From Nitrosospira sp. NpAV (GTDB lineage: Bacteria > Pseudomonadota > Gammaproteobacteria > Burkholderiales > Nitrosomonadaceae), in NCBI RefSeq assembly GCF_000832065.1, contig NZ_JXQM01000022.1:1-47939 (forward strand): a stretch of DNA of 47,939 nucleotides, read 5' to 3'. Below are positions 1 to 47,939 of the stretch, one piece after another. The translations under genes and the position numbers were made by a program. Each line of letters opens with the position of its first letter. Within the stretch, counting starts at the first letter, position 1. Below the pieces are notes generated by a model. That model worked only from the letters and a program-made list of their open reading frames with translations, searched no databases and had not been told where the DNA came from.

Positions 1-267
1 CAGGCGTATGAATACGGACATGCCTATTCCGACCTCAACCTCAAGCTGACGACCGGCGCCTATGGTGCGTCGTTTTTCATGCTGACCGGTTTTCACGGCT
101 TCCATGTGACACTGGGCTCCATCATGCTGCTGGTGATATGGTTTCGGGTCATGGCGGGCCACTTCACGCCCGAGAATCACTTTGGCTTTGAAGGGGTCGC
201 CTGGTACTGGCACTTTGTGGACGTGGTCTGGCTGGGACTGTTTATCTTTGTCTACTGGTTGATATAA
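1..267 (+). CDS. ctaE: Cytochrome c oxidase subunit III, C-terminal part (5' end outside window)
   Basis: The frame is open from base 1 and ends at TAA 265-267, so only about the last 88 residues are present. The visible protein has the COX3 signature FFMLTGFHGFHVTLG, followed by hydrophobic helices and the ending VYWLI. Subunit III is a membrane subunit of aa3-type heme-copper oxidase that stabilises subunit I during proton pumping. The following genes (SURF1, heme O synthase, SCO) are assembly factors for the same enzyme, which supports the assignment. The start lies upstream of the window. Confidence 0.95.
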   Translation, partial: QAYEYGHAYSDLNLKLTTGAYGASFFMLTGFHGFHVTLGSIMLLVIWFRVMAGHFTPENHFGFEGVAWYWHFVDVVWLGLFIFVYWLI

Positions 268-276
268 GGTAGCTGT

Positions 277-319
277 CCGGACTTGAGGAATCGAGCTTTG
301 CGGCCGTCCTTAAGTCCGG
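277..319. terminator. Inverted repeat between ctaE and the convergent DUF2909 gene
   Basis: CCGGACTTGAGGA (277-289) pairs with TCCTTAAGTCCGG (307-319) over 13 bp with one G-T pair and a 17-nt loop. It lies between two convergent genes and may terminate both. No T-tract follows on either strand, so this is only a probable terminator. Confidence 0.5.
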
Positions 320-323
320 CGAA

Positions 324-515
324 TCACTGCAGCGGTATGAAGCCTAGATAAGTACCCGTCATCAGCAAGGCAAAGAGGAACATTGACAAACCAATGCGAA
401 AGGTCAGGGACCTGACAGTGCGCGTACCCTGTCCCTTGTCCTTGACCAGGTAATACAAAGCGGATGCCAAGCTGGTGAGTATGAAGAACAGAAATAGTGC
501 GACGACGATTTTCAA
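324..515 (-). CDS. Twin transmembrane protein, DUF2909 family
   Basis: A 63-residue protein with two hydrophobic helices (about residues 3-22 and 42-60) around a short basic loop containing KDKGQGTRTVR. This layout, and the position between oxidase subunit III and SURF1, fit the DUF2909 family, which is regularly found in cytochrome oxidase clusters of beta- and gammaproteobacteria. Its role is not known to me; help with oxidase assembly is inferred from position only. It is read opposite to the rest of the cluster. Another minus-strand frame overlaps the region but lacks membrane or family character. Confidence 0.85.
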   Translation of the reverse strand: MKIVVALFLFFILTSLASALYYLVKDKGQGTRTVRSLTFRIGLSMFLFALLMTGTYLGFIPLQ

Positions 516-576
516 GGCTAATTCCGGTTGTTGTAGGATTCAGGAACAAGTTTAGCCGAGTTCCACACACTATCCA

Positions 577-1299
577 ATGACTATTTCAGGCTGGCGGTTC
601 ACGCCGCGATTATGGTCAACAGTGACTGCGATGGTTGTTATAGTAATTATGTTGCAACTTGGTAACTGGCAACTCTCCCGAGCTCGGGAAAAGGAATCAA
701 GGCAGGAGCAGCTGGATTTGCGCTCCCGGCAACCGGCAGTAGCGTTGCCTGCAGTACCTGTCAAGTTTGAGGACATGCAATACCGGCATATAGAGGCTAG
801 TGGCGTTTATGTACCGGAACATACGATTTACCTAGATAATAAGATATATCAGGGAGTTGCAGGTTACCACATTATTACCCCCCTGAGGATCGGCGCAAGT
901 TCCATGCATGTTCTGGTAAATCGTGGCTGGGTAGCCGCGGACCGCGACCGTAGCAAGTTACCGCAGGTATCCACACCTGAGGGTCCGGTAGCGGTTTCAG
1001 GGGTAGCAGCATCCGCAACACAGAAAACGCTTGAGCTTTCCGATGAATTGGTATCCGGCCAGGTATGGGAAAATCTCGATCTGGAACGCTACCGCACAGT
1101 CACGGGGTTAACACTGCAGCCCGTGATGATATTGCAGCAGGATGATATAAAGGACGGCCTAGCGCGTCAGTGGACCCGGCCGGACTCGGGTGCGAGCAGG
1201 AACCTCGGTTATGCGTTTCAATGGTTCGCGATGGCATTCGCCGTATCGATTATTTATTTGGTGTTAAGTGTCAAACGAGAGCGCTCCGAAAGCAAATAG
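577..1299 (+). CDS. SURF1 family cytochrome oxidase biogenesis protein
   Basis: A 240-residue protein with the SURF1 layout: an N-terminal membrane helix (about 12-32) followed by LGNWQLSRA, a large periplasmic domain with YLDNKIYQGVAGYHI and VNRGWV, and a C-terminal helix (about 213-232) preceded by NLGYAFQWFAMA. SURF1 delivers or stabilises heme a during assembly of subunit I. The last 32 bases overlap the next gene, which suggests translational coupling. Family assignment is firm; the exact start (ATG at 577) is reasonable but no strong ribosome site was seen. Confidence 0.95.
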   Translation: MTISGWRFTPRLWSTVTAMVVIVIMLQLGNWQLSRAREKESRQEQLDLRSRQPAVALPAVPVKFEDMQYRHIEASGVYVPEHTIYLDNKIYQGVAGYHIITPLRIGASSMHVLVNRGWVAADRDRSKLPQVSTPEGPVAVSGVAASATQKTLELSDELVSGQVWENLDLERYRTVTGLTLQPVMILQQDDIKDGLARQWTRPDSGASRNLGYAFQWFAMAFAVSIIYLVLSVKRERSESK

Positions 1300-1882
1300 A
1301 ACAAATAGGCGTACGCTGATCTTGTTGGTGATACTGATGGCTGCGCCGATTATTGCTTCTTATACGCTTTACTTTTGGGAGGTGAAACCTGAGAGCATTA
1401 ACTATGGTGAATTGCTCGAAGTAAAACCCCTGGCGGGGGATGGTTTGAATCAATCCAACAATACCATTTTCCGCATGCGTGACCTACGCGGGAAATGGGC
1501 GCTGATATCAGTAGATTCAGGAAAATGCGATGAGTATTGCCGGAAAAAACTCTACTACATGCGCCAGGTCCGACTGATCCAGAATACCGAAAAAAACCGC
1601 ATAGAGCGGGTATGGTTAATAGACGATCCGGAAATACCGGCGCCTGAAATTGCGAGCGAATTTGAAGGCACATGGTTGGTTAATGCGAAAAATAGCGAAA
1701 TACTCACCCAAATTCCGGCGAAAGCATCGCGGCATGATCACATATACCTCATAGATCCCATTGGAAATTTGATGATGCGTTTTCCCAAAAATCCGGATCC
1801 TGCACTCATGGCTAAAGATATCAAACGGCTGCTCAAGGTGTCTCAACTGGAACACGCGATGGGGACGGATTCAAAGCATTAA
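1268..1882 (+). CDS. Membrane-anchored Sco-like protein of the oxidase cluster
   Basis: A 204-residue protein read from GTG inside the 3' end of the SURF1 gene, in another frame. It has one N-terminal helix (about 16-36) and a periplasmic domain. A CDEYC motif (C87, C91) and a downstream HDHIYLIDP segment (H156, H158) match the CxxxC plus His copper-site pattern of Sco proteins in order and spacing, although overall similarity looks low. Position in the oxidase cluster agrees with an assembly role. Similar genes are usually annotated only as hypothetical transmembrane or cytochrome-oxidase-associated proteins; the Sco-like reading is my inference from motifs. Confidence 0.8.
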   Translation: MSNESAPKANRTNRRTLILLVILMAAPIIASYTLYFWEVKPESINYGELLEVKPLAGDGLNQSNNTIFRMRDLRGKWALISVDSGKCDEYCRKKLYYMRQVRLIQNTEKNRIERVWLIDDPEIPAPEIASEFEGTWLVNAKNSEILTQIPAKASRHDHIYLIDPIGNLMMRFPKNPDPALMAKDIKRLLKVSQLEHAMGTDSKH

Positions 1883-2013
1883 GGCATACCAAGGCTTCAG
1901 CTCCATCCGGGAGGTAACGCATTGAGCAATAGATTACAACCGCAAGTAATTTGGTTTTCGTCAGATAGAGCAGGCGGATGTACCTGCGACAGATGAATTA
2001 GGAGATAACAATT

Positions 2014-2907
2014 ATGGCTACTACACTGGCTTGGCAACAAACCGCTTCGCGTCTGCAGGAATTTTACCGGCTAACCAAACCGAGGGTCGTGTCACTCATC
2101 GTTTTTACCGCGTTCATCGGCATGTTTCTCTCGGTCCCTGGCGCGGTTCCATTAAACGCGCTGATATTCGGTACGCTGGGAATTGCGCTCGTGGCAGGTG
2201 CGGCGGCGGCGGTAAACTGCCTGGTGGAACAAAAGCTCGATGCCGTCATGGCACGCACACGTGCCAGGCCGTTACCGCGGGGAAAGGTAACTTCTCCGGA
2301 AACCTTATTTTTTCTGGCACTCGTCGGCGGGGCGGGATTGCTGATTCTTCATGAACTGGTAAATCCCTTGACCATGTGGCTTACACTTGGCACATTTGTC
2401 GGTTACGCCATCATCTATACCGTCATATTGAAACCAATGACACCGCAGAATATCGTCATTGGCGGTGCTTCCGGTGCGATGCCGCCTGTGCTGGGTTGGG
2501 CGGCGGTGACGGGTGAAGTGACTGCCGATGCGCTGCTCCTGTTTCTCATCATCTTCGCATGGACACCTCCCCATTTCTGGGCGCTGGCGCTTTACCGCAA
2601 GCTGGAATACGCCAAAGTAGGAATGCCGATGTTGCCGGTAACCCATGGCGACAAATTTACGCGCCTGCATGTTCTCTTGTACACGCTGATACTGATTGGC
2701 GTGACGCTCATGCCCTACGCCACGCAAATGAGCGGACTCATCTATCTAATCGGCGCAGGAGTATTGGATGCGGTATTTCTATACTATGCGGTAAAGATCT
2801 ATCTTGACTATAGCGATCAGCTTGCGCGGAGAACCTTTCGCTACTCGATACTTTATCTGACGGCATTGTTCGCCGTGTTGCTGGTAGATCATTACATCCG
2901 ATTCTGA
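2014..2907 (+). CDS. ctaB: Protoheme IX farnesyltransferase (heme O synthase)
   Basis: A 297-residue UbiA-family prenyltransferase with about eight to nine membrane helices. The motif [19 protein letters not shown] (about residues 67-85) is the prenyl-diphosphate/Mg site of heme O synthases, and [10 protein letters not shown] is a second family signature. It attaches a farnesyl group to heme b, giving heme O, the precursor of heme A for the oxidase encoded upstream. ATG at 2014 has a good AGGAG site nearby. The expected neighbour heme A synthase (ctaA) is absent from the 131-bp gap upstream, where I saw no gene. Confidence 0.96.
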
Positions 2908-2917
2908 AACTATTTGC

Positions 2918-3517
2918 ATGAGGTCTCGTACCTTCTATGCGATCATAATATGGTCGGCGGTCCTTGCGATGGCCGCTTGCGGGAATACCGCAAAGCCAAC
3001 TTTCCTGGCAACGGATGTCACAGGGGCCGAATTCGGTAGGGATTTCAAACTCGCCGACCATAAGGGTACATCCAGAACTCTCGCTGATTTCAAGGGTAAA
3101 GCGGTAGTTCTCTTTTTTGGATATACACACTGTCCCGACATATGTCCCGCCACCATGGGAGAAATTGCCGCCGCCCTGCAGAAGTTGGGTAAAGACGCGG
3201 CGCGTGTGCAGGTGTTATTCGTTACCGTTGATCCGGAACGCGATACCCCAGAGCGGTTGGCGCAATATTTATCGGCATTCAGTCCGGCATTCCTGGGACT
3301 TCATGGCGATCCGCAAACAACCAAAGATATCGCCGGCGAATTTAAGGTTGTTTATCAGAAACAGATGGGAGATCAACCGGATCACCACACCATGGATCAT
3401 TCTTCCGGGACCTATATTTTTGATCCGAAAGGAAAACTCAGGTTGTACGTGAGTAACGGCGCGGGCCGCGATGTTTTTGCCCATGACATCACGGAACTAT
3501 TGAGAACGTCCGCGTAG
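2918..3517 (+). CDS. SCO1/SenC family copper chaperone lipoprotein
   Basis: A 199-residue protein starting 10 bp after ctaB, so probably co-transcribed. The N-terminus is a lipoprotein signal ending AMAAC (Cys21). The thioredoxin-like domain carries HCPDIC (C72, C76) and a later His in DHSSGTYIFDP (H161), the three copper ligands of Sco proteins. It would load the CuA site of oxidase subunit II. With the Sco-like gene at 1268 there are two Sco-type proteins in the cluster, one with weak similarity and this canonical one. Confidence 0.95.
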   Translation: MRSRTFYAIIIWSAVLAMAACGNTAKPTFLATDVTGAEFGRDFKLADHKGTSRTLADFKGKAVVLFFGYTHCPDICPATMGEIAAALQKLGKDAARVQVLFVTVDPERDTPERLAQYLSAFSPAFLGLHGDPQTTKDIAGEFKVVYQKQMGDQPDHHTMDHSSGTYIFDPKGKLRLYVSNGAGRDVFAHDITELLRTSA

Positions 3518-3521
3518 CGTG

Positions 3522-3545
3522 CCTGCGTTATGCGGGAGACGCAGG
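3522..3545 (+). terminator. Short hairpin after the oxidase cluster
   Basis: CCTGCGT (3522-3528) pairs with ACGCAGG (3539-3545) with a 10-nt loop, just after the SCO stop codon and before the end of the convergent FAD oxidase gene. The T-tract is poor, so this is a weak terminator call. Confidence 0.4.
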
Positions 3546-3592
3546 TTCAAAGCGCTTATTTGCATTGTTCCAGAGTGATATGTGATACGTCT

Positions 3593-4963
3593 TTACCCGG
3601 GAAATAATTTTCCCGGGTTAAGAATATTGCGTGGATCAAATACCCGCTTGATATCTTTCATCAGTACCAGTGTTGTCGAGTCGATCTCCTTGCTCACATA
3701 TGCGCGTTTTTCGCTACCCACTCCATGCTCGCCCGATAATGTGCCATTGAGCCTGATTACCAGATCGAACATCTCATTCAGACATTTTTCCGCCCGGCTC
3801 ATTTCATCCCCTGCGTCAGGATTTACCAGCAGATTGACATGGATATTGCCGTTGCCGGCATGACCAAAATTGACGTTGGCAATTCCGTACCTGCTGGTTA
3901 ACTGCGCCAGCTCTTCCAGAAATTCCGGTAATGCCGAAACGGGAACTACAATATCTTCATTAATTTTCTTTGGTGCAATATCGCGCAACAGCGGGGATAG
4001 CGTCTTACGCGCCAACCACAAAGTAGCGGCGTCCGCAACTTCCTCCACAAGAATCAGTCCCGTATTGCGGCAGGCTTCGCGGATGGACGCGCTTAATGCC
4101 GAAATATAACGAGAAGGTCCATCTACCTCAATCATCAGCATGGCACCGGTATCCGCAGGTACCATGTCGGGAAAGCGTCCGCGTATTAGATTAAGCGCGC
4201 CTGCATCCAGGAACTCCAGCGCACTAGGGGTTTCGGGAAGTGCCATAATCCTGACGATGGCTGAAGCGCAGCTTCTGGCATCGCGATAATGCGCGGTAAG
4301 CCCGCTACGGGCCTGAGGAAGCGGGGTAAGTTTGAGAGTCGCCTCCGTGATGACAGCCAGCGTGCCCTCGGAACCGACCAGAAGCCGCGTTAAATCGTAG
4401 CCTACGACACCTTTAGTGGTATAGCATCCGGTTTTAATAAATTTCCCCGCTCCCGTCACCGCCCTCAGCCCCAGCACATGGTCCCGAGTCGTTCCATACT
4501 TCACCGCATGGGGACCCCCTGCGGAGGTAGCAAGATTCCCGCCTATGCTCGAATAGGCGGCACTGGACGGATCGGGAGGCCAAAAAAAACCATGGGGCTT
4601 AGCCGCCTCCTGTATTGATTGATTGAGAACGCCCGGCTCGGCGACAATCACCCGATTTGCCGGATCCACCGAAATAACACGCAGCATGCGTTCCAGCGAC
4701 AATGCCACCCCACCTTGTTCGGGAAGGCTTCCTCCTGACGTACCTGTGCCGCGCCCGCGTGGAGTGAGGGGGACGCAGTGATCGTTGCAAAGCGCTACGA
4801 TGGCTTGAACTTCCTCTGCTGTCACCGGGAAAGCAACCGCCGCAGGCGGAAATATCTTTCGGCTATTGTCGTAGGCGTAGGTATAACAGTCTACCGGATC
4901 CGTAAGCAGCCGATCGGATGGCAGAAGATTCCGGAGCTGAACAATGAAGTCAACGGGAAGCAT
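3593..4963 (-). CDS. FAD-binding oxidase/dehydrogenase (GlcD / D-lactate dehydrogenase type)
   Basis: A 456-residue protein when started at ATG 4963, giving the N-terminus MLPVDFIVQLRNLLPSDRLL. The reading frame is open to 5029, but that extension would overlap the upstream gene and is not typical of the family. The FAD-binding 4 domain shows PRGRGTGTSGGSLP and SSIGGNLATSAGGPHAVKYG. The C-terminal FAD-oxidase domain has NFGHAGNGNIHVNLL and LSGEHGVGSEKR. Members oxidise 2-hydroxyacids such as D-lactate or glycolate and pass electrons to the respiratory chain; the substrate cannot be decided. It lies 62 bp downstream of dolP on the same strand. Confidence 0.92.
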   Translation of the reverse strand: MLPVDFIVQLRNLLPSDRLLTDPVDCYTYAYDNSRKIFPPAAVAFPVTAEEVQAIVALCNDHCVPLTPRGRGTGTSGGSLPEQGGVALSLERMLRVISVDPANRVIVAEPGVLNQSIQEAAKPHGFFWPPDPSSAAYSSIGGNLATSAGGPHAVKYGTTRDHVLGLRAVTGAGKFIKTGCYTTKGVVGYDLTRLLVGSEGTLAVITEATLKLTPLPQARSGLTAHYRDARSCASAIVRIMALPETPSALEFLDAGALNLIRGRFPDMVPADTGAMLMIEVDGPSRYISALSASIREACRNTGLILVEEVADAATLWLARKTLSPLLRDIAPKKINEDIVVPVSALPEFLEELAQLTSRYGIANVNFGHAGNGNIHVNLLVNPDAGDEMSRAEKCLNEMFDLVIRLNGTLSGEHGVGSEKRAYVSKEIDSTTLVLMKDIKRVFDPRNILNPGKLFPG

Positions 4964-5025
4964 TCTTAGAAAACAGCTAAACGGCGCCGCCGGTAGCCAA
5001 CGATTTAATGATAAAAATAGCGGGG

Positions 5026-5616
5026 TCAACCTTGGTATTCAAAAACTTTCACCACCTTTTTTACGCCACTGGTCGAACTCGCAACTTCCACCGCGCTCTC
5101 GGCCTCCTTGCGGCTTACCATGCCCAGAAGGAACACGACACCGTTTTCCGTAACGACTTTTACATGATTAACCTGGAATTTCCCGGCGTCGATAAAGCGT
5201 CCTTTAACTTTAGACGTAATCAATGCATCATTACTGCGAGACATGAATGAGCTTATCCCGGCTACGGCTATTTCGTTAGTCACGTTGCGTACATTTTCGA
5301 CACCCGTGACCAGATCTCCAATTTCCTTTTTTATATTTTCAGACGGAACTTCTCCCGTGAGCAGCACGTTGCGATTAAAGCTTGTCACATTCACGTGAAC
5401 ATTACTCCCAAATTTCTCACTGATGCGCCGCCCACCTTTTATTTCGATGCCCTCGTCTTCGACAAAAATACCTCCAGTACGCCGATCCTGAGATACTGCT
5501 ACACCTGTTCCAACACCGGATACCACACCGGCCGCGATCAACGCGGCACACCCGGGCAGAAACGGAAACAGCAACGCCAGCAAAAACAGCCATCCTCCAC
5601 CCAAACTTCTCATCAA
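5026..5616 (-). CDS. dolP: BON-domain outer-membrane lipoprotein (DolP/YraP type)
   Basis: A 196-residue protein with a lipoprotein signal ending FLPGC, a GVVSGVGTGVAVSQDRRTGG segment and two BON domains (about 55-120 and 130-195; core LLTGEVPSE and VFLLGMVSRKEAE). This is the DolP/YraP layout; the protein binds anionic lipid at the division site and supports outer-membrane integrity. The neighbours yraN and rsmI are the usual companions of this gene. The SIS-domain gene (diaA/gmhA-like) often found between yraN and dolP is missing: only about 110 bp separate the two. Confidence 0.93.
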   Translation of the reverse strand: MMRSLGGGWLFLLALLFPFLPGCAALIAAGVVSGVGTGVAVSQDRRTGGIFVEDEGIEIKGGRRISEKFGSNVHVNVTSFNRNVLLTGEVPSENIKKEIGDLVTGVENVRNVTNEIAVAGISSFMSRSNDALITSKVKGRFIDAGKFQVNHVKVVTENGVVFLLGMVSRKEAESAVEVASSTSGVKKVVKVFEYQG

Positions 5617-5727
5617 TACTCTCCTATGTAAAAAACATCTGCCATATTCTCCAGCCGCATCAAGCGGTCTATCGAGGGTTACCGAAAAAAGTACCAGGAT
5701 GGTAATGTCCCCGACCCGATAATAAAG

Positions 5728-6066
5728 TTACTCATCAAAGGCATTTTTTATCCACTCTATCTTTCCACCGTTGGAGCCCGACAGCAACACCGCATCAAAA
5801 CGACAAGGAGGTACCGCCTTTAAGCCGGCAAGATAATGTTGCGCTGTACGTAACAGCTTCGCCTGTTTGAGCGACGTAATGCTAGCCGCCGCCCCACCAA
5901 AAACTAAACTCGTACGCAACCGTACTTCGACAAAAACCAGCACTTCCCCATCTCTCATGATGAGATCAATCTCACCAAAGCGGCACCGGTAATTCCGCTC
6001 AAGTAATCTAAGGCGCTGATGCAAGAGAAATGTCTCAGCGCACCGTTCGGCTTCGCCGCCCTTCAT
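5728..6066 (-). CDS. yraN: YraN family (UPF0102) nuclease-fold protein
   Basis: Started at ATG 6066 the protein has 112 residues, close to the usual family length of about 115-125, beginning MKGGEAERCAETFL. It has the family core LERNYRCRFGEIDLIMRDG (E, D of the endonuclease-like fold) followed by VLVFVEVRLRTS, where a Lys is more usual near the end. The frame is open to 6198, but the extra 44 residues do not resemble the family. Function is not established; the fold suggests a Holliday-junction-resolvase-like nuclease. It is divergent from rsmI, as in many proteobacteria. Confidence 0.88.
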   Translation of the reverse strand: MKGGEAERCAETFLLHQRLRLLERNYRCRFGEIDLIMRDGEVLVFVEVRLRTSLVFGGAAASITSLKQAKLLRTAQHYLAGLKAVPPCRFDAVLLSGSNGGKIEWIKNAFDE

Positions 6067-6451
6067 ATCCACATGCCCGCATAATCCCGGCTCATCAAGG
6101 TGATAAGCGTATCGCCCTCTTGGCTCTTGCAGCTTCGCATAATGTAAATATAAGGTAGTACGATAGCATAGACTGAGAACATTAAGGGCTTTCGCCATAA
6201 CCCTCCGCGATAACCAATATTATATTTCACAATGCCCCACAATTCGATCATGGCGCTTTATCGCTAATTTCTTGGATCACCGGTACCCGGGAACTCAGAG
6301 GCAGTAACCGAGACCTGCTGTTCATTCCAGAAAAGTTCATGGCGTTTATCTCGTCCGCGTACGCATACCTGTCGTAAAATCAATTCCGTTCAATTAAAAA
6401 GCTGGCAAGTTGCCTTATAGCACGCCCATTCATGAAGACAATCCAACTAGC

Positions 6452-7306
6452 ATGAATCCCATCAATACAATATCCGGCGGCACACTCTATATCGTTGCCA
6501 CCCCCATAGGAAACCTGCGCGACATTAGTTTGCGGGCGTTGGACGTACTCTCTGCGGTGGATATCATCGCTGCCGAGGATACCCGTACGACTGCGCCCCT
6601 GTTGACGCATTATTCGATCGCCAAGAAGATAATGGCATTGCATCAGCACAACGAGCGCGCTATGGCGACAAAGGTCATAAATTTGCTCGCGCAGGGAAAA
6701 TCCATCGCTCTCGTCACCGATGCCGGAACGCCGGGAATTTCCGACCCCGGTGGAGCCCTAGTGAGGCTGGTGCGGGATCAGGGTCATAAGGTTATTCCGA
6801 TTCCGGGGGCCAATGCGGCAATTTGTGCCTTGTCCGCCTCAGGGATCGATACGCCTCATTTTTTATTTTATGGGTTTCTCCCTGCTAGTTCGGGGCATCG
6901 CAAACGCGAACTGGAGGCCTTGAAATCGCAGCCGAGCACGCTGGTATTTTACGAAGCCCCCCATCGCATAGTTGAGTGCGTGGCCGATCTGGCCGACGTG
7001 CTGGGCATGCATCGCCAAATCACCATTGCCAGAGAATTGACCAAAGTGTTCGAGACTTTCCACAGCTGTGTCTTGCGCGATGCCTGCGCGTGGCTGCAAG
7101 CCGAGCCTAACCGTCAGAAGGGCGAGTTCGTGCTGTTACTCTCTGGCGCTGAAGAAGATAAAGGGGAGGTCAGCGACTGGGCACGACGTACACTGACGCT
7201 TCTCCTGGAAGATCTGCCGCTGAAACAGGCTGTCAAACTCGCTGCGGCGATAACCGGCGAAAGTAAAAATACGCTGTATGCGTTGGCCTTGGCGCTAAAA
7301 GGGTGA
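6452..7306 (+). CDS. rsmI: 16S rRNA (cytidine-1402-2'-O)-methyltransferase RsmI
   Basis: A 284-residue protein from ATG 6452 (MNPINTISGGTLYIVATPIG). An upstream TTG at 6410 would add 14 residues without family character. Motifs of the tetrapyrrole-methylase fold are clear: ATPIGNLRDIS, EDTR, TDAGTPGISDPG, PGANAA and FYEAPHR. It 2'-O-methylates C1402 of 16S rRNA in the decoding centre. It is divergent from yraN-dolP, and 6067-6451 holds the shared promoter region. Between 6199 and 6451 I saw no further gene. Confidence 0.96.
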   Translation: MNPINTISGGTLYIVATPIGNLRDISLRALDVLSAVDIIAAEDTRTTAPLLTHYSIAKKIMALHQHNERAMATKVINLLAQGKSIALVTDAGTPGISDPGGALVRLVRDQGHKVIPIPGANAAICALSASGIDTPHFLFYGFLPASSGHRKRELEALKSQPSTLVFYEAPHRIVECVADLADVLGMHRQITIARELTKVFETFHSCVLRDACAWLQAEPNRQKGEFVLLLSGAEEDKGEVSDWARRTLTLLLEDLPLKQAVKLAAAITGESKNTLYALALALKG

Positions 7307-7397
7307 GACAAAATAATGGCACATAGTAAGATAACTGTCATTCGCGGGGACTAAAATGCAAAATACACAATCAATAGAAGCCCACAGTCCCCTATCT

Positions 7398-7426
7398 TTG
7401 ATCCCCCGGGGGTCTTCGGTTATAAT
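7398..7426 (+). promoter_or_regulatory. Sigma-70-type promoter for the thioredoxin-like gene
   Basis: TTGATC (7398-7403) and TATAAT (7421-7426) are 17 bp apart, close to the sigma-70 consensus, and lie about 85 bp upstream of ATG 7512. There is no competing gene in 7307-7511. Confidence 0.7.
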
Positions 7427-7511
7427 CGTTGTGTCGCACGGTTGCAGCTTAACTCGTTCTTGCGAACGTGGGTAGTCCCCACTGACATCTAACTATTTGG
7501 AGATATCGACT

Positions 7512-7751
7512 ATGAAAACACCCGCTACCTTTTATCATGCTGGTTGTCCTGTATGTGTCGAGGCCGAGCGTCAGATTGCTGACGCCTTGGATCCCGCCCG
7601 CTACGATGTGGAACTTGTGCATCTCGGTGAGCACGCGGATCGCATTGCAGCTGCTGAAGCGGCTGGCGTGAAGTCAGTGCCCGCAATCGTCATCAACGGC
7701 GCACCTTTCCACATCAACTTCGGCGCCCCGCTTTCAGCGTTGAAGTCTTAA
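7512..7751 (+). CDS. Small thioredoxin/glutaredoxin-like protein
   Basis: A 79-residue protein starting MKTPATFYHAGCPVCVEAER. CPVC (C12, C15) sits in the position of a thioredoxin-fold active site after the first strand, and KSVPAIVINGAPFHIN contains the cis-proline segment (VPA). It is shorter than a classical thioredoxin, closer to a glutaredoxin-like minimal fold. ATG 7512 follows a GGAG site; an upstream in-frame ATG at 7497 is less likely. The gene stands alone between its own promoter and a terminator-like hairpin. Its substrate is unknown. Confidence 0.8.
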   Translation: MKTPATFYHAGCPVCVEAERQIADALDPARYDVELVHLGEHADRIAAAEAAGVKSVPAIVINGAPFHINFGAPLSALKS

Positions 7752-7762
7752 TTCCAGCGGAC

Positions 7763-7780
7763 GGCGGGCGGATGCCCGCC
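7763..7780 (+). terminator. GC-rich hairpin after the thioredoxin-like gene
   Basis: GGCGGGC (7763-7769), loop GGAT, GCCCGCC (7774-7780), 11 bp after the stop codon. Only ATTTCC follows, so termination is likely but weak. Confidence 0.6.
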
Positions 7781-8017
7781 ATTTCCGGAAGCATTATTTC
7801 CTGTCATTCACAATGAATCCAGCTGTCAGGGTTCCCAACCGGCACTCAATATTGGCAAGTCTCCTTTAGAGCGGGCTCATTCGTTGCCAAGACGATTTTA
7901 CGTGGCACTCCACCCGAGCAAATCCAAGCATTATTCCCTATAGCGCAGTCAATCCTTGCATGCGAATGCGCGAGCGGTTCCGATTTGGCACTTAGAAGCC
8001 ACATGATCTTAAATCCG

Positions 8018-8046
8018 TTGACCGCCATTTAATGGATCAGTGTTAT
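8018..8046 (+). promoter_or_regulatory. Possible promoter upstream of sixA
   Basis: TTGACC (8018-8023), a 17-bp spacer and TGTTAT (8041-8046). If used, transcription would start before the repeat at 8075-8250 and place it in a leader of about 200 nt before sixA. The rest of 7781-8017 shows no gene or structure that I recognise. Confidence 0.4.
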
Positions 8047-8074
8047 GATTAATAATAATATTCCGCATTATTTA

Positions 8075-8250
8075 GTGCTCACCTTTGGGTGGGGCCGTTA
8101 CAGCGCGAATGGCAAAGTTTTGATGGCACATGGTTGCGTTGTTCACAATGCCCTGGAATAGAGCGATTATTCCGTTTCTTGGTACCTTGTCCCACCCTAA
8201 ACACCGCGCACTTCACCCCGATAAACTATCGGATTCAGGATGATTTTATA
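8075..8250 (+). repeat. Dispersed leader repeat, copy upstream of sixA (long form)
   Basis: Begins with a hairpin CTCACC (8078-8083) / GGTGGG (8088-8093). It then has GGCACATGG, GTTGTTC, CCTGGAAT and ACCTTGT blocks shared with the copy at 30196-30363. It ends with CTTCACCCCG and the core AACTATCGGATTCAGGAT (about 8225-8242). The end lies about 20 bp before the sixA start, in the same direction. Confidence 0.75.
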
Positions 8251-8262
8251 AGGAGAGCAGAT

Positions 8263-8715
8263 ATGGAGCTCATTCTATGGCGTCACGCCGAAGCGGAAGA
8301 GGGTATACCCGATAGCGCGCGGGAACTCACGGACAAGGGATCAAAACAAGCGCGCGTTATGGCTGAATGGCTTAAGTCAAAGTTACCGAAGAATACCCGT
8401 ATCATAGTCAGTCCTACCAAGCGTACCCAGCAGACTGCGGCTGCGCTTGACGACAACTTCGAAACCGTCAGGACAATTGGGCCGGGTGTCTCCGCGAAAG
8501 CCATTCTTGCCGCCGCAGGTTGGCCAGATGCCAAAGGCGCGGTAGTGGTAGTGGGCCATCAGCCTACTCTCGGAGAAGTCGCGGCCTTCCTTATGTCAGG
8601 CGAGCCTGTGGCGTATAACATCCGGAAAGGTGCAGTATGGTGGTTTAGCAACAAGAAGAAGGGAGATGTGGCCGAAGTGGTCTTGCACACCAGCATTTCT
8701 CCGGATATGTTGTAG
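8263..8715 (+). CDS. sixA: Phosphohistidine phosphatase, SixA type
   Basis: A 150-residue protein from ATG 8263, which has AAGGAG 8 bp upstream. The frame is open further upstream to 8089, but that part is repeat sequence. The catalytic RHA motif is in LILWRHAEAEEG (His8), followed by VSPTKRTQQTA (second Arg of the pocket) and GHQPTLGE, the second conserved His of the histidine phosphatase superfamily. SixA dephosphorylates phosphohistidine on phosphocarriers; in E. coli it acts on the nitrogen-related PTS. The incomplete PTS at 31.3-33.7 kb could supply a substrate (inference). Confidence 0.9.
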   Translation: MELILWRHAEAEEGIPDSARELTDKGSKQARVMAEWLKSKLPKNTRIIVSPTKRTQQTAAALDDNFETVRTIGPGVSAKAILAAAGWPDAKGAVVVVGHQPTLGEVAAFLMSGEPVAYNIRKGAVWWFSNKKKGDVAEVVLHTSISPDML

Positions 8716-8759
8716 TTTTGTTCGCAGTGGCTTTCACGCTGTGCACTGGTGCATCCCTT

Positions 8760-11282
8760 TCACCGTTTCTTCACCAGACTGATCGACATCCAACGATCCC
8801 ATGCGCCGTAATGGTTGCGGATTGGGCCGAGCGGCAATGCGAGCAGGATCAATAATACGCCGGCAACAACGCTCGCTGCTCCCGCCAGGCCGGAATATCC
8901 TGTCAATAACCAGGGTGCCGCAATCAGCCATGCGCCGAATAAAATGTTGACAAAGCGCAGCGGCTGCGCCACCTCGCCCATCGCTATAATCGAGAAGGTA
9001 ACCACCAGCGCACCGGTCACATGATCGCTGTCGGCGGCCGCGCCTTCGGTATCGAAAATTACGCGCGTGAACATCAGTGCAATGCCAATAACAACACTGA
9101 CCCACATAGTCCACATAAAGATAACACCGCTGCGCATTATTTCACGCAGCACGGTCATGGGCGGCGCGTCAAAGCCGGCTGATTCATCGGTGCCGCCATT
9201 TTCCATAGCATCTCCGTGCCACAATACATGCCATACTGATTTCCCCTTTTGCCGCCGATCTTGCATGAACTGTAGCGTTGCCAGGATCTCATCGAGCGAG
9301 TAGGGAATCTGCAGCAGCATGGCTAACGACGCAATCAGGCATGCCGTACACCAGGTGCCGATGACGATGGGTTGGATAATGATGAAGTAAATACTGACCA
9401 CACCCAGCGGCACAATCAATATACCGAAGAACAGTACCATCCATGGCATGGTGCGCCAGCGCCGTTTGTCGCCAATGATACCCGTGACGATTTCCAGTAC
9501 ATAGACCATAGCGCCCAGGCCTGCATCCGCCACCGGCCATGCTTCTGATACTTCGGAAGTAACAATGCGCACGGTTCCATCGTCAAAGAACGGATCCCAG
9601 GCATTCTCAATATGGCCCAACTGGAATGCAGCCATATAACGTGAAAGAAACAGGCCCACAAATGCGAGCGCCACGACGGCAATTCGTTGAATCATTGTGG
9701 ATGGGTTGCCATTCCAGCCTGGCGGGGCATCCGGCCCTGTCATCCGGGCGATCGGGCTGACGCCAGGCGCTGGCGGTATGCCCACCGCAAAAAGAATGAC
9801 GAGCATCCCAATCAAGGTGTCATTCGCATATGCTGCCGCGCCCGAAGTCCAGAAAATGAGCGGGGCGAACAACAGCCAGACGCCTAGAAGCGCTGTGATC
9901 CAGCGAGCCCAGCCATAATCGCGTGCTAATGATAGCAAGCCGAAAATGATGATCAGCAAGCCCGTGGCGACATCACTTGCTGTCATCCAGGTGGAGGATA
10001 GCGCCAGCCCGCGCTGTGTGGGTGTAGTGAGTTCCGTGGGTACCATCCAGGATTCCGCAAACCCTAAGATGAACGGACTCGACGCCAGCCACAAGCCCAG
10101 TGCGACGTTGGCAAAATGGCACCACAGGGTTTGCATGTGTTCGCTATGTTCCTGTCTACGGTTTTCGTCAATCAATGTCGAACTTGGAATAGGGCTATCC
10201 TCAATATCTTCAAGCCATCGCGGCAAAGGGATTTTGTTGCGCCTATACCAAGCTCCCGGGCTATTTTTTAGGTGACCGACAATTTTTGGCAGTGTTTCTC
10301 GCAGCGTATGCCTGGGTCGCCAATTCAACAGTTTCCTGGCGCGTGAAATGTCCAGTTCGAAATGGTCGTCCGACAAGGCCACCATGAATGGTTTGACGAA
10401 GGGCTCAATGCCGCGATCAATGGCATCGGGGACGACATCTTCCATTCTGTTCTGCAACCATGCGCCGGCAATCGCAACTGTCTTTGGAACCTGGTGCGTA
10501 CTCCAGGCTTCACCATGAATCAGTTGCCCCATCAAATTCTGTAGCTCTTCATAGCTTTCGGTGATCGGGTCGCCAATTAGCATCGTGACTTCGTCAGGCA
10601 AACCTGCACGCCGCTCGATTGCTTGGAGAAACGCGCGTGCCACGTCATCCAGATGCACGAATGATTGTCCGTGCGATATGTTGCCGGGGAATACATGGCT
10701 CTGCATTTGTCGCTCATAAATCCGCTGGAGCTGGTTGGCCAGCGATGGCACTTCACCCCAATCGGTATAGACTCCGGCCAGTCGAAATATCACCATCGGT
10801 ATGCGTCCGTGGTGTAGACGGACCTCATTTTCCGCAGCCACCTTCGATTGCGGATAAGGCCACTTGGGTTCAAGCGGTCCTTCCTCGTTGATGGGCAAAC
10901 CCGGCTTGGTAGGCGCGTGCACCAGCATGGTGCTTGCGTAGATGAATTGCCCGACCTCGAACGCTTGCAGGGCCTTCAGCAGGCGCTGTGTTCCCTGAAC
11001 GTTGACTTTATCGTACAAAGGATTGGGTTCATCGGAGAAATCATAAAAGGCGGCCAGATGAATGACGGATGCAATTCTTTGTCCGTAGCGCTGCCGCAAT
11101 TGCTCGCATGCACGGGACATTGCTTCATCTGACGAGATATCTGCACTAATGCAAGTATCATTATTGATGCATTCCTGCTCGAAACCGACAATCGCATAGT
11201 CATCACCCAGTGCGGCCGCGATTCCCTTGCCGATCCGGCCTTCTGAACCGGTGATGAGGACAAGTGGTCTTTCTGGAGACAT
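8760..11282 (-). CDS. Fusion protein: NAD-dependent epimerase + SPW repeats + VKOR-type domain
   Basis: An 840-residue protein. Residues 6-335 are an extended-SDR epimerase-like domain with TGSEGRIGKG (NAD site, 11-20) and YPQSK (catalytic Y143, K147). Residues about 385-500 hold membrane helices with an SPW repeat (GLWLASSPFILGF). Residues about 530-665 form a VKOR-like four-helix part with WCTAC (C645, C648), preceded by SEAWPVADAGLGA. A second SPW unit (GAWLIAAPWLL) is near 782-793, followed by a final helix. The second, loop cysteine pair of classical VKOR enzymes is not seen. It would place a cytoplasmic epimerase next to a membrane thiol oxidoreductase; its substrate is unknown. Start ATG 11282 gives MSPERPLVLITG, a normal SDR N-terminus. 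Confidence 0.85.
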   Translation of the reverse strand: MSPERPLVLITGSEGRIGKGIAAALGDDYAIVGFEQECINNDTCISADISSDEAMSRACEQLRQRYGQRIASVIHLAAFYDFSDEPNPLYDKVNVQGTQRLLKALQAFEVGQFIYASTMLVHAPTKPGLPINEEGPLEPKWPYPQSKVAAENEVRLHHGRIPMVIFRLAGVYTDWGEVPSLANQLQRIYERQMQSHVFPGNISHGQSFVHLDDVARAFLQAIERRAGLPDEVTMLIGDPITESYEELQNLMGQLIHGEAWSTHQVPKTVAIAGAWLQNRMEDVVPDAIDRGIEPFVKPFMVALSDDHFELDISRARKLLNWRPRHTLRETLPKIVGHLKNSPGAWYRRNKIPLPRWLEDIEDSPIPSSTLIDENRRQEHSEHMQTLWCHFANVALGLWLASSPFILGFAESWMVPTELTTPTQRGLALSSTWMTASDVATGLLIIIFGLLSLARDYGWARWITALLGVWLLFAPLIFWTSGAAAYANDTLIGMLVILFAVGIPPAPGVSPIARMTGPDAPPGWNGNPSTMIQRIAVVALAFVGLFLSRYMAAFQLGHIENAWDPFFDDGTVRIVTSEVSEAWPVADAGLGAMVYVLEIVTGIIGDKRRWRTMPWMVLFFGILIVPLGVVSIYFIIIQPIVIGTWCTACLIASLAMLLQIPYSLDEILATLQFMQDRRQKGKSVWHVLWHGDAMENGGTDESAGFDAPPMTVLREIMRSGVIFMWTMWVSVVIGIALMFTRVIFDTEGAAADSDHVTGALVVTFSIIAMGEVAQPLRFVNILFGAWLIAAPWLLTGYSGLAGAASVVAGVLLILLALPLGPIRNHYGAWDRWMSISLVKKR

Positions 11283-12100
11283 GCAATTTTCCGATTCAAA
11301 TCGCGATGGACGGTTCCCAGGCGCTACGGTGAATTAAGCTTGAATCCGGCGGTTGACCGCTCATAGGTGGCGTTATGATCGACAGAGATTCTTTGCGCTT
11401 ACTCGGCCTTCACCTTTTGAGTAAGCTTGCTCCCGGCGGATTTGGTTAAAAGGATAAAGGTGAGGAATAATCATGGTCGGTACGGTAAGCCACACACACA
11501 GAGAGAGGGTATGTAGTCATCAGCTATAAGAACATCTTCTTATGCAGGTCGATCCTGTCGGATATTTTCTGAATCGTGACGAGATGAGTGCTTTGTGTCG
11601 TCAACATACAGGTCGTGTACAATAAGAACGTAATCTCGCACAACTGGGGCGATCATCGACCATTCATTGCCGCAGACACACAGCAATAAGCCATTCAGTA
11701 CGCTACCCAATGAAAGGGTCTTCAAATTTATAACACTTGTCCATTTCATATTGAACCCAGATAATCCATTAGGTCGCTCTCTGAGCCTACCCAAATGCGG
11801 GCGGTTGGTTTGTGGCAAAACTGCCTCGCCTTCATCTCGCGTCCTGATGGATTACCTGGGTTGAAGTAAAGAGGACCGCCGTACTGTATGCGGTTCACTG
11901 CTGAAATCTTTTAGCCTCCTATGTGCCGGCTTCAATGCATCCACCTTCTTGATCCCGCGGGCAGGAAATACAAACGTCATACCGGACGAAGCCCGTGTCC
12001 CATGGCGTTCTAAATTTGTCCCTGCCGGTTGGCCACTCATTCTCTCGACTTTCTCAGCATCGCACCACATGATCCATAACGACTTTCCGCCGCAACTTAA
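11283..12100. other. Non-coding or decayed spacer before kup
   Basis: No reading frame here has a convincing product, start site or family motif. Around 11398-11460 there is a 7-bp inverted repeat, CTTACTC (11398-11404) and GAGTAAG (11419-11425), around TTCACCTTTT. It is followed by CGGCGGATTTGG and AGGATAAAGG, reminiscent of the dispersed leader repeat but degenerate. No gene follows it directly, so it may be a relic. The remainder looks like decayed sequence. Confidence 0.5.
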
Positions 12101-12148
12101 CTTCACCTTGTTGGTGAGTTCACCACCCCTACGGGATTCGGGATCATG
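12101..12148 (+). repeat. Dispersed leader repeat, short copy at the kup start
   Basis: Hairpin TCACC (12103-12107), loop TTGTT, GGTGA (12113-12117), then CACCCC and CTACGGGATTCGGGATC directly joined to ATG 12146. It has the same order and direction as the copies before sixA and gshB. Confidence 0.65.
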
Positions 12149-14044
12149 ACCGGCGAAAATACCGGGATGAAAACAACAGCCGGCCACCACCCTCTGGGCG
12201 TTCTAAGCCTGGCCGCACTGGGCGTGGTCTACGGCGACATCGGTACGAGTCCTTTATACGTCATGAAGACGGTTTTCGATCCCATCTACGGGCTTGCTGT
12301 CAGCGAGGACAATATAATCGGCATAATCTCGCTTATTTTCTGGGCGATCATGATTGTAGTGTCGCTCAAATACATAACGTTGATCCTGCGCGCGGACAAC
12401 AAGGGGGAGGGCGGCATCATGGCGTTGCTGTCGCTCGCCAGTTCTTCGGTCGCAAATCATCCGCGACTGCGCAATATGCTGTTTCTCATCGGTGGCTTTG
12501 GTGCGGCGCTGTTTTATGGCGATGGGGTTATTACACCGGCCATTTCTGTGCTGAGTGCCGTGGAAGGGCTGGAAGTGGCTACCCCGTTACTCAAGCCGTA
12601 CGTGGTACCCATCACGTTGACTGTGCTGATCGCACTTTTTGTAATCCAGCAGCGGGGAACCGGGGGAATCGGCGCCATGTTCGGGCCGATCACGCTGATA
12701 TGGTTCAGTACGCTCGCCCTTGCCGGTCTCGCCAATATTAGCGCCGCGCCGCAGATATTGGCGGCGCTAAATCCGGTTCATGCCATCGCCTTTTGCCTAA
12801 GCAATGGGTGGCTGGCATTCGTTGCCTTGGGTGCCGTGGTACTCGCGATTACGGGTGGAGAGGCACTCTATGCGGATATGGGACACTTCGGCGCCAAACC
12901 CATCCGCTTTGCCTGGTATGGATGTGTGCTGCCAGCGCTAACCTTGAATTATCTCGGGCAGGGAGCGCTGCTGCTCTCCAATCCGCTAGCGATTTCCAAT
13001 CCTTTTTATCTTTTGTTTCCCGTCTGGGCGCTTTATCCGGCTGTAGGACTGGCGACCGTGGCTACCGTCATCGCATCGCAAGCCGTTATCTCCGGCGTTT
13101 TTTCCATGACCAAGCAGGCCATCCAGCTTGGATTTCTGCCTCGCATGCAGATAAAACATACCTCGGATCGAAAGATCGGTCAGATATATATTCCTTTCGT
13201 CAATTGGACACTGCTTGCAGCGGTGATCATGGCGGTGCTGGGCTTTGGTTCATCCTCCAGTCTCGCATCCGCGTATGGTTTTGCCGTGACTGCCACGATG
13301 GTCATTGAGACACTGCTTACTTTTTTCGTACTCCGCTACGCCTGGAAATACTCCTGGTTTTTAGCCGTTCTTGCGACAACCATTTTTATCGCCATCGACA
13401 TGACATTTTTTGCGGCTACCACTCTGAAACTTGCCCAGGGCGGGTGGTTTCCGCTGATAATCGGGGTAATAATTTTTACCATTATGGCTACCTGGCAGCG
13501 CGGACGTCAAATCCTGTTCGAGAACTTGCGCTCGGCGGCTATTCCGCTCCAGCCGTTTCTGGAATCGCTGATGGCGCACCCCCCGACGCGCGTCGCCGGT
13601 ACATCGATCTTTTTGACCGCCGATTTAGATGGAGTGCCTCATGCGCTACTGCATAATCTTGCACATAACCAGGTTTTGCATGAGCGGGTGGTATTTTTGA
13701 CGGTGGCTCTTTTGGAAACCCCTCGCGTTCTTAAAGACCAGCGAGTATCCGTAAAGCCATTAGACAATAACTGCTACCAGATTACTGTCCGTTACGGTTT
13801 CAAAGACGAACCCAATCTGCCCTACGCACTTGAATTGTGCCAGGCACATGGACTTGTATTCGAGCCGCTACAAACATCCTACTTTCTTAGCCGCCAGATT
13901 GTCGTACCGAGTTCCGGTGCCGGCATGGCTTTGTGGCGGGAACGGCTTTTTGCAGCGATGATCCGCAATGCCAGCAACGCGGCTGAGTACCTTAAGCTAC
14001 CCGCTAACCGGGTTCTCGAACTGGGAGCACGGGTTGAGATCTAG
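12146..14044 (+). CDS. kup: Low-affinity potassium transporter Kup
   Basis: A 632-residue membrane protein with about twelve helices and a C-terminal cytoplasmic domain, the usual Kup size. Signature regions are GVVYGDIGTSPLYV near the N-terminus, KADNKGEGG-like RADNKGEGGIMALL, FFYGDGVITPAISVLSA-like LFYGDGVITPAISV, and GGEALYADMGHFG. It imports K+ in symport with H+. The start is uncertain: ATG 12146 lies in the end of a repeat, and ATG 12167 (MKTTAGHHPLG) is an alternative. It stands alone between a spacer and the opposite-strand GGDEF-EAL gene. Confidence 0.96.
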   Translation: MTGENTGMKTTAGHHPLGVLSLAALGVVYGDIGTSPLYVMKTVFDPIYGLAVSEDNIIGIISLIFWAIMIVVSLKYITLILRADNKGEGGIMALLSLASSSVANHPRLRNMLFLIGGFGAALFYGDGVITPAISVLSAVEGLEVATPLLKPYVVPITLTVLIALFVIQQRGTGGIGAMFGPITLIWFSTLALAGLANISAAPQILAALNPVHAIAFCLSNGWLAFVALGAVVLAITGGEALYADMGHFGAKPIRFAWYGCVLPALTLNYLGQGALLLSNPLAISNPFYLLFPVWALYPAVGLATVATVIASQAVISGVFSMTKQAIQLGFLPRMQIKHTSDRKIGQIYIPFVNWTLLAAVIMAVLGFGSSSSLASAYGFAVTATMVIETLLTFFVLRYAWKYSWFLAVLATTIFIAIDMTFFAATTLKLAQGGWFPLIIGVIIFTIMATWQRGRQILFENLRSAAIPLQPFLESLMAHPPTRVAGTSIFLTADLDGVPHALLHNLAHNQVLHERVVFLTVALLETPRVLKDQRVSVKPLDNNCYQITVRYGFKDEPNLPYALELCQAHGLVFEPLQTSYFLSRQIVVPSSGAGMALWRERLFAAMIRNASNAAEYLKLPANRVLELGARVEI

Positions 14045-14180
14045 CAGCCTGTGGGACTCAAAGGAGATGAAATAGACTCCAAAGGTCGAATGTAAAGCCT
14101 CGGGCCGGTTCATATTTCGCTACGGGGTTCAAGAAACCGGTTTGCGGAACTCGTGTCGTGGACGCAAATGAAGGTTAATT

Positions 14181-16613
14181 TTATTCCTGGAGGCGGGGCA
14201 CGAGTTTCTGAAAATCCTCAATTGGCATGGGTCTTCCAAACAAATAGCCCTGATAGGTATAACAACCGTTCCGAGCAAGGAAATCACGCTGATCTTCTGT
14301 TTCCACACCTTCGGCAATGACTTCCATCCCAAGACTATTGCTCATCACAATAATGGTGCGGACGATTACCTTATCGCTCGGGTCAGTCGCTATATCGTTC
14401 ACAAAACTCTGGTCAATTTTAATCTGCTCTAGCGGCAGGCGTTTAAGATAGGTCAATGAGGAATGCCCGGTGCCGAAGTCATCCAACGAGAAGCGTATGC
14501 CGGCGCCGCACAATATCTCCATTTTTTCGATGCTATGGGCAATGTCTTGCAACACCAGACTTTCCGTAAGCTCAAGCTTGAGCTTGAGCGGATCGGCTCC
14601 CGATTTTTCCAATACCTCAAGTACCTCCTCGACAAAATCCGATTGACGGAACTGACGTGCGCTGATGTTGACGGCAAGCTGGAAGTTGCGGGTACCTGGA
14701 TCATGTTCCCATTGCTTGAGTTGCATACAAGCCATCTGCAACACCCACTTTCCGAGCGGCACAATAAGTCCTGTCTCCTCGGCGATCGGAATGAAAACCA
14801 TCGGCGAAATCATCCCCCGTTCGGGATGTTGCCAGCGCAGCAGGACCTCGGCGCCGACTACAGTGCCGTCTGCATTGACTTGTTTCTGATAGAGGAGCCT
14901 GAACTGTTGACGCGCGATTGCCTGACGCAGTTCAACCGCCATGGCCGTCCGCATCTCCAACGCGATCTGCATGGAAGGATCGAAGAAACTTAGCGCGTTG
15001 CGACCTGCTGTCTTAGCCTGATACATTGCAGTATCGGCATGTTTGAGCAAATCATCTATGCTGGTCTCGCCATCATGAAACAAGCGGATACCGATGCTGG
15101 AAGAGCCGTGGTATTCAAACCCCTGAAGCTTGAAAGGCTGGGTGATGGAAGCCAGAAATTTTTCGCCGATATCTTTGGCCTGAGCCGCCGCCGGCACGGC
15201 ATCTTCGCTGAGTCCTTCGATGATTACGACAAATTCGTCGCCACCTAGGCGGGCTACGGTATCGCTGCTACGCACACTCCGCCGGAGACGTCTGGCAACC
15301 TCAATCAAAAGCAAATCACCGATATCATGGCCTCGGGTATCGTTAAGTGTCTTGAAGTTATCCAGATCGATGAACAGGATCGCACAATTGGTCTTGTTAC
15401 GGGTGCTATGAAGCTGCGCCTGTTGTAAACGGTCTAGAAACAAGCGCCGGTTGGGTAGCCCGGTAAGCGGATCATAGAAAGCAAGCTGGTGGATTTGGTC
15501 TTCCGCCTGCTTGTGTCCGGTAATGTCCTGTATTACCGCAATGTGATAATCGGGTCTTGTACCCCGTATCCACATGGGCGAAACGGTAAGTTTCACCCAG
15601 ATTGCCACATCATCCTTGCGGAACAGCCGCTCCTCCATCTCGAATTCGCGTATTTCTCCGGCCTTGAGGTGCTCCATATTGCCCACGGTGGCATTGAGAT
15701 CATCGGGATGGATAAGGGACTGGAAATCGAGCGAGAGCATCTCTTCCGGTGTATAGCCAACAATGTCGGCATACTTCTGATTGACGCGCACGAAGTGGCC
15801 GGTTACGGTATCGATTTGCGCGACGCCCACAGCCGCCTGCTCGAATAGAAATCGAAAGCGCGCTTCGCTTTCTCCCAGCGCACTTGTACGTTCGGCGACA
15901 AGCCATTCGAGATTCTGGTTCAGTTGCTGCAAGCGCACTTTGCCCTCTTGCAATGCCTCTTCACGCGCTGATGCCTCGATACGCAGTCTGATGTTCTCGT
16001 GGAGAGTACGCCCCACTCGTGACGCGTTTTGCGAAACAACAATTAAAAAAAGCGTAGTCATCATGCCCATGGATAGGGAGATCTCGCTGCCTTCAATCCC
16101 GAAACGCACGATCAGCGGTATCAAAATCAGCGATAAGAAGCTAAATACCGATACTTTGTCCACAGACAGCGATGTGATGCCCCCGGCGGTTAAGCCAGAC
16201 AAGACAAAACAAAGAAATGCCTGGTGGGGTATATTTCCTTCCGGGAATAAGAGAATCCCGCCGACGCCCCAGACCAGTGCGCTGGCGATGACGCCTCCCC
16301 GAAAACGGTGCCTCCAAAACAATATGGAAGTTATATCGCATTGGCTGTTGCGTTGCCAACGTACCATTAGAACCGTTCTCCACAACGAGACTATGCTGAT
16401 CGATACAAGCCAGCCGAACAGCACGATGGGATCTATCATGGATCTCTGTACATAGACTAGAATCAGTGCAAGCACCAGATTTGCGCCGATCGAGGTCGGT
16501 AAGTTGGCATAGAGCAGGCGAACGGGCTCGATCCTCAACACATCGGATTGTGCGGTGTTAAAGCTACCTAATGGTTCCGGCTGTAACATGTAGGGGCTTA
16601 TGAATTTGAGCAT
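14181..16613 (-). CDS. Membrane PAS-GGDEF-EAL signalling protein
   Basis: An 810-residue protein. About six helices (40-196) form an N-terminal membrane sensor, followed by a coiled coil (about 205-250), a PAS domain (249-367), a GGDEF domain (about 375-545) with intact GGDEF at 457-461, and an EAL-type domain (about 560-805). In the last, the name motif reads EVL (589-591) while other catalytic segments are kept: NISARQF, ELTES and DDFGTGHSS (711-719). It is predicted to make and/or degrade cyclic di-GMP. An A-to-V change in EAL is conservative and need not abolish activity. No partner gene is adjacent. Confidence 0.93.
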   Translation of the reverse strand: MLKFISPYMLQPEPLGSFNTAQSDVLRIEPVRLLYANLPTSIGANLVLALILVYVQRSMIDPIVLFGWLVSISIVSLWRTVLMVRWQRNSQCDITSILFWRHRFRGGVIASALVWGVGGILLFPEGNIPHQAFLCFVLSGLTAGGITSLSVDKVSVFSFLSLILIPLIVRFGIEGSEISLSMGMMTTLFLIVVSQNASRVGRTLHENIRLRIEASAREEALQEGKVRLQQLNQNLEWLVAERTSALGESEARFRFLFEQAAVGVAQIDTVTGHFVRVNQKYADIVGYTPEEMLSLDFQSLIHPDDLNATVGNMEHLKAGEIREFEMEERLFRKDDVAIWVKLTVSPMWIRGTRPDYHIAVIQDITGHKQAEDQIHQLAFYDPLTGLPNRRLFLDRLQQAQLHSTRNKTNCAILFIDLDNFKTLNDTRGHDIGDLLLIEVARRLRRSVRSSDTVARLGGDEFVVIIEGLSEDAVPAAAQAKDIGEKFLASITQPFKLQGFEYHGSSSIGIRLFHDGETSIDDLLKHADTAMYQAKTAGRNALSFFDPSMQIALEMRTAMAVELRQAIARQQFRLLYQKQVNADGTVVGAEVLLRWQHPERGMISPMVFIPIAEETGLIVPLGKWVLQMACMQLKQWEHDPGTRNFQLAVNISARQFRQSDFVEEVLEVLEKSGADPLKLKLELTESLVLQDIAHSIEKMEILCGAGIRFSLDDFGTGHSSLTYLKRLPLEQIKIDQSFVNDIATDPSDKVIVRTIIVMSNSLGMEVIAEGVETEDQRDFLARNGCYTYQGYLFGRPMPIEDFQKLVPRLQE

Positions 16614-16762
16614 GGCTAAGTTCTCAGATCACGGCGTTCGCCCATGAGCGAGATCGTGACACGTTATGAGGTCGATTCTGGTGCGTGATATCAACCATTA
16701 TTCAGTATAGATTCATTATTGGAATGTTGTTTTTCGAGCTGCCGGTTCATCCTCGCGGTGAA

Positions 16763-18073
16763 TCAGAATCGGTGGTTGAGTTGAACAGAAATAATGTGTA
16801 CCGAAGTGTCGAAGGAGCCACGGACGATCTGGAGCAATGGATTATTATTCGTTGCCCGATCGATCTCGCTTTTGTCAAAAAAGATATGGGCATATCCCGC
16901 ATCAATCGATGTCTGTTCGCTGATCTTCTGGTTAAAGCCCACGCTTAACCAGACGCGATCCGAGTCCGGCAGCCGGACGGTTCGATCCGTTGCATTGCGC
17001 ACCGGCGATTGATCGTAAGCGACTCCTGTTTGTAGTCGAAGGGTATCGCTATATTGGTATTGCACTCCCGCCCCCACGCGATAACTGTCTTTGAAATCCA
17101 ATGGCTCGTTCGACAGGATAGATCCGGAAGTGCGACTTTTGACCACTAATGCGGGAATACTACTCCAGCCCGTCCATGTTAAATCACCGAGAAGCTGTAA
17201 CCGGTCATTGACCCTGTGGGACACTGCTATTGATGCAGTATTCGGTAACTCAACAGAGACGGATGCCGGAAGGGTATTGCTGAGCACCCCAAGGTGCCCA
17301 TCAACTTTTAGGTTCACCGTTGATCGATAAGTCAGACCCACGCGCGTGGACCGGGTCAATTGGAACATGGCGCCAAGGTTATAGCCAAAACCGATATCAT
17401 CACCGGTCATTTTTGTTCTGGTATCCACCCGTGCAGGTAATAGTGCTGTGACCGGCGACATGCCGCGGAGATCAGCCTCGAATCTCACGACGTTGAAGCC
17501 TAAACCGAGCGAGATGGCATCATTCACCCGCCAGGCAATGCTGGGATTGAAATTGATGGCATTTATCTCCGAGAACACACCCTGATACCGGCCGATAAAG
17601 GTATTGTTCCACTCAGTGGAGTTGCCAAAGGTTGGCGACACACCCAGCCCGAGGCGCAGCGCCGATGTGACAGGCATAGTCCAATAAACCGCGGGAATTG
17701 CGGCCAGACCACCCGCCTGGCCGCCGTTATCACCGAGCGGATATCCCAGTAACGTACTGCTACCCGTATCATTGAATCTCAACGATCGTACCAGTAAGCT
17801 CAAGGCCCCAGAAACGTGATGCCGGGCGGTAAGATAGGTCATCCCAGCCGGATTGAAATAGATCGTTGAGGCATCCTGCGCGACTGCCGCCGCCCCGGCA
17901 TAGGCATAGCCTGTCCCGGCTCCATTCTGGTTTTGTAAGGCAAATCCTGCTGCGACGGCGCTATCAGCAATGGATAGGCTGCCCACCAGCAAAAATAGAA
18001 ATAATAACCGGACTGATGGATCAGATCTCAACTCAATGGGATACAGATGCGCGCGCGGAGTGAGAAGATTCAC
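16763..18073 (-). CDS. FadL/OmpP1/TodX family outer-membrane protein
   Basis: A 436-residue protein with a signal peptide ending SAVAAGFAL, then QNGAGTGYAYAGAAAVAQDAS and IYFNPAGMTYL, the typical FadL N-terminal hatch region, and a beta-strand-rich body ending in an aromatic residue (QLNHRF). Family members carry long-chain fatty acids or other hydrophobic compounds across the outer membrane. The start used is GTG 18073, which leaves a rather long 20-residue polar stretch before the hydrophobic signal core; a later non-ATG start is possible. Confidence 0.9.
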   Translation of the reverse strand: MNLLTPRAHLYPIELRSDPSVRLLFLFLLVGSLSIADSAVAAGFALQNQNGAGTGYAYAGAAAVAQDASTIYFNPAGMTYLTARHHVSGALSLLVRSLRFNDTGSSTLLGYPLGDNGGQAGGLAAIPAVYWTMPVTSALRLGLGVSPTFGNSTEWNNTFIGRYQGVFSEINAINFNPSIAWRVNDAISLGLGFNVVRFEADLRGMSPVTALLPARVDTRTKMTGDDIGFGYNLGAMFQLTRSTRVGLTYRSTVNLKVDGHLGVLSNTLPASVSVELPNTASIAVSHRVNDRLQLLGDLTWTGWSSIPALVVKSRTSGSILSNEPLDFKDSYRVGAGVQYQYSDTLRLQTGVAYDQSPVRNATDRTVRLPDSDRVWLSVGFNQKISEQTSIDAGYAHIFFDKSEIDRATNNNPLLQIVRGSFDTSVHIISVQLNHRF

Positions 18074-18488
18074 GCTTGACTATATGCATAGTATTTCAGG
18101 TATCGTATTGAAACAGTGGTTTATTCAAATAGGGAGCGCACGCTTCCTTTAACCCTTTAGCGTCCCATGATGGCGCCATTAGAAACCAAGATTCGGTACC
18201 TTGGTAGCTGTATAATTTTACAGGTAGTATCCATCTTTAATTGTTAATACAGATTTATGTGACTGAATTTCCAGATATTTTACTTTTCGGAATTCTTGAA
18301 ATAGACTTGCCGTGAGTGTTCCCCCAAGGTTCAGGAGACGGTCATCTTGCGGTCATACTGGCGGGTGTTCAATCAACCGAATGGTATTGAAAGGATGAAG
18401 TATGCGGTATTTGGGGTGTGGAGAAAGGAAGGCCGGGAATTCGTATTACCGCTCTCCGTCCCTTCCGATCTGATGGAAGCAGATCCAA
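18074..18488. other. Intergenic region between the FadL gene and tRNA-Arg
   Basis: No gene seen. ACCAAG and CTTGGT form a small inverted repeat near 18185-18207, next to a TGTATAAT extended -10-like sequence. Neither can be tied to a gene with confidence. Confidence 0.4.
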
Positions 18489-18565
18489 TGGCGCGCCCAA
18501 CACGATTCGAACGTGTGACCCCCGCCTTCGGAGGGCGGTACTCTATCCAGCTGAGCTATGGGCGC
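18489..18565 (-). tRNA. tRNA-Arg (anticodon CCG)
   Basis: The minus strand folds as a full 77-nt tRNA: acceptor GCGCCCA with TGGGCGC, D-arm with AGCTCAGCTGGATAGAGT, anticodon stem CCGCC/GGCGG with loop CTCCGAA, and T-arm with GTTCGAATC. CCA is encoded at the 3' end. Anticodon CCG reads CGG (Arg). The structure is complete, with no sign of an integrated element at its 3' end. Confidence 0.97.
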
Positions 18566-18712
18566 AAATGAAGCGATGTAATCTTTATTGAACAGCCCGA
18601 TTGGAGGCATAGGATAGCCTTTTTTAAATCCCGCGTCCAACGTAAACGAATCGCGTTTTGCTTCAACACGCATGAATCTATACAATACCCATTTTTTCCT
18701 TGGGGAGTTATT

Positions 18713-19264
18713 GTGAGCGGGACTGAAGATGAAGATGAAGGGCATTCCTCGGCCATCAAGACACCGAAACAATTGATTACGGTCCTTGTGGCCGCCTTCG
18801 TGTTTCCAGTCTTGACCATTATGTTGCTGGCACAGCTTGTCACGGGTGATAGGGAGATAAATCAGGATGATCCCATTCATTCGGATGAAGCTGTCGCGAA
18901 GCGTTTGAAACCGGTAGGCGGACTGGTACTCGCAAGTGACTCACCGCAGACTGACGAGAACGCCGGCGTAACCAGCCGGATGGAAGCTGCGGCGGCCGCG
19001 CCGGTAGCCGCCGCCGATGGCGCAGATAAAATCAAGACCATCTACACGACAAGTTGCGCTGCGTGTCACACAAGCGGCGCGGCGGGTGCTCCCAAGCTCG
19101 GCGACAAATCAACATGGGCTCCCCGTATTAAGAGCGGTACGGATACGCTATACAATAGTGCAATCAAGGGCAAAAATGCGATGCCCGCCAAAGGCGGAAA
19201 TGCCAGCCTGTCCGATGCTGATGTCAAAGCTGTAGTGGATTACATGGTAAGCCAGGCAAAATAA
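18713..19264 (+). CDS. Membrane-anchored c5-type cytochrome c
   Basis: A 183-residue protein starting at GTG 18713. It has an acidic, charged N-terminus, one membrane helix (about 21-43), an Ala-rich linker, and a C-terminal monoheme domain with CAACH (C115, C118, H119), GAPKLGD and the distal Met in KNAMPAKGG (M157). This is the cytochrome c5 pattern. It is anchored in the inner membrane with heme in the periplasm and probably shuttles electrons to a terminal oxidase or reductase; the partner is not evident. A strong terminator follows, so it is likely a single-gene unit. Confidence 0.93.
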   Translation: MSGTEDEDEGHSSAIKTPKQLITVLVAAFVFPVLTIMLLAQLVTGDREINQDDPIHSDEAVAKRLKPVGGLVLASDSPQTDENAGVTSRMEAAAAAPVAAADGADKIKTIYTTSCAACHTSGAAGAPKLGDKSTWAPRIKSGTDTLYNSAIKGKNAMPAKGGNASLSDADVKAVVDYMVSQAK

Positions 19265-19296
19265 TTCCTGGGGCGTGAAAGCAAAAAAAGATAACA

Positions 19297-19332
19297 GGGC
19301 GATAGGAGGGATCCATATCGCCCTTATTTTTT
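19297..19332 (+). terminator. Rho-independent terminator of the cytochrome gene
   Basis: GGGCGATA (19297-19304) pairs perfectly with TATCGCCC (19316-19323), followed by TTATTTTTT. Confidence 0.9.
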
Positions 19333-19366
19333 GGCGCGAGTGGTAGTATTAAATAAAAAATGAGGG

Positions 19367-19390
19367 TCAACCGCCGGATGTAGGATGAAT
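19367..19390 (+). repeat. Dispersed leader repeat, core copy upstream of apaH
   Basis: CAACCGCCGGATGTAGGATG matches the core of the repeat. It lies about 52 bp before the likely apaH start (19442), in the same direction. The long upstream part is absent. Confidence 0.55.
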
Positions 19391-19441
19391 AGAGAAACAG
19401 TGAGTCTCCGGCGATTTACGTTTAACGAATTTCTCCAAAGA

Positions 19442-20269
19442 ATGGCCACGTTCGCAATCGGTGATTTGCAAGGGTGTTACAAGGAATTCAGGCAGCTTCT
19501 CGACCTGATCGATTTTGACTGCTCAAAAGACCGATTGTGGCTGGTCGGGGATATCGTCAATCGCGGCCCGGATTCATTGTCCGTATTGCGTTTTGTCAGA
19601 GGATTGAACGACGCTGTAATCATGGTACTAGGCAACCATGATCTGCATCTGCTCATGGTTGCTGAAGGTTGCGCCAGATTGCATCGCAACGACACGCTAC
19701 AGGAGATACTCTCTGCACCCGACAGGGACGAGTTGCTCCATTGGTTGCGGCATCAGCGGCTGTTGCATGTGGATGAAAATAATGTCATGGTGCACGCGGG
19801 CTTATTGCCGTCATGGAACGTGGGGCAAGCCGTGCAGCTTGCGCAGCTAGTCGAAACCGCGCTGCGCGGCAGAGATTTTCACAAATTATGTTCCCATATG
19901 TATGGCAACGAACCCGATCATTGGGATGAGAGCCTTGAGGGTTACGCGCGCCTGCGAGTGATCATCAACGCCATGACGCGGATGCGTGTGTGTACTTCCG
20001 GCGGAAAAATGGATTTCGCTCACAAGGGGTTGGTGCGGGACACCCCGGCTGGCTATTTGCCGTGGTTTGAGGTGCCGAATCGCGCCAGCCGCGAAGCCAC
20101 CATTATTTGCGGCCATTGGTCGGCGCTGGGTTTGCAGATCAGAAGCAATCTGATAGCCCTGGATACAGGTTGCTTATGGGGAGGAAGTCTCACCGCGGTT
20201 CGGCTGGAAGATCGAAGGGTCTTCCAGGTGTCTTGTGCGGCAGAGGAAGAAACAAAGCGCTGGCAATAG
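19442..20269 (+). CDS. apaH: Symmetrical bis(5'-nucleosyl)-tetraphosphatase
   Basis: A 275-residue protein from ATG 19442 (MATFAIGDLQGCYKEF), matching the family length; an in-frame ATG at 19385 would add 19 residues. Metallophosphatase motifs are GDLQGC, GDIVNRGPDS and GNHDLHL, with VHAGLLP and CGHWSALG further on. It splits Ap4A into two ADP and clears alarmone or damaged-cap nucleotides. Its 3' end overlaps the convergent acyltransferase gene by 80 bp. Confidence 0.96.
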   Translation: MATFAIGDLQGCYKEFRQLLDLIDFDCSKDRLWLVGDIVNRGPDSLSVLRFVRGLNDAVIMVLGNHDLHLLMVAEGCARLHRNDTLQEILSAPDRDELLHWLRHQRLLHVDENNVMVHAGLLPSWNVGQAVQLAQLVETALRGRDFHKLCSHMYGNEPDHWDESLEGYARLRVIINAMTRMRVCTSGGKMDFAHKGLVRDTPAGYLPWFEVPNRASREATIICGHWSALGLQIRSNLIALDTGCLWGGSLTAVRLEDRRVFQVSCAAEEETKRWQ

Positions 20270-20993
20270 CATGTTCGGCGTAACGCGCCAGTTCTCGCCG
20301 GTTTTTTCCTTTGCTATGGATAGGCTCGGTGAAGATCAGTTCGACGTCAATCCACGGTTCCCGCAATATTTGCCGCAGCGATTCCAGCATCGAGATATTG
20401 GCGAACGCCGCCGATTTGCTGATCATTCCTGTGGCATCGGTGTAACGTATCGCAATCGGGCATAATACTGCTGCGACCGTTACCGCCGGTTGCAGTAGCG
20501 ACGCGTGAAAATGCCGAAGCATGGTACCGTCGCTGGTAGTCCCCTCCGGGAATACCGCAACCCGGTCGCCCATAACCAACGCATTGCCAATGTCTGTGTT
20601 AATCCGGGCAGTATCACTGCGCTTAGTACGCTCGATGAATAATGTTCCCGCATTCTGACTCAGCCAGCCGAGTAATGGCCAGCCGCGAATTTCGGATTTG
20701 GCCACGAAACGAGCGGGGCACACCGCATTCAGAGAATATACGTCCAGCCAGGAAACATGGTTGGCTGCCAGCATTACCTGCTTCATCTCGGCAGCAGGCA
20801 CGACACCGCTGTAGCGTAATCGGATGCATAGAATCTTAAGAAGTATCGCGGACCAGTTTCGCGCCATACGCCCTTGCGCTGATTGACTGAGATGCGGATA
20901 TACCGCAGATTGGGCCAAGCCCGAAATGATATGCAGCAACAAGCGAACGGCACGAAAAAACTGTGTCAACTTGCTCGTAGTGGTGTCTTCCAT
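20190..20993 (-). CDS. 1-acyl-sn-glycerol-3-phosphate acyltransferase (PlsC family)
   Basis: A 267-residue protein with an N-terminal membrane helix, the acyltransferase box NHVSWLD (NHxxxxD), the phosphate-binding LFIERTKRSD region and FPEGTTSDG. It acylates lysophosphatidate or a related lysolipid at the inner membrane. The final 80 bp overlap the apaH 3' end on the other strand, so either the C-terminal tail LPHKTPGRPFDLPAEPR is dispensable or the overlap is genuine. An AT-rich palindrome lies directly upstream of its start. Confidence 0.9.
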   Translation of the reverse strand: MEDTTTSKLTQFFRAVRLLLHIISGLAQSAVYPHLSQSAQGRMARNWSAILLKILCIRLRYSGVVPAAEMKQVMLAANHVSWLDVYSLNAVCPARFVAKSEIRGWPLLGWLSQNAGTLFIERTKRSDTARINTDIGNALVMGDRVAVFPEGTTSDGTMLRHFHASLLQPAVTVAAVLCPIAIRYTDATGMISKSAAFANISMLESLRQILREPWIDVELIFTEPIHSKGKNRRELARYAEHAIASALFLPLPHKTPGRPFDLPAEPR

Positions 20994-20996
20994 GCC

Positions 20997-21019
20997 GTTA
21001 TTATTGCATTAATAATAAC
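20997..21019. repeat. AT-rich inverted repeat upstream of the acyltransferase gene
   Basis: GTTATTATT (20997-21005) and AATAATAAC (21011-21019) are perfect 9-bp arms around GCATT, 3 bp upstream of the start codon. This could be an operator or a weak leader hairpin. Confidence 0.55.
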
Positions 21020-21096
21020 AACTTCTCCAATGAAGACCTCTGGAGGCCTGAAGAGATTTATTCAGAGATATTTTAGTGCTATTACCGATATTTTAA

Positions 21097-21555
21097 TTAG
21101 TGCGATACTCGTGAGACTCCCCCGCCGCCGAGAATTCTCACCCGCTCGCCTGGCTTGAATTCCTCATCAGCTGCCTGGGTGATAGACACCATCGAGCCAT
21201 TGTCCAGTTTGACGGTGATTTCGAGCCCCTTCTGGCTTGTTACACCCTGCTCCAGAGCTTGCCCCAGGAGTCCACCGCCAAGCGCGCCGAGAACCGCTAG
21301 AATGGCACCCAGCCTGTCATCGGCTGCGGTGCTGGCCCCGATACCGCCCGCCACGCCTCCCGCGATCGCGCCGATGCCGCTACGCGTACCTTCGATCTTC
21401 ACCTCCCGGACGCTTTCCACCACGCCAGTGCGTACGCTTTGCTCTTGCCGAGCCTGTCCACGCGAATAATCACTACCCGATAAGCCCGCCGCACAACCGC
21501 TTAAAACGGTTGCTGATAAGTATATCAACGTCACCGCGAAAATATTCGTCCGCAT
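21097..21555 (-). CDS. Glycine-zipper outer-membrane lipoprotein (SlyB/17-kDa antigen type)
   Basis: A 152-residue protein with lipoprotein signal TVLSGC, a TGVVESVREVKIEG stretch, a glycine-zipper region (GIGAIAGGVAGGIG and LGALGGGLLGQALEQG) and a C-terminal strand domain with LDNGSMVSITQ and PGERVRIL. This matches SlyB-like proteins of the outer membrane, which help stabilise the envelope. The gene follows the PfkB kinase gene by 11 bp on the same strand and may be co-transcribed with it. Confidence 0.88.
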   Translation of the reverse strand: MRTNIFAVTLIYLSATVLSGCAAGLSGSDYSRGQARQEQSVRTGVVESVREVKIEGTRSGIGAIAGGVAGGIGASTAADDRLGAILAVLGALGGGLLGQALEQGVTSQKGLEITVKLDNGSMVSITQAADEEFKPGERVRILGGGGVSRVSH

Positions 21556-21566
21556 ATTTCGCCTCT

Positions 21567-22502
21567 TTATAGAATGCGATTGCCGAAAATTTCAAAATAT
21601 CGTTGATCAATTTCATTTCGGTTGAAACTGTGGTTCTGCCCGCCACGCTGGGCGATTTTCAGCGCCCCCATGAGCGAGGCAAGCTGTCCGGTGCTCTGCC
21701 AATCCATTTCGTTCGCGAGACCGTAAAGTAGCCCCGCGCGGTAAGCATCGCCACAGCCGGTCGGATCGATCAGCCTATCAGGCTTAACGCTCTGAATCAC
21801 AATTTGTTGACCCTCGGCATAGATCACCGATCCTTCCGCGCCCTTCGTGACTATCAAACCTTTTACGAGTTTTGCCAATGCTTCCAGCGTGCGCCCGGTA
21901 CGTTCATGCAGTAATTGCCCTTCGTAGTCGTTGACGGCGACGTAATCGGCCTTGTGGATAAAGTCCAGCAGTTCTTCACCATTGAACATGGGCAGTCCTT
22001 GCCCGGGATCGAACATGAATGGGATGCCTGCTTCATGAAATTCCCTGGCATGCTGCACCATGCCATCACGTCCATCCGGAGCGATGATACCGAGGTTTAC
22101 CTCTTTCGCATCGCTGACATGGTTTTCGTGCGCAAAATTCATTGCGCCGGGATGGAATGCGGTGATCTGGTTATCCGCCAGGTCGGTGGTGATGAACGCT
22201 TGCGCGGTGAATGTGCCATCCACGTGGCGTATATGAGTCTGTGCCAGCTCCAGATTGCTCAAGCGACTGGCATAGGGGTGATGGTCGTCGCCCACCGTAG
22301 CCATGATGAGTGGATTGCCACCCATCATTTGCAAATTGTAGGCAATATTTCCGGCGCAGCCGCCGAATTCCCGGCGCATATCCGGAACCAGAAAAGCGAC
22401 GTTCAGAATATGAATTTTTTCCGGCAGGATATGGTTTTTGAAATGGTCTTTGAACACCATGATGGTGTCATAGGCCATGGAGCCGCAAATGAGTGTATGC
22501 AT
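21567..22502 (-). CDS. PfkB-family kinase, probable adenosine kinase
   Basis: A 311-residue ribokinase-fold protein with GGCAGNIAYNLQMMGG near the N-terminus and the catalytic anion-hole motif DPTGCGDAYRAG near 255-266. N-terminal MHTLICGSMAYDTIM and FKDHFKNHILP fit a group annotated as adenosine kinase or sugar kinase in betaproteobacteria. It would phosphorylate adenosine or a related nucleoside; the substrate is uncertain. It follows gcvPB by 57 bp and may be a distal gene of the gcv unit. Confidence 0.85.
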   Translation of the reverse strand: MHTLICGSMAYDTIMVFKDHFKNHILPEKIHILNVAFLVPDMRREFGGCAGNIAYNLQMMGGNPLIMATVGDDHHPYASRLSNLELAQTHIRHVDGTFTAQAFITTDLADNQITAFHPGAMNFAHENHVSDAKEVNLGIIAPDGRDGMVQHAREFHEAGIPFMFDPGQGLPMFNGEELLDFIHKADYVAVNDYEGQLLHERTGRTLEALAKLVKGLIVTKGAEGSVIYAEGQQIVIQSVKPDRLIDPTGCGDAYRAGLLYGLANEMDWQSTGQLASLMGALKIAQRGGQNHSFNRNEIDQRYFEIFGNRIL

Positions 22503-22559
22503 ATGACCGGCGTGTTATATGAGGCTGTCTTTTGGCAGCCGGTTAACTCAGGCTGGCGC

Positions 22560-24008
22560 TCAAGTCTGTTTCCAGGCTAAGTCCAGTTCCCGCGCAGCTT
22601 TTACGTCATCCAGCTTGCGTACCGGCGTATTATAGGGTGCGCCCTTTACCATTTCCGGCTGGGTGTGGGCTTCTTCCAGGATTTCCTTCATGGATACGAC
22701 AAACGCATCGAGCGTTTCCTTGGATTCGGTTTCGGCAGGCTCAATCAGCAGGCATTCCGGTACCAGTAGCGGAAAATAGGTGGTAGGCGCGTGATAACCC
22801 TTGTCCAGCAGCCGTTTGGCTACGTTCATTGCGGTGACGCCGGTTTTTTCCTTCAGGTCTTTTAGCGTGACGATAAACTCATGGCTGGCGCGGCGGGTCG
22901 GGTAGGCGATTTCAAAACCCGCTTTGCTCAGTTCCGCCATCAGATAATTGGCATTGAGTGCCGCGAAGTCTGCCACGCGGTGCATACCTTCCGCCCCTAG
23001 CAGGCGAACATAGACGTACGCTCGCAGCAGCACACCCGCATTGCCCATATGCGCCGAAAGCCTACCGATGGATTGAGGTATCTCCTTTTCCGTTAGCCAG
23101 CGATATACGCCGTTTTCAGAAGCCACCACCGGCACAGGCATGAATGGCAATAAACGTTCGGCAACACCCACAGGCGCTGAACCCGGCCCTCCACCGCCAT
23201 GGGGTGTTGAGAAAGTCTTATGCAGATTGATGTGAATGACGTCAAAACCCATGTCACCGGGCTTTACCTTGCCAAGTATCGCATTAAGGTTCGCACCGTC
23301 GTAATACAGCAATCCCCCCGCCTGGTGAACAATTTTGCTCATCTCGGCCACATTCTTCTCAAACACGCCGAGCGTGGAAGGATTGGTCAGCATCAATCCG
23401 GCTGTTTGTGGACCAACGGCCGCTTTAAGCGCGTCCATATCCACGTCACCTTCCTTATCCGTGGCGATCTCCACTACCTTGTAGCCGCACATGACCGCTG
23501 TCGCGGGATTGGTGCCATGGGCGGCATCGGGAACGATGATCTCGGTACGAGCCGAGTCTCCACGCGATTCATGATAGGCGCGTATCATCGCTATGCCGAT
23601 TAATTCACCCTGCGCCCCGGCCATCGGCGTAAGGCTCACGCCCGCCATGCCGGTTACATCTTTCAATATCTCCTGCAATTCATACATGCATGCAAGAAAT
23701 CCCTGCCCGGTACTTTCCGGCGCCCTTGGATGCCGCGCCAGGAATTGTGGCAACATGGCCAGGGAATTGCACGCACGCGGGTTGTACTTCATCGTACAGG
23801 AGCCAAGCGGATAGAATTGCGTATCAATCGAGAAGTTCTTTTGCGACAATCGCGTGTAATGGCGCACCGCATCCATTTCAGACACTTCCGGCAGCAGCAG
23901 CGGCACCTTACGTAACAGATTCTGGGGAATGTCATCGATTTTAGCGGCTGCCGCAGGGGATTGCGAATAATTGCGCCGGCCGGGGCGCGCGTGTTCAAAT
24001 ATCAACAT
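22560..24008 (-). CDS. gcvPB: Glycine dehydrogenase (decarboxylating) subunit 2
   Basis: A 482-residue PLP enzyme, the C-terminal half of the split P-protein. [13 protein letters not shown] and the PLP-lysine segment [18 protein letters not shown] are diagnostic. With GcvPA it decarboxylates glycine and passes aminomethyl to lipoyl-GcvH. It lies 61 bp after tpx on the same strand and is separated from gcvPA by that gene. Confidence 0.97.
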
Positions 24009-24069
24009 TGTTGTAATCCGGGTTTTGCAGTTGGTGTCGTTTATAGGGCGTTTTTACAGTTTGCCGGAC

Positions 24070-24564
24070 TTATTTCAGAGCAGCCAATGCGGCATCATAG
24101 TTGGGCTCGTCCTTAATTTCCGGCACCAGTTCAGCATGAATCACGTTGTCGCTTTCATCCAGCACCACCACGGCACGAGCGGTAATGCCAGCCAGTGGAC
24201 TATCAGTGATGGCAACGCCATAGTTTTTCATGAATTCCGAACCCCGCATGGTAGACAATACCACCACTTTATCCAACCCTTCGGTATCACAGAATCGGCT
24301 CATTGCAAAAGGCAAGTCAGCGGCAATTATCAGCACGGCGGTATTTTCCATGTTACTGGCTTTTTCGTTGAACTTGCGGGTAGAAATGGCGCAGACAGGG
24401 GTGTCTAGGCTGGGCACAATGTTGAGGACTTTTTTCTTGCCGGCAAAATCGGCCAGGGTGACGTCCTTCAAATCCTTGTTTACCAGCGAGAATGCCGGCG
24501 CCTTTTCACCTTTTTTGGGGAAGGTTCCTTCAATTTTGATGGGGTTGCCTGCAAGCGTGACCAT
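24070..24564 (-). CDS. tpx: Thiol peroxidase (Tpx type peroxiredoxin)
   Basis: A 164-residue protein from ATG 24564, which has AAGGAG upstream; the frame extends 10 codons further but would then overlap gcvPA. Tpx motifs are [13 protein letters not shown], the peroxidatic Cys in [11 protein letters not shown], and the resolving Cys in MSRFCDTEG. It reduces lipid and alkyl hydroperoxides using thioredoxin. It lies only 10 bp after gcvPA, between the two halves of the glycine decarboxylase, so it is almost certainly in the riboswitch-controlled operon. Confidence 0.96.
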
Positions 24565-24574
24565 GCTATTCTCC

Positions 24575-25984
24575 TTAAGTTGAGAGTGATTCAATTGAGG
24601 ACGGTTGAGCGTCGGCTGAAGCTGCGCTTACTTTATCCAGAGCCTGTCCTAGACGCTCCGAGAAATTTTTCAGATCCGCGGGTGTTTTGGTTTCGGTGGC
24701 GCATACCAGTATTGCATTGCCGAGCTCCGGGTAATAATCTTTCAAGTTCAGTCCACCTAATATCTGCTGACTTTTTAGTGTCTGCAATATATTGTCAACC
24801 GGCCCTGGTAGCGAAACCACTGTTTCGTGAAATAACGATCCATTGAAAATTCTCTTTACCCCTTTCAAAGCTTCCAGTTTTTCCAACAGAGTCAAGGTAT
24901 TGGTATGGGACTGAGCGGCAATTCGCCGCAACCCTTCCGGACCCGTCAGAGCCATATAAATAGTGGCGGCGGTGACCATCAATCCTTGATTAGTGCAGAT
25001 GTTGGAAGTCGCCTTCGAGCGCCGGATATGCTGTTCACGCGCCTGCAGCGTAAGAACAAAGCCAGGCTTGCCATCCTGGTCTGTAGTGCGGCCAATGATA
25101 CGGCCGGGCATTTGACGCACCAGCGCCTGTTTGCAGGCCATGAACCCGAAATAGGGTCCACCGCTCGAAAGCGGAATTCCCAACGGCTGGCCTTCACCCA
25201 CCGCTACATCCGCTCCTTTTGCTCCCCATTCGCCGGGCGGGTTGAGCAATGCCAGCGCCATGGGATTGACCACGCCGATCGCCAGCGCATTCTTGCTATG
25301 CGCCCAATCGGTAAGCGCATCAACTGGTTCAAGTATACCGAAGAAGTTGGGTTGGGGAATGACTAGCGCCGCAAACTCTTCTTTACCAAATGCATCCAGA
25401 AACTCGGGCAATGTCTGGCCAGATTCCTTGCAATAAGGGATTTCGACCACCTCGATACCCTGATTTTTGACGATGGCACGTACCACGCTGCGGTAAACAG
25501 GGTGCACCGTTGCTGGCATCAGAATACGGCGCGAGGTTTTATGCGAGCGCACCGCCATCAATGCCGCCTCAGCCAGCGCGGAAGCGCCATCGTACATGCT
25601 CGCATTGGAAACATCCATTCCGGTCAGGGATGCCATCATGGTCTGATATTCGTAGAGCAGTTGCAGCGTGCCTTGGCTCGCTTCCGCCTGATAGGGGGTG
25701 TACGAGGAATAAAACTCGCCACGAGTGGTTATCTGCCACACTGCCGCCGGAATATGGTGCTCATAGGCACCCGCGCCGATGAAACTGAGATAGCGTCCAT
25801 CCGCTTCGGCCCGTTCCAGCATCAATCGCGAAATTTCCATTTCGCTCAAACCGGAGGGTACTCGTTTCAGGCTGCCGCCCTTCAGGGCAGGGGGAATTTC
25901 ATCGAACAGGTCATCAATGGTTTTTGCACCGATGCTTGCAAGCATCGCTTGTATATCTTCTTCAGTATGGGGAATGAACGGCAT
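24575..25984 (-). CDS. gcvPA: Glycine dehydrogenase (decarboxylating) subunit 1
   Basis: A 469-residue N-terminal half of the split P-protein: [15 protein letters not shown] at the start, [27 protein letters not shown], and the [20 protein letters not shown] segment. It works as a heterodimer with GcvPB. Spacing: 104 bp after gcvH and 10 bp before tpx. Confidence 0.97.
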
Positions 25985-26088
25985 GGTTTGTTCCGCGAAT
26001 CATCGAGTGTCAAAGGTAAAGAAATGAGAGAAAGTGGCAAGACTGGAAAATGCTATTCCAGCATAATCTGCGAAGATCATGAATTTTA

Positions 26089-26478
26089 TTAATCTTCCTC
26101 GCTTTCAAGTATTTTTTGATAGCCCGCGGCATCGAGCAGATTATTCAAGTCCGCGGTATTTACGGGCCTTAGCTTAAAAAGCCATGCTGCGTAAGCATCC
26201 TGATTGATTTTTTCTGGCGCCGATTCAAGATCAGGGTTGACCGCAGTGACTTCTCCCGCAATAGGGGCATACACGTCAGCCGCTGCCTTGACCGATTCCA
26301 CTACAGCGCATTCTTCTCCCTGTTTAAGCTTGCGTCCGGCATCCGGGGTTTCTACGAATACCATATCACCCAATAACTCCTGCGCGTGTTGGGTGATACC
26401 GATTGTCACTGTCCCGTCGTCTTCAAGCCTGACCCATTCGTGGGATTTGGTGTATTTCAGATTGCTTGGGATAATCAT
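26089..26478 (-). CDS. gcvH: Glycine cleavage system H protein
   Basis: A 129-residue protein from ATG 26478 ([17 protein letters not shown]), preceded by GGAG. The frame is open to 26520 but the extra 14 residues are not H-protein-like. The lipoyl lysine is in [16 protein letters not shown] (ESVKA). It carries the aminomethyl group between the P- and T-proteins. It follows gcvT by 43 bp. Confidence 0.97.
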
Positions 26479-26521
26479 TTGTTTTGCTCCAGAATTAAAG
26501 GATATTGCTCTGCTGTCCAAA

Positions 26522-27610
26522 TTAAATCAAGCTCTTGCCGTTCCGCACGAAAGGATGCTTCACCACTTTCGCTCGCAGCATCTTGTCCCGCACCAATACT
26601 TGCACTTCATCTCCCGCGGATACCGTCAATGGTAAGCGCGCCAGCGCGATAGACTGATTAAGCGTCGGAGAAAATCCGCCACTGGTGATCTCGCCGTCGC
26701 CTTCGTTATCGTCATGTTGCGTAGCGACTTTCTGGTGGCTGCGTAGCACGCCCCGCTCCAGTAAAATCAAGCCAATCAATTGCTGTTTAACAGGTTTCTC
26801 CAGCAGCGCCGATTTACCGATAAAGTCACGGTCACTTTTCAAATCAACTGTCCAACCCAATCCGGATTCCAATGGGCTTGTTGTCTCGTCCATATCCTGG
26901 CCGTAAAGATTCATTCCAGCCTCGAGCCGTAAGGTGTCGCGTGCACCGAGCCCCGCTGGCGTCACGCCTGCGTCATGGAGTGCATGCCAGAAATCTGGTG
27001 CATCCTGCGAGGGAAGCATGATCTCAAAGCCGTCCTCTCCGGTATAGCCGGTACGGGCAATAAAAAATTTATCATACATTGTTGCCTGGAACAGTTTCAG
27101 GTTCTCTGTTTCCGCTTGCGCTCCGGCAATAACCTGCCAAACCTTGGCGCGGGCGTTAGGTCCTTGTACCGCGATCATGGCCAGATCATGCCGGGGGATA
27201 ATTTCCAGTCCCGGTGCGATTTCATCACGTTGCGCCAGCATCCACGCCAAATCCTTGGCGGCTGTACCCGCATTCACCACCATGCGGAAATGCGATTCCG
27301 TCAAAAAATAAATGATCAGATCATCGATGACTCCCCCTTGGGGATTGAGCATGCACGTATAAAGCGCTTTTCCGGGTTGCGTCAGTTTATCCACATTGTT
27401 GGCAACCAGCCGCCGCAAAAAACTACGCGCAAGCCCGCCCTTGATATCCACCGCCAACATATGAGATACATCGAACATGCCAGCATCGCTGCGAACCTTG
27501 TGATGCTCATCAAGCTGCGAACCATAATGCAGGGGCATGTCCCAGCCACCGAAATCGACCATCTTGGCCTTCATCTCGCGGTGGGTTTGATTAAGAGAGG
27601 TTGTTTTCAC
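26522..27610 (-). CDS. gcvT: Glycine cleavage system T protein (aminomethyltransferase)
   Basis: A 362-residue protein when started at GTG 27610, giving the family N-terminus [22 protein letters not shown]. The frame is open to 27661, but that segment belongs to the riboswitch terminator. Folate-site features [27 protein letters not shown] and [21 protein letters not shown] are present. It transfers the methylene group to tetrahydrofolate and releases ammonia. It is the first gene of the riboswitch-led operon; GTG lies only about 13 bp after the terminator T-run. Confidence 0.96.
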
Positions 27611-27623
27611 AGATAGGCGTCCC

Positions 27624-27662
27624 AAAAATAAAAAAGGCGAAGTCACATCATATGACCTCACC
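27624..27662 (-). terminator. Intrinsic terminator of the glycine riboswitch expression platform
   Basis: Read on the minus strand, GGTGAGGTCA pairs with TGACTTCGCC over 10 bp (with G-T pairs) around a 7-nt loop, followed by TTTTTTATTTTT. It directly follows the second aptamer and precedes gcvT. It would stop transcription when glycine is low, if this is an ON switch as in known cases. Confidence 0.85.
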
Positions 27663-27862
27663 CCTCTGTCCTTTTTACCTGAGAGATTACGGATTGTCTA
27701 TTCCGCGTGCCCCTTCGGTGGCCGGATATAATGCCAGCACTCTCCAGATTGCCTGTCGCAAGCGGTTCTTAAGGGATCAAGATCGATCTGATCTACGCCT
27801 GAGCGATTCCGGGGGGTTGCGCCTTCGGCGGCGACGATGAAACCGGCGCGCTCTTCCGCTTG
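27661..27862 (-). promoter_or_regulatory. Tandem glycine riboswitch upstream of gcvT
   Basis: The minus strand has two glycine aptamers in order. The first has GGAAGAGCG, GCCGAAGGCGCAA and ATCGCTCAGGC; the second has CTGGAGAGTGCTGGC, CACCGAAGGGGCA and ATCTCTCAGGTAAAAAGGAC. The paired GGAGAG/CTCTCAGG ends and CCGAAGG cores are the known glycine riboswitch signature. It lies in the gcvT leader, the classical location, and is followed by an intrinsic terminator. Confidence 0.95.
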
Positions 27863-27882
27863 GATATAAATAGCAGACTCGT

Positions 27883-27912
27883 ACTATACCTCAGCAACGG
27901 GGGTCAAGACAA
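27883..27912 (-). promoter_or_regulatory. Possible promoter of the gcv operon
   Basis: On the minus strand TTGTCT (27907-27912) and TATAGT (27883-27888) are separated by 18 bp and lie about 20 bp before the first aptamer, the right place for its start site. A TTGACC overlapping the -35 is too close (13 bp) to serve. Confidence 0.45.
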
Positions 27913-28272
27913 GGTAAATAGCGTGCTAAAAGTACCCCTTCCTCGATAGGAATCAGGAAATTCTGCATTTATAGTAATATCTTATTCAGAGCAATGGAAC
28001 CCGGAAAAGGATTTTTATGCTGCTCAGAGAAGATGCCGCTCTTTTCCGAACGATAGGCAGAGATATGAGCCGCCGCGACAGACAGCAAGTGAACAGAATA
28101 GCACCAGACATCTTGCATGGCGATGTAGAGCCCGGCTAAGACCGCCTGCGAACTTACCGGCAGATTTCTGAACTCAAGAGGTATCGGTCCTAATTCGATG
28201 GTTGGCCGCTCATTTTTTACTTAATTCTTAGCCTGGGCTATGACAAATAAACACTATGCGGATTATTTGACT
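27913..28272. other. Intergenic region between gcv promoter and ExeA-like gene
   Basis: No supported gene. One 40-codon frame (28017-28139) has no recognisable similarity or clear ribosome site, so it is not called. No further structure was recognised. Confidence 0.4.
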
Positions 28273-28319
28273 TTTGCCTGTGTGGTGAGTCCTCTACAAC
28301 TGCCGGATTAGGAATAATG
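28273..28319 (+). repeat. Dispersed leader repeat, short copy at the ExeA-like gene start
   Basis: GTGGTGAGT (right arm of the 5' hairpin in other copies) then CAACTGCCGGATTAGGAATA joined to ATG 28317. AGGA could act as the ribosome site. Same direction as the gene. Confidence 0.6.
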
Positions 28320-29879
28320 TATTTTGGCCACTTAGGGCTTTCTGAACAGCCATTCGCCCACACAGCAACCAGCGATTCTTTTTACGAGGGGGGAGGTCGA
28401 GGCGCGACCCTGGACGCGCTCATCTATGTGCTTACACATGGTGAAGGGATCGAAGGCATTATCAAGCTCACTGGAGAATCGGGTAGTGGAAAAACTGCCT
28501 TATGCCAGGTACTGATGAAACGGTTACCCGCCGGAATGAAAACTTTTTATCTGGACAGACAGAATATGTCACGAGATGAACTTTTTCATTCAGTTGCCCG
28601 CGAGCTGAAGTTTGAGTTGGCCGAAAGCGCGATGATTGAAGCACGCACTATCGTCGCGATGTGTGATCTGCAAAATGCGCTGATCGAAAAATATGCTGAT
28701 GGCAAACAGGTGGTGTTATTGGTGGATGAAGCCCACACCTTGCCGGTGGAGACACTGGAGGCCCTGCGATTGCTCTACGAACTTGAATCGTCCCATCACA
28801 AGCTGTTGCAAATTATTCTGTTTGGCCGGCCTGAGCTGGAGCATACGCTCGCTTTGCCGCCCATGCGCCAGCTGAAGGATCGCATCACGCATCATTTAGT
28901 AATGCAACCATTCAACGATAAGGCGGTGAGCGACTATCTCATGTTCCGTATGCGCGCCGCTGGATATCGCGGTCCGGATATTTTTAATTCCGAAGCGGTA
29001 AGATTGATCACCATGGCCTCCGGCGGGCTCATTCACCAAATAAACCTGCTTGCCGATAAATCCCTGCTGGCGGCGTATGCAGCCCATGATCGCGACATAG
29101 ACGCCCATCATGTCAGAACGGCCATTAACGACTTAGGGATCAAGCGTCACCATCCGCCAAATCGCCGTATAGCGAGTGTGGGTGCCATGTTTGCAGTCGT
29201 AGGATTGGGCGTGCTGGGCTGGCAAGCTCTGGACTTTACGCCAACCAACGTGACCCCCACTGCTGCCTCAGTATCCATTGAAGCGGCAACTTCAGCGCCA
29301 TTCTCGGCCCCCATATCCCCCCCGGCGGTTGTACCGACTGCTCCGAGCGTTTCTTCTGCGGCATCAGCGCCCGCTTCCAGATCCGCCGTTCCACCCGTCC
29401 TTCCAGAGTTGCCCCCATCGACAGCATCTGTGCCCCCGAAATCATCTGTGCCGCCAGAACCACCGGCGAAGGGAACGGTTGCGTCCACCCAGGATGGATT
29501 AACGGCCACTCCCCCCGCGGCCGCCAAGCTGGATTTTGGTGGGATCAAGTTGGCCGGTCACAAGCTGTTAGAACAGCGAATCACGGCAACCAAGGACATG
29601 ATGGCGACTATGGATAAAAATTACTACAGTATTCAGTTATTTGAGACTCAAAATGTTCAACCCGACCGGATGGAGCGTTTCTTGACTCGTGCTCAGAGTT
29701 TAGTCAATTTATCCGATCTTTATATACATCTGGTAACGAATAACGGCCAAGCCAAATTCAGGGTCACGTACGGAATTTATTCTAGTCGCGACCGAGCCAG
29801 CGTAGCGGAGACTGAACTCCCCCAAAAATACAGAACCGATTTTCAAACGGAGCTATATACGATGAATGAATTACGCTAA
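28317..29879 (+). CDS. ExeA/GspA-like AAA ATPase with C-terminal SPOR-like domain
   Basis: A 520-residue protein. Residues 1-275 are an ExeA-type AAA ATPase: MYFGHLGLSEQPF, Walker A GESGSGKT (53-60), Walker B VVLLVDEA (132-139). A membrane helix follows (about 285-304), then a Pro/Ala/Ser-rich periplasmic linker (about 310-405) and a terminal domain (about 435-515) with YYSIQLFETQNVQPDRMERFL and FRVTYGIYSSRDRASVAE, resembling a SPOR peptidoglycan-binding repeat. Such proteins couple ATPase activity to passage of an envelope machine through peptidoglycan. No secretion or pilus gene is adjacent, so its partner is unknown. Confidence 0.88.
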   Translation: MYFGHLGLSEQPFAHTATSDSFYEGGGRGATLDALIYVLTHGEGIEGIIKLTGESGSGKTALCQVLMKRLPAGMKTFYLDRQNMSRDELFHSVARELKFELAESAMIEARTIVAMCDLQNALIEKYADGKQVVLLVDEAHTLPVETLEALRLLYELESSHHKLLQIILFGRPELEHTLALPPMRQLKDRITHHLVMQPFNDKAVSDYLMFRMRAAGYRGPDIFNSEAVRLITMASGGLIHQINLLADKSLLAAYAAHDRDIDAHHVRTAINDLGIKRHHPPNRRIASVGAMFAVVGLGVLGWQALDFTPTNVTPTAASVSIEAATSAPFSAPISPPAVVPTAPSVSSAASAPASRSAVPPVLPELPPSTASVPPKSSVPPEPPAKGTVASTQDGLTATPPAAAKLDFGGIKLAGHKLLEQRITATKDMMATMDKNYYSIQLFETQNVQPDRMERFLTRAQSLVNLSDLYIHLVTNNGQAKFRVTYGIYSSRDRASVAETELPQKYRTDFQTELYTMNELR

Positions 29880-29898
29880 TCGTGGTTACCACACGATT
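29878..29898 (+). terminator. Probable terminator at the end of the ExeA-like gene
   Basis: AATCGTG (29878-29884) pairs with CACGATT (29892-29898) around GTTACCA, overlapping the stop codon and followed by TTC. The T-run is short. Confidence 0.5.
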
Positions 29899-30195
29899 TT
29901 CAATATTCACGGGTTACGCCAACACGTGATGCTACAATGTAAATTACTAGTAAATATCATCTTTATGCAGATCCGTGCCTGAGCTTGCCGCCGTTCTGAA
30001 TGACCCGATCTTAAATTTGGAAAGATACGGCATGTTGCTGATTCCGGAAAGTAACCCGTGCTTAACGAGCACACGTCGCCCGGTGCCGTACGAAATAGCC
30101 CATCAAATGCGGAGATTTAGCTGTGTTTGCAATATGCCTGAATCCTGCTCATTTGTCGGTCTAGCATTATGATTCGTAGGGAATCTAAGTGCCAT

Positions 30196-30363
30196 TTGAT
30201 TCTCACCTTTTGGGTGAGTCCGCGACGGGACGGCTTAGACGGTTTTGCGGCACATGGCTCGTTGTTCGCGCCTTGGAATGGGGCACCGCAGCGTCGTTGC
30301 GCCTTGCCTTGTACCCTGGAAACCCGGCATTTTACCCCTCCCAGCCACCGGACTTGGCATAAA
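30196..30363 (+). repeat. Dispersed leader repeat, long copy upstream of gshB
   Basis: Hairpin CTCACC (30202-30207), loop TTTTG, GGTGAG (30213-30218). Then come GGCACATGG, GTTGTTC, CTTGGAAT, CCTTGTACCC and TTTTACCCC blocks in the same order as the sixA copy, ending with CCACCGGACTTGGCATAA against ATG 30363. The part 29900-30195 before it holds no supported gene. Confidence 0.75.
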
Positions 30364-31316
30364 TGAAACTCGCCTTCGTTCTCGATCAGCTGGACTCCAT
30401 CAAAACTTATAAGGATTCGAGTTTTGCCATGATGCGTGAAGCCGCCGCGCGCGGTCATCAGCTGTTCACCATGCAACAGGGTGATCTGGTGTGGAAGCGC
30501 GGCGAGACGGTCGGATTTGTACGTGAGCTTGAATTAGCAGGCATGGAGGGGACAAATGGACATCGCTGGTATCGCAGCGGAGAAACTGAAGAGACAGCAC
30601 TTCAAGCATTTGACGCGATCCTGATGCGCAAGGACCCTCCATTCGATATGGAGTATGTCTACAGTACCTATTTACTGGAACTGGCGGAAAGCCAGGGTGC
30701 TCGTGTCATTAATAGTCCGCGGGCGGTGCGGGATCATAATGAAAAGCTTGCCATAGCGAAGTTTCCGCAATTTACCGCTCCGACTTTGGTGACAAGACAG
30801 GAATATCTGATTCGCCATTTTCTGGCTGAACACGGCGACATCGTACTGAAACCGCTCGACGGTATGGGCGGGGCCAGCGTATTTCGCATTCATAGTGCTG
30901 ATCACAATATCAGCGTGATTCTGGAAACGCTCACGCATTACGGTACGCGTACGATCATGGCGCAGCGCTATATTCCCGAAATCATACAAGGTGATAAACG
31001 TATTCTGCTGATAGCCGGCGAACCCGTGCCTTACGCGCTTGCACGTATTCCCAAGGCAGGTGAATCGCGCGGCAATCTTAATGTGGGCGGCACAGGGGTG
31101 GCGCAACCGCTCACCCGGCGTGACCATGAAATCGCTGAAGCGCTGGGACCCTCATTATATGATAAGGGATTATTGCTGGTAGGATTGGATGTGATCGGGA
31201 ATTATCTTACTGAAATTAATGTTACGAGCCCAACTTGCATGCGGGAAATAGCCGATCAAACCGGTTTTAATGTCGCTGGAATGATGATGGATGCACTTGA
31301 AAAGATGCTTGATTAA
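30363..31316 (+). CDS. gshB: Glutathione synthetase
   Basis: A 317-residue ATP-grasp protein: MKLAFVLDQLDSIKTYKDSSFAMMREA at the start (substrate domain), LMRKDPPFDMEYVYSTYLLE, VLKPLDGMGGASVFR (ATP-grasp loop) and YLTEINVTSPTCMREI (metal and ATP site). It joins gamma-glutamylcysteine and glycine. The usual upstream partner gshA is not here. The PTS genes downstream are a common betaproteobacterial neighbour; the gap to EIIA is 36 bp. Confidence 0.97.
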   Translation: MKLAFVLDQLDSIKTYKDSSFAMMREAAARGHQLFTMQQGDLVWKRGETVGFVRELELAGMEGTNGHRWYRSGETEETALQAFDAILMRKDPPFDMEYVYSTYLLELAESQGARVINSPRAVRDHNEKLAIAKFPQFTAPTLVTRQEYLIRHFLAEHGDIVLKPLDGMGGASVFRIHSADHNISVILETLTHYGTRTIMAQRYIPEIIQGDKRILLIAGEPVPYALARIPKAGESRGNLNVGGTGVAQPLTRRDHEIAEALGPSLYDKGLLLVGLDVIGNYLTEINVTSPTCMREIADQTGFNVAGMMMDALEKMLD

Positions 31317-31352
31317 TGTATTTGTTTTGATTATGGAGTGGCAGGACCGAAT

Positions 31353-31754
31353 ATGATCGGAATTCTAATTATTGCCCATGGCAATCTGGGTGACAGCCTT
31401 ATCCATTGTGCCAACCATGTCATGGGAGAAAAGTCGCAGCACCTGAGGCAGCTGAGTATTACCAATAGGGATGACCCGGACGTTGTTGTGCCCAAAGCGC
31501 TGGAATTGATTCGGCAGGTCGATTGTGGTGCCGGTGTGCTTGTATTGAGTGACATCTGTGGGGCAACGCCCTGCAATATCGCTACCCGATTGGTTAACCC
31601 CGGCAACGTGGAGTGTCTTGCCGGAGTCAATCTGCCCATGTTGGTGCGCGCGCTCACTTATCGCAATGAATCGCTTGCAGTCGTTGCGGATAAGGCGTTG
31701 ACGGGTGGAAGGGAAGGTGTCATGCGCATTGCGGGGCTGAACAGTGCAATATAG
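31353..31754 (+). CDS. PTS EIIA component, mannose family (ManX-like)
   Basis: A 133-residue protein from ATG 31353 (MIGILIIAHGNLGDSL); a GTG at 31338 is a less likely start. The phosphorylated His is His9 in IIAHGNLG; SDICGATPCNIA and AGVNLPMLVRAL are family motifs. Together with HPr and EI, and with no EIIB/C transporter nearby, it probably serves a regulatory phosphorelay rather than sugar import (inference). Its end overlaps ptsH by 11 bp. Confidence 0.94.
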   Translation: MIGILIIAHGNLGDSLIHCANHVMGEKSQHLRQLSITNRDDPDVVVPKALELIRQVDCGAGVLVLSDICGATPCNIATRLVNPGNVECLAGVNLPMLVRALTYRNESLAVVADKALTGGREGVMRIAGLNSAI

Positions 31755-32013
31755 GGAGATAGAAATCATAAATAAACTGGGACTGCATGCGCGTGCTTCC
31801 GCCAGGTTAACCCAGTTGGCCAGCAAATTTAAGAGCGAGGTGTGGTTATCGCGGAATGACCGCAGAGTAAATGCGAAAAGCATTATGGGGGTGATGATGC
31901 TGGCCGCGAGCAAGGGAGTCGTTTTGGGTATCGAGACAACCGGTGCGGACGAAGCCGAAGCCATGGAGGCGCTGGTAAACCTTATCGAAGATTATTTTGG
32001 GGAGAGTGAATGA
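31744..32013 (+). CDS. ptsH: Phosphocarrier protein HPr
   Basis: An 89-residue protein starting at GTG 31744, within the EIIA gene. His15 lies in KLGLHARAS and Ser46 in AKSIMGV, at the textbook positions, so the GTG start is well supported. The sequence could accept regulatory serine phosphorylation, but no HPr kinase gene is present in the window. Confidence 0.96.
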   Translation: MQYREIEIINKLGLHARASARLTQLASKFKSEVWLSRNDRRVNAKSIMGVMMLAASKGVVLGIETTGADEAEAMEALVNLIEDYFGESE

Positions 32014-33737
32014 GCTTCGCTTTGCATGGTGTAGGCGTTTCCGGCGGTATTGCCATAGGGCACGCCTATCTTGCTTCCCATGCCGCGCTAGAGGTGGCGC
32101 ACCATATCGTGCCGGAGGACCAGGTCAACAATGAAATATCTCGACTCGATACCGCCTTTACAGCGGTTCGTGAGGAACTTGAGGCGCTGCATACTTCCGT
32201 TGTCAATGGTCCCGCGGCTGCGGAATATGGGGCATTCCTTGATTTGCACCGGATGATTCTGGACGATCCCACACTTTCCACCGCCGCTAAAACTTATATT
32301 TCCCAGAATCAGTGCAATGCTGAATGGGCGGTTACGCAACAGATGGATGTACTGATGGCGCAGTTTGAAGAGATTGAAGATCCTTATCTGCGCGAACGCA
32401 AAACCGATGTGATTCAGGTTGTGGAACGAGTACTGAAAGTCCTGCTGGGGCATCCAGGGTATGTGCCTACCTCGCTAAAGCGGGATGGCGATGCCATTCT
32501 GGTGGCCCATGATTTAAGTCCCGCCGATGTCATTCAATACAAGCAGCACCGGTTTAGCGCGTTTCTTACCGATCTGGGCGGTTTGACTTCCCACACCGCC
32601 ATCGTCGCGCGCAGTCTCAACATTCCTTCTATCGTGGCATTGCATCAAGCTCGCCGCCTGATTCGCGATAATGACATTCTAATTGTGGACGGCAATCAGG
32701 GCGTCGTAATTGTTGATCCCGACAAGCAAGTGCTATCGGAATACCGATTGCGCCAAAGCCAATTCGAGTTGGAAAAGCAGAAGCTGAAGCGCCTCAAAAC
32801 AATTGCCGCTACCACGCTCGATGGCACTACGGTGGAGTTGCATGCCAATATCGAACTACCTCAGGATATGGAACAGGTCAAAGAGAGTGGTGCCACCGGC
32901 ATCGGCTTGTTTCGCAGTGAATTTTTATTTCTCAATCGTGACACCTTGCCTGACGAGGAAGAGCAATTCGAAGCTTATCGCAGCGTGGCGCGAAAAATGC
33001 GAGGCCTGCCGGTGACGATTCGCACATTCGACCTGGGCGCCGATAAGAATCTTGATAGCGCCAAGCGCGTAGCAGCCAATCCGGCACTCGGGTTGCGTGC
33101 CATCCGTTTGTGCCTCGCCGAACCGCAATTGTTCAATACTCAGTTGCGAGCCATTTTACGCGCTTCGCGTTTTGGTCAGATTCGTATATTGGTGCCGATG
33201 CTTTCCAGTGTTACCGAAATTACGCAGACACTGCACCTGATCGAGAATGCCAAGCAAAGTTTGCGTCATGAAAGGGTTCCATTCGACGAAAAAATTCAGA
33301 TTGGCGGTATGATTGAGGTCCCCGCCGCCGCATTGTGTCTCGATATTTTTATGCGCAAGCTGGATTTTCTGTCCATTGGCACCAATGATCTGATTCAGTA
33401 TACCTTGGCCATAGACCGTGCTGATGATTCGGTGGCGCACCTCTACGATTCGTTGCACCCGGCAGTGTTGCGGCTGGTTGCGCATATCATTCGCAGCGCC
33501 AATCGAACCGGAGTGCCTGTGGCGGTCTGCGGCGAACTGGCGGGGGATATATTGTTTACCCGGTTGCTGCTGGGCTTCGGGTTACGGCTTTTCTCCATGC
33601 ATCCGGCACAACTATTGACTGTGAAAAGAGAAGTGTTGAGGAGTAGTTTGTCGGATATCATCCCGCTTGCGCAGAAGATGCTCAAGGCCGATGATCCAGC
33701 AAAAATTCAGGCATTATTGACGAAGCTGAATAGTTGA
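32010..33737 (+). CDS. ptsI: Phosphoenolpyruvate-protein phosphotransferase (enzyme I)
   Basis: A 575-residue protein overlapping ptsH by ATGA. The N-terminal phospho-His domain has GGLTSHTAIVA (His195). The PEP-binding barrel has GIGLFRSEFLFL, RTFDLGADK, IGGMIEVPAA, SIGTNDLIQYTLAIDR and VCGELAGD (active Cys). It starts the phosphate chain from PEP to HPr to EIIA. A 17-bp perfect hairpin follows about 230 bp after the stop. Confidence 0.97.
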   Translation: MSFALHGVGVSGGIAIGHAYLASHAALEVAHHIVPEDQVNNEISRLDTAFTAVREELEALHTSVVNGPAAAEYGAFLDLHRMILDDPTLSTAAKTYISQNQCNAEWAVTQQMDVLMAQFEEIEDPYLRERKTDVIQVVERVLKVLLGHPGYVPTSLKRDGDAILVAHDLSPADVIQYKQHRFSAFLTDLGGLTSHTAIVARSLNIPSIVALHQARRLIRDNDILIVDGNQGVVIVDPDKQVLSEYRLRQSQFELEKQKLKRLKTIAATTLDGTTVELHANIELPQDMEQVKESGATGIGLFRSEFLFLNRDTLPDEEEQFEAYRSVARKMRGLPVTIRTFDLGADKNLDSAKRVAANPALGLRAIRLCLAEPQLFNTQLRAILRASRFGQIRILVPMLSSVTEITQTLHLIENAKQSLRHERVPFDEKIQIGGMIEVPAAALCLDIFMRKLDFLSIGTNDLIQYTLAIDRADDSVAHLYDSLHPAVLRLVAHIIRSANRTGVPVAVCGELAGDILFTRLLLGFGLRLFSMHPAQLLTVKREVLRSSLSDIIPLAQKMLKADDPAKIQALLTKLNS

Positions 33738-33968
33738 TTGATAGCCATTCGAGACAATAGGGCCGTGTGAACTTGTTCGCCAACTTGTTCTCCAATTGAG
33801 TGCCAAACGAGAGCGGAAGAAAATACGGCGCGGCATGATACTTGGATAAGTGGATATTTTTTCAGCAACGGAGTATACGGGTGGAAGCGGAGCAAGTACT
33901 TTGCCCAAATTGACTTATGCGCAAGGATTGTTAACGGTGGATTTGACTAAAATGGTAGGTTATGGACT

Positions 33969-34006
33969 GCAAGAATGCCAGCCGCGGATGCGGCTGGCAT
34001 TCTTGC
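33969..34006. terminator. Perfect 17-bp inverted repeat between ptsI and metX
   Basis: GCAAGAATGCCAGCCGC (33969-33985) and its exact complement (33990-34006) enclose GGAT. It is followed by GAAGCCCGGTTTATTTTGG, a loose T-rich run. It is probably the terminator of the gshB-PTS unit, although 232 bp from the ptsI stop. Nothing else was seen in 33738-34068. Confidence 0.65.
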
Positions 34007-34068
34007 GAAGCCCGGTTTATTTTGGCGTGCTGCCAAGCGTAGCGTTTTTTTCATGAACGACCTTTCTG

Positions 34069-35196
34069 ATGCAAGATTCCAGTTCGATTGACATCGTCGC
34101 GCCGCAAAGCGCACGCTTCGACGCGCCGCTGTATTTAAAGAGCGGTGCTGTGCTTGAAGGCTACGAGTTGGTATATGAAACCTATGGCGACCTCAACGCG
34201 GCCAAATCCAATGCCGTGCTGGTGTGTCATGCGCTTTCCGGCAATCATCATTTGGCAGGCTGTTACGCGGACAGTCCCAAGAGTGCAGGCTGGTGGAACA
34301 ACATGATTGGTCCTGGCAAGTCTATCGATACACGCAAATTTTTTGTGATAGGCGTAAATAACCTTGGTGGTTGCCATGGCTCCACCGGGCCGGCCAGCAT
34401 TAATCCAAAGACCGGCAAATGCTATGGTCCGGCTTTTCCGGTAGTGACCGTGGAGGACTGGGTGCAAACCCAAGTAAGGTTGGCAGATCTTCTTGGTATC
34501 GACCAATTCGCCGCAGTCGCGGGCGGCAGTCTTGGCGGGATGCAGGCATTGCAATGGACGCTCGATTTTCCGGAAAGGGTGCGCCATGCGCTGGTTATTG
34601 CCGCTGCCGCCAAATTGACTGCGCAGAATATTGCATTCAACGACGTGGCGCGCCAAGCCATCATCACCGATCCGGATTTCCATGGTGGAGATTATTATTT
34701 GCATAGCGTGGTGCCGAGGCGCGGTTTAAGGCTCGCTCGCATGCTGGGACACATTACCTATTTATCGGATGATGCAATGGCTGCAAAATTCGGACGGGAA
34801 CTGCGTAACGGAGCGCTTGCATTCGGTTTCGACGTGGAGTTCGAGATTGAGTCGTATCTGCGCTACCAGGGCGATAAATTCGCCGACCAGTTCGATGCTA
34901 ATACCTATTTGCTGATGACCAAGGCACTGGACTATTTTGACCCCGCATACCTGCACAATAATGATTTGAGCGCGGCATTCCGTGCCGCCAGGGCGAAATT
35001 CCTGGTGCTGTCATTCACGACGGACTGGCGTTTTTCGCCTGAGCGCTCGCGCGCCATTGTCAGGGCATTACTGGATAATGAGCTCGACGTGAGTTATGCG
35101 GAAATCACTTCCAGTCATGGCCACGACTCTTTCCTGATGGAAGACCGCCACTATCACAGGCTGATGCGGGCCTATATGGACAACATTGTCATATAG
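34069..35196 (+). CDS. metX: Homoserine O-acyltransferase
   Basis: A 375-residue alpha/beta-hydrolase-fold enzyme. Nucleophile elbow [14 protein letters not shown], upstream [17 protein letters not shown], and C-terminal TDWRFSPE and [10 protein letters not shown] (Asp and His of the triad) fit MetX. It acylates homoserine in methionine synthesis; acetyl versus succinyl cannot be decided by eye. In betaproteobacteria metX is normally followed at once by metW, which here lies 6.7 kb away. No good ribosome site is visible for ATG 34069. Confidence 0.96.
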
Positions 35197-35375
35197 CGAA
35201 GATAGTTGTCATGGATGCCCTTGAGATTCTACAAACCGCACCTTCGAGGGATGGCCCAGCCAATTCACCGCAATGGTGGATGAGCAGATGAGCCCGATTT
35301 TACTTAATGACTTGCTTCTGATGTATTGAATCAGGATTAATGTATCTTCTATTATCGATAAAATACGTTATTAGA

Positions 35376-35392
35376 TAGTGTTCTAAACACTA
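35376..35392. repeat. Small palindrome TAGTGTT-CTA-AACACTA
   Basis: Perfect 7-bp arms around CTA, between metX and the BNR-like fragment. It could be an operator or a relic; no gene can be linked to it. Confidence 0.4.
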
Positions 35393-35404
35393 GAACCGCA
35401 GTGT

Positions 35405-35646
35405 GGAAAAACTATTCTCATAACCTTGCGTGAATTTGATGGACGCTTCTATTCTGCACAGTTGAAATATTCGAATGACGGAGGCGCATCCTGGAGTACG
35501 TCACAACGATTGATGGAGTCCTCTGGAGCGACGGACTTCCCATACCGTTAATTGACAAAAGAAAAGTGGTAATAGTGTGGAATACAGCAACAGAAGGTTT
35601 ACGTGTTCTGCAGTTTGAGCGAGGAATCGCTGTCTCCGCAAGATGA
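35405..35646 (+). pseudogene. C-terminal fragment of a BNR-repeat (sialidase-like) protein, frameshifted
   Basis: Reading from about 35405 in frame gives GKTILITLREFDGRFYSAQ then KYSNDGGASWSTSQRL, an Asp-box (SxDGGxxW) typical of BNR/sialidase-like beta propellers. It then runs into TAA at about 35551. In the next frame the protein continues as LIDKRKVVIVWNTATEGLR to a stop at 35644-35646. The 5' part is missing, with stop codons at 35372 and 35384. So this is a truncated, frameshifted end of a propeller protein. A minus-strand frame over the same bases is a shadow. Confidence 0.7.
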
Positions 35647-35778
35647 TCGGCTTTAAGAAGATTAATAACATCAGCAGTTTTGGCTTTTGTAAGCTTTTTT
35701 ACATTTACTTGAATCATGAATTTTTCCTGGCGCGTAGCGTGCAGTCTGATTTGGCCAGCTTGTCACCAGCTATTACGG

Positions 35779-36423
35779 CTACCCTGACGGTTTCTTTGGG
35801 TTCCAGCGATGGATGATGCCGCCGACGAGTCCTGCAAGGGCAACCACCATCAGCAGAAATCCCCAGCCGGTGCCCTTGCCGGTGTGAACGAAGTCCCCCG
35901 CCCGCCTGATCTCCAGCGGAATGGTAACAAGCGTCTCAGGATGACCTGCCTCATTATTTCCAATCAGTAGGATGTTGTACTTCGCCAGCGGTTCCAGATC
36001 AACTGCAATGGAGATGTTCCCCGATCCATATTCCTGTGCGGGAACGGACAATACCTCGCGCTCCTCTCCACCTTCCACCTTCATCAGCCGTACCGCGAGC
36101 GGAAATTCCCGGATTTCCGGCGCGAACAGATCCATCACGATGTTTAGGGGACCGGCAGGCACAGGGGAGCAAAATGGCGGATAGGAAGGATGATCCCCAT
36201 CCGGCACTACATAGGCGTTGAATCCCACGGGGAAGGCGCCCGATTCCACGACGCACGCGCCGCTGGAGACAGACTCCTTCTGTCGGGTGCGATTTTCGGG
36301 GCGGGGGGCACGCAACGAGTTACTGAAATCTTCTGCCTCCTGTGCGTTCGAAACTGTGGAACATATTGCCAGGGCTACGCCCCCCCAGTAGAGCGTTATG
36401 ACCAGCATGGTACGAAATATCAT
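35779..36423 (-). CDS. Exported protein with one C-terminal membrane helix, family not recognised
   Basis: A 214-residue protein with an N-terminal signal peptide (hydrophobic 5-22, cleavage near SNAQEA), a periplasmic domain of about 150 residues and one C-terminal helix (about 184-204) ending IIHRWNPKKPSG. Features are two Cys (SGACVVE and PPFCSPVP) that may pair, and MDLFAPEIREFPLAVRLMKVEGG. A tail-anchored immunoglobulin-like periplasmic domain is plausible. The neighbouring BNR debris may be its former partner. It has no frameshift, so it is probably intact. I cannot name a function. Confidence 0.7.
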   Translation of the reverse strand: MIFRTMLVITLYWGGVALAICSTVSNAQEAEDFSNSLRAPRPENRTRQKESVSSGACVVESGAFPVGFNAYVVPDGDHPSYPPFCSPVPAGPLNIVMDLFAPEIREFPLAVRLMKVEGGEEREVLSVPAQEYGSGNISIAVDLEPLAKYNILLIGNNEAGHPETLVTIPLEIRRAGDFVHTGKGTGWGFLLMVVALAGLVGGIIHRWNPKKPSG

Positions 36424-36474
36424 TATGGAGTTGTCCCTATTAAATCGAACAGGATATGGTTAGCTGCGGCTGAA

Positions 36475-37202
36475 ACTGTCTTGTGACTTCACCTTCAGCC
36501 CCTGTGGAATGGCATTCATTGTAATCTTCGAACCAGTAAGCAAGCTAATGCCATAACTGTTTTTGCGTTGGGACGATGATGCCCATAGACGCGATCCCGT
36601 TTGACATTCTTGACGAAGGTTTCGGCCATGCCGTTGGATTCGGGGACTTGGATCGGAGTGAAACAGCCGAGAAAGCCCATATCCTAGGCAAACGTTCTTG
36701 TTTCTGTGGAGGGATGGCAGTTGCCATTGTCGCTGCGCCATTCCACCCTATGCGGGAGCCTGTTATGGTTCCGAAGCACCGCTCGACGGATTCAATCATC
36801 AGATCTCGCCCCATCTCTCCGGTAATGCCGCTGGTGGTGGCCACATGACTGATGATTTCACGGTCACAGCAATCTAGGGCAAAGACCCGCACCACTTGCC
36901 CATTCCAGCAGGGAATCTCAAACCTATCCGAACAACAGCGCAGATTGGAGCGCAACGTTACCACCTCGCCTTCATGCGACCGTTGCGGTTGCTTGCCGGT
37001 ATGCCGGGTTAGTAGCAAACCATTCTGACGCATGATGCGATAGATCCACCTGTGATTGACCGCAGGCTGACAGTGTTTTCGTCTGCATCCGTTCCACCAG
37101 ATGGGATCGTGCCACACCCAGCGTTTCGGTAGTAATGGCTTTCATGGGATATTGTCCTGTGGCAGCAAGGACATGCGCGAGATCAGTTTTCTTCATGAGC
37201 AA
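36475..37202 (-). pseudogene. IS3-family transposase OrfB, several frameshifts, 3' truncated
   Basis: Segments in different frames line up with IS2-type OrfB. They are ITTETLGVARSHLVERM (about 37080-37150), WIYRIMRQNGLLLTRHTGKQ, CCSDRFEIPCWNGQVVRVFALDCCDREII (first catalytic Asp, about 36850-36950), IESVERCFG, and then in another frame NGMAETFVKNVKRDRVY and PNAKTVMALAYWFEDYNECHS (about 36500-36620, with the catalytic Glu). The reading frame changes at least twice, and the ending is lost. Confidence 0.85.
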
Positions 37203-37225
37203 GCTTCATCGCTTCGGTGAAAATC

Positions 37226-37573
37226 TCATTCTACTGGGTAGCCCAGCACCCGCTCCAATTCGTGGATGCGCTTCTTCAGCTCCCGGACCTCGGCCGCAGA
37301 CACGATGGCATCATCGCTGCGCGCTGCTTCCTGTCCTCCTTCAGCCATGAGTTTTCTCCAGCGGGATAATAAAGTGGGAGCAACACCATATTTCCGCGCT
37401 ACATACGAGACACTCACTCCCGGCAACCGGGATTCTTCAACAGCTTTCAATTTCTCACCCAGGCTCCAGCGCCTGCGGTGCTCAACTGTGAGGACCACTT
37501 CGATGCGATCAAAACCAGACGCGCCATGCCTAGTACTAGGCGTATGCCTATCTCTTATTATTAGTGCATCCAT
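37226..37573 (-). pseudogene. IS3-family transposase OrfA (helix-turn-helix), truncated end
   Basis: A 115-residue frame with GFDRIEVVLTVEHRRRWSLG then LPGVSVSYVARKYGVAPTLL (helix-turn-helix) and VRELKKRIHELERVLG, the start of the OrfA leucine zipper. It then shifts into YPVE and a stop, where relatives continue GKKTxEVEILKEAL. An out-of-frame continuation (EIFTEAMKLAHEEN) is visible just after, which confirms a frameshift. Confidence 0.85.
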
Positions 37574-37580
37574 GCCCGAT

Positions 37581-37733
37581 TCAATTGAAAGCTGCTACAC
37601 GGCCAGCTTCGAAGCAATGTTGGCCGATCTGGCCGCGTGGGTGACTCCGATGGTTCAGGATCAGTGCGCGCCTCCAGGGCTTAAAAATATTGGCCGGCAA
37701 CTGTCCGTCGTTCCAACCCTCGTTCTTCGTCAT
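37581..37733 (-). CDS. Candidate small protein of 50 residues inside the duplicated region
   Basis: ATG 37733 has GAGGAA 8 bp upstream and gives MTKNEGWNDGQLPANIFKPW and then RRALILNHRSHPRGQIGQ, ending at TGA 37581. A related frame exists in the second copy of the direct repeat (40325-40474), where the encoded words NDxxLxANIxKxW and LNHxxHPxxQIG recur. There the ATG is ATA. A shared peptide pattern in both copies suggests real coding, at least ancestrally. It is divergent from the LysR gene. Function unknown; it may also be the relic of a longer gene. Confidence 0.4.
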   Translation of the reverse strand: MTKNEGWNDGQLPANIFKPWRRALILNHRSHPRGQIGQHCFEAGRVAAFN

Positions 37734-37835
37734 GATGATTTCCTCGAAATTTCCAGAGTGGAATCATCCACTGCTTTTTATATAGAATAAAGACTATTTT
37801 TTGGATAACATTGCTCTGTCAATGGAGCAATTAGT
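37605..37835 (+). repeat. Imperfect direct repeat R1, copy 1 (promoter side of LysR gene)
   Basis: About 230 bp matching 40345-40573. Shared blocks include TGGTTCAGG, AATATTGGCC, TTTCCAGAGTGGAATCATCC, TTTATATAGAATAAAG and TTTTTTGGATAACATTGCTC. It contains the small frame at 37581-37733 and the palindrome next to the LysR start. Confidence 0.85.
37810..37831. promoter_or_regulatory. Probable LysR-type operator upstream of the LysR gene
   Basis: ATTGCTC (37810-37816), 8-bp spacer, GAGCAAT (37825-37831), 4 bp before the LysR ATG. The dyad with T and A at the arms is of LysR-box type. In copy 2 of the repeat both arms are identical while the spacer has changed. Confidence 0.6.
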
Positions 37836-38723
37836 ATGGAATTTTTGAATGACATGGCCCTGTTCGTAGAAGTTGTCAAGGCCAAGGGCTTTCGTGGTGC
37901 TGCCGACACCATCGGAATGCCGAACTCAACCCTGTCGCGACGGATCAGTACGCTGGAGAAGACGATTGGGCTGCGCCTCTTGCATCGCACAACTCGCAAG
38001 ATCGAGCTAACTGAGGCTGGTCAGATTTATTACGAGCGCTGCAAGCGCATCGTCGATGAAGCCAGGCTTGCGCACGAACAACTTGGCGAAATGCTCGCAC
38101 AGCCCAGCGGCGTACTGCGCGCTTCGCTGCCTGTGGATTTTGCCATCGCCTACATGGCGCCTTTGGTCGCCGAGTTCGCAAGCCTCTATCCCGGTATCAC
38201 CTTCGATTTCGATCTCACATCACGGCGGGTCGATCTGGTGAGCGAGCCTTTCGACGTGGCGATCCGTATAGGAGAGCTTGAGAATTCACAACTGATTGCG
38301 CGTCCACTGGCTGCGCTCCCTGCGTACCTTTACGCTTCGCCCCGTTATCTCGACCGCTTGGGAGAACCTGCCGAGCCTGCTGATCTGGAGCGCCATGAGT
38401 GCCTTGGCATCCTGAAGGCTGGTGCGTGGACACTGCACGATGGGACGCATACCACCAAAGTTTCTATTGGTGGCCGGTTTACGCTCAACAGTGTCGGCAT
38501 GATTCGCCGCCTGGCAACACTCGACATGGGCATCATCATGATGATGGAGGCAATTGTCGCCGATGATCTTGCCAGCGGGCGGTTGCGTCGCATCCTGCCC
38601 AAATGGCATGGCGCTCCGATATCCGTCTACGCCGTCACTGAGACTCGGTTATTGCCTGCAAAGACACAGCGCTTCATTGAGTTCCTACAGGAGCATCTGG
38701 GGCAAGGTTTAACAGGAGGTTGA
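37836..38723 (+). CDS. LysR-family transcriptional regulator
   Basis: A 295-residue protein with an N-terminal winged helix (MEFLNDMALFVEVVKAKGF, then AADTIGMPNSTLSRRIS and LEKTIGLRLLHRTTRKIELT) and a C-terminal effector domain (LRASLPVDFAIAYMAPLVAEF, FDVAIRIGEL, GRLRRILPKW). It belongs to the CrgA/AaeR-like subgroup judging from the RHECLGIL-type and ISVYAVTETR ending. It probably regulates itself and the divergent or downstream genes. The likely target, the outer-membrane transporter gene at 39263-40189, is broken. Confidence 0.94.
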   Translation: MEFLNDMALFVEVVKAKGFRGAADTIGMPNSTLSRRISTLEKTIGLRLLHRTTRKIELTEAGQIYYERCKRIVDEARLAHEQLGEMLAQPSGVLRASLPVDFAIAYMAPLVAEFASLYPGITFDFDLTSRRVDLVSEPFDVAIRIGELENSQLIARPLAALPAYLYASPRYLDRLGEPAEPADLERHECLGILKAGAWTLHDGTHTTKVSIGGRFTLNSVGMIRRLATLDMGIIMMMEAIVADDLASGRLRRILPKWHGAPISVYAVTETRLLPAKTQRFIEFLQEHLGQGLTGG

Positions 38724-38750
38724 AATTTCCCCTGATGCCGTCGGCTAGCC
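38708..38750 (+). repeat. Repeat R2, copy 1, at the LysR 3' end
   Basis: TTAACAGGAGGTTGAAATTT spans the LysR stop codon. The same sequence with one change, followed by TGATGCC and GGCTA, occurs at 40207-40250, so the second copy looks like the relic of another LysR 3' end. Confidence 0.7.
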
Positions 38751-39262
38751 GCCAGCGGATTTCGCTCTATGCCGTATTCAGCCGCTAGCGTTTTTCAAGT
38801 ACATGCCACGTCGTGCGCCCATCGATGGCACTATTGGGGATCTTCGGCGCCACATGTGGCGTCACGCGTCGGCCGAGCATGGCAAAAAGACGAACTGGAC
38901 CATGTCATAATTCCTGTCCGCTTCCAAAGTCGAACCTCGTTTGATCAAGCGCTCCACCGTGCCAGTGACCAGTGCGGTTCTCCATCAGGGAGCATGGCTC
39001 AGGCTTCGATCAGAGTGTCATCCACCGTGAAATGCTCCGAGGATACCAGCCCCTGCCATTCCGATACCTGAACATCGCGGCTTGGGTGGCGTCGGCACAT
39101 CGCATGGAATCCTCTATTTTATCGAATTCAACAGGTCCTAATTATACCACCTGCATGAATCGATTTGCCGTGTAGCATGGAAAATCCATCCGCCCGGGAG
39201 TGGCTGTTCACTTTGGTGGACGTCAATATTGATAAAGTTTTCCGCGCGTTAGTGCCTGAGCA
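38751..39262. other. Decayed region after the LysR gene
   Basis: No intact gene. One plus-strand frame around 38972-39110 has protein-like composition (SIREHGSGFDQSVIHREML) but no family match that I recognise and no start. It probably holds relics of an accessory gene. Confidence 0.4.
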
Positions 39263-40189
39263 TTAGAAGGGCATGATCAACCTCAACCAGGCCGTGTAAC
39301 CCTGGAAACGATTCTTGACGTGCATTTCATGCTGCCACTGTGCAATGAATATCGTTCCGGTCGGGCTATTGTAGCTCGCGCTGGGCCCGATCGCGAACAC
39401 TTCGCCTTTGCGCCCAGAGGACCATGGGCCGAACGCCGACGAGATTGTCTGCCCATCGAGTTTGTCGTTGGTCGTCTGCTTTAGGTAATAGCCCGAAAGT
39501 CCGACGCCCCACGGGCCTAAACGTTTGCCAACAAGAAAGTCAATGTGGAATTCGTCACCGGACGCGTAGTCCATTTTTGGTTCACCTATGGCGGAGCGAA
39601 ACTCCTTATTCTTGCTCTTGATGTTATACATGAACTTGCTGGAGATCTCCCAACCTTTTTCAGAGAGCCAGGTTACCGCGAAGAGTGGTTAGATGCTCCA
39701 GTAATTGGTGCCGATGCTCTTACGCGGATCGCCAGCCTTATACTGGCCGGTGGGCATGCGAATATCCAGTGCCGCTACCCAGTGCCAGTTACCCAAATGC
39801 CAGACCAGGCTGGCCGGACTAATGGTTATATCACCTAGACCTACGACTGAGGAGGCATGGTCTCCGAGCTTCATCCTTTGATGCACTATCGGCACGATGA
39901 TGTGCACACCGTAGTTGCCCCCCAGAATACGCATTTCGGTGATGTGAATAAGGCGGAATGCGTTGAACCAGGCGCTGACTGCGGCCGCGGCCTTGTCGCC
40001 GTCGCCATTGTGCAGGGTGCCGTTGTAGTGACCGAGATAGTTGAGGAAGTGGTTGCCCGGCGATGGCGCCGCGCCCGCCAGCCAGTTTTCGGCACCGTTC
40101 GGATACTGATCGTTGCCTTCCTTGGCAATTGTGTCCCCCGCAGCCAGCTCCAACAAGGCCAGCGCAAGGCCGAACAGCTTGATGTTCAT
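39263..40189 (-). pseudogene. Outer-membrane transporter of the SphA / MetA-phenol-degradation type, frameshifted
   Basis: The first part (39689-40189) has a signal peptide (MNIKLFGLALALLELAAGDT), ENWLAGAAPSPGNHFLNYLG and DITISPASLVWHLGNWHWVAALDI, and stops at GTNYWSI*. In the next frame the protein goes on as PLFAVTWLSEKGWEISSKFM (about 39633-39687) and continues to 39263 with GDEFHIDFLVGKRLGPWGVG and a final LRLIMPF. The whole would be about 305 residues, the usual length of this beta-barrel family (MetA-pathway of phenol degradation). One frameshift or stop near 39688 breaks it. Confidence 0.8.
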
Positions 40190-40206
40190 GCTTCCCTCTT
40201 GATGCT

Positions 40207-40250
40207 ATTAACAGGAGATTGAAATTTCCGTGATGCCTTTGGCTACCAGC
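40207..40250 (+). repeat. Repeat R2, copy 2 (relic of a LysR 3' end)
   Basis: TTAACAGGAGATTGAAATTT followed by CCGTGATGCCTTTGGCTACC, matching the end of the LysR gene and its flank at 38708-38750. There is no LysR coding sequence before it. Confidence 0.6.
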
Positions 40251-40344
40251 TGGTAAATGGCAGTGATTGGATTCGATAAGCCCATTGCCGGGGATGAAAT
40301 TCGGATTTCCGGCGCTTTTTTGGCTCATTTGGAGTCCTGGTCGT

Positions 40345-40573
40345 TTTCCGGCCAGTCTTGGAGCAGTCGCCCAATCTGGTCGCATGGGTGACCCGGATGG
40401 TTCAGGTTTGGTGCGCACTTCCAGAGCTTGCAAATATTGGCCAGCAGCCATTCGTCGTTCTTGTTCTTCTTTATGATGATTCCTCCAAATTTCCAGAGTG
40501 GAATCATCCACTGTTCTTTATATAGAATAAAGGCCATTTTTTGGATAACATTGCTCCATTGATAGAGCAATTT
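40345..40573 (+). repeat. Imperfect direct repeat R1, copy 2
   Basis: Diverged second copy of 37605-37835. The copy ends with the LysR-type palindrome and an ATG at 40574, but no LysR frame follows. The minus-strand small frame is preserved from 40474 to 40325 (KNKNDEWLLANICKLW, then LNHPGHPCDQIGRLL), its start codon replaced by ATA. Between this and the next gene (40574-40823) I see nothing coding. Confidence 0.8.
40550..40571. promoter_or_regulatory. Second copy of the LysR-type palindrome
   Basis: ATTGCTC (40550-40556), spacer CATTGATA, GAGCAAT (40565-40571). The arms are identical to copy 1 and the spacer is different. Confidence 0.5.
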
Positions 40574-40823
40574 TATGAAAATGATTTGCGCGGCTTCAAG
40601 ACTTGTCCAGCTGCGGTGCAAATAAAAACTTACCCAGAGCCTCTCGCGGGCAGCCAGCCTGATGAAATCGTAGCTTTCCCGCAACGTTGTTCTCCCTTTG
40701 CAAAAAGAGACACGCTTTACTTGATTGCATTTAAAACTCTCGCTAGAGTCTTCCATGCCTGCATCTCGCCTTTCCGTAGCTGCATTCCTTATCGTGCTTT
40801 GATTACTCGGATTGGGACCTGCG

Positions 40824-41042
40824 ATGACTACGATAACAACCATTTACGTACCTCTTCTCGATGAGGGTACCGGGAGGTCACCACCTTCGATAGTGGCACA
40901 CCCAGCCAGACGCATTCTTGTCGTCGGGTTGCAGAAGCCTGAATCAAAGCGCATCATCGAAGCATGGCGACGCGACTATAATGCTCCTAGCGAATACGTT
41001 AAAACGTTAAATCCAACCAGGTCAGACAGAGAAGCTCCATGA
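40824..41042 (+). CDS. Possible small protein upstream of the HugZ-like gene
   Basis: A 72-residue frame from ATG 40824 whose stop overlaps the next start as ATGA. The N-terminus TTIYVPLLDEGT resembles a widespread family of small proteins with this opening, but the rest (ARRILVVGLQKPESKRIIEA) does not follow it. It may be a fusion or frameshifted relic, or a genuine gene coupled to its neighbour. Confidence 0.35.
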   Translation: MTTITTIYVPLLDEGTGRSPPSIVAHPARRILVVGLQKPESKRIIEAWRRDYNAPSEYVKTLNPTRSDREAP

Positions 41043-41734
41043 ATAATGCGCGCGCAGCCCGTCGGATGTTGCGCACTCACCGCTACGGTGTCTTGAGTAC
41101 CTTGTCGGAGAAGTTCGATGGCCATCCGTTCGCCTCGATTTTGTACTATCTGGTGGACCACGACGGCAGCCTGCTTATCCTTATCAGCATGTTGGCGGAA
41201 CATACTAAAAATATCCGCCATGACGCTCGTGTAAGCCTTCTTACACATGATCACAGCGACTTGAACATCCAGTCCCAAGGGCGCGTCACGGTGGTGGGGA
41301 CGGCCCAACCTGTGGAGGACAACCTCCGTATTGCTGTGCGCTATCTGCGCTATTTTCCGGAAGCGGAAACCTATCTCGCCATGCGCGATTTCTCTTTCTA
41401 TCGCATCGTTCCGCAGACACTGCGCTACATTGGCGGTTTCGGTAAGATTCATTGGGTCTCGGCGGCCAGCTATCTGGTGCCGGCTTATCCGTTGATTGGG
41501 CAGGAGGACGATGTCATTGCGCATATGAATGCGGATCATCGCGATACTTTGCGCCGATACTGTGAACATTTTCACCAATGCGTGGCATTGGATGTCGAAA
41601 TGTTGGGGATCGACTGCGACGGTTTCGATATACGCGCCGATGGCAGGCATCTGCGTATCGATTTTGAGGAGATGGCATTCGACGCGCAGCAGGCTCGACA
41701 TGCCTTGGTTGAAATGGCGCTAAGAACGAGATGA
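41039..41734 (+). CDS. HugZ-like protein (PNPOx-type split barrel plus DUF2470)
   Basis: A 231-residue protein with an N-terminal flavin-reductase-like split barrel (ARAARRMLRTHRYGVLSTLS, HPFASILYYLVDHDGSLLIL, HTKNIRHDARVSLL) and a C-terminal DUF2470 domain with HMNADHRDTLRRYC. This is the HugZ/HutZ arrangement of heme-degrading or heme-binding proteins. Activity on heme is not shown by sequence alone. It starts by ATGA overlap with the small frame before it, and is followed by a leader repeat and metW. Confidence 0.9.
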   Translation: MNNARAARRMLRTHRYGVLSTLSEKFDGHPFASILYYLVDHDGSLLILISMLAEHTKNIRHDARVSLLTHDHSDLNIQSQGRVTVVGTAQPVEDNLRIAVRYLRYFPEAETYLAMRDFSFYRIVPQTLRYIGGFGKIHWVSAASYLVPAYPLIGQEDDVIAHMNADHRDTLRRYCEHFHQCVALDVEMLGIDCDGFDIRADGRHLRIDFEEMAFDAQQARHALVEMALRTR

Positions 41735-41754
41735 CTCTGATTTCAATCGCAATC

Positions 41755-41878
41755 CGGCCACTGGGTGAGACGGAGGATGCGGTCCATGGGGTGTGGAGCA
41801 AGGCATTGCACGCAGCCATGTGCAGTAAAAACTGCGTACTTCACCCCGTTCGACTACCAGATTTAGGATAATATATTC
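41755..41878 (+). repeat. Dispersed leader repeat, copy upstream of metW
   Basis: Contains GGGTGAG, GGTCCATGG, GCGTACTTCACCCCG and the core GACTACCAGATTTAGGATAAT-like end (last base near 41872). It ends about 35 bp before the metW start, in the same direction. The last 40 bp are nearly identical to the sixA copy. Confidence 0.75.
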
Positions 41879-41910
41879 GCCAACGAATACATCCCGCAAA
41901 TATTGAAGAC

Positions 41911-42522
41911 GTGACCAGCACTGCTACCCCATACACTGCCACCCGGCCCGATTTTGCCGCCATTGCCGCATGGGTGAAGCCCGGTGCAAAGGTGCTCGAT
42001 TTAGGTTGCGGCGATGGCTCGCTCCTATGTTTCCTGCGCGATGCGCGCAACATTCATGGCTATGGAGTGGAAATCGACGATGACAATGTCCTTGCGTGCT
42101 TCAATAATGGAGTCAATGTGATTCAGAGTGATCTGGAATCCGGGCTGCTGAGCTTCGAATCGGGATCGTTCGATTATGTGGTTCTCTCGCAAACGTTGCA
42201 AGCGGTAAAACACACCGAGGGAATCATCAGGGAAATGTTGCGCGTAAGCAAGGAGGGGATTGTGTCGTTTCCTAATTTTGGCTACTGGAAAAACCGGCTA
42301 CAGGTGATGTCTGGTCACATGCCTGTTTCGGAAACGCTACCTTATCAGTGGTTCGACACACCTAACATTCACAACTGTACACTCGGCGATTTTGAAGAGT
42401 TCTGCAGTCAGCATGGCGCGCGTATTCTTGAGCGCAGGGTAATGAGTGGAGATCATCAAATCACGTTCCTGCCCAACTTACTGGGGACGTTGGCATTTTA
42501 TCGGTTTGAGCAGCAAAAGTAG
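41911..42522 (+). CDS. metW: Methionine biosynthesis protein MetW
   Basis: A 203-residue methyltransferase-fold protein starting at GTG 41911. It has KVLDLGCGDGSLL (SAM-binding), YGVEIDDDNV, DYVVLSQTLQAVKH and SFPNFGYWKNRLQ then GHMPVSETLPYQWFDTPNIH, characteristic of MetW. MetW partners with MetX in homoserine acylation; the two are normally adjacent. Here it is 6.7 kb downstream of metX, with insertion material between. It converges with the AmpG-like gene, 9 bp apart. Confidence 0.95.
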   Translation: MTSTATPYTATRPDFAAIAAWVKPGAKVLDLGCGDGSLLCFLRDARNIHGYGVEIDDDNVLACFNNGVNVIQSDLESGLLSFESGSFDYVVLSQTLQAVKHTEGIIREMLRVSKEGIVSFPNFGYWKNRLQVMSGHMPVSETLPYQWFDTPNIHNCTLGDFEEFCSQHGARILERRVMSGDHQITFLPNLLGTLAFYRFEQQK

Positions 42523-42531
42523 CCATCAGAA

Positions 42532-43920
42532 TCACTTGGCATGCGCCTGGGAATCCGCTGTCTCGAATTTTGCCTGTCCCGCCAGCCATACCAATACCAA
42601 TACCGGAAGGCCGAGTAACGCCGTGCCGGTAAAAAAACTGGCGTAACCGTAAGCATCGACGAATTCGCCGCTGAACCCGGCGATAAACTTTGGCAATAAC
42701 AGCATCACCGAACTGAACAACGCGTATTGTGTGGCAGAGTAGGCGGAATTCGTCAGACCAGAAAGATAGGCTATAAAAGCGGAAGAAGCGATGCCGGCGG
42801 ACAGATTGTCTGCGGAAATGGTGAATATGAGGCCGGTTATATCGTGACCGCGCCCGCTTAGCCAGACAAATAGCAAATTGGTTGCCGCAGACAATACCGC
42901 TCCCAGAAACAATGTGCGCATGACCCCGATTTTTGCCGTGAGCACTCCGCCGATGGCTGCACCGGCAATCGTCATGATGACCCCATAGATTTTGGATATT
43001 GTTGCCACTTCATCCTTGGTGTAACCCATATCCACGTAAAAAGGATTGCTCATTACACCCATCACCACATCCGAGATGCGATAAAGTGCGATCAATGCCA
43101 GAATTACCAGCGCTTGCCGACCATGACGCACAATAAAATCCCGGAAGGGCGCAATCATTGCTCCATATAGCCAAGCCAGTGTTTGCGCGAGTCGTACGTT
43201 CAAATTCCAGTGTGCAATGACCTCCCGGGCATGGCCTTCATTTTCGGCGATGAGACGCGTGACAGGAACTTCCGGCTCGCGAATGATAAGCGTGGTGATA
43301 ATGCCCACAGCCATGCATGCGGCCATCGCCAGATAGGCAGTGCGCCACGGCGCATAGTCATAACTGGCTTCCGAAGGGTCTACCGCCGCGGCTATCCACA
43401 ATACGCCAGCGGAAGCCAGGATCATGGCCACACGATAACCTGCCTGATAAGTGGCGGCCATGGCCCCTTGGAGTCTGGGTGCTACCGCTTCGATTCGATA
43501 GGCGTCCAGCGCGATATCCTGAGTAGCGGATGCGAAAGCGACAGCAAGGGCAAAAAAAACCATATACGTCAAGTTCTCGATCGGATCGGTACTTGCCATA
43601 CCGGCAAGCGCGATGGCGATAACAATTTGCGAGAGTAATAGCCACGCGCGCCGCCGGCCTAGAATACGGGTTAATATCGGCAATGAGAGACGATCCACCA
43701 GCGGCGACCACAGCCATTTGAAGCCATATGCCAATCCGATCCAGCTCAAGTGACCGATGGTGGAGCGGTCGATGCCCGCTTCCCTTAACCAGAACGATAA
43801 AGTGCCCAGTATCAACAACAGCGGCAATCCGGCAGAAAAACCGAGTGACAGCATCCCCAACACCCGTGGATGGGTGTAAATGCGAAAAGCATGTAGCCAA
43901 CCGGATAAGGCAGTGGACAT
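42532..43920 (-). CDS. AmpG-like muropeptide MFS permease
   Basis: A 462-residue protein with 12 to 14 membrane helices. LGFSAGLPLLLILGTLSFWLREAGI at the N-terminus, SWIGLAYGFKWLWSPLVDRL, GRRRAWLLLSQ and SATQDIALDAYRIE are AmpG family signatures. It imports anhydro-muropeptides for cell-wall recycling. Its ATG lies inside a leader-repeat core. It converges with metW. Confidence 0.92.
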   Translation of the reverse strand: MSTALSGWLHAFRIYTHPRVLGMLSLGFSAGLPLLLILGTLSFWLREAGIDRSTIGHLSWIGLAYGFKWLWSPLVDRLSLPILTRILGRRRAWLLLSQIVIAIALAGMASTDPIENLTYMVFFALAVAFASATQDIALDAYRIEAVAPRLQGAMAATYQAGYRVAMILASAGVLWIAAAVDPSEASYDYAPWRTAYLAMAACMAVGIITTLIIREPEVPVTRLIAENEGHAREVIAHWNLNVRLAQTLAWLYGAMIAPFRDFIVRHGRQALVILALIALYRISDVVMGVMSNPFYVDMGYTKDEVATISKIYGVIMTIAGAAIGGVLTAKIGVMRTLFLGAVLSAATNLLFVWLSGRGHDITGLIFTISADNLSAGIASSAFIAYLSGLTNSAYSATQYALFSSVMLLLPKFIAGFSGEFVDAYGYASFFTGTALLGLPVLVLVWLAGQAKFETADSQAHAK

Positions 43921-43960
43921 TATCCTAGGTCCGGCATTCGGGCGAGACGGCTATACCGTA
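43918..43960 (-). repeat. Dispersed leader repeat, short copy at the AmpG-like start
   Basis: On the minus strand GTCTCGCCCGAATGCCGGAC then CTAGGATAATG, in which ATG is the start codon of the AmpG-like gene. Same orientation as the gene. Confidence 0.6.
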
Positions 43961-43989
43961 AGAGGAAGGATCAACTATCGAATACAGGG

Positions 43990-44763
43990 TCATAGGCTGT
44001 AATCATAGTCGATGGTGAGCGGTGAATGATCGGAGAAACGCTCCTCCTTGTAAATCGAAACTTTAGTCGCCTTGGCCGCAATGTGCGGTGTCGCAATCTG
44101 ATAATCGATGCGCCAGCCTACATTCTTGGCCCAGGCTTGCCCTCGATTGGACCACCATGTGTATTGCTCAGGCTCGGCGTTGATTTGACGGAAAACATCG
44201 ACAAATTCAAGATCATCAAAAACTCCACTAAGCCAGATGCGTTCTTCGGGCAGAAACCCGGAGTTTTTCTGATTGGAGCGCCAGTTCTTCAGATCGATTT
44301 CCTTGTGAGCGATATTCCAGTCACCGCATAATATGATCTCCCTGCCGCAACCCGCGAGTTCTTTGAGCATGGGGAGGAATCGCTCAAGGAAAAAGAATTT
44401 GGCAGCTTGCCGATGCTCACCACTGGAGCCGGAGGGAAAATAGATTGATACTATAGTCAATGGGCCAAAGTCAGCGCGTAGAAAGCGCCCTTCCGCATCG
44501 ATCTCCGCAATGCCAAGACCTTCGATGATATTGTCGGGCTTTTGCCGGCTGTAAATACCTACTCCGCTGTATCCCTTCTTTTCAGCGCAGTGGAAATAAC
44601 CATGGTAGCCATCGGGTGACAACATTTCTCCCGTGATGTCGGTCTTCTGAGCTTTCAATTCCTGCACACATACGATATCGGCCCCCTGCATCGGCAGCCA
44701 CCGGAAAAAACCCTTGCTTGTGGCAGAGCGCACTCCGTTCAGGTTAAGCGTTATAATTCTCAC
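43990..44763 (-). CDS. xth: Exodeoxyribonuclease III
   Basis: A 257-residue EEP-fold nuclease with [28 protein letters not shown] (metal Glu), [24 protein letters not shown] (Asp/Asn) and a final [10 protein letters not shown] (Asp-His pair). It acts as AP endonuclease and 3' repair exonuclease. It is divergent from pyrE, with 29 bp between the starts. Confidence 0.95.
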
Positions 44764-44792
44764 GTCTATTTTTTCCAGTTGGTCATGTAGAG

Positions 44793-45467
44793 ATGTCCGA
44801 TTTCCGGCAGGAATTCATTGAATTTGCCATTGACCGTAGTGTGCTGTGCTTCGGCGAATTTAAAACTAAAGCGGGACGGCTGTCGCCATATTTTTTCAAT
44901 GCGGGGTTGTTCAACGACGGCGATTCTCTTCGGAAACTGGGGCAATTTTACGCCAAAGCCATTCGTGATGCCCGGCTTCCGTTTGATATGCTATTTGGTC
45001 CCGCCTACAAGGGCATCCCGCTGGTAAGTGCTATCGCCATTGCGCTGGCCGAGAACGGGGATAACTACCCCTTCTGTTTCAATCGTAAAGAAGTAAAGGA
45101 TCACGGCGAAGGAGGAAATCTCGTGGGCGCCCCCCTTGCCGGACGTGTGCTGATTGTTGACGACGTCATTTCTGCCGGTATTTCAGTGCAGGAATCCGTC
45201 GGCCACATTCAAGCTTCTGGTGCCATACCTTGTGGCGTCATTATTGCACTTGACCGGATGGAGCGCGGTAACGGAGAACTTTCCGCTACGCAGGAAGTTC
45301 ATCATGCCTGCGGAATTCAGGTTGCCAGCATCGTTAATCTGGATGACATTGCAAATTATCTGCGGGACAGAAAGAGTCTGCGACACAATCTTCAGGCGAT
45401 AGAAAGCTACCGTGCACAATATGGGGTCCCTGACCCTGGAGAACTCCGGAGTGGGCACGTACTATAG
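44793..45467 (+). CDS. pyrE: Orotate phosphoribosyltransferase
   Basis: A 224-residue protein with [47 protein letters not shown] and the PRPP motif [13 protein letters not shown]. It makes OMP from orotate in pyrimidine synthesis. The xth-pyrE pairing is common in betaproteobacteria. Confidence 0.97.
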
Positions 45468-45508
45468 CAGACGGGCAAACCATTCAATAACCATTCAATA
45501 ATTGAAGG

Positions 45509-45982
45509 TCAAGGCATCTTCTCCGGTGGTAGGGTCGACAACGTAATTTCTCCTTTCGAATCGAAGCGGCGCCCGATGGCAAATCCCTGTCCGCCAAGGT
45601 GGCCACGCAAGTGATAATCGGCCTTGGTATGATCGCCAGCGGCCAGTCCAAAGGCATGACGGATAATTGTTGTCGCCGGCACTGTTACCGGCACCGTGAT
45701 GACCGCTTCTCCAAAGCGGGGTATCGTGCCCTGCTGATCGCTTACTCCACTCGCGAAGCTCATTCCGCGTAAATCCAGATCGAGCGCGACACCATCGTAA
45801 TCGAGGGGTCTGCCGTCATGATTCTGAATTCGGAGGTGGACCGCGAAGCGTGCCTCCATACCTCTCCCTTCCAGCGGCTCAACTCCAGCTAAAGAGACAC
45901 GAAGCGGCTCATGCATTCCTAGCGCTGCGCACCCGGATAAGAGGAAAGCGAATGCGTAAATAAGCAGTATGCGAGGGTTCAT
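45509..45982 (-). CDS. LEA14-like (LEA type 2) lipoprotein
   Basis: A 157-residue protein with lipobox FLLSGCAALG, then LRVSLAGVEPLEGRGMEARF and LRIQNHDGRPLDYDGVALDL, the WHy/LEA-2 domain pattern (N-x-[DN] step after a hydrophobic strand), ending EITLSTLPPEKMP. Function is unclear; such proteins are periplasmic or outer-membrane lipoproteins of stress type. A leader repeat ends about 38 bp upstream of its start. Confidence 0.85.
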   Translation of the reverse strand: MNPRILLIYAFAFLLSGCAALGMHEPLRVSLAGVEPLEGRGMEARFAVHLRIQNHDGRPLDYDGVALDLDLRGMSFASGVSDQQGTIPRFGEAVITVPVTVPATTIIRHAFGLAAGDHTKADYHLRGHLGGQGFAIGRRFDSKGEITLSTLPPEKMP

Positions 45983-46020
45983 CAGGGTACACCGGATTGT
46001 GAATCTGAAATCATAACTTG

Positions 46021-46140
46021 ATTATCCTAAATCCGGTAGTTGGACAGGGTGGCGTGTGCGATTTTGGAAGGCAGGGCAAGAGGATTTGGCGCTCTCAGAA
46101 TCAATGAGTGGAAATTCGTAAGGGAGTTTGTTTCGTGCGT
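46021..46140 (-). repeat. Dispersed leader repeat, copy between the LEA14-like gene and rnpB
   Basis: The minus strand reads ACGCCACCCTGTCCAACTAC then CGGATTTAGGATAAT (46021-46050), a near-consensus core, in the direction of the LEA14-like gene. The upstream part (to about 46140) is less similar to other long copies and overlaps the rnpB promoter region. Confidence 0.7.
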
Positions 46141-46158
46141 TTGGTTTGGTGATACTAT
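46128..46158 (+). promoter_or_regulatory. Possible rnpB promoter
   Basis: TACTAT (46153-46158) lies 7 bp before the expected RNase P RNA 5' end, a good -10 position. A TTGTTT (46128-46133) could be the -35, but the spacer is 19 bp. Confidence 0.4.
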
Positions 46159-46165
46159 CTCTATC

Positions 46166-46468
46166 GAAGCTGGCTAGACAGTCGCCGCCCACCTTTCGGT
46201 TATGGAAGGCAGGGGGGAGGAAAGTCCGGGCTCCACAGAGCAGGATGCCGGTTAATGGCCGGCCACCGTGAGGTGAGGAAGAGGGCCACAGAGACGAGCG
46301 TATTAAGTTACGGTGAAACGCGGTAACCTCCATCCGGAGCAAGACCAAATAGGCAGGCGATGATGCTGCTCGCTGAGCCTGCGGGTAGGTTGCTTGAGCG
46401 TACGGGTAACCGTACGTCTAGAGGAATGATTGTCCAAGACAGAACCCGGCTTATCGGCCAGCTTCATT
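46166..46468 (+). ncRNA. rnpB: RNase P RNA (class A)
   Basis: The sequence starts GAAGCTGGCTAGACAGTCGC and has the universal blocks GAGGAAAGTCCGGGCTCC, CAGGATGCCGG, AGGGCCACAGAGACGAG, GTGAAACGCGGTAACCTCC, AAACCAAATAGGCAGG-like and GACAGAACCCGGCTTATCGG, ending where GCCAGCTTC pairs with the 5' GAAGCTGGC. It is the catalytic RNA that matures tRNA 5' ends. Length (about 303 nt) is slightly short for the class but all core elements are visible. Confidence 0.97.
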
Positions 46469-46501
46469 CTTATTCATATTTCAGATCGGTATCCCGCGCA
46501 T

Positions 46502-46535
46502 AAAAACGCGGCTTCAACGTAACATTGAAGCCGCG
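46502..46535 (-). terminator. Rho-independent terminator of nirK
   Basis: On the minus strand CGCGGCTTCAA, loop TGTTACG, TTGAAGCCGCG, then TTTTTA. It lies 25 bp after the nirK stop. On the plus strand it could also bound rnpB, but no T-run follows there. Confidence 0.9.
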
Positions 46536-46559
46536 CGGATAGGATGCTAATGGATTTTC

Positions 46560-47660
46560 TTAGTGATCCATCGCCGGGGTTGAATTCTCATTGGGTTTCT
46601 TGAGCTGGATCATGAGATCGTCGTCCCATTTGCCCTCGACATTCATGTGGGCCGCGGCACCCAGCAATACGGCTTCCAGCAGGTTATGGCTCAGATACAC
46701 ATAGAGGCCGGGTTGCTTGAATTCATACAAGGCCACTCCTGTGCCGCCCCCTGCCACAAACCAGGTTTCCTGATTGGTGAGAGGAGGATCGCTGAACTTG
46801 CCACCCTGCCATACCAGATCGCCATGGCCGCCAATCAGGTGGGGACGGGAATCGCGGTTGGCCTGCGCGTGAATGAACAGCACTTTCTCTCCAACCTTGG
46901 CCTTGAGCGCATTGTCGCCCGTCAGCGCACCTACCGCGCCATTGAAGACGACGTGCGTCGGGATCAAACCCTTGCCGACTTCGAGCATTTCAGCCATGCC
47001 TTCGGCGGGCTGGGAATACGACTTGTATTTCCCGTCCTTGTCCTTGGGCAGGTACAGATCCTGTTCGCCTATGTAGTAGGCCCGGTCATAGCGCACCGGC
47101 TTGCCTTTGTTGTCCTTCAGGCCATCCCGCGGCAATACCATGATGGCGCCATTCATGCCCGATATGACGTGGAACGGAATCATGGTTCCGCCCGGGGCAC
47201 AGTGGTAGATAAATACGCCGGCTTTGGTTGCCTTCCAGCGCACCACCACATCTTCGCCAGGAGCCACCAGCGTCAGGCCGGCGCTACCCAGCGCACCGGT
47301 TGACGCATGAAAGTCAACATTGTGCGCCATGGTGCTGGTCTTGGGGTTGACCAGTGTCAGCTCGACATAGTCGCCCTCATGCACGACGATCAGCGGACCC
47401 GGAACGGTGCCATTGAAGGTCAACGCCCACATCTTGGTGCCATCCGGTGCAATCTGCACCAGCTTTTCTATGGTCTCCATGCGCACCTTGACAACCTTGG
47501 GACCCCCTTTGGCTACCTGGTCGTGCTTGGGTAAAAAAGGCGGAGCCACCAGTTCCTGGGTGACCACCGGCAATTTGGAAATGTCCGGCGCCGCCATGGC
47601 CGGACCCGCACCCATACACAGCAATCCGAACCCGATTGCCCCTTGAACAACTTTGTTCAT
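46560..47660 (-). CDS. nirK: Copper-containing nitrite reductase
   Basis: A 366-residue protein from ATG 47660, with GGAGGG upstream; the frame runs on to 47738 but that part precedes the signal peptide. The signal ends AMAAPDIS. Two cupredoxin domains hold type 1 copper ligands H113, C154, H164 and M169 ([23 protein letters not shown]) and type 2 ligands H118, H153 and H325 (YLSHNLLEA). The catalytic Asp116 and His279 (GGHGD) are present. It reduces nitrite to NO in the periplasm, as in ammonia oxidisers. At least 200 bp of non-coding DNA lies upstream, so it begins its own transcript. Confidence 0.97.
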
Positions 47661-47688
47661 GTTACCCTCCATAAATGTTTTATTCACC

Positions 47689-47704
47689 GCGCATATCCAT
47701 GCGC
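47689..47704. promoter_or_regulatory. Short palindrome in the nirK leader
   Basis: GCGCAT (47689-47694) and ATGCGC (47699-47704) around ATCC, 29-44 bp upstream of the nirK start. It could be an operator or a leader hairpin. It does not match an NsrR or FNR consensus that I can recognise. Confidence 0.4.
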
Positions 47705-47753
47705 CATTTCTTTCCGCCCGGCATTCAATGGCTGACATCTCATCCTTTTCTGA

Positions 47754-47888
47754 AGAGCATCTCTAAGAATTCAGCGGGCGCACAAACAGCCTCCCGCCTG
47801 CCTATCCGGCAGGCGGGAAATACTCTCATTTAGGCGACCGAGGAGCAACTATGCATTGCAGCAAATTTCGAATTCTTAGAGATGCCCT
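47754..47888. mobile_element. Possible MITE-like element upstream of nirK
   Basis: Ends are inverted: AGAGCATCTCTAAGAATTC (47754-47772) and GAATTCTTAGAGATGCCCT (47870-47888), 18 of 19 positions complementary. The 135-bp interior carries no gene but has a perfect hairpin, CCCGCCTGCC (47793-47802) with GGCAGGCGGG (47808-47817). Terminal inverted repeats on a short non-coding core suggest a miniature transposable element. A clear target duplication was not found. From 47889 to the window end nothing else is seen. Confidence 0.55.
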
Positions 47889-47939
47889 AAAGAACGAAGG
47901 CCCGGCAACTATACAGCTTTAACATATACCTGTCCATGC

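Follow-up and report, generated by a model that had tools for sequence, protein, structure and literature searches.

The DNA analysed here, hereafter the window, is a stretch of 47,939 nucleotides of Nitrosospira sp. NpAV whose genes include sixA, kup, apaH, gshB and metW as well as genes for ExeA-like, AmpG-like and LEA14-like products. These names, assigned in an earlier sequence-only reading, agree with Pfam; for sixA (histidine phosphatase), apaH (metallophosphatase), the ExeA-like gene (AAA) and the AmpG-like gene (MFS) the agreement is broad only. The same reading listed a core sequence at eight places, one at each of these genes, and described every copy as directed at the gene start. 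The core does recur far more often than expected by chance: a 19-mer core has three matches with up to three mismatches in the window, compared with 0.02 expected, and in the whole genome (G000, a draft of 3.45 Mb in 315 contigs) CCGGATTTAGGATAAT has 85 matches with up to two mismatches and the longer form CTRCCGGATTTAGGATNAT has 141 with up to three, against none for the reversed control in either case. Scoring of the window with HMMs trained on copies from outside it recovered seven of the eight sites, the AmpG-like site being without an HMM match. Four of the sites (sixA, kup, exeA and gshB) belong to two-ended elements, three (apaH, metW and LEA14-like) are end fragments and the AmpG-like site is a candidate core only, while an element at 11339-11445 had been left off the list. 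Altogether the window contains five elements, three end fragments (weak at apaH) and one candidate core:

8008-8239 (232 bp), plus strand: complete long element (HMM), with the target duplication ATGAT at 8003-8007 and 8240-8244; sixA lies 23 nt past the right end.
11339-11445, plus strand: short element (HMM), absent from the earlier list; its left end lies 56 nt from the start of the minus-strand gene 8760-11282 and faces that start.
12018-12142, plus strand: decayed short element (HMM); the kup ATG lies 3 nt past the right end; flank ATCAT.
19349-19384, minus strand: left-end fragment, weak HMM match (E 0.005); left terminal inverted repeat toward apaH.
28188-28313, plus strand: short element (HMM); the ExeA-like gene lies 3 nt past the right end; flank ATAAT.
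30137-30358, plus strand: decayed long element upstream of gshB (HMM), not found in 22 of 22 relatives.
41804-41867, plus strand: right-end fragment upstream of metW (HMM), overlapped by an inverted match to the internal module.
43919-43934 (43918-43940 in the earlier list), minus strand: candidate core-like sequence where the AmpG-like gene begins, matching CCGGATTTAGGATAAT with two mismatches; no HMM match.
46026-46080, minus strand: right-end fragment 5′ of the LEA14-like gene (HMM).

At the Rfam gathering score, the window has no match at the repeat and two elsewhere, namely a bacterial RNase P RNA of class A (46166-46469, plus strand, 244.5 bits), which lies roughly 90 bp from the LEA14-like right-end fragment (46026-46080), and a glycine riboswitch aptamer (27656-27757, minus strand, 54 bits). 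The window also holds a separate duplication of about 200 bp (37619-37832 and 40366-40572), made of two pieces 79% and 89% alike and 2.7 kb apart, and, near the contig end, an inverted repeat of 25 nt (47748-47772 and 47870-47894; 88% complementary, 97 nt apart).

The elements are bounded by CCTAAATCCGG paired with CCGGATTTAGG, left ends conforming to ATNATCCTAAATCCGG and right ends to CCGGATTTAGGATNAT, and the core stands at each end, pointing outward, with one core toward each neighbour. Among the first 59 merged stretches, which total 240 kb, 33 candidate pairs of facing ends were found 91 to 438 bp apart with up to four mismatches per end, the 438-bp pair having a poor right end. The terminal inverted repeats comprise 12 consensus pairs at the ends, five of which are changed on both sides. 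Short copies mostly measure 80 to 150 bp, with some outside this range; long copies of about 236 bp consist of the short form plus an internal foldback module, to which a further insert is added in 386-bp forms. The covariance-model search that the sequence-only reading had called for was carried out with a model, R1, built from 15 short copies, and gave at least 116 matches in the genome, at least 113 of them non-overlapping (a lower bound, 150 of 885 candidates having been scored). All measured copies are shorter than 400 bp, too short for a transposase, and both this length and the copy number are those of a MITE. Two elements in tandem, sharing a single ATTAT between them, lie at G000:C277:20833-21194.

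The flanks of the elements form a 5-bp direct duplication of the pattern WTNAW. It is exact in 18 of 61 two-ended copies of the own genome (permutation mean 3.9, maximum 12, 10,000 permutations; a right end was called in 77 copies, of which 16 with more than four mismatches at an end were excluded), in 37 of 56 copies of the single-contig genome G094 (mean 7.5, maximum 19) and in 24 of 46 copies from other species (mean 3.4, maximum 12). Decay may explain why the other 43 own copies have no exact duplication. A 386-bp element of G094, together with one copy of its duplication TTCAA, is missing from the relative G113, leaving a clean empty site between flanks that are 91% identical. Among 29 comparable flank pairs, the net length is within 10 bp of zero in 12 and, in three of these, exactly -5; the putative empty sites other than that of G113 come from more distant relatives, and most of their junctions align only roughly. 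A 236-bp element is present in both members of one pair (G094:2637325 and its counterpart L319), and other pairs are likewise filled or uninformative. Within the 420 bp upstream of gshB, the element present in the own genome was not found in any of the 22 relatives. Filled and empty sites are thus seen between relatives, in one clean case, in several rough ones and at gshB. Near the gshB start of two relatives, G108 and G109, short stretches that the HMMs left unscored resemble decayed element ends and are perhaps independent insertions at the same place.

A larger element with one exactly matching end was found in G191, a genome from another family of the order. It is a 1,639-bp insertion sequence whose three copies are about 99% alike, with ends CCTAAATCCGGCAGTT and CCTATTTCCGGCAGTTGAC. 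The former is the MITE end with C at the variable position, exact over 16 bp; its scores against the two MITE ends, 28 and 27, lie above the highest values of 300 shuffles (24 and 20). The latter scores 23 and 19 (shuffled maxima 22 and 23) and by itself proves little. The MITE therefore has ends in common with an autonomous element, one exactly and the other more weakly. Duplications flanking the insertion sequence (tttat and ataaa) are exact in two copies; the third has either tttat/attat (four of five positions) or, counted from a second, tandem left end, attat/attat. These two tandem left ends (L388:1307-1390) lie 71 bp apart, as if the insertion sequence had inserted beside the end of another copy. 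Its product of 513 aa is IS1380-like, with 85 bits against PF13701 (cut-off 34.7) and 152.9 bits (9.8e-45) against the NCBIfam IS1380 model NF033539, below the 180-bit cut-off. Members of the IS1380 family, such as ISEcp1, have ends that begin with CC and generate AT-rich duplications of 4-5 bp. The presumed mobiliser has ends beginning with CC and a duplication of 4-5 bp, and the MITE resembles the family in its CC ends, its AT-rich 5-bp duplication and the PF13701 transposase of the matching insertion sequence; it differs in being too short for a transposase, and the matching transposase is divergent. In other Nitrosomonadaceae, insertion sequences encoding P0001 (549 aa) or its relatives have ends such as CCTATTTTCCTCAGTTGA, with CAGTTGA at the MITE's offset, and duplications ATGAA, ATCAA and TTTAT.

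Other candidates for the mobiliser were set aside. Other PF13701 transposases of the family, checked at 30 plus 20 loci, show no pair of these ends; unpaired single matches to the 11-base end occur at L153 (exact) and at L155 and L261 (one mismatch each), and two loci, L143 and L144, have a different terminal inverted repeat with similar duplications (TTAAT and TTCAA). In the own genome, PF01609 has two matches, neither with a convincing pair of ends, and R1 detected no element in nine insertion-sequence loci. Searches of the own genome with PF13701 and P0001 gave no match; this draft is in 315 contigs, and the breaks between them could hide a copy. G094 gave no match to P0001 and two partial matches to PF13701, the one retrieved being without the terminal inverted repeat of the MITE. 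An IS1380-like insertion sequence of the G191 type is the likely kind of mobiliser, and we infer from the shared 16 bp at one end and the WTNAW duplications that an enzyme of this type moved the MITE. The earlier suggestion of a mobile repeat is borne out by the terminal inverted repeats, the 5-bp target duplications, the clean empty site and the matching insertion sequence.

R1 matches (E ≤ 1e-4) were obtained in 28 of 125 genomes of the family, some with one match only: 17 of the 23 genomes of the genus (own genome included), six of genus g4 and five of genus g3. An exact 28-base pattern retrieved 59 stretches from one collection of 84,980 species genomes, all in records labelled Nitrosospira, Nitrosovibrio or Nitrosomonadales except for one MAG labelled Nitrococcus, whose copy has a score identical to that of a Nitrosospira copy and may therefore reflect contamination. 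Median pairwise identity is 0.94 (236 bp) and 0.93 (386 bp) among the G094 copies and 0.59 among 45 short copies of the own genome. On these identities, the G094 copies are a young burst and the own short copies are old. A small element without genes has become widespread among ammonia-oxidising bacteria, probably through use of a larger element's enzyme.

Gene context was assessed with genes called by a simple hexamer caller in sampled DNA centred on the elements. Only five of the 113 own copies lie inside called genes, though 83% of the sampled DNA is coding, and element ends face the ends of genes as well as their starts. In gaps between genes of the same direction, it is the right end that points toward the start in 51 of 73 cases in the own genome (p = 0.0009; 49 of 71 when the window is excluded), in 25 of 43 in G094 (p = 0.36; sample of the best 61 of 96 non-overlapping matches) and in 23 of 37 in other species (61 of 100 matches, after removal of 24 opposite-strand duplicates, 11 matches cut by sequence ends and four duplicate records). 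Outside the own genome this amounts to 48 of 80 (p = 0.09), with no significant difference between own genome and rest (Fisher p = 0.24), and the pooled count is 99 of 153 (p = 0.0003), in a test that is not fully independent, as copies across species may have common ancestry. A strict orientation toward the gene start, as first described, does not hold: 22 of the 73 own same-direction elements are turned the opposite way, and two sites in the window, apaH and 11339, have the left end toward the gene start. What stands is a statistical preference, probably a real but modest effect. The core appeared always to point at a gene start largely because both element ends point outward; for two-ended elements, agreement in direction with the next gene is hardly informative, since the other end points the opposite way.

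This preference could mean that a mobile element is kept in one orientation, rightward copies being tolerated or useful as leaders (in transcript processing, transcript stability or expression of the next gene) and wrong-way copies being purged over time. Besides the own and pooled counts above, this account draws on start distances in the own genome, where 39 of 57 right ends and six of 28 left ends have a start no more than 30 nt away (p = 6e-5; here and below, the counts cover copies with a recognised right end), and the lack of a significant bias among the young copies of G094 is what selection after insertion would predict. A hairpin in the internal region, too, occurs somewhat more often than mononucleotide shuffling would give (33 of 82 copies vs. 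24%; mean folding z -0.55). However, the bias outside the own genome falls short of significance, and so does the distance asymmetry in the other two sets (10 of 32 right vs. four of 26 left ends, and 15 of 30 vs. eight of 17); nor does the bias rise steadily with decay (18 of 28, 25 of 31 and eight of 14 by score class, without a monotonic age trend). A hairpin conserved throughout the family was not found, most old copies being without it; the 236-bp consensus has no promoter scoring 9 or more, and a promoter scan around the sixA element gave one weak match on each strand, two in all where 0.5 would be expected. Such sorting by orientation is a possible but rather unlikely account of the repeat.

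The two functions first proposed for the core fare worse. That it is a captured ribosome-binding site (AGGA) is suggested by the TAGG at the core end and by ten own right ends at which the first flanking triplet is the called start codon, ATG or TTG (flanks ATGAT in six, ATGAA in two and TTGAA in two). These abutting starts are, however, explained by WTNAW targets such as ATGAT, and TAGG is common to both ends, yet end-to-start distances in the own genome are spread from 0 to more than 150 nt. An AGG that abuts ATG is too close for the usual Shine-Dalgarno pairing, which counts further against this very unlikely proposal. Least credible, to the point of being nearly dismissed, is a common regulatory leader, or a regulon's binding site retained ahead of its genes; the core does stand before several well-known genes, and far above the reversed control, but a regulatory leader fits poorly with 5-bp duplications and a clean empty site, with ends that face the ends as well as the starts of genes and point outward on both sides, or with the absence of any Rfam match at the window's copies of the repeat. 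At gshB, where conservation before orthologues was tested, the copy is missing from all 22 relatives.

The repeat is almost certainly the terminal inverted repeat that bounds a family of MITEs, non-autonomous elements derived from, or cross-mobilised by, an IS1380-related insertion sequence. An IS1380-type transposase acting in trans would have moved the elements into WTNAW sites; insertions within genes would mostly have been lost, leaving survivors crowded in intergenic gaps, where one of the outward cores would by construction meet any neighbouring gene start. With ATGAT or TTGAA as target, the duplicated site itself could bring the start codon, so that the core abuts ATG, and the left end could likewise supply the stop codon of an upstream gene. 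Ten upstream genes do stop inside a left end, at fixed offsets of 18 nt (seven) or 5 nt (three), and on these gene calls the element therefore appears to supply these genes with a stop codon. Copies in the own genome have since decayed, and the mobiliser was not found there. Against this explanation, the evidence for the mobiliser comes from a different family of the order, and transposition alone does not account for the orientation preference. An extended version, which we consider doubtful, is that a MITE with start and stop codons in its target (ATGAT, TTGAA) inserts at gene junctions, rebuilding the start on the right and supplying stops on the left, and is over time retained mostly in the sense direction as an intercistronic spacer or leader for many unrelated genes.

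A description of this repeat family was not found in searches of open-licence papers. In its essentials it is a MITE; stop-codon donation is known for BOX and orientation-dependent transcript effects for ERIC. The Correia elements or NEMIS, a Neisseria MITE, are short, bounded by terminal inverted repeats, of two sizes (about 107 and about 155 bp) differing by an internal insert, and known from filled and empty sites (PMC2229807). The Nitrosospira MITE shares these traits, with related sizes arising through an internal insert; unlike Correia elements, which have TA termini, it has a 5-bp WTNAW duplication, and its terminal inverted repeat is unmatched to theirs. ERIC/IRU is a small element with TA termini and a 7-bp terminal inverted repeat whose orientation matters for neighbouring transcripts (PMC2229807); the Nitrosospira MITE is likewise a small element with terminal inverted repeats, known here from sequence alone. 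The TA at the termini of ERIC and Correia elements is replaced by ends of the form CC...GG with WTNAW flanks. Pneumococcal BOX can provide genes with a stop codon (36 CDS), and its terminal inverted repeat is similar to the one carried by ISSpn2, a transposon found in that species (PMC3049150). The Nitrosospira MITE is comparable in its ability to supply a stop codon and in the resemblance of its ends to those of a transposon, and differs in host, modular structure and mobiliser.

The analysis recasts an apparent gene-start motif as a MITE family with a likely type of mobiliser. Hits of motif searches in Nitrosospira on this core as a putative regulatory site should be discounted, and the more than 200 insertions of differing age in ammonia oxidisers offer a natural set for testing whether selection sorts elements by orientation.
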